This document shows positions 1 to 51,822 of a DNA stretch of 51,822 nt, piece by piece. The notes beneath the pieces were generated by a model. The model saw only the letters and a list, made by a program, of their open reading frames with translations, was not told where the DNA came from and searched no databases. Source of the stretch: Fragilaria crotonensis (taxonomy: Eukaryota > Bacillariophyta > Fragilariophyceae > Fragilariales > Fragilariaceae). The position numbers were made by a program, and so were the translations under genes. The first letter of the stretch is position 1. Each line of letters begins with the position of its first letter. The stretch lies in assembly GCA_022925895.1 (NCBI GenBank), contig JAKSYS010000447.1, forward strand, positions 1 through 51,822, given 5' to 3'.

Positions 1-905
1 CACAACATCAACCATGAAAGGGAGGGCCCCTGGCCCTCTCAAGTTAAATCATTCAATTCAAAACATGTCAAACACACCAATGAAGAAGTTTCTACAATGA
101 AAATGAAGATTGAACAGAAGTGGAGGAGGAGATTGAATTGCAAGATAACTGGTATTTTCCAGAATCGAAATTTTTCTGACAGAATCTGGTATATTTTCTC
201 GGCGTCGACCAATCATCCATGGTGATCTTTTCTTATTTCATCAAACTTCATCAGAGCACACCAGGTTCTTTGATCCAAGAGCCAAGTTTCTTTCACAAGC
301 AGTCTAATCAAGAGCAGAGCCAACCTTTAGGAAGGCATCAAAGTCACATTCAAGCAGTAAGTTACCAAGAGAAGTGGATTCCAAGTGATCCAGAAAAGAG
401 ATTAAGTATTCGAGAGCAGAGTTATCCTATTCAAGAGTGGAGTTTCCGTATTGCAGTGAATCGATTTCTTCATACTGTGCAGCAAAATCAGCATGAAGCA
501 GCCATGATGCAATTGATACATCAATCACCGAAGATCCAGTACATTCCAGAGCAGGGCCAACCTTTAGGAAGGCAAAAAAGTCATATTCAAGCAGTAGTAA
601 GTCACCGAGTGAAGTGGAAATCTTACTCCGAGAAGTGGTGGATCTTCTTTCCACATTACAGCCACCCTCCCTACCGAGCAGCCATCACCACCAACAAGCA
701 AGAAAGTCAAAGTATCAGAGCATGCAGTCCTAGAGAAGTCTTTCTGGGTTGCAAGATAGTCGGGTAGTGCAGCATTGCACTACTCATTATTTCCAGGTGG
801 CCTCTAGTACTGTACTCCAGGGTAGCGGTCATCCGTGTGGGTCGAGTTCCGTTTTTGCCCGGGACAGCGGCAGCACGTAAAATAGATTTTAGGTTTTTTT
901 TTTTT
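1..905 (+). repeat. Poly(T)-tailed repeat-rich element, copy 1 (5' end not seen)
   Basis: This is a repetitive unit ending in a T run (about 893-905). It holds one open frame, 219-767 (182 codons), rich in Gln, Ser and His. The frame contains an internal direct repeat of about 50 bp (312-362 and 549-602) giving the similar peptides QPLGRHQSHIQAV and QPLGRQKSHIQAV. Its C-terminal part has FFPHYSHPPY, which matches FFPHFSHPPY near 30400 in the second copy, so the two units share both a coding-like end and a 3' tail. I recognise no protein family. The frame may only be an open repeat rather than a gene. The 5' boundary could lie outside the window. Confidence 0.45.
827..905 (+). repeat. Conserved 3' tail of the poly(T)-tailed repeat family
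   Basis: The tail reads GTGTGGGTCGAG, a variable spacer of about 25 bp, then GCGGCAGCACGTAAAATAG, ATTTTAGG and a T run. The same arrangement occurs at about 19230-19299 and 30508-30578, attached to different bodies. GGGTCGAGTTCC resembles a pol III B box, but this is only a suggestion. A run of nine A follows the T run. Confidence 0.6.
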
Positions 906-1135
906 AAAAAAAAAGGTACGGAAATGATATCGGGAAATGAAGTTATCCAATGTTCGTTTTATATTGAAACAAAGAACCATGAACCATGAAGTATACAGCA
1001 GGTTTCATGCTAGACCGTCCTGGCGTACCCCACGCACAATTTATACTAAGTATACAAAGTCCCACAGTAAAATTCTGAAAGATTTTTTGCAATCGAACTC
1101 CCTCCTTGACGAGCGACGACGTATCATAAAGAGCA

Positions 1136-1489
1136 TCATTCCACATCTTCATCAGGACTGCTTCTTGCTTCATTTGCTTCCCTCAACTGAGAATTGACAA
1201 AGCCACGGTCAAAATCAAGGGCGCATCGGTGTCCTTTAAAGGCTTTCATGAGCCTCTCAATCTCATTGTACAAAAGCTCTTGTTTTATATGAGTTGGAAT
1301 GGCAGCGTGAGTACCAGCACCAGCTGAATTCGCTTCTTCAAGTTTCTGATCAAGATAGTGGTAAGTGCAAATATATGCACGCGCTCTTGCAGCGAACTTT
1401 TCTATTCTCACTCTGCTTAGAACATCCACAGGGCATGTGCATTCTCTTACAAGTTCTTTGAAGTTCTCTCGCCCTCGCTTTCGGGACAC
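1136..1489 (-). pseudogene. C-terminal fragment of DDE transposase
   Basis: The 117-codon frame is the last part of the transposase lying at 1742-3337. Reading back through 1490-1560 in the same frame gives TPKFHSELAGEGIEYSWAHA. I align this to the KFHCEL...IE..W block that carries the third catalytic acidic residue in the fungal and algal DDE endonuclease-like transposases. RRFA-like and FKGHR motifs follow, also typical of that C terminus. At least two frame changes separate it from the core: 1560-1620 is readable in one frame, and 1620-1740 (LRHLMAECVDFKTEET) in another. It is a broken piece and not a separate gene. Confidence 0.6.
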
Positions 1490-1741
1490 TGGAACTCGTC
1501 GGTAGAATGACTTCGCATGTGCCCAGCTGTATTCTATGCCTTCACCAGCAAGTTCAGAATGAAATTTTGGCGTCAGCTCAACACGAACTCAAGTTGAGTG
1601 CCCAAATATTGGAAGCAGTTTCCTCTGTCTTAAAATCCACACACTCCGCCATAAGATGCCGAAGGGAGTATTGTAAGTCGACATGTCCTGATGTTGGATC
1701 CTTGCGTCCGTCAATGTATACCTCCTAATGACCCTTCCAAA

Positions 1742-3337
1742 TCAACCCTGCTCCCAAAGGACTTGCAGAAGGCCTTTAGGCTTTCCTTGCCACCCTGCGA
1801 TGACTCCTTGCTTCTCTTCGAACACGTCGATGCCATGTCGCCTTGCAAATGTTTGTAACTCTTTCCTTGTGTAGCCCCGTTGTTCTGGCATCTCAACTCC
1901 AGCTTCGGACAGAGCTTTGATTAAGAGCTTCTTTGACCGTTCAACTCGCCTGCTCGTCCCTGTTGCTGTATCATGTCTCTGAGCTTCTCTCTGATCATGG
2001 GAGAGGTACCATGGACCAGAATCGTGTGGTTGGAAAACCATGGACTGAGTGTCGCCAACGTTTAGTTTTGGTGAGTGCGAGCCAAGGTAACCATCTGCTT
2101 GTAAAATCATTGTGTCTCTCATCATTGGCTGTGCCCCTCCGAAGGTTCGTGACATATGAAATGCACTCAGAGCTCCGCTTCGCTTGCGTGCGTGACCCTG
2201 ACTATGATCAAACAAGAAGACAAAATTGTATTCAGAATATAGAACCTGCAAACAATCCACGACATCTTCGAATTGCAAGCTCATGTGATAACTGTTCCAA
2301 TAACCCTTGTTGTTGGCTCCGATGTAGAGATACTTGACAAACGGCGATTCAGTTAACAGCGGTTTTTGGGTCGTCTTTAAAATCTCCATGGCAAGGTAAG
2401 TCTTGTGTGTTCCTCGCCTTTCATCATTGACCTTCGCTAACTCTTCTGCCGTCATCTCCCGTCCGAAGCCAAACTCTCTCGCAACGAAGGCAGAAAGCAT
2501 ATAGCCGTCGCCATCGGACTTCGGGAGCAACGGGCGTTGCCCTTTTGGTCCTGTCCATGTCTTGCTTCCAAGCAAGTACTGAGCGAAGACGCTCTCGTCT
2601 TGGCCAACTATCATCAAAGGCCGTGCCTGCAAGGAAACGCGAATGCTTTTTGTTGGTGTTATCTTGTCGGTGTTGTCGTGATCAGCAGTCCTCTCGTTCT
2701 TTCTTGTTGCTTGATTCCAGTAGTCAATATGGAATTCAATCCTGTCCTGGTTCCCGATAATATCATGATACAAGAAATAACCGAATGTGAGATTAAGATT
2801 CATTGCCTTTGCTTCATCAACCGATACTTGCACCCAGCGTTTACAGTAGGGCTCAAATTCTGTTAGATAACGTTTGCAGAATGTTTGCCGATTGGCTACC
2901 ACATCATCACGTTCATGGCCGTCAACGTATAAGCTCTTTTTCCTTGAATCGTAGTTAAAACCGAGACATCGCATCCACCGCCAAGTTGTCGTCAAACCTA
3001 CAGACTCCAGTCTGTGAGCATTTAAGAAGGAACGGATTGGTGTGTTGGCATCCTCATCTGGCAGTTCAGCACCCGCAGCATTGCCTGTAGTAGTGTCAGT
3101 AGTACTCGCTGGTTGTGTCACCACATTTTCTTCCGCCAAGTTCTTGCTAGCCTTGGAATCACTGATGTGACGGAAATCGTGAACTCGCTCTATAGTTAGT
3201 GTTGCTAAGTTCTTGATGCCAAAGGAGACAATCTGGTCCTTGGCATCGGGAAACAGTTCGAGCAACCGCGGGAGTGGACGTTTTCCACATTGAACGTACG
3301 GATTGGGGTGCGGAAAACCCTCAAATTGCCTGAACAC
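1742..3337 (-). pseudogene. DDE endonuclease-type transposase core, decayed
   Basis: This is the largest open part (531 codons) of a cut-and-paste transposase. Visible blocks are QDESVFAQYLLGSKTW (first catalytic D, followed by E-S), the glycine-rich KSDGDGYMLSAFVAREFGFG, and VFLFDHSQGHARKRSGALSA (second catalytic D, where related proteins have FDNA.H). This order matches the DDE superfamily transposases common in fungi and seen in algae. The frame opens with GTG, not ATG. Upstream, ATFFKTVANWNKVF reads on in frame past 3337, but before that the protein continues in another frame (3205-3453), so there is a frameshift near 3380. The C terminus continues after further frameshifts at 1136-1489. 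I see no terminal inverted repeats. Confidence 0.65.
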
Positions 3338-3568
3338 CTTGTTCCAATTTGCAACGGTCTTGAAGAACGTTGCCTGACGGAGTCAAGGCTATTCAGAACC
3401 TTGCATGCCTGCTTACAACAATCATGCCATGTTATCTGATTCATGTTGGTCAACTATCTGGTACGCACAACAAAGGAAGGTCGCCCGTTGTCGAATCTCA
3501 AATATCTCGACCTTGGTGCAGAAGTTCTCGTCCTGCCGATTAATATGTTTCTCCAGCCGTCCTCACAG

Positions 3569-4303
3569 TCATGCAGATTGTAGCAGTCCTATCCGTCGCT
3601 TAACTGCCTCATGTGCAGTTTCGTTGCTGCATTGCCTCGCCTCGCCGCCATCGTTGTCGGTACTGACAGCTGGTGGTGGTGTCAAAGCTCTCGTTATCCT
3701 TGTTGTTGGACGAAAGAGTCGACGTGCTTCAGGGCTATCAGGCCAGTATGACATTGGTACAGAATCCTCCTCCCTATGCTCTAATCTTGGGCGTTTCTGT
3801 GGTGACGGCTGTTCGTTAATTGCTTCTGCACACACATCATCCAAATTGGTAGATTCAGTCGTGTCGACACGAGTTGCGAGAGTGATTGCTGGTCTCGCTC
3901 TTGTTGAAGGAATGATAAGGGCATTTGATGCCGTTTCCAGCACTCTTTCCTTCCAAGCCTTATTCAAGGGATACGGATAGCTTACCTGCCTTGTTTCATT
4001 CGTCAAATAATAAAAGTGTTGATGATTGTAGTTGATTCTGAAGACTCCGCTCTGATTTGACCCGTCAAATCTTGACATGACGGATCCGAATGTAGCGGCC
4101 TTGGACATTGCCGTATTAAACTTTCGAACGTCAATGACAATTGCGGGATCAATGTGTCCCGTTTTTTTAAGTGCTTCAACCCATGTTGACGCAGGGAGCC
4201 AGCAGTTTGACAATCGAGGTCCGTACACAGGATCGGCGCGAATCAACATCACAGCATTCACAAAAATAGTGTAAATGCCTTGGTCAGCCATCTTGACTAT
4301 CAA
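3569..4303 (-). pseudogene. N-terminal fragment of the same DDE element (probable)
   Basis: This 244-codon frame lies directly upstream of the transposase core in the same orientation and is separated from it by about 230 bp that switch frames. The first 100 residues look like a folded domain rich in aromatic residues (NYNHQHFYYL). The last 110 are polar and of low complexity (TPPPAVSTDNDGG). I recognise no family. I assign it to the transposase element because of its position, strand and decay; it could instead be a separate small gene. The shadow frame on the plus strand (3405-3980) has no supporting motif. Confidence 0.4.
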
Positions 4304-4367
4304 CCCAACTTCGTCAGATCGACTCTAAAGTGTATTGAGAAGGCAATTGTCAGGGTTGGGTTGATAG
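4297..4367. repeat. 13-bp inverted repeat, possible element edge
   Basis: CTATCAACCCAAC (4297-4309) and its exact complement GTTGGGTTGATAG (4355-4367) are separated by 45 bp. They overlap the start of the frame at 3569-4303. It may be a hairpin at the edge of the transposase element; no partner copy is visible at the other end. Confidence 0.5.
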
Positions 4368-4939
4368 ATCAGAGTGCAATGTTGTGTTGAGCGGCATGAA
4401 ACTCATTGTGGAATGCCTTGCTTCCAACACGAGAATATTCTCATTTGATTACGTCATGACTAAAATTCTATTGGCTACACGTATGTTTTGTACTGGGTGC
4501 TGCGCCAGGTTTCTTGGTGATGAAACCTGCTGTATACAGTATAAAAAAGAGAGGAATGTGGGAATCGCTTAGGTAGCGCATTGCGTAGGACCTAACGTAT
4601 TAGTACTACTCCATTACGTAGTACAATACATAGAGTATGCTAGTACTCCGAGTGCCACGTACCACGAACATGACGGTGAACATGACGTTGCACGTTATGC
4701 AGTGCATTCCCTTGTAAATTCAGTATTCCATTACGCATAGTAAATTGCGTAAAGTATTCAGTACTACATTCCGTAGTACATTCCGTGGTACAGTAGTGCT
4801 TTAGGTTCTACTAGCTAGTGTTAGCTACAGTAGTACTTATGACACAACTTGTAATCCAGAGTCCAGATACACTTAACGTCGCTATGACCTGCAATCTGCA
4901 ATGCACAACTCTGTCGGATTGTTCTCATGTCTCCTTTGG
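4368..4939. other. Non-coding spacer
   Basis: No credible gene. From about 4590 to 4850 the sequence is crowded with short GTAC/GTAGTAC-type motifs (TAGTACTACTCCATTACG, TTCCGTAGTACATTCCG), a texture that recurs near 9670-9760 and 17620-17660. Confidence 0.6.
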
Positions 4940-5440
4940 CTAGAGTCCATTTATTCCTCCCCAATTCTGGACCATCACTGGTGGATATGCAAAGTTTTGC
5001 TTCTTCATGTGGCAGTTTGGACGAAACACTTCGAAGGAAATCAAATCAATTGACAGCCCTGAAAGTGAGCAAGAGAAGGCGCCAGACACCACATCCTCAT
5101 CAATTATGTCCTTTGCAAGGTACATGGCCAAAGGCGGGAAGAAGCAAATTGTCGGTGTACTGCGTTCAGTAGACTCGTTGATGGATGATGAATGATGACT
5201 CTCTTTGAATCCGCGAGATCCTTTTCCACTATGTAGGGAAGAACGCCAATCCATTGCCTTGATGCAAGCCTTTTGTCCACAACAGTCCACCGGACTCGCA
5301 AGTAGGCACGGCCTTGGCGCAAGGTTTTCTGGATACCTTCCGCACCCGAAGCCTCCTGTTTTGACGAGGGGAGGAGTAGCACGATGTGGTTTCCTACCGA
5401 ACTCGGGTATGGAGACATTTGTACCGCAATCGCATGTCAT
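4940..5440 (-). CDS. Hypothetical protein or gene remnant, Cys-containing
   Basis: The 166-codon frame starts with ATG (MTCDCGTNVSIPEFGRK). It has nine or more Cys in its first 130 residues but no recognised motif. A second frame on the same strand (5104-5418) also reads like protein (GRAYLRVRWTVVDKRL...SRQWIGVLPYIVEKD). One real gene may have shifted frame here, or one of the two is a shadow. Plus-strand frames 5205-5474 and 5384-5659 overlap as well. Nothing nearby helps; it lies 330 bp beyond the end of the WbsX-like gene. Confidence 0.22.
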   Translation of the reverse strand: MTCDCGTNVSIPEFGRKPHRATPPLVKTGGFGCGRYPENLAPRPCLLASPVDCCGQKACIKAMDWRSSLHSGKGSRGFKESHHSSSINESTERSTPTICFFPPLAMYLAKDIIDEDVVSGAFSCSLSGLSIDLISFEVFRPNCHMKKQNFAYPPVMVQNWGGINGL

Positions 5441-5768
5441 TCGTATGGTTGTCTATCAAAATGCACAAGAGTAATCGGTGAAACTCAACAAGAGGCACGA
5501 TACATTTACACACTTCGGGACCAAGTCTTGCACGACCACCAAGAGGATTATGTTCTAATCTTAAGGAGTTCATCAAGACAAGCACTCATGCACACCTCAA
5601 GAACTATATCTCCAACTAGAGACAACCCATACGGTCCAGCATTCAGTTCGACCCCTTAAAATGTTATTCATATTACATGTATAAACTAGACGATAATCCA
5701 ACCAAGGGCAGATGTAGCGTATTTCAAAGTGTTCTTTGGGATACACTGGCGGCATCTCGATATGTAGT

Positions 5769-7178
5769 CTAGCGCAAGCTGCTGGTGTCATTTAATGGTG
5801 GCATCTCGTTCAGGTTAGAGGTGCTCAACCGACAATCCCGCAGCGCCTCAAGATATTCATAACCGTATATGTCGCTTGGCTCCAATGCCGCCTGCTCACT
5901 CCACTCATTCCAGGCAAAAAACAGAACCGCTTTTTCTGACTTGGTCTGATTGTACCAGGCACGAACACGGGAAATGCAGCGCTCTCGGAACTCCTTCGGC
6001 GTTGGTTGATGGGCTGGTAACGTCCGGTTTTTGGTCAATGCATGTGGCAACCCTTCAGGGTTGCCCTTCGACACGCGTGGCGTGTTGTCAAAGTTCAAGC
6101 TCATACCAAGCTGATAGTCATCTACGTGATCCCACTTATGGTAGCCGTAAAAATCCCCATTGCCAGTATTGGGCGGGAATTCTGCATATGCATCCGCAAA
6201 CTCAATCTTCGAGACCTGGTTACGCCAGAGCTGGATGGAAGCAATAATATAAAGCTTTGGCGCACCCTTTTCAATGAGCGTGTCCTGAAGCTTGTGGATG
6301 TACTCCGTGGGTACATCCGTCGCAACGTAGACGTAAAGGATCGGGCGACCATTGATTGTGATGTACCGTGGATGTGTGACAAATGGCAGCAACACATTTG
6401 CAAGCAATTCCGCTTCATCGTAAACGCTTTCCTTGCCAGCGAACTCTTCATTCACCCAATAAAGGGCGAAGTCCGTGTCGGGTTCCCCATCCAAAAGCAT
6501 TTGCTTATTGACATCCGAGAGAAACCACTCATTTTCGGGGAAGTAAAAGTAATAAATGAAACCATCCAACAAGTATTTCTTGGCCAGGGCAGCCTGGGTG
6601 CGGCGCTGCTCTAGGCATCGTGGATCATAGTAGATGTTATTGAGTGGTCGGGACATGAAAACCGAATTCCGATTCATAGTGAAATTGGGGTTTTGAAAGT
6701 ACCTCCAGTCATCCAAGTTGTCGTTCACAGGGGATGGGTACCACTGCGGAAAATATAAAGCCAGAAACTTGACGTCGACTTTGTCCAGTACCGGGTTGGG
6801 TGGCGGATCGGGATGGTCGATGTACCAGGGCCAAGTTTTATTCTGTGGAGGGTTCGTGCCATTCAAGCAGATGTCCCTGTGCGTGCCAAGGTCCATCTCA
6901 AACATGTTCAATGTCCAGGTGACATTGCTCTCATCTCGCAGACGAGAGAGTTGCCATTTTTCTACATCCGTCACTAGCTTTTGATGGTCAATAGAGAAAG
7001 AGACAAAGTTGAAGAGAACCACAGCTATGGCAAACATGAACACCCCCCCACAGCGAGGAATGGCACCGCCGTTCCGCACAACATAGGAAAGAAGGGCTTC
7101 GAACGGTGTCCCAAACAACCAAAAGCAGACCACCGATACAGCCAACAAACATACGAATTCCAAGATGTGCAGCACCAT
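5769..7178 (-). CDS. WbsX-like glycosyltransferase, type II membrane protein
   Basis: The 469-residue single-exon gene starts with a clear ATG. Residues 4-24 and about 45-62 are hydrophobic, so the protein is anchored at its N terminus with the catalytic part probably in the Golgi or ER lumen. NVT, NGT, NKT and NFT sequons fit that. From about residue 130 it follows the WbsX-like glycosyltransferase family (GH99-like barrel): FLALYFPQWYPSPVNDN, then QAALAKKYLLDGFIYYFYFP, DFALYWVNEEF, and near the end FAWNEWSEQAALEPSDIYGYEYLEAL. That last block is the family's most conserved stretch. In bacteria such proteins act in O-antigen and capsule synthesis, and eukaryotic algae carry homologues. The substrate is unknown. 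The gene is intact, with no frameshift, and is one of two likely host genes here. Confidence 0.82.
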   Translation of the reverse strand: MVLHILEFVCLLAVSVVCFWLFGTPFEALLSYVVRNGGAIPRCGGVFMFAIAVVLFNFVSFSIDHQKLVTDVEKWQLSRLRDESNVTWTLNMFEMDLGTHRDICLNGTNPPQNKTWPWYIDHPDPPPNPVLDKVDVKFLALYFPQWYPSPVNDNLDDWRYFQNPNFTMNRNSVFMSRPLNNIYYDPRCLEQRRTQAALAKKYLLDGFIYYFYFPENEWFLSDVNKQMLLDGEPDTDFALYWVNEEFAGKESVYDEAELLANVLLPFVTHPRYITINGRPILYVYVATDVPTEYIHKLQDTLIEKGAPKLYIIASIQLWRNQVSKIEFADAYAEFPPNTGNGDFYGYHKWDHVDDYQLGMSLNFDNTPRVSKGNPEGLPHALTKNRTLPAHQPTPKEFRERCISRVRAWYNQTKSEKAVLFFAWNEWSEQAALEPSDIYGYEYLEALRDCRLSTSNLNEMPPLNDTSSLR

Positions 7179-8642
7179 TTGTAACTTTTACCATTAGCCG
7201 AGAGTATGTCCGGATTGAGGTATAAAAAAAATGTATGGCTGGATTCATGACGAAGATTCGCGAGGTATGTACAGCTCTACTCATCTGTTCCAGAATTTAT
7301 GCACGGACAAAAAAATTCACGCCGTAGGATAAAAGTGTGCAGCTGTGACTTGTACGTGAATGGTCGTACAATTTCTACGATTTGTTGGGCTTGCGACCGA
7401 TATTTAGACAATAAGGCGCCAAACATTTCATATACTATGGGTGTGCATATGATCATCATGAATGAGATTCCTTTTCTGTTGAGACATATATAGAGCATTG
7501 CTCTCTGTGGGGTGCATTCCGGCTTTTTGGTATCTTCATCACTATTTACTGATATATTCAAATATTTTAAATGCCGAATGATTTCATGAATATACGCTTA
7601 TATACGATATATCCTTGCACACGTTTGTTCTGAACGAAGAATAGATGCATACCGTTCGGAAGGGTGCATTGGACTTCATTTTTATATCCATGTTTGTATG
7701 TGAAACTGTATTAACATAGAAGTTCTTATTTTGCTTTTGGCAGTTTGTGCATTCACACATGAAACGTGTTTGCAGAAGCTGACACGACCTCGAGCAAAGT
7801 TTCCCGAAACATTAACCCTTCGCGCACCTACAGGCGGGATTCGTGGCTCTCCCGCCTCAGCGGCTGCTTGACTCTACAGTCCTCAGGAATCTAGCTAAGT
7901 GGCTAGTAGTAGGTAGATTTTGATTGGGGTCTTGTGACTATGGAATTGTATGTTTGAAACTGGTATTATACCAGTGGTATAATACAGCTGTATTGTACCA
8001 CCCAGTTTTGGAATTGTATTTTAAAATGTATTTTATGGCAATTACTCCGTAATCAAGAGCCTGAGACTCATTGGCTGAAGCTCCCGCAACAAAATTCACT
8101 TTGGGAGTTAGTCTTGGTGTTAGCGACATAAGTTAATGTGCAATTTAGGATGCGATCACATGTTATCTACTAGTGTTGAGTTACACAAATCAGAAGTACT
8201 TTATGTTCTGAGCCGCTGATCAGTTGCACTATAACAGCCCAAGCATTGACTTTCATTACCAGAGCTTCTGTAAATGAGTTTCAAGCGTTTGTTGATGGAG
8301 TAAATGCCATTTTTGGATTTCTTAATAATCCAAAATTGATTGAGTATTGATCATTTTTGTGTATTTATTTGTTATCATTTTTGCATCAAAATTGAATCTT
8401 CAAGAAGTCAATGAGCATAAAAGGTTGAGAGGATCTCAGGATACCATCACTACAATCCATACACACTCAACAAAACACAACAGCACAATTCTGCATAATA
8501 TTAATGTCTGACTGCAGAATGTTCATTTAACTGAAAGCCCTGTATCAGCAATTGTGGCAAATTATGTACTGAATTGCACACTAGTCAATGGGTATATCTA
8601 CCCACTCCAATCAAAGGATACCGTCGGCATCATCAATGCATA
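7179..8642. other. AT-rich intergenic region, promoter side of the WbsX-like gene
   Basis: No gene is visible. The 5' flank of the WbsX-like gene is AT-rich (TATAAAAAAAATG at 7220-7232). Small frames at 7277-7561 and 7938-8129 lack motifs. A TACCAGTGGTATAATACAGC-type inverted motif lies near 7967-7990. Confidence 0.5.
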
Positions 8643-9210
8643 CTTGACAAACCCTAGCAGAACATTTTTTCTGCATTTCTAATTTAGGACTCAGATTTTG
8701 CACTACAAAGGGGTCCCCGCACCCTGTATATCTGGGACTTGTGCGTTGACTTTTCTTTCAACCAATGAGTAAGCTCACTACAAACAATCCTAGGGTGTCA
8801 AAAACATTTCTGATACACCGTTAACAATCATTGACAGAAGATTTGTTCTGCAACTCCAATACAGCCCTCAGATTTTGCATTACAATGGGGACCCCACACC
8901 CTGTATATTTGGGGCTTGTGCTTTGACTTTTCTTTCAACCAATGAGTAAGCTCACTACAAACAATCCTAGGGTGTCTAAAACATTTCTGATACACCCTTT
9001 ACAATCCTTGACAGAAGATCTGTTCTGCATCTCCAATGCAGCCCTCAGATTTTGCATTACAAGGGGACCCCACACCCTGTATGTTAGGGGCTTATGCATT
9101 GACTTGTGTTTCAACCAATGAGTAAGCTCATTAAAAAATCCTAGGGCATCATGAACAACACCAATGCAACTGAAAGAAATATTTATAGGATCATCTTCTG
9201 CATCTCCAAG
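8643..9210. repeat. Tandem repeat, unit about 177 bp, about 3 copies
   Basis: The block ACCAATGAGTAAGCTCA recurs at 8761, 8938 and 9114, giving spacings of 177 and 176 bp. Each unit also contains CAGATTTTGCAYTACAA, ACCCTGTAT and AATCCTAGGG. The first and last units are partial and more diverged. The unit length is close to that of nucleosome-scale satellites. Confidence 0.85.
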
Positions 9211-10320
9211 TCTGACCACAGACTCTGCTTAGTATGCAGTGTCTTTGATCAGAGCACACAAACAGGCAGCAAATCCAACCACCAGCATAGAATTCCATTG
9301 CCGCTAGTGATGATCCTGCATCTTTCAGCAGCATGGAACCAAGCTCCTTATTGGCCAAGCCTAAATCTGTCAACTTTGCAGTAGTAGGTGAGGAAACACG
9401 GTGGTGTGGAGATATTCTCATTCCACACTGCGGCCTAAATTGCTGGTTATGTATGATGAAGAATCACCCCTACCCAAAACACACAAGTTAAACACATCAA
9501 TGACCATGACAGAACCATTTTACTAGGTGAATTAGGTCTTTAATTGCAATTTTTTTGACTTTCTATGCTATGTTAGTATACTTGTTAACTAAGCTCCAAA
9601 AAGGGACGAACTTGGAAGCCCTGCTCAGGAAAGTTTTCTGCATGTGGCGGGCTAACCCCCAACCCAGAGCACGTAGCACGGTAGTAGTCTACTCGGTACT
9701 GTACTGTAGTGCTGTTTAATACAATATGGTATAATACAGTAAAATACGGTATAATACACCCTCCATCTCAACTATTTGTTTAATACAATTCGATAGTTGT
9801 GACATCCTATGCTAGGATTTACCGTACCCGCCATCTACACGGACGGTAGCGCGCTTGCCGTTTCGTGCGGAGTGGGCGGGCGGGCTTCAAAAACGCGAAC
9901 TACGTGTATGTGCTTGCCTACACACTGTGTCGGTGGACCTGGCTTGTGCTGGTGCGTCGACGCTTCGTGCGGGTAGTCTAATCGTTGCCTCACGGGTATC
10001 CACCTGGCTCGAACAACAATATGCAATATGCAGAGTTAAAGCGTTTCGTCTGTTCAAATGCCAGTTTTCGCTCCTACCTAGCTCCCACATGTGTTGTGGT
10101 ACTGGCCGTATTCTGTTCCCAAGTGTCGTGCGTCTGGCTGGAGCATTTGCGAATGACGCACGTACTGTACCTGACTTTCGGTCTCCACTGCCGCTATTGG
10201 TCAAGTTGGATACTGTCGCACAGGCAACAATACACCGGTAACTATAAACAAGTATTGATTCGACTTAACTCAATGATCATTTTGCTAATTTATTCATCGT
10301 CGTTTTGAAGGTCACACTGA
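9211..10320. other. Non-coding region
   Basis: No supported gene. Overlapping frames on both strands at 9835-10308 lack motifs and contradict one another. Around 9715-9775 is an ATAATACA/GTATAATAC-rich stretch that could be promoter-like. Confidence 0.5.
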
Positions 10321-10702
10321 ATGTCTCTGACTCCGGTGAACTACGAACACGTTGACGAATCAGGTTATCCTCGTAGAGGAATGATTCAAGATCGTTGTTG
10401 AGAGATAATGACCAGCCATCAGGTTACGTAAGGGATGTCTCTCAACCTGGAAACCATGTCATACGAAGAAGCTGGTATTCAGGTCGGCTTCGTCGAATCT
10501 GATTACCAGTTACTTCAAATGATTGGTATCAAGGAATCTGATTACCAGTTACTTCAAATGATTGGTATCAAGTCTAGGTTTGAAGACATCGGAGCGAGTC
10601 ATCGCTCACTCTTTTTGGCTCTAGCAGCTTTTATCTTTGGACCGTACATCCAAGGCCTATCGCTAGCCAGGCCATCAAGCAGTTTTTTCCTTTTCTTTCA
10701 TC
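10321..10702 (+). other. Leader of the gag-like gene with a 39-bp tandem duplication
   Basis: A 39-bp segment is duplicated head to tail (about 10495-10533 and 10534-10572), giving the peptide ESDYQLLQMIGIK twice in the frame 10435-10728. A pyrimidine-rich stretch at about 10678-10700 leads into the ATG at 10703. I read this as the leader of the downstream gene rather than a gene of its own, although a frame from ATG 10321 (VNYEHVDESGYPRRG) is also plausible. Confidence 0.45.
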
Positions 10703-11431
10703 ATGTCGGACGCGGACTCTATCCTTGACTCTCTTATGGATGACGCTACGGGCGTATCCTTTGTTGTGGTGCCCGGTGGGCCTTCGAGTGCCGTTGGCAC
10801 TCCCTCGCCATCTGTATCGGCTCGTATGATGGGGGTTGTCAGAAGTGAAATCCAAGGTACGAATATTGGTGGTAAGGTTTACTCTGTTGTTCGCGTCTGC
10901 GGTTCCGATAGTTCTTTGTGTTTCGGCATTGTCGGAAAAGGTGGAGGGGCATTTTGTATCAAAAGGAATTGTGGATTCAGCTCGCACGCAGATGCGAAAC
11001 TCTCTTTTCAGGGAAGGGACGAAACGTGCTTCTTCATTTGCCGCGGAGGAGAGGGCAGCTCCACTATCTATTCTCAGCCTAGCATTGATGAACGGCGTGT
11101 GCCAGCAGGGAAGGTAAAAGATGAGTGGAACGGCCAGCAGCGGACGTTGGCGGAATGGAGAATGGCTTTTCGTGCTGTGGATAACGCTGATGACGCAGGC
11201 GCCACTGTCGACGACATCAAGAAAGAGGTGACTTTCCTAAGCGAGACGTCCAACTTCCGGACGCCATCAAAGAAGCGTAAAGAGGTTACTCTGGAGGATG
11301 ATGGTGGGTCCTTGGGAAATCTTGAATTTGTTGGACACGTGAGAACTCTACCCGAGGACTTGACTCCGGAGCTAGACGAGGTAATTACGAACACCATGGC
11401 GAAGGGTTTGTTGACCAGGATAGTAGCATGA
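10703..11431 (+). pseudogene. Gag-like protein, N-terminal part
   Basis: The 242-codon frame opens with ATG in a sensible context (MSDADSILDSLMDD). Residues 70-115 hold a Cys/His group (C.KRNCGFSSHA...CFFICRGG) that could bind zinc. The rest is polar and charged with a Lys/Arg patch (PSKKRKEV). A stop at 11429 separates it from frames that continue the same gene downstream. I do not recognise a named family. The modular, repeatedly broken layout beside a copia pol suggests a retrotransposon capsid protein. It lies on the opposite strand from that pol, so it may belong to another element. Confidence 0.4.
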
Positions 11432-11443
11432 CTGGAATCCAGT

Positions 11444-11890
11444 ATGGTATCTCAAGGGTCGGCTTTGGAAGCAATCGCGGAACTATCCTACAAGAGATTT
11501 TTGGCCAACGAAAGCGATCTTCGCAGTGTGTCTGGCGCAGTCCAGAACGTCCAAACTTCGGTGGGAACGCCAATTGAACTGGATCCCAGGTTTGATGCAC
11601 AAACCTTGTGGAGCGCAACGTCTTTCGTTGCCGATGAGGTGGTCAAGTTGGCGGATGGACTAAAGGGGGTGGAAGGATCATTGATTCCAATCACGTCAGG
11701 ACTCAAAGCCGTCAACGCGGAATGCTCCCAGCTCGCTAAGTCAGGCCAAGCGGCAAAGATGTTAAAGGTCCTGGTTATGTTGTCTGGAAGGGTGAAAGAG
11801 GCGTCGAGCGAAATCATCGGTCTTAAGGAAAAAGTCGGAATTACTAGAATCAGATTTGAGGATGGCAACAAAGCATCGAGGAAGTCATGA
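11444..11890 (+). pseudogene. Gag-like protein, second fragment
   Basis: This 148-codon frame is predicted mostly alpha-helical (SALEAIAELSYKRFLANESDLRSV and similar). It carries on from 10703-11431 after a stop and short gap, and is followed by a frame change near 11885: DGNKASRKS stops here, while the overlapping frame 11856-12215 continues with HEVEDASSEPGDEMDELMD. Function unknown. Helical composition fits a capsid or coiled-coil protein. Confidence 0.4.
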
Positions 11891-12215
11891 AGTGGAAGAT
11901 GCGAGTTCGGAGCCTGGCGACGAAATGGATGAACTGATGGATATGTTCGGAACCAGTCGCATGAGGACTACACCCGCAGTGGCGACAGAAAGGAGGAATG
12001 CTCCGGGCGAAGTTGAAGCCATGGAAGGTATGATCCTCAAGCTGACGCGGCAACTCAAACAAGTGGTTGAGGATGTTGGACTTCTCAAGGCTGGAACAGA
12101 GGACAAGTCGGTCAAGTTTGCCGGATTGGGGTGGAGATCGATATTGGACTGTCACGAATGGATCAGGGTTAACTTTCCAAGCAACCGTTATGGATCCTTT
12201 GTTGATGCTCGATAG
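11856..12215 (+). pseudogene. Gag-like protein, third fragment
   Basis: The 119-codon frame begins with an acidic linker, then a helical stretch, and ends FAGLGWRSILDCHEWIRVNF just before a frame change near 12190. The following text is in the frame of 12067-13059 (MDPLLMLDRVFGSDD). The junction sequence FVD/MDPLL is readable in both frames, which points to a small indel. Confidence 0.4.
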
Positions 12216-13059
12216 GGTATTCGGATCAGATGATGTGGAAGCCGACAGTCAGTTCAAGACTCTAGAGTCCAGAGTAAAGTTGAAGATTGCTACCGGTGCC
12301 GAGGCGGCGGCGATCAAGGCTCTTTATTTCAAGCGACCAAGATTATTCCACAAGGGGCAGGTTTCCATGGCTACCGATCGAAACAAGTCGAAGCTGAATA
12401 AGTTGGCGGATCACAAGGTGTGGAAGGCCGGTGGAGAGGGAGTTCATAACTACATCGTCGAGAGAATGAATTTGCTCCACACTACCATCTCCCAAGACAT
12501 TGGCTACGTTCTTGGATCGGACCCAAAGGGACAGCTCTTGGCCACGATGTGCTTGAATGCCACAATCACTTTCCTTACTCAAATGTTGGCCTTTGTGGAT
12601 ACAATTTACGATAAATCGGTGATGGCGTCGAAGTTCACTGCTGAGCAGGGATGGTCGCTGACCATGAAGATCCTGGATCGGATTTGCGAGGACTTGTTCG
12701 CTCCGAAGGAAGGCGTCGTCGTGGCAATGAATGTTGAAGACCCAGGCTCCATTTGCGCTCATGTGTTGTGGTCGTGCTTCAAGACTCACGACATCATGGC
12801 CACGTATTTGGAAGTCAACTTTGAAAACCACCCGGCTATCTCAGCGGAATACGTCAAATTTCTCGCAACAAATTCGGGATTCGACAAGGTGGATCGTCTA
12901 GAAACAACGGTGGCGGCATTAAAGGTTCAGGTAGAGAAGGCGGCCTCGGAGTCTGCTAAGGCGAGATCTATTGCGGATGGATCAGCTAGTGCGGCGTCCG
13001 CGGGCACTCGGGCAGTGGCGGACCTTACGAAGCGTGTCACTAAGCTCGAGAGCAAGTGA
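12067..13059 (+). pseudogene. Gag-like protein, C-terminal part with coiled coil
   Basis: The trustworthy part starts near 12190 (MDPLLMLDRVFGSDD). It is a 290-residue helical domain ending in a coiled coil (VDRLETTVAALKVQVEKAAS, then RAVADLTKRVTKLESK). No zinc knuckle, protease or RT follows on this strand. The protein type is unnamed to me. Length, helicity and coiled coil fit a retroelement capsid or scaffold protein. The four fragments together would make a protein of about 780 residues. Confidence 0.42.
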
Positions 13060-13212
13060 CAACATGTTGGAGGACAGGCGAACGAGAACTACGTTGACGG
13101 CAATATGACCATTCTGGAAGTTTGCCATAAGCATAGTAGCTTCGAATCGGATGGTGCAATTACATAATGTTCCAAAGCACGTCAGAAAAAAGTTCGCGAG
13201 TCCTCCTCAAGG

Positions 13213-13629
13213 GTGAAGGATCCAACTATCGCAGAGTCGGATTATCAACAACGGTTGAAAATCTGCAAACAAGGTCACCGTGAGGCGATGATTTTTCGAG
13301 TGTGCGGTGTTGCTTTTGAAGGTTTGCCTGTCTGGCTATGGACGATTCGGTTGGGGGAATGGTCGGAGATTTATATTACCGATACAGATGAGGTGAAACT
13401 GCGTCAGTATCATGTGTCAACTTGGGAATTGGTGAATTCCAAACTAGTAATTGTGGATGAAGGGGCATTGCCGAGCAATCCGGCGGTTGAAGTATGGCTG
13501 GTGAGCGGTCCTTTGGAATACGTTGTCACCGTGGAAGGCAGGCTGGGATCATCGATGGTAGGTTGGATCTCGAATGCCACCAGACGGCGCCCCAAAATCG
13601 ATAACCCGCGTTGGGAGTGGACAAATTGA
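13213..13629 (+). CDS. Unrecognised 138-codon frame downstream of the gag-like gene
   Basis: The frame is protein-like (VCGVAFEGLPVWLWTIRLGEWSEIYITDTDEV...) with several beta-type segments but no motif I know. It lies about 150 bp beyond the gag-like gene in the same direction and could be its continuation or a second element gene. The start is uncertain. Confidence 0.3.
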   Translation: MKDPTIAESDYQQRLKICKQGHREAMIFRVCGVAFEGLPVWLWTIRLGEWSEIYITDTDEVKLRQYHVSTWELVNSKLVIVDEGALPSNPAVEVWLVSGPLEYVVTVEGRLGSSMVGWISNATRRRPKIDNPRWEWTN

Positions 13630-13952
13630 ATAAAACCTACCGTTACTACTGGAAATCCATCATTGTGGGGCAGCATGGCATTAGTGATTAGGATAGAACA
13701 AAATTATAAACTAAGTCCGGAGAAACCCCACTTGGTCTGGCCGTAGCCCAATATGACGCAGACACAGTAGAATTCGTTCAGTCCCCGCGAGCAAAATACC
13801 GATCCATCGGTGATTCGCTCGTTCCCATTCGTACTCTCACAAAACACCAAATATCACATAACACCAGAGGCCGTTCGGACATCCATCGCCGAATAGTATT
13901 AGCCCATCCACACCTACGCTTGTAGGCCAACCACCTGCTTCGCAGGCCCAAG
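13630..13952. other. Spacer between convergent retroelement fragments
   Basis: No gene. This would be the 3' side of the minus-strand copia. I searched by eye for a polypurine tract and LTR start beyond the RNase H stop (13953) and found none that is convincing. Confidence 0.5.
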
Positions 13953-14491
13953 TCATCCCATTACCATAGGATGCGTTGCGATAAATCGAAGTTTCGGTCC
14001 CGCCAAGAGCTTCGTAAAGATATCCGCCAGGTTAGTTTCACCATCTTCCTTAGCAATCCGCACAGTCCCCGCAGCCTGAGCCTCGCGAGTGCGATGATAC
14101 GCGATTGCCTGGTGCTTCTTCTTCAAAGTTGACTCTGGCCTGGTGGAATTCTTGACGACCGCTTCATTATCACAGAAAACATTGCAAGGATCCTCAACCG
14201 GGACACCCATCATCCTTAACTTGTACCGCAGCCCCTCAATCAACTCAACTGTATCTTCATGGCAATGAACTCCGAGCCAAACGTGGAAGACTCCACCGTG
14301 TTCTGTCGCTTGGAGTACCAAATGATCGGAGCGCGATTGATATAGAGGATCACGCCAGTGTGCGATCGACGTGTCAACTGACATCCTGCGTGATCAGCAT
14401 CAACAAAACAAGTCATCATCACTGGCTTCCCTCGCGGCTCTGGCATGCGTGGCAAAACGTCGCGGGTCGTAGCTTGGCTCCGTGTCATCAA
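13953..14491 (-). pseudogene. Copia RNase H, split over two frames
   Basis: The RNase H domain that follows the copia RT is spread over frames 14240-14491 (CFVDADHAGCQLTRRSHTGV, first catalytic Asp; STFGSEFIA, catalytic Glu) and 13953-14384 (CNVFCDNEAVVKNS, third catalytic Asp; ADIFTKLLAG, the usual end of copia Pol). One frame change near 14405 separates it from the RT and another near 14250 splits it internally. It ends at a stop after MVMG. Confidence 0.8.
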
Positions 14492-16837
14492 ACACCATCG
14501 TCAACCGGTCGTACTGTTTCAAATATGCAAACACATGGAACAATTGCTGAAGATGGCCCTCCCTCGCCGACACAAGATAACGTGACATAAGGGAAACCGG
14601 CATCAGTATGTCCACTCGCCCGAGTTCGCAGATCCACCTCAATACGCCGACCAGCCCTTGGTAATAGTTTAGTCGCTGCGCATCCAACTCTGCCATTTGA
14701 TCCAACTCCGGTCGATAACCCTGACTTAGTGGAGTCGTTGTGCGTTTCGGCAACCCCAATCCCACGTTTTCCAACTCTGTCTCCACGTCCTTGACTGCCC
14801 TCGCCACATACTTGGATGAAGACATGGCCCACCTGATCTTCCCCGGCTCGTCCGACTCGGGTATCTTGAATTGCTTGACTTCGGCCCCAAGATACACATC
14901 AGGCGCCTTGACACTTCCATCCTTCAGCTTGTAGACCTTCGACAAAGCATCCATCACATTCTTCGGATTCGTATTGAGGCAGAGGATATCATCGACGTAC
15001 GAGACATAACTGTAAAACTTTGTTCCATCGGCCTTTGTCGCGGCCTTCATCCATACGTCCGGATCCACTTTGCAACTGACGTATCCCATATCCCGGAGCG
15101 ACGCAGCAAGATGGTCCCTGAACCGTGCCCCCGACGACTTCATTCCATAAAGTGCACGCACAATCTTCGCTGGTCGTCCTCTTAAATCGGGTGGGAACTC
15201 CAATCCGGCAACAACATGTAGCCTCTCCTCGGTCGGTGCCGAGAGATAAGCATTCTGGATGTCCGCCGCCAAGATATCGAGCTCGTTCAATGCCGCAAGA
15301 GTGAATGCGATCCAAACGCTGTCACGTGAAACGACACTCGAGAAGGTCATCTCCTTCGGTACTTCATGCTTCGCACCATTCAGGACGAGTCGCGCCTTCC
15401 GCGTTAGGTCAAATTTGATGTCAAATATCATGTGACATGTCGCCTTCGCGTAACCAACAGGCGGACTTGGATCGTCGCTGAACTCGAATGCCACCATTAC
15501 GTTCTTCATTTCCTTTTCTATGGCATCACGCCAAAAGGTAGTCCCCGTTCTGCGATCGATCGCCAACGCCTCCGCCACTGTCTGTGGCAGCTCGACGCCA
15601 GCATACTTGTGTGACCGCAGCCAATACTTGGTGGACTTCACCTTCTTGATTACACGATCCCGCCAGCGAAGCACATCTCGCACCCACCAAGCGAAGAATG
15701 CAGGTTCTTCTGAAATCTTGTTGGCGACTGCGTACTCCGCCACCTCGACGGGATTCGCTTCTTTCAAGTCCTTTAACGGAATCCAATCCGTGCTGCCATC
15801 CTTCAAAGAGACCAAGAGTTTCCAACCCCTTGTCGTCAACTTGGGATGACGCTGCCCATGACGATTCTCGATGAAACCGTCGTCCTTTGACAGGGCCGAT
15901 CCATCTTTCTTGTGGTCGGTGATCTCTTGTAAAATGGCGAAGTGGCGACCCTCGTCGTCCACTTGTGAATATAGGTTCTTGGCAATCACATTCGCGGCAT
16001 ACGTCGCAGTCGACCCGTCTGGAAACTCAACCTGGTACTCCCTGGTGTCCAAGATAGGATTCGAGTGGCGCATGCCAAGTGGATTACCATCTCTCCCGTG
16101 CATTCGACCAACAACCTTCGCGCGTACCACGTCTTCGCCACGTGGCAGGAGCACGCTTGCCGAAATATACTCGTCCATCGACTCAGGCGTGTAGTCGTCT
16201 GCCTCCTTCCTGGCTGACTCTGGTTCGAACGGTTCGAGGTCGCCCTCCGCATCTTGTTCCGCCTCCCGAACCTCCTCGATCGACGGGAACAACCCGTCAA
16301 AGTCGTCGTCAACCTCAGACTGGCGTTTACTGTTGCCGATCTTTTCTTGCACATGTTCGTCGAAGCCTTCCTTTGCGTCGATCGTGTGCTGCATTCGCTC
16401 AATCTCGTCCCCGATAAGAAAGACCGTTGACCTTGCGATTGGGCGGCAGGAGATCGGCAATACCCAATGGCAGTTGCCACTCCCAATTCCTCTTGCCGGA
16501 CCCAACCATCGACCAAGCTTCACCTCTCCGTCATGATCCATGTAATGTACCCATTGGTACCAACTGAACTGGACGTACATTGAGATGTCGGGCGTGTCAC
16601 CATCCACCCTCTCCGCCGGAACGCGACCATTCAAAACCGGCGTATCGTGCGCCGTCAGTCGCCTCGTCCCAGCGTACCATTCGCCGCAGAAGCACCAAGT
16701 CCGCTTTGGCGATCCTCCAGACTGCATGAACCGTCGAATTCCACGTTTGATAGCGCGAATGGAACTCTCCGCCTTGTTCTGCCACGGACTATAAGGCTCC
16801 GTCAGCGTCTGGCGGATCTGGTAGTCCCGGACGACGT
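14400..16837 (-). pseudogene. Copia (CoDi-like) pol: integrase end, linker and reverse transcriptase, 5'-truncated
   Basis: The frame is open from 16837 leftwards. It begins inside the integrase (EPYSPWQNKAESSIRAIKRG). A chromodomain-like region of the type seen in diatom CoDi elements follows (REYQVEFPDGSTATYAANVI). Then comes copia RT: DILAADIQNAYLSAP (first Asp), VRALYGMKSSGARFRDHL, and SYVSYVDDILCL (catalytic pair). Gag, protease and most of the integrase are missing, because the frame is cut exactly where a CCTAAGG element starts at 16838. RNase H follows only after a frameshift. No LTRs are visible, so this is an old truncated copy. Confidence 0.88.
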
Positions 16838-17894
16838 CCTAAGGGGGCGGGCTTTTTTGTATATAAAATATCTTAAGATATGGTTACTTTTACTACATAC
16901 GTCGTGAGGGCCTTTTGTACGCCGGGAGGGACGGTTTTGTACGTCGAGAGGGATTTCACAGTACTGATTTCTACGTCGGAGGCTCGATTTAGTACGTCGG
17001 GAGTTACGTAACATCCCCGTAGATTTATGTACCATGTCAAGGATTGTCACAAGAGCTTTGAACTTTGAAGTATGTAAAACTTGGTATGCTCACTTTTACT
17101 TTGCTGCCCATCTTTCGACTTGTACCATTATCACATCACCATAATGAAGACCACTTGATGATTTGGTTTTCATCCTCATCAGGTTTATTTCGTTCGAAGA
17201 CCTCTTATACAACTTTCTTTGCTTTGATGTTGTCGCAACTACTATTGGTTCAGATTCAGAATTGGTCTTTTTTCAGCGAAGATACAGTATGAAATGCGAC
17301 GTTGGTCGCCATTCCAGTCATGACTGAAAACTCGAAATTCGTCGTCCTTATGGCTGTTTTCAGCCTCAGTGGGTACGTTTCGTACGAAGACCTGTTGTAC
17401 AACTTTCTTCGCCTTTTCATGTTCTCAACGTTCGTCGTTTCAGATTGAGAATCGTATGATTTTTGCTTTAGATAAAGTATGAAATGCGATGTTGGTCGTC
17501 AAAGGATGCAGTGTTGCAGATAGATTCAATAATTTGCATGTGAGTGAACTCTGCTACTCGTACCGGTTGTAGTGTGAGTAAAAGTGTGTGTATTGGACGG
17601 TATTGTTTATGATCCAACTAAATACATACGGTAGTACGGTCGTTCCGTACTAGTAGCACGTCGCATTGTTTGTTTCATTACTACTATCATAGTGTCTATG
17701 GCTTATATCGCTTCGTTGCAAAATGTAGTGCAACTCGGGTAGGAAATGTACAAAATCCGTGACGTCTTCGTTTTATGCCAGGGGATGGCAGCCTCACACA
17801 TTGAAACAAGACGATCAAAACCACATAAAAAAGTTGTGCGGACCATGATATTGTAACGACAACTTCACCACCTTATACTTCGTTACTGCCGAGC
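16838..17894 (+). mobile_element. CCTAAGG-family element a, non-coding or truncated
   Basis: It starts CCTAAGGGGGCGGGC at the cut copia integrase and continues with a TATA-like TATATAAAATATC. Five iterons of the TACGTCGGGAGG type start at 16898, 16918, 16940, 16972 and 16993 (spacing 20, 22, 32, 21). From about 17170 to 17490 it holds two tandem units of about 190 bp, each with a GT...TTTCAG intron-like segment ending at 17253 and 17443. No open frame longer than 75 codons. It ends where the next CCTAAGG begins at 17895. Confidence 0.65.
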
Positions 17895-18191
17895 CCTAAG
17901 GAGAAGGCCCTAAGGGGGCGGGCTTTTATGTCAATAAAATATCATAAGGTATGGATACTTTTATTAGATACGTCGTGAGTGATTTTTGTACGTCGGGAGG
18001 GACATTTTTGTACGTCGAGAGGGATCCCCCAGTAATTATTCCTACGTTGGACGCTCAATTTTGTACGTCGGGAGTTACGATCGATCCACGTAGAATTCGG
18101 TACTATCGAAATTGGCGCGGCCCCCGACTGACTTTATTTCACAGGCACACAAACAACACGGCTCATCCATAACAAACTCATCATTCCCATC
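17895..18191 (+). promoter_or_regulatory. Doubled CCTAAGG start and iteron leader of helicase element H1
   Basis: Two starts are juxtaposed: CCTAAGGAGAAGG at 17895, then CCTAAGGGGGCGGGC at 17909. The second leader has iterons TACGTCGKGAGK at 17969, 17989, 18011, 18043 and 18064. Its spacing of 20, 22, 32, 21 matches element a exactly. The gene's ATG is at 18192. Iteron function is inferred from repetition and conserved spacing. Confidence 0.65.
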
Positions 18192-18575
18192 ATGCCATCA
18201 TCAAGCACTCCTCCAACACAAATGGTTAACGGAAGTATCAGTCCTGTTGTTTCCGTCCGTCTTCCGGTGCAAAGCACCGAGATCAACCCCCTTGATCCTA
18301 TTCGAGAACTTTTCACTTTCTCACCATTCGGCCGTTGCTGCCGTCAATGCAATGCTCACAACAAGATTAACATGGAAGAGAGATCCATCCGCGATCACCT
18401 TAAAAAACATCACATGGACAGTAGAATGTCTACAGTCCGTTCCGTGTTGATCGAATTTACTAAAAGAGTACTCGTTGCGAAGGAATCCTGCACCATAGAG
18501 CCGTACCGTAGTGACAAAAAAAACTTATACAGGATATTCCTGCACTTGCGGTTCCGTCTTTCCGAGGAAAGATAA
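18192..18575 (+). pseudogene. H1 helicase gene: N-terminal zinc-finger region
   Basis: The frame starts with ATG 18192. At residues 44-75 it has FTFSPFGRCCRQC, then RSIRDHLKKHHMD: a CxxC followed by H...HH, a finger with a long loop. The frame breaks in an A8 run near 18519. In the next frame (18511-18710) the protein continues TYTGYSCTCGSVFPRKDNALRHC...KLCCGRY, a second Cys/His finger. Both fingers recur with the same text in element H3 (46525-46941) and H4 (39018-39377), so this is a conserved N-terminal domain, probably DNA binding. It resembles the Cys/His domain that precedes telomere-linked RecQ-type helicases in fungi. Confidence 0.6.
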
Positions 18576-18677
18576 TGCTCTTCGACATTGCAAAAATATG
18601 GGTTGCAATGAGTTGCAGCTGCAGAAAGTTGAACTCATCAAACTCTGCTGTGGTCGCTACATATCAGAAAATCAAGT

Positions 18678-19092
18678 TTGCTTGTTTTTCGAGGAGAGAC
18701 CAGCATCACACAGCAGTTTGATTATTGTGAAGCGAGAGGTGTTCTACAACCCTTTTTTCTGCAGAGAGAGAAACATGATCATACATACACTCATATGTAC
18801 ACCCCTCTTATAACCCAATGCGGTGGCGCAATGCGTTTTGCAATGAAAATTGAAAACGACTTTAAAGCCATCCATTCCCCACCAGATTCACTCAATGAGT
18901 CTATGTTGATAAAGATCCACGAGCTTGCCGAAATTTGGCTCCTGAACTTTGCCCAAATGAACATCATGATGGTCCCAGGCAATCTCCGTGCAGGATTACA
19001 AGAAACATTTGAAGGTGGAGAAGTCGATGATGTGTCACAACGCTGCACTTACGCGATGCAACATGATCCATCAACTTTATTTATTGAACTCA
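18678..19092 (+). pseudogene. H1 helicase gene: middle segment before the SINE-like insertion
   Basis: This frame continues the gene after another frame change near a T5 run at 18685. The text QQFDYCEARGVLQPFF, then LAEIWLLNFAQMNIMMVPGNLRAGLQE, has close counterparts in H3 (EQFDYCQARAALLPFL; NILMVPGNLRAGLQNF). The gene is interrupted at 19093 by a 207-bp insertion. The reading then resumes at 19300 with LIELKKLL, after a 14-bp duplication. The function of this segment is unknown. Confidence 0.6.
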
Positions 19093-19299
19093 CGTGAAAG
19101 TATGCGGCGTGCAAAAGACAGGGCTATACAAGGTGTACGATCATTGCATTCTTATTTTCCGTCCATGTCTTAGGCGTTACGGCGTAAGAGAGCGTGTTAC
19201 TTGACAGTATTCGCACAGGATACTGTTGAGTCGTGTGAGTCGATTCTTCTTGTCTGTGAGGATAGCGGCAGCACGTAAAAAGATTTTAGGTTTTTTTTA
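19093..19299 (+). mobile_element. Short SINE-like retroposon inside H1
   Basis: The 207-bp insertion is flanked by the perfect 14-bp duplication ATTTATTGAACTCA (19079-19092 and 19300-19313). It ends with GCGGCAGCACGTAAAAAGAT, TTTAGG and a T run, the tail shared with 827-905 and 30508-30578. It has no coding capacity. A GTCGATTC motif about 70 bp from the end resembles part of a pol III B box. A target duplication of this length with a homopolymer tail fits target-primed reverse transcription by a LINE partner. Confidence 0.75.
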
Positions 19300-19313
19300 A
19301 TTTATTGAACTCA

Positions 19314-21046
19314 AGAAGCTCTTATCTTTTGCATACCGACGAGGCCTTTTCGTCGCCAAACCTTTGGACCACCAAGATGCATTTTCAATCCCATACTTTT
19401 TGAAGGATCTGATGCTTGAAATCCCATCGTCAGTCCAATATCATCCCCTAGCCGTTGAGTTCTGCTTGATGTCGGGATTCCGTGTTCAAAAGGCAGATTC
19501 CAAAATCAAAATGATCTCATGCGACACTGTTTCCTCTGTTATTGCAAAGGTAGCATCAGTCTTGAAAGCTGCAATTTGTTCAGTTATAGTATGCTCATTC
19601 TCAGAAGACACTTTCACGATACACGGTCCCGCACTTATCACAACAGTACGAAAATCTCACGTTCTCCATAGTCTGTCACCGATGCTCCGTCAAATTCGCG
19701 AAATGCACCGTCGACTACCCAAACGGAGGAAAACAACACTCGATGAAACTGGAAACATTGTGGTAGATCAGTTTTCGTTTCTTTTTGACGACTGGTCCAA
19801 AATTGTTCCTAAGACTGTGCTCTTGATGAAGGTTGCGGTTTCAAATTTGGCAGATGGGATCTGGTGGGAGCCTGTGGTTGATGTTCTTACCGATATAAAT
19901 GTTCACGCGGATCGTGACACGGGTGACCTTTTTCTAGCAGATGTGAGTCCCGTGTGGAAACAAGGTTCTCTTTTTCCAATGGATCATTTTGACCATTTCA
20001 TGGCACTTTTAGAAATGTCTTTCCACGGTTTCGGCGGGGGCTCTGCTCGGTTGAACGAGCTTCGTGAACCTACAATGTTCAACTGCCTCTTCACAAACAG
20101 TACGGTGTACTACACACTGTCTTCCTTGAAAGGTTTCAACAGCTCATCACGACGCACTAGTAAGGAAATCGAACGCAAGCTACCACCCGTTATCTCCAGA
20201 TACTTCCTATTGTTTCGATCTCTGATCCAAACAAAAGCAAGTATGTTCACCAGCAACAGCAACATTAACAATCTCATGTTCCCTACAAGGGCGAATCCTT
20301 CTGCCATCCGACCGTCACACATCATCCGAGATCTCTTTTCGCTATCGTCAATTCCAAACATGACACAAGTTCGACACTTTTGGGCTGGTGTTTCCAACTT
20401 CGTGACCGGTGGTCACGACAAGCCCAACCACTTTTTGTCGTCGAATTCCATGGGAGCTTCCAAAATGGGTCATTCTTCATCAACTCATTCCTTTGCCTAC
20501 TCCAGCCAGCAAGTCGGTTCAGAAGAGGCACACTTCAACTCCTATCATTTTGCAATTGGTGACACCTCGTATCAAATATCCAAATTCACCGAAAGACTTT
20601 CCTTGGCAGACCTTCGCAATGCAGTGCGACTTCGGTTTCCAAATTTGGTAAGTCCGAGTAATGGTCACGACCACTATTTGTGTGTGCAGCAAAAAGAGTT
20701 GGTTGAGTTTGGGTACAGTGCCGAGTTCAAGAACAAGCCACAGCATTGCATTGCTCTACTCGCTCCAGGTGAGGGAAAGTCGGAGTCCTATATAATTCCA
20801 ACTATCGCTCGAAACCTTGCCAACCATAAATCAAAGACAATCATCCACATTTCACCATTTCGATTCTTGGCTGGGTATCAGTTTGCAATGGCATCAGCGG
20901 CATTCGAGATGCGTAATGGTCACGACCATTATTTGTCTGTGCAGCAGAAAGAGTTGGTTGAGTTCGGGTACAGTGCCGAGTTCAACAACAAGCCACAGCA
21001 TTGCATTGCTCTACTCGCTCCAGGTGAGGGAAAGTCGGAGTCCTAA
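19314..21046 (+). pseudogene. H1 helicase gene: middle and start of helicase domain
   Basis: Open from the insertion to 21046; a first ATG is at 19364. The long middle part (YFLKDLMLEIPSSV..., FGGGSARLNELREPTMF, SSLKGFNSSSRR) matches H3 but no family I can name. The helicase domain begins with VQQKELVEFGYSAEF (Q-motif-like), LLAPGEGKSESYIIPT (Walker A) and IIHISPFRFLAG (motif Ia). The Walker A region is then repeated in frame (20915-21046). The stop TAA is supplied by the next element's CCTAAGG. Motifs II-VI are absent, so no active helicase can come from this copy. Confidence 0.7.
20660..21046 (+). repeat. In-frame tandem duplication of the Walker A region
   Basis: The segments 20660-20792 and 20915-21046 are near-identical and offset by 255 bp (85 codons), so the frame is kept. 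Both encode QQKELVEFGYSAEF and LLAPGEGKSES. Differences are a handful of substitutions. Confidence 0.85.
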
Positions 21047-21394
21047 GGAGAAGGGGCTGTTTCTAGATAAAAAGTCTTCAAGTATGAATGCTTTTACTTG
21101 ATACCACTGGTGGTGTTTTTATTTAGGATCACATACCACCGGTGTAGATTTTCGTACCACTGGTGGGCCTTTTTAACTAGCAATATATACCACTGTTGGT
21201 ACCGAGCTCCATACTACCAATGCACTGTGAACAATCCTGGTAATGCTTTTTTATGTAGACAATTTTTCAAAAAACGAGTGAGTATTCCATTGGGACTCGC
21301 CATGCAAAAAATCTATCACACCCCATCATCATCATGTCTGCAAAAACAAATGCAACTATTGAGGTTGAACCAGTAATGCTTTTCACTTTCTCTC
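21042..21394 (+). promoter_or_regulatory. CCTAAGG-family 5' fragment c with TACCACTGGTGG iterons
   Basis: It starts CCTAAGGAGAAGGGGCTG, with TAGATAAAAAG as a TATA-like box. Iterons TACCACYGKTGK start at 21102, 21134, 21155 and 21188 (spacing 32, 21, 33). An ATG at 21333 opens SAKTNATIEVEP-type coding identical in kind to H3, but the copy is cut after TTCACTTTCTCT, where element d begins. It is about 353 bp long. Confidence 0.7.
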
Positions 21395-22476
21395 CCTAAG
21401 GGGGCGGGCTGATTTCTATATAAAATTATTTCGGGGATAGATTTTTTTACTTGATACATCCGGTGGGATATTACTATGGGGAAACTTGCATCGGGTGTGT
21501 CTTTTTCAGCATTGGGTGGTACAATTACAAAGGAAGGGGTTACATCGGGTGGTACAGAGCTTTGCCCATAGAGGTCAGTATGTTGCCGTCATCATGTCAT
21601 CAGCAGCACAAACATACATTGCGGCACCATAATCATCCACAACAAATGAGTTCTTGAATTGGTAAGTTTTGTTTAAGCGTCTGCTTATAAACATTCTTTG
21701 CAGTGGCTGCAACGCTCTCAATAATGCTCGTTTCAGATTTGTAATTGGAGCATATTTAAGTTAAGAAACGGTCGGAAGTATGAAATTGGTCGCCATTCTT
21801 CACGTCTTAACAACGACCGAAAACTCCCAGATCCGGCTTGCAAATCGTTGTTTCCTTCGTCACCTGGTAAGTCTCGTTTCAAAGTCTTCTACTAACTAGT
21901 ATTCTTCGTATTGTAATGTACTCAAAAACGCTCGCTTCAGATTTGTAATTGAGTGACTGGGTGTCATGAAATTCATACTCCAACCACGACCGAAGATTTG
22001 GTTTCCGGTTCGCAAATCGTTGTTTCGTTTCAAAGTCTTCTACAAACTATTCTTTGTATTGTAATGTGCTCAAAAACGCTCGTTTCAGATTCGCAATTGA
22101 GTAAATTTTAGAAAAGTAATGGTTGGAAATGCGAAGTTGGGTGTCATGAAATTCATGCTCCAACCCCAACCGAAAATTTGGTTTCCGGTTCGCAAATCGT
22201 TGTATCTTTTGTCACCTGGTGCATCTCCTTTAAAAGTCTTTTACTTAACATTCTTTGTATTGTTTTATGATCACCAGCGCTTGTTTTAGATTTTTAATTG
22301 AGTAATCTCTAGCAAAGTTATGGTCGGAAATGCAATGAGGAGCATTGTTGGAGGTTCCGATTGTAGTAACATGCCGTGGCATCTCATACAAGTGAGTAAA
22401 AAAAATTCAGTACCGGTAGATAATCGGATAGTTAACTTTCTTACTGAATTAAGTCAAAAACCACTGAATTCAGTTA
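21395..22476 (+). mobile_element. CCTAAGG-family element d, leader plus tandem intron-like units
   Basis: It starts CCTAAGGGGGCGGGCTG with TATATAAAATTA as the TATA-like box. Iterons TACATCNGGTGG start at 21455, 21487, 21508 and 21541 (spacing 32, 21, 33). From 21655 to 22300 lie about four tandem units of about 200 bp. The clearest contains GTAAGT (21867), CTAAC and a TTCAG end (21940), which looks like a 74-nt intron. No long frame. Same plan as element a. Confidence 0.6.
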
Positions 22477-22735
22477 CCTAAGGAGAAGGGGCTGTTTCTA
22501 GATAAAAAGTCCTCAAGTATGAATGCCTGGTGGTACCGAGTTCCATACGACCAATGCAGTGTGAACAATCCTGGCAATGCTTTCCATTGGACTTGCTGTA
22601 TAAAAATCTATCTCACCCCATCCTCATCATGTTTACAAAAACAAATGCAATTGTTCTTGTGGATCACCCACCAGAGTTTGAACCGGTAACGCTTTTCACT
22701 TTCTCTCCCTAAGGCAAAGGGGTTCGAACTGGTTA
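22049..22735 (+). repeat. 687-bp segment duplicated at 30579-30669 plus 37921-38517
   Basis: The segment covers the end of element d, leader e and the first 28 bp of leader f. A direct copy lies immediately right of the poly(T)-tailed element that begins at 22736, and that copy is split by the copia element. I see about one indel (an extra T near 38022) between the copies, so the duplication is recent. Confidence 0.85.
22477..22735 (+). promoter_or_regulatory. CCTAAGG-family 5' fragments e and f
   Basis: Fragment e (22477-22707) has the CCTAAGGAGAAGGGG start and TAGATAAAAAG box but has lost most of its iterons: TGGTGGTACC near 22527 remains. Its ATG is at 22628 (FTKTNAIVLVDHPPEFEPV) and it stops at TTCACTTTCTCT, the same cut point as fragment c. 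Fragment f begins CCTAAGGCAAAGGGG at 22708 and is cut at 22735 by the poly(T)-tailed element. Confidence 0.65.
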
Positions 22736-23090
22736 TAAATTTACTCGTATCGTTTCTACGTACATAAGAGCACATCTAAAAGGATGAACGAAGGGTTTCC
22801 AGAACTCTTTCGTATCGACTCGACCATTGCCAACGGGACTTTATACTCCCACAATGATGCCAAAACAAACACAACAAAGAATGAGCGGAAGGGAGGCGCA
22901 AAAACTCATCGGTTGGATGGTGAATTTTCACCATCATCGTTCAATTCCTACACACTCTCATGGTATTCTCTCTACACAGTTGATCCACCCATTGTTGCAG
23001 CGAAATGTTCAGGAGTGAACGATACTGTGCACCTACCTACTACTGGTACCGTGAATGTACCTACCATGAGCAGCCTTCCTACCGTGCACC
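22736..23090 (+). repeat. Poly(T)-tailed repeat element X, left part
   Basis: This left part of an element of about 940 bp ends in the first units of the CCTACCGTG-type minisatellite (23030-23090), where a tyrosine-recombinase retroelement has inserted. The remainder is 29994-30578. The frame 22784-23245 (MNEGFPELFRIDSTIANG) is open across it but has no recognised motif. Confidence 0.6.
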
Positions 23091-23247
23091 TGGCATGTCC
23101 GAAGATCGGGAAAGGACGGGCAGTCGCCATCAGACAGACGAACACGAGACACAGACAGACGAACACCACGACACAACACAACACAAGATACGAATTGCTC
23201 ACAATCCGAACGAACTCGAATCGACAAAGACACTACTCTAGTTAATC
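23091..23247 (+). repeat. Split direct repeat A1
   Basis: Nearly identical to A2 (29453-29607), from TGGCATGTCCGAAGATCG to CTCTAGTTAATC. The only difference I see is a 2-bp length change in GGGAAAGG versus GAAAGG. Confidence 0.88.
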
Positions 23248-23284
23248 TGGCCTCTCCCCCGACCCGACTTGAACCACAGACGCA

Positions 23285-24957
23285 ATGGAGGGGTCAGACG
23301 ACGCTCGCTCACCGATGACGATGACCTTGACGTGGTTGGACGTTTTCAGGAAGCTCGACCAGTGGGAGGTCGTCGAAAAGCTCAGCGCTTTGAATTCGAA
23401 GACGAACTCGGTCAGTACAAATTCTACAGGATTCGTACACTTGTGCTCTCCGGAAGTCGCCCACCTTATGGTAAACACGCACGGAGTCATCCGACTCTTT
23501 CACCACTTCCACCACGACGCTGACGATGGACTCAACGACGGGACGAACGCCCTTTGGGCACTGATGGGGCTGGCGGCTTCGCCGCCGCCATGGCGGTCGA
23601 CACGAAACAGGTCGTAGAGCGACACATCGGAACGCCTTTTGATTGGTCGAGGATGCTCTCGTGGAATTCTACGTCGGACGTACTGGCGGCGATCAATGAA
23701 TCTCTGACGACACGTGCCCAGGTGTCAGGCGTCAGCACCGGAGCCACGCGCGAAGCCGAGCCAGCCGGCACCCTGCCGACTGCAACCAGAGGACGACCGA
23801 AGAAAGGAAGCGGAACGAAGCACCGGGCGAAGCCAAGCAAGCCAGTCGAAGCGAGCGAGGACGACACAGACGACGTCACGGTCGTCGGGTTCACGATGAA
23901 GCCCACCGTCCCGGTGCCGGCCTTCATCGCAGCCGCCATCATGGACACTTACGTCACCGCGCCAGAGGAGCTCGCCCTACTGATCGTCAACGCCATTAAA
24001 CAGAGAGCGAGCGAGGACCCAGACCCGTCCAGAGCAACCATCCGCGCGGAGGCAGCCTCTTACATCCCGCGGTGGGTCCTCAGCGTAGCGGTAAACTCGA
24101 GGAGGACCCGGGACCGACAAAGCGAGGTGGCGGCATCAAACGCATACTCCAAACGATCGGACGAATGGGCGAAATCGCTACACCTCAAGCATCTGGCGGT
24201 CAGAGCTAGGAGCCTCATTCGGACGGACGACCATGCCAGCACGCCAGGACGCACAGAGGACGCCATTCGAAACCTGTCAACGTTACTGGAGCGACAGGCA
24301 GCAAACGCAGCGACCTCGTCCCCCCAAACGTCGAAGACAGGCTTTGACTCTTTCCCGCCGTCGACGAAACGAATGGTCCTTTTCGTGTCCGAAAGGGACG
24401 CCGACAGGATGATTCGCAGCCGCCCGGTCCAGTCTTTCTCGGACATCCTGACGCTTAGCAACGTGGCCTACGTACAAAACCACATCCACCACTTCTTGAG
24501 GAACACCAAAGGTCGAGACGCGTTCATTCCCATGGGCTTCTGCGCCGCAATCCGCACCGCTTCTTTCACGGCCGACACACCTGACCGGCCAGGGGCCTTC
24601 AGCCTCTTCTGTTGCGGTCCCCAGACGTTCGCCCGAGCAGCAGCGATCGGGCGAGAAGCCTCTGATCACGCCAGCACCCTTGTGCAAATGCAACTCAAGA
24701 CGACCGACACGACCACGGGCTTCTCGGAGAAGGACATCAAGAGCATGACAAAACTCAACTTCACGGTGCCGAAAGATTTTCACGAACTCGCGCGGCTTAT
24801 CGAGAACATGAGCGGAGTGCTGGAGCTCCTTTCGGAGCCAATTCCCGCTCACACACATGTTGGACGAGTGGAGCCGTTTCCTGACCAGGGCGGTCGGCTC
24901 CACACTGGCGACGCCCGCCAGCTAGCGCACGCTGACCCTCAGCCGCGTGCAGGTTAG
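23285..24957 (+). pseudogene. DIRS-like Gag, N-terminal and central part
   Basis: Two frames make up this part: 23285-23617 (VFRKLDQWEVVEKLSAL...) and 23554-24957 (467 codons), joined by a frame change near 23570. The central part is helical with an acidic, polar linker (EASEDDTDDVTVVGF). Near its end the sense shifts again at about 24850: the other frame reads MLDEWSRFLTRAVGSTLA and runs into 24947-25483. Assignment as Gag rests on its place upstream of RT and on the zinc finger that follows. The role would be assembly of the retroelement particle and RNA binding. Confidence 0.6.
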
Positions 24958-25483
24958 GTTGGTTCATCGAAAACGCATGCAACAATACCTAGTTCTCTGC
25001 GCTGGAGTCGAACACGAGGACGAGATCAACCCAGCACTCCTAGAATTCAGGTCCACCCGGCAGCAGTTGGAGGACGGCGCCTTTGTCTTCCCGGCCTGCG
25101 ACTTCCTCAAGGAGCGGCTGGGACGTGGAGTCGACCAAAAGGGCGACTCGCAGCCTGTAGCCGCCGCCGGGAGCGCTCGAGCCGGACGTCGCGGGCAACC
25201 CGCGGACGCAGTCACAAACCCACAGCAGGACCTTTTCCCGAGAGACGCGAACGACACTTGGCAGGTGTTCCTCGATCACGTCCGAAGTGGAGGACCGATC
25301 CCGAACATGTGCTGCAGGTGGCACCTAAACGGGAAGTGCGTCAAGAGCTGTTTCTTGAGCGCCTCGCACGTCGCCCTCACGACCGAACAGACGACCGCCG
25401 TACGAGCGTGGATAGAGCAGTGCCGGGCGCGCATGCGCCGCCCTCGTCCGACGCGACGCCGCCCAGCAAGAAAACAAAATTAG
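24947..25483 (+). pseudogene. DIRS-like Gag, C-terminal zinc-finger part
   Basis: After the frame change this 178-codon frame carries MCCRWHLNGKCVKSCFLSASH, spacing C-x3-H-x4-C-x3-C-x5-H. That is the finger found at the C terminus of many DIRS-type Gag proteins and is expected to bind nucleic acid. A basic tail (RMRRPRPTRRRPARKQN) follows, then a stop. A Pro/Arg-rich stretch, readable in several frames, bridges to the RT gene at 25963. Confidence 0.65.
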
Positions 25484-25962
25484 GACCCTCTGCATCTGCT
25501 TACTTCCAGCCCGCCTTCGTCGCACAGCCGTCGCAATGGGCGTTCGACCAGGAACGGTCGACGGCCGAGTTCCACAACAGACGCCACGTAGGACGCCCCG
25601 GACTTTATCGGAATCTGCCGCCCGAGACAGTCCCGCGGGAACCCACGCGCACGAACCTTCTCGCCCCGCCACGTCGCCGACGCCCCGCATCTCGCCAGCC
25701 CGCGACGACCCGTCACGAAACGAAGTCGGGCCTGAGCGCTACGCTCCCGCCCTCGACTCGCCACCGACCGACCACCCGTGGCGCGCGCATTGTCGCCCGG
25801 AGACGCCCACGACGCGCCGACATCAGCCCTCGCAGACACGCCACGCCCGCTTCCCGGTAAGTTCCCATCGTTGGTGCCATTGCCGACGATCCCGCTCCCG
25901 AACGTCGACTCGCCGTTCCCACGACTCCCGAACCACGCCTGGCCGATGCCCTTGCCACTATT

Positions 25963-27327
25963 TTGCACTCCGGCCAACCGCGCACCCACGCGACGGAGTT
26001 TCGCTTCGACTGGACGCACGACGCCGCCCGCCACAACCTCGCGGTGCTCAAACGGTACGCCCTCGACCTCGACGCCGCCCTTCGGGCCCAGCCGTTCAGC
26101 GCCCTGACGCCGGGATCCGAGTTTCGCCCCACCGAACTTCTCGCCCCGCTCCTGTCCGCCCACCCCCTCTGGCCGCGTTTTCAGGAGCGCATCTCCGAAG
26201 GGGCCGAGTTCCCGCTTCGCGAGATCTCGGATTCTGACCGCCTCGCGGACGTGCGCGCCAACTTAGCTCGCGGCAATCACAAATCGGCCCGAGGCCACGA
26301 GGCAAAGTTGATATCCATGCTGAAGGACGAAGCCTCAAGGGGTTGGCAGCTACCACTGCCGCGAGAAGCCGCCTTAGAGATCAAGGGATGCGAGGTCGCG
26401 CCTCTGGGGATGGTCGCGCAGACGTCGATCGACGAGAAAGGAAATTCAATAGAGAAACTCCGACTGACACATGACCAGTCATTCAGCCCGAGCGGAGTGG
26501 CAGGACGAAGCGTAAATGAACGCGTGGACACATCCCAACTGACAGAAGCACGTTTCGGAAAAGCATTCAGCAGACTCATGTACCACATCTCGTTCCTGCG
26601 CCAACTATGGCCAGACGAGCCTATCTGGATGACGAAGGTCGACTGCAAATCCGCCTACAGACGAATCCATCTCAAAGCAGCCACAGCCATGAAGTCCTGC
26701 ACGAGTATCGACGACCTGCTGTTAGTGGCGCTGAGGATGACGTTCGGTGGAGCGCCAAACCCATCGCAATGGAGCGACGTGTCGGAGATGATCACGGACT
26801 TGGCAAACGACCTTGTCCGCAGGGACGACTGGGATCCGAGCGTCTACCACTCGCCGCACCAGCACCTCCTGGACACCGAAGGGGCAGTGGACAATGACAA
26901 AGGGTCGGTCGACAAAATGAGTGTTTTCGGCAAGGCGGACTACTTCGCAGTGAACTATCCACCCTACGACGACCTCCCTCGCTTCGACTGCTACCTGGAC
27001 GACATTTTTGGGGCCTTCAACCCCCGCGACGCAGAAAAGAGCGCTGCCGCGATCCCGCTGGCGCTCCACCTGGTCGGGAGGCCTTGCGACCCCGAGGTTA
27101 AGGAGACTTTTCCCAGAGACGATATCCTTGCGATCCCAAAGTTCCTGGCCGAGGCCAAACCATCCGAGAGGAAGATGATCCTCGGATGGATCGTGGACAC
27201 ACGCCGCTTCGTCGTCGCACTGCCTCACGATAAGCACATGAGCTGGACGCAAGCCGTTGACAGGATGCTGACGCACAGACATGCCTTCGTGACGACGAGA
27301 CCTAGAGACGACCCTCGGACGTTTTAG
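25963..27327 (+). pseudogene. DIRS-like reverse transcriptase
   Basis: The 454-codon frame contains the RT signature in order: WMTKVDCKSAYRRIHL (motif A, catalytic Asp), LRMTFGGAPNPSQWS (motif B), RFDCYLDDIFGAFN (motif C, catalytic Asp pair) and RKMILGWIVDTRRF (motif D/E region). This spacing is that of DIRS and Gypsy-like RTs. Translation drops out at 27327. A frame change at about 27298 restores DLETTLGRFSHAAYVIPYA, which joins the RNase H part. The start is uncertain because the preceding 480 bp are readable in three frames. Confidence 0.88.
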
Positions 27328-28366
27328 CCACGCCGCCTACGTCATCCCTTACGCAAGACACTTTATGGGAAGGCTATACAAGGCCTGCGAGCGTTCGAAG
27401 CAGGCCGGGAAGGCGAGACTGACCAAACCCCAACTGGACGACCTGATTCTGTGGAAGGCTTTCCTTCAGAAGGCGTCGCGAGGTATCTCGATCAACAGGC
27501 TGGTTTGCCGGTGGCCGACGCGCATAGTGAGGGTGGACGCATGCCCACAAGGCATCGGAGGCTACTGCCTCAAGAGCGGCCTGGCGTGGCGATATCAGCT
27601 ACCAGAGCACCTGCTGGGGCGAGCGACCCTAAACACTCTCGAGTTCCTTGCTGCCTTTGTGGGGATGATCGTGGAATTCCACGAAGGGGCCGCGTGGACG
27701 GACGAAGACGTTCTGCTCAGTCAGGGAGACAGCACCTCAGCAGCGGGATGGCTTGCTAAGTCGAACTTCAACGACGATTGTCCGCTTCACCTGACGATAG
27801 CCCGAGCGTTCGCTGATTTCTGCCTCACGCACGAGATAGACCACTACACGCAGTGGTTCCCCGGGAAAGAGAACAAGGTGGCGGACATGCTCTCCCGAGA
27901 TTTCGCTCTAGACGACGCGGCACTGACAGACTTGATCACGAAAACTGCTCACCGTTTGTTCCACAGAACTTCAGGATCATCCCTTTGCGGCCAGCCCTTA
28001 TTTCGCAGATTGAGGCTGGCTGCAGCTGCTGCCCAAAACGCAGCTCTTGCCGACTCAACCCGTGCCAAGCGCGATAGCAGCTGGCGCTGTTACGAAAGAT
28101 TCCTCGGACGAATCGACGGAGTCGGAGGGAGCCTTTCTCCAAGGACTCGGACGAGAAGCGAAAGCAGAAACGTTCGCCTGCTTCGCCGCCGCCCTTCGGG
28201 ACGGACGGCTTCGCCCCGACAACCTCAGGAAGCTGGCAATGGACCCTTGTCCGGTTCCATTCGTGCCACCCTCGACGGTGTGGCTCAGGCCTTCAGGCTT
28301 AACAAATTTGAGAGCCCAATCCACGACGCCGCCGGACGACTCGACCCCTTCTGGCTTTACAACTGA
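27302..28366 (+). pseudogene. DIRS-like RNase H and start of recombinase
   Basis: Reading in this frame from about 27302 gives LETTLGRFSHAAYVIPYARH, the standard RT-RNase H linker of DIRS elements. It is followed by VRVDACPQGIGGY (first catalytic Asp), NTLEFLAAF (Glu), LSQGDSTSAAGWL (Asp) and HYTQWFPGKENKVADMLSRD. After about 28030 it becomes LADSTRAKRDSSWRCYERFLG, the N-terminal SAM-like region of the tyrosine recombinase. The frame changes near 28110. Confidence 0.85.
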
Positions 28367-28508
28367 AACGTTACGCCGACGAGGACCCAGGACCTACCCC
28401 ACAGCAGGCGCTGCCGTTAGAGGTGATTCAAAGGTTCGATCCTGGGCAAGAAACGAGACGGACATCGCTATTGGACAACTTGTGGTGGTCGCGTTCTTTT
28501 CGCCATGA
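28047..28508 (+). pseudogene. Tyrosine recombinase, N-terminal core-binding part
   Basis: From about 28112 this frame continues the recombinase (SEGAFLQGLGREAKAETFACFAAALRDGRL, then ETDIAIGQLVVVAFF) and stops in SP* at 28508. The next frame starts MRSCEYS, the box I region with the first catalytic Arg. The two frames are separated by a single base in a short T run (TTCTTTTCGCC). Confidence 0.7.
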
Positions 28509-29260
28509 GGTCGTGCGAATATTCCGATGTCGGAAGCCGACGGACGACATCAGTGATCAGAGTGGACGACGTTCGTTTCCGACAGAAGGGACAGGACCTG
28601 CAGACAACCGACCGAGGACAACTGGAGAATGCCGACACCGTGTCGATCACCTTCCGGCGACAAAAGAACGGGGACAAAGGCGCGACAGTGACTCAGCATC
28701 GAAACGACAGGCAGGGACAAACGGACATCTGCCCCGTCCGCGTGCTAGCGGACCTGACGACGAGGGTACGGAGTTACGATTGCCATTCACGGACGAACCC
28801 GAAGATTAACGCCGTCAGGACGCAGGACTCAGACGAACCCCAACACATCTCTTCCAAGTCCATACTGAGGCAGCTCAGGATGGCGACGACTCTCGCAGGG
28901 GAGGAGAGGCTTGGCCTCCAGGCGAGTGGCATCGGCACTCACTCGATCAGATCAGGCGCCGCGATGGCCATGCACCTCGCCGGAGTTCCAAGTGAGACGA
29001 TTCAGATGGTGGGGAGGTGGCGAAGCCAGACGTTCATGAGATACCTCCGAATTCAAGTGCCGGACTCGACACTCGGAGTAGCCGCACGCATGACGAGTCG
29101 ACAATCTTTCTACACGATCGCCCCAGATTCTGCGGACGAACGACAACCGGAAAATGGCGGAAACCAGGTCGACTCACAATCGCGCGACGGACCCCCGCTA
29201 GATAACTATCACGGGACCGACACCGCGAGACGAACCAGGAGAGAGAGACAAAACTATTAG
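28505..29260 (+). CDS. Tyrosine recombinase catalytic domain
   Basis: This domain would integrate the circular cDNA. The catalytic set is visible: R in AMRSCEYS (box I), H-x-x-R in GTHSIRSGAAMAMHLAG (box II), and GRWRSQTFMRYLRI with the likely nucleophile Tyr. The C terminus (about 70 residues) is polar and overlaps repeat B1. The frame is intact over 251 codons, but its N-terminal part is in another frame. Copies of its 3' end occur at 29696-29760 (repeat B2) and, deleted, at 39420-39738. Confidence 0.85.
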   Translation: MRSCEYSDVGSRRTTSVIRVDDVRFRQKGQDLQTTDRGQLENADTVSITFRRQKNGDKGATVTQHRNDRQGQTDICPVRVLADLTTRVRSYDCHSRTNPKINAVRTQDSDEPQHISSKSILRQLRMATTLAGEERLGLQASGIGTHSIRSGAAMAMHLAGVPSETIQMVGRWRSQTFMRYLRIQVPDSTLGVAARMTSRQSFYTIAPDSADERQPENGGNQVDSQSRDGPPLDNYHGTDTARRTRRERQNY

Positions 29261-29453
29261 GACCAGATTCCGATGCCATCTATTTATTTCTACTAGTCTC
29301 ACGAGCACAAAAGAGAAACGAGAATGACCACAGACAACACACGAATCGACGCGACAGTGCGCGAGACAACGGTACGACGAAACCACGAAGCAGACGACTC
29401 ATCCGACTAAACGGACTTAGAGAAATTTGGACAAGACTCGGAATTTATTTCGT
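29156..29453 (+). repeat. Split direct repeat B1
   Basis: The 298 bp appear identical to B2 (29696-29993). The repeat includes the last codons and stop of the recombinase gene and ends GGAATTTATTTCGT at the junction with A2. Confidence 0.9.
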
Positions 29454-29607
29454 GGCATGTCCGAAGATCGAAAGGACGGGCAGTCGCCATCAGACAGACG
29501 AACACGAGACACAGACAGACGAACACCACGACACAACACAACACAAGATACGAATTGCTCACAATCCGAACGAACTCGAATCGACAAAGACACTACTCTA
29601 GTTAATC
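29453..29607 (+). repeat. Split direct repeat A2
   Basis: Second copy of A1. The T at 29453 is shared with the end of B1, so it may lie in the recombination core. An 88-bp unique spacer (29608-29695) separates A2 from B2. Confidence 0.88.
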
Positions 29608-29695
29608 CCACCCACCCACACCTCCTCTCCTGGCCCGATGCCTAGGTTCATCGGCGCCCCTGGCGCCGGTTACCTCCTGGCCATGCTCTGCATGG

Positions 29696-29993
29696 GGCGG
29701 AAACCAGGTCGACTCACAATCGCGCGACGGACCCCCGCTAGATAACTATCACGGGACCGACACCGCGAGACGAACCAGGAGAGAGAGACAAAACTATTAG
29801 GACCAGATTCCGATGCCATCTATTTATTTCTACTAGTCTCACGAGCACAAAAGAGAAACGAGAATGACCACAGACAACACACGAATCGACGCGACAGTGC
29901 GCGAGACAACGGTACGACGAAACCACGAAGCAGACGACTCATCCGACTAAACGGACTTAGAGAAATTTGGACAAGACTCGGAATTTATTTCGT
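29696..29993 (+). repeat. Split direct repeat B2, right end of the DIRS-like element
   Basis: Copy of B1. Its right end is followed by ACCTACTGCG, the resumed target minisatellite. The antisense frames in B1, B2 and at 39676 repeat only because the DNA repeats. Confidence 0.9.
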
Positions 29994-30578
29994 ACCTACT
30001 GCGAACCTGCCTACCGTGACCCTGCCTACCGTGACCCTGCCTACCGTGACCCTGCCTACCGTGACCCTGCCTACCGTGACACTGCCTACCGTGACCCGGC
30101 CTACCGTAACCCTGCCTACCGTAACCCTGCCTACCATGAACCCAACCATCCAGTATGAGTACTCCAAGTACACCCTTGTTCAGCAATGTGACTACCCTCC
30201 TATTCAGTATTGCAAGTACACACCTTTCCAGTACTCCACCAAGAACACACCTACCCCTATTCAGTACTCAAAGTACACCCATATCCAGTACTCCGAGTGC
30301 AACCCTGTCCAACACTCCAAGTGCTACACGAACCCACCTCCCAGCATGAACAAGCATATGTTTTTCCATGAGCAGTATTGTTTGGAACCCTTCTTTCCTC
30401 ATTTTAGCCATCCTCCCTACATCACATTGGGATAGTTCTCATCTTCAGTGGCACCTCCCAGGTGCCTTTTTCTCTGTTGGCCGTGCTCCCTCGGGGGTCG
30501 TGTCTAACCGTGTGGGTCGAGTGTCTCCAATCATAGGCACCGCGGCAGCACATAAAATAGATGTTAGGTTTTTTTTTT
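29994..30578 (+). repeat. Poly(T)-tailed repeat element X, right part
   Basis: Begins with 15-bp minisatellite units (CCTACCGTGACCCTG, about nine copies to 30137). A second degenerate series built on CAGTACTCCAAGTACACC follows (30150-30325). FFPHFSHPPY coding-like text near 30395-30425 matches element copy 1. It ends with the family tail GCGGCAGCACATAAAATAG and a T run to 30578. The frame 30016-30435 is open across it, probably because the unit length is a multiple of three. Confidence 0.7.
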
Positions 30579-30669
30579 ATTCTTTGTATTGTAATGTGCT
30601 CAAAAACGCTCGTTTCAGATTCGCAATTGAGTAAATTTTAGAAAAGTAATGGTTGGAAATGCGAAGTTG
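30579..30669 (+). repeat. Second copy of the 687-bp segment, left part
   Basis: Matches 22049-22139. It ends in AGTTG (30665-30669), the 5-bp duplication made by the copia insertion. The copy resumes at 37921. Confidence 0.9.
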
Positions 30670-31084
30670 TGTGAGACCCTCTCTAGTACGGCAGATCCAC
30701 AAACCTTGACCCGCTTGGGAGTCGGGTTAGTGCGGAACCGACGGGAACAGAAGAGAGGGAACACGACAACACAATGAACAAGAGCGTGGCGATGTTGAGA
30801 GGTGCGCGTCGCAAAGGGGTCGATGTCGGTGATGGTGATGTCGTGTGTCGTTGGCGTGGACGAAGCAATAACTGTACCTCTTCACCCTTACGATCGTAGA
30901 CCGGCAAGAATGCAGTGGAGGTAATAGTTTTAAGCTAAGTTAGAAGTTGTGTGCCGATGAAGTACACCGGCTTAAACTATACTAGTCGGAGTGGCGCGTC
31001 ATACAAGACACGACCATAGATGGTATACTGTGCGCAGTTGAACAATAGCACAGTATCCAAGAATGTAGGAGATATGCACTGACA
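30670..31084 (-). repeat. Copia 3' LTR
   Basis: Begins TGTGAGACCC and ends TGCACTGACA on the plus strand. Identical by eye to 37501-37915. The 74-codon frame inside it occurs in both LTRs and is not a gene. Confidence 0.95.
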
Positions 31085-31096
31085 CACTCCCCCATT
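31085..31096 (-). other. Copia polypurine tract
   Basis: The minus strand reads AATGGGGGAGTG directly before the 3' LTR, the expected primer for plus-strand DNA synthesis. Confidence 0.75.
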
Positions 31097-31149
31097 GTAA
31101 GCCGAGGCATGCAATGAGCAACAGAAGTGCATCTTGATAGAGAAGAACA

Positions 31150-31713
31150 TTAGGGAGCCGGGGGGGACCAAGGAGCACCGTAATGACCCATGAGACGACG
31201 AACGTGGCGGTGGTGGAGCGTGGAACCGAGCGACTTGGTCAAGGAATCGGCGGAATTGACGACGCCAGGAATATGTGACAGGACAATCTCGTTTGCGGCT
31301 TTCCACTCCTGAAGGGCAAAGTGTTGAATATCGATGTGACGAGCACGCGGTGTGGGGCGACTGGCGTTGACCATGAGGATCGCAGCAGCGTTGTCTTCAA
31401 AAAGCGTGGTCGGACCTTGTTGAGGATATCCGAGCTCCGAAAGAATCGATCGAAGGTACTTGGCAATCTTGGCAGCGTGGACGGCGGCAAGGAATTCGGC
31501 TTCGGTGGAGCTTGTGGAAACCGTGGACTGAATCTTGGACTTGTAGGCCAGGGGACCTCCACAGAACATAAAAACAAGCCCAGTAATTGACCGGCGCGTG
31601 ACAAGGTCCGTTGCATGCGCGGCGTCGACGTACCCAGCAAGTTCAATCGAGGAATGCGGTTGCGGGAAGTCAGGGGAGAGTAGGATCAGGAGTGAGAATC
31701 TGGAAGTCGCCAT
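31150..31713 (-). pseudogene. Copia RNase H
   Basis: Shows LAGYVDAAHATDLVTRRSITG (first catalytic Asp), STSSTEAEFLAAV (Glu) and LFEDNAAAILMV (Asp), then HIPGVVNSADSLTKSL and a stop. It is separated from the RT by a one-base shift near 31680, in a run of four C on the coding strand (CTCTCCCCTGAC). One C fewer would make the two frames continuous. Confidence 0.88.
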
Positions 31714-32929
31714 GCGGAAGTGTTGCCAGAAACTTGTTTCGCCAATAGAGCAAACCCCAATTTTTCGTCATGCGTAAGTACCGGGCGACACGACGTAACG
31801 CGTCGTAGTGTACTTTCGCAGGATGATCGGAGAACCGTGCAAGTGTTGTAACCGCGTATCCGATGTCCGGACGAGCAACCACATAGGCGTAGATTAACGC
31901 GCCCAAGACACTTCGATACGAAAATCCAGCAGCCGTTTCGATGTCACAATATTCGGGTGTTCCGTCACGAGGCGCAGTGATGTAATCGTCAAACATCTGC
32001 TGTGTCGTTGAGGCGGCAAGAGGCTCGATAGGTTTCTCGTCGGTCTCGCGTGAGCCAGAGGAAGACCATCCATAGTGCGCAAGTAGTTTATCGATGTACG
32101 ACTCGCAAGTTATCTTGATGTAGCGGTCGCGTTGCGCGATGTCGACACCGTTGAAAGACTCCAAAATACCCTCGTCGCGGAGGTCGATACCATCTTCGGA
32201 ACATATCACACGAACGAGATCTTTAACAGCGTTGACATCGACACATCCGATAGCCAAATCGTCAACCTGACGACAGATAAGCATCCGATGCCCATTGTAT
32301 ATTCCTTGATACAAGCTGCGTTCGTGAGTCGTTGAAGTAAAACCATGACGAGCGATGACAGCATTGACAAACTTTTCCCAGAGAGCACCTGATTCTGGAT
32401 GGCCTTGGAGAGCGTGCTGAACAGGGAGCACCATATTTCGAGGAACGGATGTACCATGGCGAGCAAGATGCCAGTCGGCGTATTGATCGTCGATGATCAC
32501 AAACGTTGGTTGGTTTGGAGGCGGTGAGTTTGCATAAGCATTAGTCGCATCCACTTTCAAACTGATATATCCCTCGTGTGCACATAAAGCAAAGAAAAGA
32601 CGCATGCAAGGTTGTTCGATGCAGCTAGAGTAGGTGTTAGCCAACTTTAGCTGCGGGCTGCACGAGGAGAGCCATCGCAGCAATTTCGTGCCTTTCGGGT
32701 GCCGTCCCCTTGATAGCATAATTCCAATGCTGGCGAAGGACGATTGCGTCTTTCGAGCGACGACAGGGGCTCCATACATCTCTTGCTTTGCCATCGAGTC
32801 AAGTTGTTTGAATTCAGCGTCCTGCCATTCCTTCCAATTTGGAAGGCGCCGGAGTTTACGCCGAGTGAAACTTCCCAGGCTTTGCTCTGCAGGTGTCCCA
32901 TGGGTCGTTGTGTTCAGGGATCGAAGCAA
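31670..32929 (-). pseudogene. Copia reverse transcriptase
   Basis: The frame contains the copia RT set: RRLPNWKEWQDAEFKQLDSM (start of domain), SLKVDATNAYANSP (catalytic Asp), QHALQGHPESGALWEKF, and LICRQVDDLAIGC (catalytic pair). GALIYAYVVARPDIGYAVTTLAR, the RT-RNase H connection, follows. The upstream boundary is a frame change near 32905; the coding text before it (SIPEHNDPWDT) is in frame 32856-33497. Confidence 0.9.
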
Positions 32930-33497
32930 AGCTGGACGTGATCATCGTCGAGCTCGCCAGATTCGCCGGGAAAACGAGACTGTTGTCGAACGGCTCCGGT
33001 CGCGGGGATGAGGACATGGACAGGATTGTCGAGACAGTGCGCAACTGATCCACGGAAAGATGAAGCGGTTGGTCGAGATGACGATCGACGACAGGGATGT
33101 ATCGATCCGGTGCAAAAACTATCTTGAAGGATTGTTCTTCGGATGTGGCGGCAGCTTGGAGTGCTTCCAGGATGGACGCTGCGGTGAAAACAGCGACATC
33201 ATTGATTGAAACGACGAAGGCGCCGATATATTTCCGACGAACGTTCCGGATGCGGGATGCGGTGGTGTTGGGTATGATGCCAGAGACAAAACCGCGTTTC
33301 CGAATGTGACATTCTTTGATCTCGAAGCCAAGGCTGGGATGTTCACAAGTGTTGGGAGGGGACAGTTCATCGAGCCGGTCGAATGGATCATCGGAGACAT
33401 CCAAATCGAAAGGGGGGTAGGTCCAGACGATCAGGATCGACAACGCCGCCGTCGGCCAAATTGCGCAAGAGCTTGACATTGGGGGGTGGTTCATCAA
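32856..33497 (-). pseudogene. Copia integrase-RT linker region
   Basis: From about 33410 to 32905 this frame carries the linker between integrase and RT (DVSDDPFDRLDELSPP... through PDRYIPVVDRHLDQPLHLSV). The frame changes on both sides. The upstream change at about 33413 lies in a run of six C on the coding strand and would be cured by one C fewer. No catalytic motif is expected here. Confidence 0.75.
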
Positions 33498-33770
33498 GAT
33501 CGTTCATTCCCTCATCGAATCGCGCATGGGTGGCGGTCTTGACGGTCGAGCTGCCAAGGTCAAAGTAATACATGACCTTCAGGGAGCGCGAGTACCCAAG
33601 AAAAATACCGAGACGTGAGTTTGGGACGACACGACCATATCGAGCAGTCGTTGGGCGAACGTGGATACGACACCCAAAAGTTCGAAGCTTCGCAAGGTTT
33701 GGAAGCGGGGCACCACACATCTCGTACGGGCTTGAAGGTCGATCGCCGTGGGGGGACGAAGTTGTACAAG
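33388..33770 (-). pseudogene. Copia integrase C-terminal segment
   Basis: Continues the integrase after a one-base shift near 33757, in a second C6 run (GTCCCCCCACGG). The text is RPSSPYEMCGAPLPNLAKLRTFGCRIHV, then FLGYSRSLKVMYYFDLGSS, the GKGY-like end of copia integrases. The open frame formally extends to 34080, but the part above 33770 is a shadow of the integrase core. Confidence 0.8.
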
Positions 33771-36577
33771 CGAATGTAGTGGTAGAACGCATACGGCCAG
33801 AAGTTTGGTTGCAGATTTGCTCCAGAAAGCATGGTGCGAAGGGCGTCACCAATGGTTTGGTGCGGTCTTTCTCCTGGTCCATTTTGGTGCGACGAGTCCG
33901 GACCCGTGAGTTCCACAACATATCCGAAGTTTGCGAAGGTGCGGTGAATGTCTCGACACTTCCCGAGTTCGCCACCTCCATCCATTCGGACATACTTGTC
34001 CGGGCATTGTGGAGCGTTGCTGGCAAGCCAGCTGTTGATCCAATCGACGGGTGGAGCCTTGGTGGCAAAAGCGCGACCAAAGATTCGACCGCTGTAGTGA
34101 TCGGTCAATAGGACATAGCAGGTCTCACCGTTGAGTCCGACGAGAGTGTTATGTCGAATTGAGTCGCGGCTTTTCTGCACCATGAAACCAAAGTCAATTG
34201 ACAGGCCTTGGTTGCATGTCGTTGCCCGCATCGTCGTCCCTGTTCCCGAAGGGGCTTTTCGGAGCTTTGATGCAAGGCAAATCGGGCATCCTTCAATCTC
34301 GGTCGGGACTGTGAACTGAGGCATGCCTTTTACGAAGCGATGCATCTCTGACAACCGACGAAAGTTGATATGTCCGAGACGTTGATGCCACAACATTCTT
34401 AACGCCGATCGGCTCAACGAACGAATGGTATACGCTTCGTTGGAGGCCGAGGAGAACTCTGGAAAGGGATCCATGGCGTCGAGGAGCTCGGGGCGTTGAA
34501 CGATGAGGTTTGGTGAGTCGTCAGTTGTGATGACGCTGGTGGGCGTTGGTGTATCAAACTGATTGACAGCTGCCATTCCATTTCCATAAATGTAGCGTCT
34601 TGCTGAAGTGTCGGCAGGCGGAGAGTGACATGCTTCACAGGTCATGCCGTCGACGGGGTCGAGGATTGTAGCGGCGGTGACGGGAGCATGCTCAGTACAG
34701 AGCTTGCGGATGACTTGATTGGACGGAAGAGGCGCCAGATGGGCCTCAGGAGTCGGAGCGATCAGGGCCTCGGTGAACGTCAGCCCTCCACGGTTCGCCG
34801 TTGGTTGCAGGATGATGTAGATGTCTTGCGATCGACGAATCTTGTTCGGAAAATGGATGTGCCCAACGCCTTCAGTGAAACTGGACATGTGGTAGCCATC
34901 GGTGCCAAGTTGCTTGGATATCGCCGCATGCGAAATGATGATGCCCGGGATTGTGGGAGTGTAGTATGTCCGAATGAAAACGGACGTCGGTCCGCCGGCA
35001 TTTCCACGGTTGTCTACAGGCACACACAAGAAACCGACGCCAACTGGATGGTGTGCATGATGACCAGCATCGAAGAGACGCACATTGGTTCGATGAAGCG
35101 GGCGGTAGGCAAATAACAGATGGCGATCGTTGGCAGTGCAAGCCATGGACCCGTTGTCAGCGTGGGCGAACGAGAGGTGGCGGGCGCTGTCATACGTTTC
35201 TGCTAACCGACGCAGCAGGATGGGATCCGAAGCATCGTCGAGTAGGACCGTTTCTGATGGCGGGAGAGCAGGCGTGGTGTCAGCGACTGTCACGACGATG
35301 GAATTAATCGTGGGGATGTCGAAACAAGCCTCGAAGTCCAGTTCGTCGTCTGCAGAAGTGGCACGAAGGGAGTTCTGTTGGTAACCAAGGATCTCCGAGC
35401 CTTCATTCTCTTCATCGTCGTCCTCGTTGCCATTGTTGTGGATCGCAGGTGCGTCACCGATGGGCTCGTCCTCTAGGATGCGTCTCATGGTGCGGTTGGT
35501 GCTAGGAGCACCGTTGGACGGGCGATCACGAACACTGGCGGAGGTCAAGCGGCTTCGGAACTGTTTGTGCGAGTTCGCGATTTGGGCCTTGAGTTGGGGG
35601 TTGCGTTGAGCTAACCCTTCTGCGACGATGAAATCGACAAAACGGTTGCAGTCCTCCAACTTGTGCCCGGGGTGGTGGCAACCCAAACAGACAGCCGAAG
35701 CATCTTGGTTCTGAGAGATGGCACGGACCATGAGATCGATGGCGTCATCATCAAGAGTGGTGTCGGACGCGAAAGAGAACTCGGGGGATGCGGTCTCGAT
35801 GCGACGGATGATGGACGTCGGCGTGCGACCTGACGATGCGGAGGGTGGGTCGCGACCGATCTCGGAGGCATACTCGACGAACGTCGTCGCGAGTTGTGCC
35901 AACGAGAGCTTGAAAGGAAGAGCTCCGTCGTGTCCGGTGCGCTTATCACGCTCGACCAAACGTCGGATTTCAGGTCGCCACTCAGAGGACAAGTTGCGAA
36001 CTGAGAGATCCAAAGCCTCTGATTCCGTGTACGTTCGGGTGGCCTGGCGCTCACGTACCATGAAATCCTGCAGTCGACGGATGTACAAACTGAAGGGCTC
36101 TGTTCGACGTTGTCGAGGGATTTCGCTGGCAGTCGAAAAGACAGAATGCAGAAGGGGGTGATGGAGGCGGAACAAAGAGTACACTGCATGGTACCCTGCT
36201 TGAGGTGGACAGCCCTCAACGGCGCCTTGCTCTCTTGACCCAGCGGGGAAAGTGGACTCCTGGTTTAGGGCGGTGTAGATAAGCCCGGACATAAAAGCAT
36301 CCTTCTCGCGAACGGAAGCCGGTAGCCAAGTCCACCACTTGCCGTGAATGGAATCTTCTTGCGCAGATTCGTATGGCGGGCACCACACTCCCCATTGGAG
36401 ACACGTGGAACAGAACAACTTGTACCAGTGTACAAATGAATCGTTCCGGGTGGAGTCAAATTTTGGGATGCTAGCTTTGCGAAAATCCTTGAACTTAACC
36501 TCGCCGCACATAAACTGACTCATATAATCCTCAAACGACTCGGCACCGAAAGTTACTTCAGCCGAGAAGGGATGCAT
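33560..36577 (-). pseudogene. Copia Gag C-terminal part, protease and integrase
   Basis: This 1005-codon frame holds Gag (WHQ-free helical part, residues 1-270), a zinc knuckle CLGCHHPGHKLEDC (CX2CX4HX4C) near residue 290, a protease-like site HADNGSMACTAN near 475, and the pre-integrase finger LWHQRLGHIN...CPICLASK. The integrase core follows with SIDFGF (D), YVRMDGGGEL (D) and NGPGERPHQTIGDALR (E). Sense is lost near 33757 (see the segment at 33388-33770). Apart from the shifts the domains look complete, as expected for a recent insertion. Confidence 0.9.
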
Positions 36578-37477
36578 ACGAGTGGGCGTTCGGGTAAGCG
36601 TTCCAGTGCGTGCCGTCGCCGCCGAACCAAAAGTGGGCGGGGTGGGGCATCGTCCGGAGGACTTTGAAAGCGGCCAGCAGCCACTGCTGGCGGTCCATGT
36701 CCACCAGTAGGTCGAGTGTCGACCGGTTGTCCGCGGAATGTCTGGGCGGCGGCGACGGCAGGGTCCGGAGTCACATCAACGTTTACATTTGGTGGGCGGG
36801 AATCGCTTCGTTCCTGGAGGCTTCCGTAGCAGCTGGTACCTCGACTTGAACCGACGTATCAATCACCGATGGCGGGCCTGCGTGAGAACGTCGGGAGCGA
36901 CTTTCATGTACGCTGTTGGACGTCGCAGAGGAGCCTGGGGCCTGGGGATATCGACCCCGGGCATCATGAAACGGATCAAAATAGGAACATAGACGACGTC
37001 CGATGGACGAGGACGATCCTTGAGACGTTGGATAATCAATCGTTGAAGTGCCGGCTTTCGCAACGAAATGATGGAGTTGCGATCGCGGGCATGATACATG
37101 CTGAATCCGGAATCCGTTAGCAAAGGCACCAAATCCTCAGAAAGCCAGGTGGTGTCTTCAAGTTGATGGAGGACTGACTCGCGGATTGCTACATGATAGT
37201 TCTCAAGAAGTGTCATGGTAGAAATATCGAAGACTTCTGTGAGTGGGATTTCTGCCATTGGGCAGTCCGCAATATCGACGCTGATAACGAGACAGTCATC
37301 GTCGTGTCGAATCTCCCCGGCGTCCGACATGTTAATATCAGGTTTCGGAAATATGCGGTCCCGGATGGTTGACCGAGGAGGTGTTCTGACTCGGGAGTGG
37401 TTACGTGGTTCCTGGTATCGTGTGACACAAAGAACATGGAGGAACACCAGATTTGTCGGAGTGGGCGCAGAATGCAA
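36578..37477 (-). pseudogene. Copia Gag N-terminal region, broken
   Basis: Frame 36863-37477 includes a plausible start at MSDAGEIRHDDD (about 37330) and helical Gag-like text (LTEVFDISTMTLLENYHVAI, PALQRLIIQRLKDRP). A frame change near 36870 leads to PPSVIDTSVQVEVPAATEA, which stops at about 36796. A third frame gives LVDMDRQQWLLAAFKVLRTM, then FGGDGTHWNAYPNAHSYA, before 36577. At least three breaks. The text before 37330 is probably untranslated leader. Confidence 0.6.
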
Positions 37478-37488
37478 TCGTAGACTTT

Positions 37489-37500
37489 GGGCTCATAACC
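37489..37500 (-). other. Copia primer-binding site matching half of an initiator tRNA-Met
   Basis: Directly inside the 5' LTR the minus strand reads GGTTATGAGCCC. Its complement GGGCTCATAACC equals the anticodon stem-loop of eukaryotic initiator tRNA-Met, not its 3' end. Drosophila copia is known to use a tRNA-iMet half cleaved in the anticodon loop. The same mode is inferred here. Confidence 0.75.
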
Positions 37501-37915
37501 TGTGAGACCCTCTCTAGTACGGCAGATCCACAAACCTTGACCCGCTTGGGAGTCGGGTTAGTGCGGAACCGACGGGAACAGAAGAGAGGGAACACGACAA
37601 CACAATGAACAAGAGCGTGGCGATGTTGAGAGGTGCGCGTCGCAAAGGGGTCGATGTCGGTGATGGTGATGTCGTGTGTCGTTGGCGTGGACGAAGCAAT
37701 AACTGTACCTCTTCACCCTTACGATCGTAGACCGGCAAGAATGCAGTGGAGGTAATAGTTTTAAGCTAAGTTAGAAGTTGTGTGCCGATGAAGTACACCG
37801 GCTTAAACTATACTAGTCGGAGTGGCGCGTCATACAAGACACGACCATAGATGGTATACTGTGCGCAGTTGAACAATAGCACAGTATCCAAGAATGTAGG
37901 AGATATGCACTGACA
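37501..37915 (-). repeat. Copia 5' LTR
   Basis: Identical by eye to 30670-31084. Followed on the plus strand by the second AGTTG (37916-37920). Confidence 0.95.
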
Positions 37916-37920
37916 AGTTG

Positions 37921-38517
37921 GGTGTCATGAAATTCATGCTCCAACCCCAACCGAAAATTTGGTTTCCGGTTCGCAAATCGTTGTATCTTTTGTCACCTGG
38001 TGCATCTCCTTTAAAAGTCTTTTTACTTAACATTCTTTGTATTGTTTTATGATCACCAGCGCTTGTTTTAGATTTTTAATTGAGTAATCTCTAGCAAAGT
38101 TATGGTCGGAAATGCAATGAGGAGCATTGTTGGAGGTTCCGATTGTAGTAACATGCCGTGGCATCTCATACAAGTGAGTAAAAAAAATTCAGTACCGGTA
38201 GATAATCGGATAGTTAACTTTCTTACTGAATTAAGTCAAAAACCACTGAATTCAGTTACCTAAGGAGAAGGGGCTGTTTCTAGATAAAAAGTCCTCAAGT
38301 ATGAATGCCTGGTGGTACCGAGTTCCATACGACCAATGCAGTGTGAACAATCCTGGCAATGCTTTCCATTGGACTTGCTGTATAAAAATCTATCTCACCC
38401 CATCCTCATCATGTTTACAAAAACAAATGCAATTGTTCTTGTGGATCACCCACCAGAGTTTGAACCGGTAACGCTTTTCACTTTCTCTCCCTAAGGCAAA
38501 GGGGTTCGAACTGGTTA
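37921..38517 (+). repeat. Second copy of the 687-bp segment, right part
   Basis: Matches 22140-22735, including CCTAAGG fragment e (here 38259-38489) and the first 28 bp of fragment f (here 38490-38517). One extra T near 38022 is the only difference I noticed. Confidence 0.9.
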
Positions 38518-38699
38518 AAAAATCCTCATGTATACTTTTACTTCATACGCCCGGAGTGGTGATTTCACGCCCGGAGGGGGATTTTTCATGCCCGGAGGGA
38601 TATTTTACTTAGGAATTACTACGTCCGGAGGAGAATTACTCGCCATACGGAGACAATATTACACGTAGTTACATGGTATTGTCAGAATGTTTTTGCAGC
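38490..38699 (+). promoter_or_regulatory. CCTAAGG-family 5' fragment h with TACGCCCGGAGG iterons
   Basis: It starts CCTAAGGCAAAGGGGTTCG, then GGTTAAAAAATCC. Iterons YACGYCCGGAGK start at 38546, 38566, 38587 and 38620 (spacing 20, 21, 33), with a degenerate TACGGAGAC near 38646. It is cut at 38700 by the next element. Its first 28 bp equal fragment f at 22708. Confidence 0.65.
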
Positions 38700-39017
38700 C
38701 CTTAGGGGGCGGAGTTCAAACTACATTTATTTTATTTGTGAATGATTTTGTTTACTTGATACCACGGGAGGGACTTCTATTTAGGAAGATGTACCACAGG
38801 AGGGATTTTCCTTGCCATGGGAAGGACTTTTACTTAAGGACTAATACCATGGGAGGTATGGAATTCATCACACTCTCTATCGCCCTTGTAGTGTGAAAAT
38901 CAGTGCGCCAATTTTCAAATGAAAGCCATATCATTCATCCCTCAACTCCATTCTCAACAACCACAACAAACCATGGACTTTAATGTGTCTCAGACGACAA
39001 GCACCAAATGAAAGGCA
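38700..39017 (+). promoter_or_regulatory. CCTWAGG-family leader i of helicase element H4
   Basis: It starts CCTTAGGGGGCGGAG. Iterons TACCAYRGGAGG start at 38760, 38792, 38813 and 38845 (spacing 32, 21, 32). An ATG at 38971 opens a short frame with an in-frame TGA; the next in-frame ATG (39018) gives the zinc-finger protein. Confidence 0.65.
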
Positions 39018-39377
39018 ATGGTCCTTCAAGACATTCCACAAGAGGATTCAGACCCCATGCTTCCTATTAGGGATCTTTTCACATTTTCTCCTTTTGGTTT
39101 ATGCTGTCGGCAATGTAAAAATAATTCAATTATTCAGCGTGATGAGCAATGCATCTCCCGGCATTAAAAAAACATGGTATGGCCAGCAGAGTTGCTTTGG
39201 TTTGTGCAACTTGAAATTGCAAAGGCCTCAGGATCCACTGAATCATACCGAAGCGACAAGAATACCTACACTGGTTATTCCTGTAGTTGTGGGATTGTTT
39301 TTCAATTAAGAATAGACAACGCACTTCGACATTGCAAAAGAATGGGTTGTGACGCATCCAAACTGCAAAAACTTCGA
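39018..39377 (+). pseudogene. H4 zinc-finger N terminus of the helicase gene family
   Basis: Translation gives VLQDIPQEDSDP, then LFTFSPFGLCCRQCKNN and CISRH, where a TAA interrupts. Later in the same frame NTYTGYSCSCGIVFQL, then DNALRHCKRMGCDASKLQK. The region between the fingers is shorter than in H1 and H3, so it carries an internal deletion as well as the stop. The gene is then cut at 39378 by a DIRS-derived insertion, and no helicase part follows on the other side. It shows that the two-finger N terminus is a family feature. Confidence 0.6.
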
Positions 39378-39900
39378 AATAAATTCCGAGTCTTGTCCAA
39401 ATTTCTACACGCAGTGGTTCCCCGGGAAAGAGAACAAGGTGGCAGACATGCACCTCGCCGGAGTTCCAAGTGAGACGATTCAGATGGTGGGGAGGTGGCG
39501 AAGCCAGACGTTCATGAGATACCTCAGAATTCAAGTGCCAGACTCGACACTCGGAGTAGCCGCACGCATGACGAGTCGACAATCTTTCTATACAATCGCC
39601 CCAGATTCTGCGGACGAACGACAACCGGAAAATGGCGGAAACCAGGTCGACTCACAATCGCGCGACGGACCCCCGCTAGATAACTATCACGGGACCGACA
39701 CCGCGAGACGAACCAGGAGAGAGAGACAAAACTATTAGGACCAGATTCCGATGCCATCTATTTATTTCTACTAGTCTCACGAGCACAAAAGAGAAACGAG
39801 AATGACCACAGACAACACACGAATCGACGCGACAGTGCGCGAGACAACGGTACGATGAAACCACAAAGAAGACGACTCATCCGACTCGGAATTTATTTCG
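39378..39900 (+). mobile_element. Internally deleted DIRS derivative with inverted ends
   Basis: The right part (about 39455-39900) follows 28974-29452 of the full element with few changes. Before it are 44 bp from the RNase H gene (27846-27889: ACGCAGTGGTTCCCCGGG). The left end (39378-39409) is an inverted copy of the element's right terminus (29421-29452). The two ends thus form an inverted repeat of at least 18 bp beginning CGAAATAAATTCCGAGTC. It is probably non-autonomous. The fused frame 39349-39738 is a by-product. Confidence 0.8.
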
Positions 39901-40059
39901 ATGCCTGTTGCTTGTCCCCAGCAGCAGGTACTTGTACTGTGCTGTTGATATGTGAGCAAGAAAAGTTGCTCCTGTATGATAGTCTGCATTGCATAATGTA
40001 CAATGTGCAAAGTACTCCGAATTGATCTTCAGACGTGCTCCAAGTACTTATGCATGAAT
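39901..40059. other. Short spacer beyond the DIRS derivative
   Basis: No gene. The expected remainder of H4 does not resume here, so H4 was truncated before or during the insertion at 39378. Confidence 0.5.
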
Positions 40060-41487
40060 TCAAACTGCTATGTGGTAGACTAAACGCCGCTCGCCGCCTG
40101 CAAGTTTTTTCTCGTGCCGCATCCTCAGTGCTGTGTTAGCTCCTTTCGATGCCCTCAGCTTCTTGATGTGCGCTTCCAAAGCCTGACCAGATTTCATGCG
40201 TTCCTCTTCACTAGCATACACTTCAGGGATTTGCGAGGAAAGAATGCCTCTTCCCTTCGCCCTCCACGTATCAACTACTTGAGAAGCAATAAAGTCTCCA
40301 AAAGCGCTATCCCCACGCACGACTGCATCACATTGCTTTGCAATCTCGAAGGTCCCAAGAATCGCAATCACCTCATCTTTGGGTGTAGGCTCCGTAACAT
40401 GACGCATAAATTCTGCTTCTGTACCTCGACTTCGCGTCCGGTTGATCCAGTGCCAATTGATATGCGAATGGAATTCCCGCGCTTCGTCAATCGCGTTGGC
40501 GTCGTCCGTCAACAAAAATATATTGGACCCCGGTTGGCGGCGTTCCTTTGGGAGCTGATTGAGGTAATCAGATATTGGGTGATAGCCTCGAAATCGTGTA
40601 AACCTTTTTTTTTGAAGAATGACATCACCTCGTCGCACGTGCATCACAGTGCAGGATGCATTTGACGGAAACGGTGGCCTTTGATCGTCCACAAAATTCA
40701 CAACAGCTCGACGAATCCATTGCTGGCCCCGACTAAGGTATTGATACACCCACGGCCATTCTTTCACGTCACGCCGATGCACTGCCTTGTTACCTTGAAA
40801 TGCACGCGAATGATTGACCTTGCATTTTGTAATTGGGAGAAAGTAGCAATTGAGGTCTTTTGAGGCGCAAGTCGCGTTGGAGCCATCCCTTGCAGCAGCA
40901 TATTGCCACACCTGCTTTTCGTTGCCAGGGTTGCATTGTACAATCATTGGCTTTTGTTCCGCTAGGGCAGTTAACAAACCTTTCCCCAAAGCATTGAAAT
41001 CCGCACCCCATCCTGAGCTTATCAAGTTCTGCGGGAGCACCGTATCGCATTCTGTAGGAAACTGATTCCTATGCACTTTTCGTAGAAAATCCAACTTCTC
41101 TGGGTTGACTTCCAATTCGAAGCATTGATGTGTCGAATTTTGGTGCCCAATGACAAAATCAGGATGATGCGTCCACCATTCGTCAATATCGAACGTATCC
41201 GTATCCACGTCCCACCCCAAACAAAATCGATCGATACTGGCGTTCCGGATCTGCGAGATGACAATGCTTGCTGCGGCGTCGGCCGCTAGGGGCGACACTC
41301 CACTGGTGGATGATGTGAACCACCGTGGACTCTTGACACGATTAACCCGTGTTACTGCGTCTGGTCTCATTTGCACGTTCACGTTCCTAACCAGCTGCAT
41401 CATGGCCAGCATCACGGCGAACACTGATAAAATCGAGATGGCTACTTTGATAGGCCTGCATTTCGTCGCCCGCATCTTGAATGGCAT
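40060..41487 (-). CDS. GT23/FUT8-like fucosyltransferase, type II membrane protein
   Basis: The gene is a single intact frame. I chose ATG 41487 (MPFKMRATK) because the longer frame to 41568 starts with TTG. The protein is 475 residues: a short cytosolic tail, a membrane anchor (IKVAISILSVFAVMLAMM, about residues 12-32) and a luminal catalytic part. The nucleotide-sugar motif CTVMHVRRGDVILQKKRF...GYHPISDYL matches HVRRTD...HPIEEYM of alpha-1,6-fucosyltransferases. It is followed by NIFLLTDDANAIDEA and CDAVVRGDSAFGDFIASQ, where family members have the acceptor-side and Ser/Asp block. It should transfer fucose from GDP-fucose in the Golgi; the acceptor is not predictable. NST, NAT, NHS, NAS and NRT sequons support a luminal location. 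Confidence 0.78.
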   Translation of the reverse strand: MPFKMRATKCRPIKVAISILSVFAVMLAMMQLVRNVNVQMRPDAVTRVNRVKSPRWFTSSTSGVSPLAADAAASIVISQIRNASIDRFCLGWDVDTDTFDIDEWWTHHPDFVIGHQNSTHQCFELEVNPEKLDFLRKVHRNQFPTECDTVLPQNLISSGWGADFNALGKGLLTALAEQKPMIVQCNPGNEKQVWQYAAARDGSNATCASKDLNCYFLPITKCKVNHSRAFQGNKAVHRRDVKEWPWVYQYLSRGQQWIRRAVVNFVDDQRPPFPSNASCTVMHVRRGDVILQKKRFTRFRGYHPISDYLNQLPKERRQPGSNIFLLTDDANAIDEAREFHSHINWHWINRTRSRGTEAEFMRHVTEPTPKDEVIAILGTFEIAKQCDAVVRGDSAFGDFIASQVVDTWRAKGRGILSSQIPEVYASEEERMKSGQALEAHIKKLRASKGANTALRMRHEKKLAGGERRLVYHIAV

Positions 41488-41568
41488 CCTTTCACATTCA
41501 CAATTCACAGGCCACAAACTACCGGTACCAGGGTATTTTTGGATAAATAGGGCTATGGGTCTGTCCAA

Positions 41569-42600
41569 TGGGGGAATTCGATTTTGTTGTGAGTTGTGAC
41601 GTTGTGACCGCCAAACCGCTGACTATGGCTGGATGCATATTTTGGGTACACGAGGTAGCTCTACGTAGGCCTAGTATTAATTTTTTTATTTCCGACGTCA
41701 AAAGTATACCAAGGTTACGGTACAGCTACTGAATTGGTGATTCTAATCGGGTTGTCAGTGCAGCTTTTGTTCATCTAGCCGAAATAGACCCCAACTGTGG
41801 CAATGAAGAAGTAGCTAGTCTAGTCGATGTACAATATAATGTTCGAGAGTTTCAGAACCCGCGACGTGAGCGCCAGCGTGACGAGATCTGCACCAACAAA
41901 GCAAGGTAATGGCAACAAGATGGTGAGCAGTCATGAGTCATGACCAGGAGGAATGAGCCCACAGTCGAACACCAAGAAAGGGTATGCTGAAATCAAAGTG
42001 ATTCCATCTCATCCGCCATGCTCTTGATTGCCCGGCTTGTTGGATAAATATAGTGAGGTCTGCTTTAAAGAAAGCAGCATTATGATTGTACGCAACATGA
42101 TTGCAGGCGACCGCACCCAACAAAATACATCCGAGATGTGCCATAGTAGCATATTCGTTCAAATTTCTTGGCAGGGTGAGGCAGCCACTCAGAAAGTAGC
42201 ATTTGATCTTTCAATCAACACCAATCAATTTGAAGTTGTTGACAATTAGGTTTGTATTGGGCAGCAGGATTGTGTAGTTCATGCCAATCTTGTATGAGAT
42301 ATCTTGGCTGGTCATTGACATATCCTGACAAATCGAATACTGGCCAAGAAGTCCGGTTATTCAAATTGATATTGACATATATCAGCCAATTCTGTCTCTC
42401 CCGATTCATGAACTTGAATGGGCAGAGAATTGGCAACTTCTGGATAGGTTTTACAGCAAAATCTCGAAACTTGCGCACCACCGCCGTGTCGGGTGACAAA
42501 TGCAAGTGAAGGGCTCCCAGCGTCAAGAAGTTCCTCACACGCGGTGTCCATGACTCGAGTCCTGCAGGATGATGATGGGTGATTCCTTATCTCTTAGCAG
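41569..42600. other. Intergenic region, no supported gene
   Basis: A minus-strand frame at 42215-42538 (FRDFAVKPIQKLPILCPFKF...SWPVFDLSGYVNDQPRYLI) reads like protein but has no motif, and a second frame (42357-42551) competes. It could be a decayed gene. The rest, including the promoter side of the fucosyltransferase gene, shows nothing. Confidence 0.4.
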
Positions 42601-42639
42601 TGACAACAGATCACGAGATGCCGTGATGCATTGATCCAG

Positions 42640-43383
42640 CGATGGAACCAGGATTGGGCTCTAGTAGCCAAAACGTTTGGAGCTGCTTGCTAGCACCATC
42701 AAGGAGCACACCAACAACAGAGGCTTCATCGGTGACAGTATCAAATTCATCTTCCCTGTTAGTCTGCTATGACCTTCATCTGTATCCAGGCAATGCATGC
42801 CCAACTCATGGCACTTCACATGTCACGTCGTGAGAGCAAGCCATCGGTCGACACATCGACAGCCAACAAATTGATCCAACGTCTGGGAGCAAAAGTTCCG
42901 AGGAGTGACATTCTGTGAGCCTCTTCCGTCCTTATTTTGAAAGGAAAAAGTAGGAATGGTGAAAATGCTTCCAAGAATGTTCCAAACGGAGTTCACCACG
43001 TGTTCGCCTCGGGTGGGGATGCTCTAAGGGTTCGAATCTGGATCCATCCCAAGATCCACTGTCATCGTCATCATGGTTCGTGACATTTGGTATGACTGAC
43101 ACCAACACTCAATTGGGCAACATGCTGGTAACTGTTCTCTTCATCAGACAACGTTTCTGGAATCACAAGAGAAGAAGGTGCTCCCTTTACTGCCATCTCC
43201 TGGCGCGTGATCAGTAGAAATTGGAATGGTCGTGAATTTATCAAAACTGCGTTTTCTGTGGAGCTTCAATGTGCTTTCACTCATGAAGAGCAAGGAGATG
43301 ATGTAGCTTCAAGAAGCTCCACGGAATATCAAGAATTGGTTGAGATATTCACTGCCATGGTCAATGGAATGAAAAGCAAGTGA
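42640..43383 (+). pseudogene. Possible decayed gene, plus strand
   Basis: Short protein-like stretches follow one another in changing frames: AMHAQLMALHMSRRESKPS (about 42792), KNVPNGVHHVFASGGDALRV (about 42979), and the open stretch 43131-43383, which has no ATG (NVSGITREEGAPFTAISWRV...EYQELVEIFTAMVNGMKSK). A GTAACT near 43130 could be a 5' splice site, so an intron-containing gene is an alternative. I recognise no family. Confidence 0.25.
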
Positions 43384-43491
43384 TTTGGCGTGTAAATCAA
43401 TTTTCAATATGCGAGCGCTAAAAAAATAGTGGTACTAGTACGTAGAGCTCTACCTCGCGAATCCTCTTCGTGAATCCAGCCATACAGGGCA

Positions 43492-43777
43492 CCTAAGGAG
43501 AAGGAGCCGTTTCTATATAAAAAGTCTTCAAGTATTAATGCTGTTACTTGATACTACTGGTGGTGTTTTTATTTATTAGGATCACATACCACCGGCAGTG
43601 TTGATTTTTGTACCACTGGTGGGCCTTTTTAATTTGCAATATATACCACTGGTGGTACCGAGCTCCATACTACCAATGCAGTGTGAACAATCCTGGTAAT
43701 GCTTTTTTATGTAGACATTTTTTCAAAAAAAGAGGGAGTATTCCATTGGACTTGCCATGCAAAAAATCTATCACATC
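43492..43777 (+). promoter_or_regulatory. CCTAAGG-family 5' fragment j
   Basis: It starts CCTAAGGAGAAGGAGCCG and has TATATAAAAAG. Iterons TACYACYGGTGG start at 43552, 43587, 43611 and 43644; two short insertions shift the usual spacing to 35, 24, 33. It is cut at ATCTATCACAT, before the ATG, by the next element at 43778. Confidence 0.65.
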
Positions 43778-43960
43778 CCTAAGGAAAAGGGGTTCAAAGT
43801 AGATAAAAAATCCTCAAGTATATATATTTTTACTTGAGGCCTCCGGAGCAATTTTATTTAGAGATTTTAGCTCCGGAGCCAATTTTGAACCTCCGGAGCT
43901 GACTGTTTACTTAATGAAATGTGCATTCGGAGCTACACAGGGAGGCACAGAGCTCATCGT
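43778..43960 (+). promoter_or_regulatory. CCTAAGG-family 5' leader k with CCTCCGGAGC iterons
   Basis: It starts CCTAAGGAAAAGGGGTTC and has AGATAAAAAATCC. Iterons with the palindrome CTCCGGAG start at 43840, 43870 and 43890, plus ATTCGGAGC near 43924 (spacing 30, 20, 34). No helicase coding follows; the sequence passes into the TGCTGAC minisatellite. Confidence 0.65.
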
Positions 43961-44097
43961 GTGTAGTTTTCTGGAAGGTCCGGCAATACACGCTTAGTCG
44001 TGAATCAAGGTCGAATTCACGCTGGCCGGAGGCGAACATCATTTCCGTTCTGTGTCTGGCTGGTGCTAAACTGGTTATGCCAGCGTCATCGTCGTTT

Positions 44098-44363
44098 TGC
44101 TGACACTTGCTGACGAAAAGACAGATCTGCTGACATCCGCTGACAAAAAACGAATTTGCTGACGTCTGCTGACGAAATTCGAATCTGCTGACATTTTCTG
44201 ACATATGATGACGAAAACGAGTTTTTTCCAGTACAAAAGCTACGGTGATGCTGACATCTTCTGACGTTTGCTGACGAGAATCAAGTTTGCTGACATTTGC
44301 TGACGAAAAGCAAAGCTGCTGACATTTGCTGACGAAAAAGAAATCTGCTGACATTTGCTGAAC
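44098..44363. repeat. Degenerate minisatellite, TGCTGACATTTGCTGACGAA
   Basis: About eight units of 28-30 bp, each with two or three CTGAC words, are interrupted by an irregular unit near 44195-44250. The units vary too much in length and spacing to be a CRISPR array. The minus-strand frame 43911-44354 is an open repeat, not a gene. Confidence 0.8.
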
Positions 44364-44647
44364 CTTGCCAGCTCGAATGATACGACAAAGATCCTAACAA
44401 GCTCTCATCACGCCGGCCGGTCATTGGCTGGCGCGCACATCCTTAAGGTAAATCTGTTAATCGCGAAACGTGCTTGGGCCGGACCTTCCTGGTAATAACT
44501 TCTTGCGTAGCCACTTTTCCACCAAAGAAGTGGAGTATGACATCCAGTAATCTAAATACGTACAGTGTCATACCGCTGTAACGTACAATACTGTAGTTTT
44601 TAAACGAAATACAGTTGATTCATCATACTGTTGTCTGCATTTGTCAC
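44364..44647. other. Spacer, no gene seen
   Basis: Nothing recognisable apart from ATACAGT/TACTGTAT-type short motifs near 44565-44635. Confidence 0.5.
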
Positions 44648-44679
44648 ATACAAGTACCTACTAGTACAAGTACCTACTA

Positions 44680-45043
44680 CCGTATTTCACGGAGATTTGT
44701 ACCCCGCGCATTCCTGTACCCACCCCTCCCAAAATTATGCACATTTTCGAACCACTCGACTCAAAAATGAACGTCCATTTGTTATCCTTTGGCAGAAAAA
44801 TCCTGGCATTTCACCGAAACGTCAGGTCATTTGAATTCCACTCGATGAAAGCTAGTTATGCATGTATAACTCTAATGATCAGAAGACGAGTTTAAATATT
44901 CATTTTCCTTTTTTTCCGTAGTCAGCCCGACATAAATTTTTCACGGATTCCCTTTATCCATCTGACATTTTCGATGAAAATTTGGTGGGATTCCGGAACC
45001 CCTCGATGAACATTTGGTCGGTACAAATCTCCGTGAAATACGG
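44680..45043. mobile_element. MITE with 24-bp terminal inverted repeats and TA target duplication
   Basis: The 364-bp element starts CCGTATTTCACGGAGATTTG (44680) and ends with the exact complement (45020-45043). TA flanks both sides (44678-44679, 45044-45045). Removing it and one TA restores CCTACTAGTACAAG, the unit of the tandem array it sits in. It has no coding capacity. A TA duplication points to mobilisation by a Tc1/mariner-type transposase. Confidence 0.9.
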
Positions 45044-45368
45044 TAGTACAAGTACCTACTAGTACAAGTACCTACTAGTACAAGTACCTACTAGTACAAG
45101 TACCTACTAGTACAAGTACCTACTAGTACAAGTACCTACTAGTACAAGTACCTACTAGTACAAGTACCTACTAGTACAAGTACCTACTAGTACAAGTACC
45201 TACTAGTACAAGTACCTACTAGTACAAGTACCTACTAGTACAAGTACCTACTAGTACAAGTACCTACTAGTACAAGTACCTACTAGTACAAGTACCTACT
45301 AGTACAAGTACCTACTAGTACAAGTACCTACTAGTACAAGTACCTACTAGTACAAGTACCTACTAGTA
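45044..45368. repeat. 16-bp tandem array, TAGTACAAGTACCTAC, about 20 copies
   Basis: Perfect or near-perfect head-to-tail copies without spacers. Two more units lie left of the MITE (44648-44679). No spacers, so not a CRISPR. Confidence 0.95.
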
Positions 45369-45497
45369 AAAAAACTAGAATTCAAATTAACGTGCTATCG
45401 CTACGCCCAATACGAGAAGACGTTCGACCCGCACGGATAGGCACTGTACTGGAGTATACAGTAGCTATCGTCGCTTGTTCAACCTGAGAAGCCACCT

Positions 45498-46233
45498 CTA
45501 GCGCACCCCAAAGTAGTCTCGAATCGACCTCATACCAGTAGTCGCTCTCCGCTTAACTTGGCGATAGCTCTCGCGAAAGATCGGGGCATTCATTGCCAAC
45601 CAATTCTGAGTAACCCACAAGGAATGCTGTTCATGTTCCGTCGCATCAGCGTGTAATAACTTCTGAACATGTGTTTCATAAAGTGTGCGGTGTCGGTATA
45701 TCTCCGAGAGTTGTCGCCTCACCCTCGCGAGTAGTTGTCTCCAGCCTGGTACGTTCTGCCATGTCCGTGCACTTCGATTCCTTTGTTTCCACAACTTATA
45801 CCACTGTTTCCACAAAGTAAAATCACGCTCGCTTGCCATGTTGAACTTTGCCCTGCCGTCGTTTCTTTGCCGTGTTGAGTCAAATGATATTGTCGCTGTT
45901 GAGATTCCCAAGCCGCACTAAACCGCCTGAGTAGTACTTGTGCCCATCCGATCTTGTTTTGTTGAAGAACAATTTCGCAATGTAGGGTGATACCATCTGG
46001 ACAAAGGATGATGTCGTTGTCGGAAGAATCAAACCATTGACGCAACCCATCCAGCATTAATTCACACAGCATCGGTGATGTATTCGAGTGAATGAAGGAG
46101 TCTCGGAGTCGCGCCAGGAGCTGTGTCCGCCATTCGCCACGAGTGCTGTGCTGACATCGGATGATGTGAAAATAATCCTCGTCGAGGGAACCGCACATCG
46201 CGCACTTACGATTCCCCCCGTCGAATTTGTTTG
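45498..46233 (-). pseudogene. Retroelement protein C-terminal fragment with CxxC...HxxxxC finger
   Basis: Two frames make up one protein. The first (45719-46233, open at its left end) gives NRKCAMCGSLDEDYFHIIRC, a CX2C...HX4C group, then QQNKIGWAQVLLRRFSAAWE. The second (45498-45840) gives FTLWKQWYKLWKQRNRSART, then EHEQHSLWVTQNWLAMNAPI. The change of frame is near 45820. The finger recalls the zf-RVT region after LINE-type reverse transcriptases, and the overall pattern resembles a protein common in diatom retroelements. The upstream part is cut off exactly by the CCTAAGG start at 46234. Confidence 0.5.
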
Positions 46234-46524
46234 CCTAAGGAGAAGGCCCTGTTTCTAGATAAAAAGTCTTCAAGTATGAATGCTTTTACTTGATACCACT
46301 GGTGGTGTTTTTATTTAGGATCACATACCACCGGTGTAGATTTTTGTACCACTGGTGGGCCTTTTTAACTAGCAATATATACCACTGGTGGTACCGAGCT
46401 CCATACTACCAATGCACTGTGAACAATCCTGGTAATGCTTTTTTATGTAGACAATTTTTCAAAAAAAGAGTGAGTATTCCATTGGACTCGCCATGCAAAA
46501 AATCTATCACACCCCATCATCATC
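46234..46524 (+). promoter_or_regulatory. CCTAAGG start and iteron leader of helicase element H3
   Basis: Starts CCTAAGGAGAAGGCCCTG with TAGATAAAAAG. Iterons TACCACYGGTGK start at 46294, 46326, 46347 and 46380 (spacing 32, 21, 33), followed by a degenerate TACTACCAATGC. About 130 bp further on, CATCATCATCATG gives the ATG at 46525. This is the intact version of the leader in fragments c, e and j. Confidence 0.72.
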
Positions 46525-46941
46525 ATGTCTGCAAAGACAAATGCAACTATTGAGGTTGAACCAGTAATGCTTTTCACTTTCTCTCCCTTTGGCCTATCCT
46601 GTCAGCAATGTACAAACAATTTCACTATTCAGTTGGATACAAGATGCATCTCCCGTCATCTGAAAAAACATGGTATGGACAGCAGCATTGCTACTGCTCG
46701 TTCTCTTTTCAACACATTCCAAAAAGAACTTGAAGTTGTGAAGGCGTCTGGCACAATGGACCAATACCGAAGTGATATGAAAACTTACAGTGGTTATTCC
46801 TGCCTCTGCGGTCAAAATTTCAATTCAAGAAAGGATAGTGCACGTCGACATTGCACAAGGTCAGGTTGTGATCCTTCTAAATTGCTGAAGGTCAACCTCA
46901 TCAAGCTCTGTTGTGGTCGATATGTATCAGAATCTCGTTAA
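46525..46941 (+). pseudogene. H3 helicase gene: two-finger N terminus
   Basis: ATG 46525 opens SAKTNATIEVEPVMLFTF, then SPFGLSCQQC and CISRHLKKHGMD (first finger). TYSGYSCLCGQNFNSRKDSARRHC (second finger) and LIKLCCGRYVSESR follow. The frame stops at a T7 run near 46945; the next frame continues LSFFEDQPPRIREQFDYCQA. The spacing of both fingers matches H1 and H4. Likely role: recognition of specific DNA, possibly the element's own iterons (inference). Confidence 0.65.
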
Positions 46942-48840
46942 GTTTTTTTGAGGATCAACCACCGCGTATCAGGGAGCAATTTGATTACTGCCAGGCAAGA
47001 GCGGCTTTGCTTCCCTTCCTTCCACCAAGGAAAAGCAAGATCATACGTACACTACATGTACACCCCATCATTGCTGGTTGTGCTCGTCCACAAGACTTTG
47101 AAAGAAAGATTAAAATGACTTCATTTCTATCCATTCTCCACCGAGTCAAACTCTTGAGTCAGTTCTGATCAAAATTCATAACCAAGCTGAAAATTGGCTA
47201 TTAAATTTTGCACAGAAGAATATTTTGATGGTGCCAGGGAATCTCCGAGCTGGACTTCAAAATTTTGATCGTGGTGAAGTCAATGATGTTTCACAAGGAA
47301 AGACCTATACAATGCAGCATGATCCAACCAGCTTACTACCTGAATTGAAGAAGCTTCTATCCTATTCGTTCCGCAAGGGCCTATTTGCATCAAGTGGTTT
47401 TGATGAAAGTGATCAATTTGCAGTTGCATATTTTTTGAAGGATTTTTTGCTTGAAGTTCCACCATCAGTTGCCACGCATCCCTTTGTGGTGGAATTCTGT
47501 CTCATGTTTTGTATCCGCTCAGGAATCAAAAATCTCTCTGATATCCTGTGACACGGTGTCGTCTTTATTCGCCAAGGTAGCATCGCTTCTGAAAGCAGCA
47601 GTATGCTCCGTCATCTGTTCTTTTTCAGAGCAGTCATCCACTCATTCTGGAGATTCGCTTGTGTCATCTGTTCGCAAGGCTCCTGTACTACATATTCTTT
47701 CACCAATGGTTCGACAAATAAGAGGCACGAACGACTACCAAAAGGCAAAAACTATGATTGACTCAGGTGGAAATATCATTGTTGACCAACATTTCCATAC
47801 GACATCTGGTCACGCATAGTTCCCACAGCTGTCACCTTGATGGGAGTCATTAACTCATTTGGCTGATGGTTCCTGGTGGGAGCCTGTGGTTGATCCATCA
47901 ACATTTGTCAGAATCCATGTCATGATGACACGGCAGACATTTCATTGCTCGATGTCACCCTGTTGGAATGTTGGACTTTCTTTCCTTGTTGATCAGTTGG
48001 ATTGTTTTATGGCACTGTTGAAGATGGCATTTCATGGTTTTGGAGGAGGATCTGGCAAGGATGAGAGAGTTGACAGAACCGACTATGTTCCACTGCGTGT
48101 ACAGCAATGATGCTGTTTATTACTCCATGACGTCACTGAAGGGTTTTAACAGTTCTTCGTCGTCGGTTCAAGAAAGTCGAGCGAAAACTCCCTCCTGTTA
48201 TCACTCGATACTTTTTGTTGTATCGATCTCGTCAATGCGAATGTAAATCTTTTGAGCAATCCGATTCCTTTGATTTTTCCAAAGCGGAGAACACCTTCAA
48301 ATTTTGGTGTTCCAAATGTGATCAGGAATATTTTCAATTTGGATTCATCACCCGATATGCGGCAGATTCGACAGTTTTGGGCTTGTGTATCGAATTTCGT
48401 TACTGGTGATGATGAGGATGGAAAGGCCTTTTTGACGTCCACGGCAAGCTCTGTGGCGGCATCAAAAATGGGGCACTCCAAGATGACACATGGTGTTGCT
48501 TATTCAAGCAAACGACTCAGGGCTGAGGAATCACACTTCAATGCTTATCACTTTGCCATCGGGGACACATCATATGAGATGTCAAAAACCAATTGTGCAA
48601 ACTCTCATTGGGTGATATTCGGATGGCAATGTCACCGGGTACCGAAGGCTATTTCATCAGATGGTCACAACTATCTTTCATCTCAACAGAAGGAACTTGT
48701 TGAGTTTGGATATGGTTGTCACGATGACTCAATGCAGATGCAACAACATTGCTTTGACTTCTCCCCTGGTGAAGGAAAATCTGAAGTTTTCATTATTCCC
48801 ACCATTGCAAGACGGATCGGCAATCAAAGAAGCAAATGAT
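46942..48840 (+). pseudogene. H3 helicase gene: middle part up to Walker A, in many frames
   Basis: This section is readable piece by piece beside H1: 46911-47168, 47225-47551 (NLRAGLQNF...AYFLKDFLLEVPPSV), 47451-47819, 47859-48110, 48252-48839. The last piece has SSQQKELVEFGYG (Q-motif-like) and FSPGEGKSEVFIIPTIARR (Walker A). At least six frame changes occur, far more than in the helicase core that follows, so this copy is old. No named domain is seen between the fingers and the helicase; that part may be specific to the family. Confidence 0.6.
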
Positions 48841-49689
48841 AATTCATGTGTCGCCCTATAATTTTTGGCTCTCTACCAATCCAATAATGCAACCACTGCT
48901 TTTGACAAAGTCGGCTTTGGAACAAGCATTTCCACTTGCATCTTCACTGGCGGGGACATCAATGTTGGATTGTTACCCGATGAGCTTTCCAACAAGGAGG
49001 ATCTCCCAAACATTCTCTTCAACCTGGACGCTCTCTTCAACTTGTTCACGTTTCATTTTGAAACATTCAAGTCATGGATTGACGTCATGGATAAGATTGT
49101 TATTGATGAGGTCCATACTTTTCTTACAGAATTAAGCTTTCGGGAGAAGTATCAGGTTTATTGGAGACTTGCTGTTCTTGGGATTCCGATTGTGGCATTG
49201 AGTGGATCAGTCCCTTTGTTCATTCTTTCTAAATTTGCAATGCGACTTTGTTTGTCTCGTGACAAACAGATGAATGACATCAAGATTATTCACGGCGGTC
49301 CTTTTGGACATTTTCCTCATGGATTCCGAATCAAATTTTCAGTCACACCGAGATACATACACCAAGTTGCCAGTTTTGCTATTCATCGTGTGCATGAGGG
49401 TGTGGGAGCAGTTCATATCTTTGTTGTTGACAAGTGTGATGGAGAACTTCTTGAACAGCGCATTACATCCAAATCTGTAAATTGTGTCTTCATATCGTCT
49501 GATACCCCCGCAGAAGATTTGAAGGCTGTTGCTAAAAAATGGGGCATGGGAGGATTCGACATCCTGATATCAACCTCGATTGCATTAGTTGGGAATGAAA
49601 ACCCTGCTTGCCGATCGTTGTTTGCGCTGGGTACCTGTTCGATGCTATGCAGGTTATTCAAGGGTTTGGTCGCCTTCGACAGTACATGA
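48841..49689 (+). pseudogene. H3 helicase gene: SF2 helicase core, RecQ-like
   Basis: Frame 48865-49689 carries motif II (KIVIDEVHTFL, DEVH), motif III (PIVALSGSVP), IV-like VHIFVVDKCDG, and motif V (GGFDILISTSIALVGNENPA). Motif VI, VIQGFGRLRQYM, appears in the next frame at about 49652-49690. Motif Ia (IIHVSPYNFWL) lies just before, in another frame. DEVH, the motif V text and QGxGRxR fit RecQ-related SF2 helicases and the fungal telomere-linked helicases. They do not fit the SF1 helicase of Helitrons. The activity would be ATP-driven 3'-5' unwinding, if a functional copy exists. Confidence 0.75.
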
Positions 49690-50487
49690 GAATTCCTAGC
49701 GGCCAAATCTTCTTTGCGGCACCAGAAGCCTTGTCAAACGAAGAATCAAGGACGATGAACAGCGATTCACAAGGCTTCTGAATGAAAACCTTGTATCTGA
49801 GGGGATCATGCACTTTTAGACAAACAATGACTTCGGGCGGTGTACGTGACTGGACCATGGATGCAGCATCAGAAACCGTGACTGTGCATTGAAGGTTATG
49901 TCACAGTCATTTGGAAAGAGATGGAGAATTGCGGTGCTTGCCATTTTGTCGCCACATTCCAACCCATAATGCTCAGGCTGAGGCCACCAAACGGATGGCA
50001 ACTGAAAGGCGAAACGAACAAGCGACTGAACGAGTCCTTCAAAAGCTTTGTGTTGTCTTGCGGCAACAAGACTTATTGTCGTGGAACTCCTTATTGAATG
50101 GGAAGGGCAGCAAATCACTGCCTGAGAATAAAGGTTGTTGTTTCCTCTGGAAAACTGTTATCAATGCGGTGTGAGTTCTCATGACCGCCAGCTTTGTTTT
50201 GATAAGACCTATTTGAATAATGTGGCTTGTTGTGAGTGTTGGGTTTTCAAAAAGGTACCAGGCTCTAAACATCACGCAAAGACAGATTGTGAAGTAAAGG
50301 GTAGGTTGAGGCGGTTGTTGTCACATCATTTTGTTAACACCAAGGTTAAGGGATCATTCAAGGACTTCCTTGAGGGTATCTACACTTCCTCGACCTCGTT
50401 CTGTGAGTTCATGGCTGTGATTGATAGTACTTACAATACAAAAATAATTCTATTTAGAGAAGAGCTAAGTTGTTGGAAGGCACTGTA
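49690..50487 (+). pseudogene. H3 helicase gene: C-terminal Cys cluster
   Basis: After motif VI the text RIPSGQIFFAAPEALSNEES continues and then decays. Frame 50135-50488 is open again: NCYQCGVSSHDRQLCFDKTY, then NVACCECWVFKKVPGSKHHA and TDC, a Cys/His cluster likely to bind zinc. LRRLLSHHFV...FKDFLEGIYTS and a stop follow. Several frame changes lie between 49700 and 50135. Zinc-binding C-terminal modules also occur in RecQ-type helicases, but this one is not a close match. Confidence 0.5.
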
Positions 50488-50745
50488 ATGTTTTGTTCGA
50501 GTAGCCCGCGGAGATTTACTGTCCGTCAACCGGGGAACGCGGGCACTGGAATGTTGTTCGAGTAGCCGCGGAGATTTACTGTCCGTCAACCGGGGAACGT
50601 GGGCACTGGAATGTCTTGTTCGAGTAGCCCCGCAGAGATTTACTGTCCGTCAACCGTGTAACGGGGCACTGGAATGTTTTGTTCGAGTAGCCCCGCAGAG
50701 ATTTACTGTCCGTCAACCGGGGAACGCGGGGCACTGGAATATTAT
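50480..50745 (+). repeat. Four hairpin-forming tandem repeats of 60-64 bp at the end of H3
   Basis: Each unit reads GGCACTGGAATGTT, GTTCGAGTAGCCCCGC, GAGATTTACTGTCCGTCAAC, CGGGGAACGCGGG. In units 1, 3 and 4 the block after GTAG pairs with the block before CACT: GCCCGC with GCGGGC in unit 1, GCCCCG with CGGGGC in unit 3, GCCCCGC with GCGGGGC in unit 4. The paired changes suggest the stem is maintained. They begin just before the stop of the helicase gene, so they may form its 3' UTR or the element's 3' end. Confidence 0.8.
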
Positions 50746-50817
50746 CAAGTAATCATGAAGTGCGTAACAATCATCCAGATTGTTTGCACCTGTAAACACA
50801 CAACTACTAAAACAGAG

Positions 50818-51800
50818 CTAATTCAAACTATTATCATTCTTACCAACCACAGCCGTTTTCAGGTACAAGGACAAACAAAAGACATCCACACTTTGAAATG
50901 CAGAAGTACGAGAGGACAAACAGTGGTGATACAGCGGATTGAAAATCAGCATGTCACCTGGTCTCAATGCAACAGCGATTCCTTGTTCGGCAAAAGTGAA
51001 ATAGTTACTGACATCAGCATCCATGCTGTACCTGTCAATGTCTTGCTGCAGTCGTGCTCAGAAGTAACGGTTGTCAAAGAATAAAAGAAATCCTCATCAA
51101 CATGGGAATTCAAATAGTAGTTCCGCCACAAGCAAGACTTCCCAGATTGGATTGGAGGACACTCCACTGATCTCCTTCCACTCACCAAGTACTTGTGCAA
51201 TGCGCAGACCACGGAGTTCGTTTGATGGAATGTAGCCCTTGGCAGCTTCCTCCAACGTGCCATTAACTTTCTAATTGAGTTCCTGTCAGCAATGTTCAAT
51301 TTCTGCGGCCAGATCTCAGAAACGCCCACAGAGCCTCGGTTTGGTTTCAATCCCACTGTCACATACTTGCCATTGTCTTCCGCCACTGTGATTCGAGTCT
51401 TTCCACGCACTTCAGCTGCTCGCTTCGCATCATCTAAGGCATACAGAGAAGCAATTGTCTTTTTCACATGTGTCATTTTATGGATTGCATCGTGACGGGG
51501 GATCAAGGTAAACACAGTGTCACCAGCAGCAGACTCCATTCTGGCTCCAAAAATGGTGTCGATTACCTTTAGATCTTCCATTGCTGAAAGCATAATGCCA
51601 TTGTCAATGGGATTGGGGAGACTTCTCCTGGGTGTCCCACTATAAAACACAGGGCGCGTGCCCAAGAATGACCTTCCCATTGCGTGCACATTTGATGGCA
51701 ACACCTCCTGAAGGCTGGCGATTTTCTTTGACTTCTTATTATCTCTACGTTTGCCCAGCTTGCTATTTGGCGTATCTTTTGTCGTCGATGCATCGTGCAA
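50818..51800 (-). pseudogene. 2OG-Fe(II) dioxygenase-like protein, frameshifted
   Basis: Frame 50964-51800 gives a basic N terminus (GKRRDNKKSKK), an uncharacterised middle and YYLNSHVDEDFFYSLTTV, with an H-x-D metal pair. A frame change near 51045 leads to frame 50818-51024 (QDIDRYSMDADVSNYF, then GIAVALRPGDMLIFNPLYHH and CLSSR). This is the second half of a double-stranded beta-helix with the distal His and a following Arg. I infer a 2-oxoglutarate/iron dioxygenase or a cupin-like relative. The track start is TTG after an upstream stop; the first ATG is at about 51680. It converges on helicase element H3. Function unknown. Confidence 0.5.
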
Positions 51801-51822
51801 CCATCACTCTGTGACTCAATTT

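Follow-up and report, generated by a model that had tools for sequence, protein, structure and literature searches.

Genes and units in the window

The window is one whole contig of Fragilaria crotonensis (51,822 nucleotides), and it holds three broken copies of one multicopy gene, confirmed at the positions that an earlier note had given: H1 (18192-21046), H4 (39018-39377) and H3 (46525-50487), all on the forward strand. H1 and H3 had been described as readable side by side, with the same N terminus in H4, and this holds: identity is 67% across 18309-19070/46570-47326 and 64% across 19381-20222/47416-48230, and H4 is 67.5% identical to the N terminus of H3. Regarding their state, H3 is disrupted by frameshifts, H4 ends after about 140 residues, and H1, which contains a 133-bp internal repeat, is cut at 21041; the cut falls just past motif I, so motifs II-VI are missing.

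The copies lie in units that start with 5'-CCTAAGG followed by type-specific short iterons, and every unit is read on the forward strand. A type A stretch of 1,057 bases with start CCTAAGGGGGCGG (16838-17894), which over its first 198 bases has 83% identity to 17909-18106, runs up to a 14-nt type B stub, CCTAAGGAGAAGGC (17895-17908), and the next start comes directly after it; single or double stubs also occur on contigs C783, C588 and C754. That next start opens the type A unit with H1 (17909-21041; ATG at 18192), which is 98% identical to a copy on C84 and is cut at GGAGT/CCTA. It is followed by a type B unit cut within the first codons at CTCTC/CCT (21042-21394; 98% identical to 46234-46588), by a stretch with another start type, with CATCGGGT iterons (21395-22476), and by a diverged type B unit with the same CTCTC/CCT cut site (22477-22707), the natural form of which is known only at 74% identity; this last unit is duplicated with its flanks at 38259-38489. 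After it come the first bases of a CCTAAGGCAAAGG unit (22708-22739), departing after 22739 from the twin at 38490, which is the continued form of the unit (38490-38699).

H4 lies in a probable unit with the variant start CCTTAGGGGGCGG (38700-39377), to which we assign it from its distance; CCTTAGG in this start makes it the one place in the window where CCTAAGG stands on the minus strand. Further on, there is a type B unit cut at ACATC/CC (43492-43777), and a type D start stretch with TCCGGAGC iterons and 29-nt and 16-nt tandem repeats (43778-46233), in which no helicase match was found, ends at the next start. The most telomere-ward unit (46234-51822) consists of CCTAAGG, H3 and a convergent TET-like gene and reaches the contig end; over 5.67 kb it is 98% identical to contig C578 from 30202, and both begin exactly at CCTAAGG. 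Between the two convergent genes lies a 63-nt tandem repeat of 4.2 copies (50479-50740), and the second gene, on the minus strand (50821-51803), is a broken TET-like 2-oxoglutarate/Fe(II) dioxygenase. This second gene after H3, the enzyme fold in the middle of the first, the one-direction stacks and the shared unit reaching a subtelomere all go beyond the earlier note.

The recombinase-helicase protein

The order of domains is Cys/His fingers, tyrosine recombinase, SF2 helicase and Cys cluster. The earlier description is borne out in that the protein is encoded by a multicopy element with boundaries and has Cys/His fingers at the N terminus and a Cys cluster at the C terminus. The statement in the same note that no transposase, nuclease or reverse transcriptase is visible has to be given up, as the 560-residue middle region, which the note had proposed to search for a nuclease, has the fold of an enzyme that cuts DNA strands. 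Of the structures re-aligned to this region, the best 18 were all Cre, Xer, Flp, topoisomerase-IB or protelomerase chains; no recombinase match came from Foldseek when VIA-align was left out. Residues R521, K548, R627, H662 and Y671, in the R, K, R, H/W, Y order of catalytic residues typical of tyrosine recombinases, are invariant in all 26 sequences, and the R-K and H-Y spacing agrees with that of Cre. The His three residues ahead of the second Arg is absent, with T, R, I or V at that place in A1; this position varies in topoisomerase IB too. The middle region is thus a tyrosine recombinase with a Cre-like fold and invariant catalytic-type residues, and is predicted to cut and rejoin DNA. In H3 the domain extends over approximately 47180-48540, a placement carried over from the C578 copy, where it occupies roughly residues 220-672.

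As for the helicase, its core in H3 spans approximately 48700-49690, from motif I (GEGKS) to motif VI (QGFGRLR). In the C578 copy, Pfam DEAD matched over its cut-off (E 7.3e-10) and Helicase_C under it (E 5.5e-4), the latter just over the cut-off in the C84 copy; the placement in SF2 made from the motifs therefore stands. The closeness to RecQ that was claimed with it is weakly supported: TIGR01389 recQ matched at E 0.042, confined to residues 1149-1202 (the Zn region), RecQ_Zn_bind matched one of the 26 members at E 1.3, and the source name "superfamily II DNA helicase RecQ" is carried by 5 of 34 relatives. No reverse transcriptase match occurred in the proteins of the family, and the RVT_2 matches of the window belong to separate Copia-like ORFs.

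The gene family extends well beyond the window. In the 62.1-Mb assembly, the H3 helicase core gave at least 49 match pieces and the H1 middle at least 83, both counts being lower bounds; stop-free frames of 1254, 1260 and 1324 residues occur on C578, C84 and C490, respectively, the C578 unit is 98% identical in DNA to that of H3, and the C578 and C84 copies have their final ~120 residues in another frame. Diverged copies have a dN/dS of 0.12-0.17, and near-identical ones (dS 0.05-0.10) of 0.38-0.70; the protein has been under purifying selection over long times. Environmental protein collections contain 34 relatives of the recombinase-helicase and 93 of the dioxygenase, one of the latter from the diatom Seminavis robusta, which suggests that the family is not confined to one species. 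The most distant relative, used as a protein query, returned only itself in a search limited to 7,996 candidates, and the viral contigs scanned held no relative.

Regarding the convergent gene, it is a TET-like dioxygenase in 9 of 14 units and an SRA protein in 2. The dioxygenase has the double-stranded beta-helix TET fold and the HxD...H motif of TET/JBP enzymes, and its best Foldseek match is CcTet of Coprinopsis. A third partner gene, on C754, had no Pfam match and, against the PDB, only two unrelated matches (E 0.21 and 0.42); read by eye, it carries an HFD...HC motif.

Starts, joins and orientation

All listed starts of a contig lie on one strand in each of the 22 contigs with at least two of them, and in the four contigs that begin with telomere repeats 17 of 17 starts read toward the telomere. 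On C490, C754 and C592 the distance between the end of the helicase gene and the contig start that bears the telomere is 5.9 to 9.5 kb; the remaining helicase copies are on contigs without listed terminal telomere repeats. Two contigs whose upstream flanks are unrelated have a block of 10.0 kb in common (99.6% identical), which starts at CCTAAGG and reaches the telomere-adjacent subtelomere.

The joins prefer CC(T) targets: CC is the natural continuation of the interrupted sequence in 18 of 20 cases, and the targets are often inside other copies. The remainder of the interrupted sequence was found downstream in none of 25 testable joins, eight of which have sequence up to the telomere, the others having been searched over a stretch of 0.5 to 31 kb; nor did the upstream flanks read have a common right end. 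The specific start patterns are enriched, unlike the broad pattern CCTAAGGNNNNGG, which had 199 matches versus 648 for its reversed control.

Some other features were considered and rejected. For a conserved subterminal hairpin, a best-of-many search, run without a null, gave a perfect 7-bp stem for only 22 of the 47 distinct starts; CCTAAGG is not a relic of the telomere repeat, as its CCTAA strand is wrong for a telomere in the reading direction; and C776, a candidate reciprocal product, is an internal tandem duplication.

Proposed mechanism and alternatives

These units are probably telomere-bounded mobile elements, the recombinase joining CCTAAGG to CC(T) sites and so replacing chromosome ends. 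A full unit has CCTAAGG as its one sequence-defined end, then iterons, the telomere-ward recombinase-helicase gene and the convergent TET-like or SRA gene, and appears to run on through subtelomeric repeats to the telomere. The recombinase would cut at two sites, CC(T) in the receiving arm and CCTAAGG in the donor, and join them, placing the donor chromosome end on a new arm, the old end being lost or exchanged; only same-direction joins leave one centromere per chromosome, which would account for the telomere-ward orientation of the starts. For the helicase, a probable role is in unwinding the sites or in powering replication out to the telomere, in the manner of break-induced replication, and such copying would explain the growth in copy number; the TET-like and SRA proteins probably work against methylation of cytosines in the stacks.

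Rather unlikely, in our judgement, is an origin in host repair, with distal ends copied from one subtelomere to another by microhomology-mediated break-induced replication, as for yeast Y' elements; the helicase gene would then be carried along or lend help, CCTAAGG would be just a spot that breaks easily or resembles an origin, and the recombinase domain would be idle or act elsewhere. One-ended, telomere-ward copying with short microhomology fits break-induced replication with template switching, the serial 14-nt stubs resemble repeated switching, and, in the available text of PMC10532341 and PMC4522978, telomerase-negative yeast survivors amplify their Y' elements by recombination, and fungal chromosomes have similar RecQ-bearing subtelomeres in common. 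Generic microhomology, however, does not predict one 7-nt left end across many unit types together with a CC(T) preference, and it leaves unexplained the invariant recombinase-type residues of a protein under long-term purifying selection.

It is improbable that the units are ordinary two-ended tyrosine-recombinase transposons of the Crypton kind, with a circle inserting at CC(T) in other copies and right ends deleted later. The recombinase fold, the targets within other copies and the short shared core at the join, comparable to the terminal direct repeats of CryptonS (available text of PMC3212892), agree with it, but the remainders missing from all 25 joins tested, over the sequence searched, disfavour nested two-ended insertion, as do the lack of a common right end among the upstream flanks read and the single direction of listed starts on each contig. 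The least credible is a retro- or RNA-templated terminal element, of the HeT-A or rotifer Terminon style, using the chromosome 3' end as primer without a reverse transcriptase of its own: one fixed and one variable end and head-to-tail stacks at chromosome ends recall Terminons (as far as described in PMC6431247), but the family's proteins have a recombinase fold in place of a reverse transcriptase, and the coding strand points toward the telomere, therefore an RNA template would be antisense to the helicase.

Recombinase-mediated end replacement, if true, would be a novel mode of spread, with units that extend from a fixed 7-letter start as far as the telomere, and a further route to telomeric DNA beside telomerase, retroelement addition and homologous recombination. 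It is an even call whether the units represent a novel kind of selfish element, in which a site-specific recombinase fused to a helicase replaces chromosome ends, one edge being set by DNA sequence and the other by the telomere, and a TET-like enzyme clears the element's own silencing.

Comparison with known systems

To our knowledge, the spread of fungal subtelomeric RecQ-like helicases is not settled, and a hidden tyrosine recombinase with a defined join site would supply a testable mechanism. These helicases have been reported since at least 1998 (a reference within PMC7473861, as available in part). Like the diatom family, fungal telomere-linked helicases (TLH) and yeast Y' are multicopy SF2/RecQ-like helicase genes beside telomeres, in full and truncated copies; the accessible parts of two sources give 13 TLH copies, 7 of full length (PMC4522978), and 19 gene models (PMC7473861). 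The Cre-like recombinase, the fixed CCTAAGG joined at CC(T) and the TET-like/SRA partner set the diatom element apart from TLH, taken as described, and from Y'. OrsD, a domain ascribed to Ustilago UTASb, matched none of the 26 diatom members. Fungal telomere-linked helicases may be relatives with an overlooked recombinase domain; among the matches listed from the open-access literature, as far as its accessible text goes, no report of a telomeric fusion between a recombinase and RecQ was recognised.

Cryptons, including CryptonS of oomycetes and a diatom, have in common with the family a tyrosine recombinase, a short shared join core and a stramenopile host, and the word helicase is absent from the main text of the Crypton paper (PMC3212892, in its available form). 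Unlike Cryptons, as these are described, the units have a fused SF2 helicase, a single defined end and one-direction, telomere-ward stacks. The earlier note had allowed that a known transposase-type domain could assign the element to a described superfamily; the domain is indeed a known one, but insertion with two ends, short terminal direct repeats and undisturbed flanks was not seen (0 of 25 remainders).

Academ elements have a DDE transposase and inverted repeats; the Pfam matches of 26 members of the diatom family include no DDE domain, and the window has no inverted repeats of at least 100 nt. Eukaryotic DNA transposons of the Academ type have been reported with a RecQ helicase (PMC3627910, available in part). 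The HUH Rep and SF1 helicase of Helitrons differ from what is found here, an SF2 helicase with no Rep among the Pfam matches of the 26 members. Arrays at chromosome ends are likewise formed by Drosophila HeT-A. Rotifer Terminons join on to chromosome ends and line up there head to tail (PMC6431247, accessible text). Both are retroelements attached by their 3' end; the diatom units code toward the telomere and show no reverse transcriptase in the family's proteins.

Fungal TET/JBP genes are linked to KDZ transposons, again pairing a mobile element with a TET-type dioxygenase; in the diatom the mobility enzyme is another one, and the dioxygenase gene is convergent to that of the recombinase-helicase. 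The TET or SRA partner gene suggests that the element and cytosine methylation are directly opposed to each other at chromosome ends.

Gene Family and Protein Copies

The three window copies of the recombinase-helicase gene that the earlier note had picked out, H1 (18192-21046), H3 (46525-50487) and H4 (39018-39377), belong to a single gene family, and all three are broken. The window is contig C389 in full (51,822 bases). In its assembly, which comprises 881 contigs and 62.1 Mb, searches returned at least 49 match pieces with the H3 helicase core and at least 83 with the H1 middle region. Stop-free natural frames exist on contigs C490 (1324 aa), C84 (1260 aa) and C578 (1254 aa), so the protein, which has a Cre-like tyrosine recombinase fold between its Cys/His fingers and its SF2 helicase, was studied without sequence repair; in the C84 and C578 copies, the final ~120 residues lie in a different frame. 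Regarding substitution rates, dN/dS was 0.12-0.17 for diverged copies (dS 0.9-2.0) and 0.38-0.70 for near-identical ones, the latter being what the decay of many young copies predicts.

As for the partner gene convergent to the helicase, a third kind, besides the TET-like dioxygenase and the SRA protein, occurs at L054:2286-5953 (C754) and at L015 (C490); a Pfam search of it gave no match, and an HFD...HC motif in its sequence suggests a further 2-oxoglutarate dioxygenase.

Unit Starts and Their Direction

Units have 5'-CCTAAGG as their first bases. The pattern CCTAAGGGGGCGG gave 60 matches versus 2 for its reversed control, and CCTAAGGMRAAGG gave 53 versus 5; with the broad pattern CCTAAGGNNNNGG, no enrichment was found. 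An 8-nt word follows in 3-5 copies in 43 of 47 distinct starts (at most one mismatch; a raw count without a null), and it is type-specific (TACCACTG, TCCGGAGC, TACGTCCG and others); as a guess, these words may be binding sites. The one minus-strand CCTAAGG in the window (38700-38706) reads CCTTAGGGGGCGG on the plus strand, and looks like a variant plus-strand start upstream of H4.

In total, 113 starts were found on 36 contigs, 99 of them on the 22 contigs bearing at least two, and the strand is uniform within each of these 22; chance probably accounts for some of the single start matches. Telomere repeats (mixed CCCTAA/CCCCTAA) stand at the beginning of four contigs, C23, C490, C592 and C754, and all 17 of their starts (3, 2, 6 and 6, respectively) point toward the telomere. 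On contigs of known length, whose ends are assembly cuts, only 63 of 88 starts face the nearer end. The repeats of the four contigs are an irregular TTAGGG/TTAGGGG mixture with extra variants. Telomere-pattern matches also form two arrays on C427, away from its first bases and on a contig with no listed start, and there is a single match on each of C71, C320, C411 and C438.

Joins and Target Site

At joins, upstream sequence breaks off and the CCTAAGG of the next unit begins. At least 60 bases upstream were available for 56 starts, and an uninterrupted second copy (at least 93% identity) for 22; C592:13728 and C84:82872 (contig:position), each being the other's match, were left out, so that 20 joins remain. 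These show a site preference: the natural continuation was C in 20/20, CC in 18/20 and CCT in 13/20, versus a background, at shifted positions of the same sequences, of 3.9% for CC and 1.3% for CCT. The joins lacking CC are C592:16548 (CATTTG) and C754:15168 (CGGAG). CCTTTGG-like sites were found repeatedly, and in the window and on C588 a CTCTC|CCTTTGG site is followed by units of differing start types. Stubs of 14 bases, CCTAAGGAGAAGGC, one or two in series, stand directly before starts on C389, C783, C588 and C754; they fit repeated joining at CCT, because the uninterrupted form of one subtype (46234) is CCTAAGGAGAAGGC-CCT. A 177-nt tandem repeat in the window (8644-9146) has the same sequence as the uninterrupted form of the C783:4070 join.

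Shared Blocks and the Missing Remainder

C490 and C754 have a block in common (10,023 aligned positions, 99.59% identity), which starts exactly at CCTAAGG (C490:10243, C754:10445) and ends at C490:247 and C754:433. Between its end and the telomere array there are ~6 bases on C754 and ~130 bases of other sequence on C490; upstream of the block lie a truncated helicase on C490 and an unrelated repeat on C754. The window and C578 match at 98% over 5.67 kb, a stretch that starts at CCTAAGG and reaches the contig end. For C588 and C783, the common part is a multi-unit block that starts at its first CCTAAGG; the sequences upstream of it differ between these two, as does the unit after the 14-nt stubs. 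Among 49 segments shared by different contigs (at least 95% identity, at least 400 bases), 22 run past an edge; in the other 27, CCTAAGG is at the left edge of both copies in 10, which are partly non-independent, of one copy in 1 and of neither in 16.

If units were inserted into older units, the older unit's remainder would be expected downstream. This cut-off part was without any match at 17 of 25 testable joins, in a search that reached the telomere for eight joins (C592, C754) and covered 0.5 to 31 kb for the others. The remaining eight joins did have downstream matches, which we interpret as tandem repeats, weak partial matches or full copies that are independent and agree in their upstream context as well. 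Examples of the loss are truncated helicases at C592:14300 (~residue 389) and C754:12075 (~residue 200).

Proposed Mechanism

The most economical reading is end joining at CC(T) by the recombinase, combined with break-induced replication. The recombinase would link a telomere-bearing unit, at its CCTAAGG, with a CC(T) site in a different chromosome arm, the former chromosome end would be lost or exchanged upon the join, and multiplication would proceed via break-induced replication assisted by the helicase; starts would share one direction because wrong-direction joins yield dicentric or acentric chromosomes. The main rival, break repair by the host with the recombinase-helicase gene as a passenger, is considered rather unlikely. 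What the data show are the boundaries, the uniform direction, the site preference, the absence of the cut-off part and the recombinase fold. Within the end-joining reading, we infer three roles: cutting by the unit's own recombinase, copying driven by the helicase, and relief of silencing by the TET-like protein.

Relatives of the parts are fungal telomere-linked helicases, yeast Y' elements, Cryptons and TET enzymes; a Crypton paper (PMC3212892) gives CryptonS elements terminal direct repeats of 5 or 6 bp. In an open-access literature search, no paper on this combination of parts was recognised among the matches listed, and the system as a whole is rated categorically new, with parts that have known relatives and a mechanism that we infer.

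Other Features of the Window

A G+C-rich ORF set on the plus strand (23091-29993) has a weakly Phage_integrase-like last part (28427-29257; E 9.5e-4, under the Pfam cut-off). Direct repeats flank it: A1 (23110-23247), B1 (29156-29453), A2 (29470-29607) and B2 (29696-29993) follow one another in this order, with A1 identical to A2 and B1 to B2. This is the split-repeat arrangement of Ngaro/PAT-type tyrosine-recombinase retroelements; the element is probably young. The Copia-like element on the minus strand (30670-37915; RVT_2 at 31670-32938) was inserted recently inside the stack, because its 415-nt terminal repeats are 100% identical. A 607-nt unit-join duplication (22134-22739 and 37915-38521; 99.7%) flanks the retroelement block on both sides, and may be genuine or an assembly effect. 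Another Copia-like RVT_2 ORF (14400-16837, minus strand) extends up to the CCTAAGG start at 16838, and was possibly also truncated through end replacement. Finally, the minus strand carries an ordinary-looking gene for a WbsX-type glycosyltransferase (5769-7184; E 1.3e-36) and an ordinary-looking, weakly fucosyltransferase-like ORF (40060-41619; E 0.0047).
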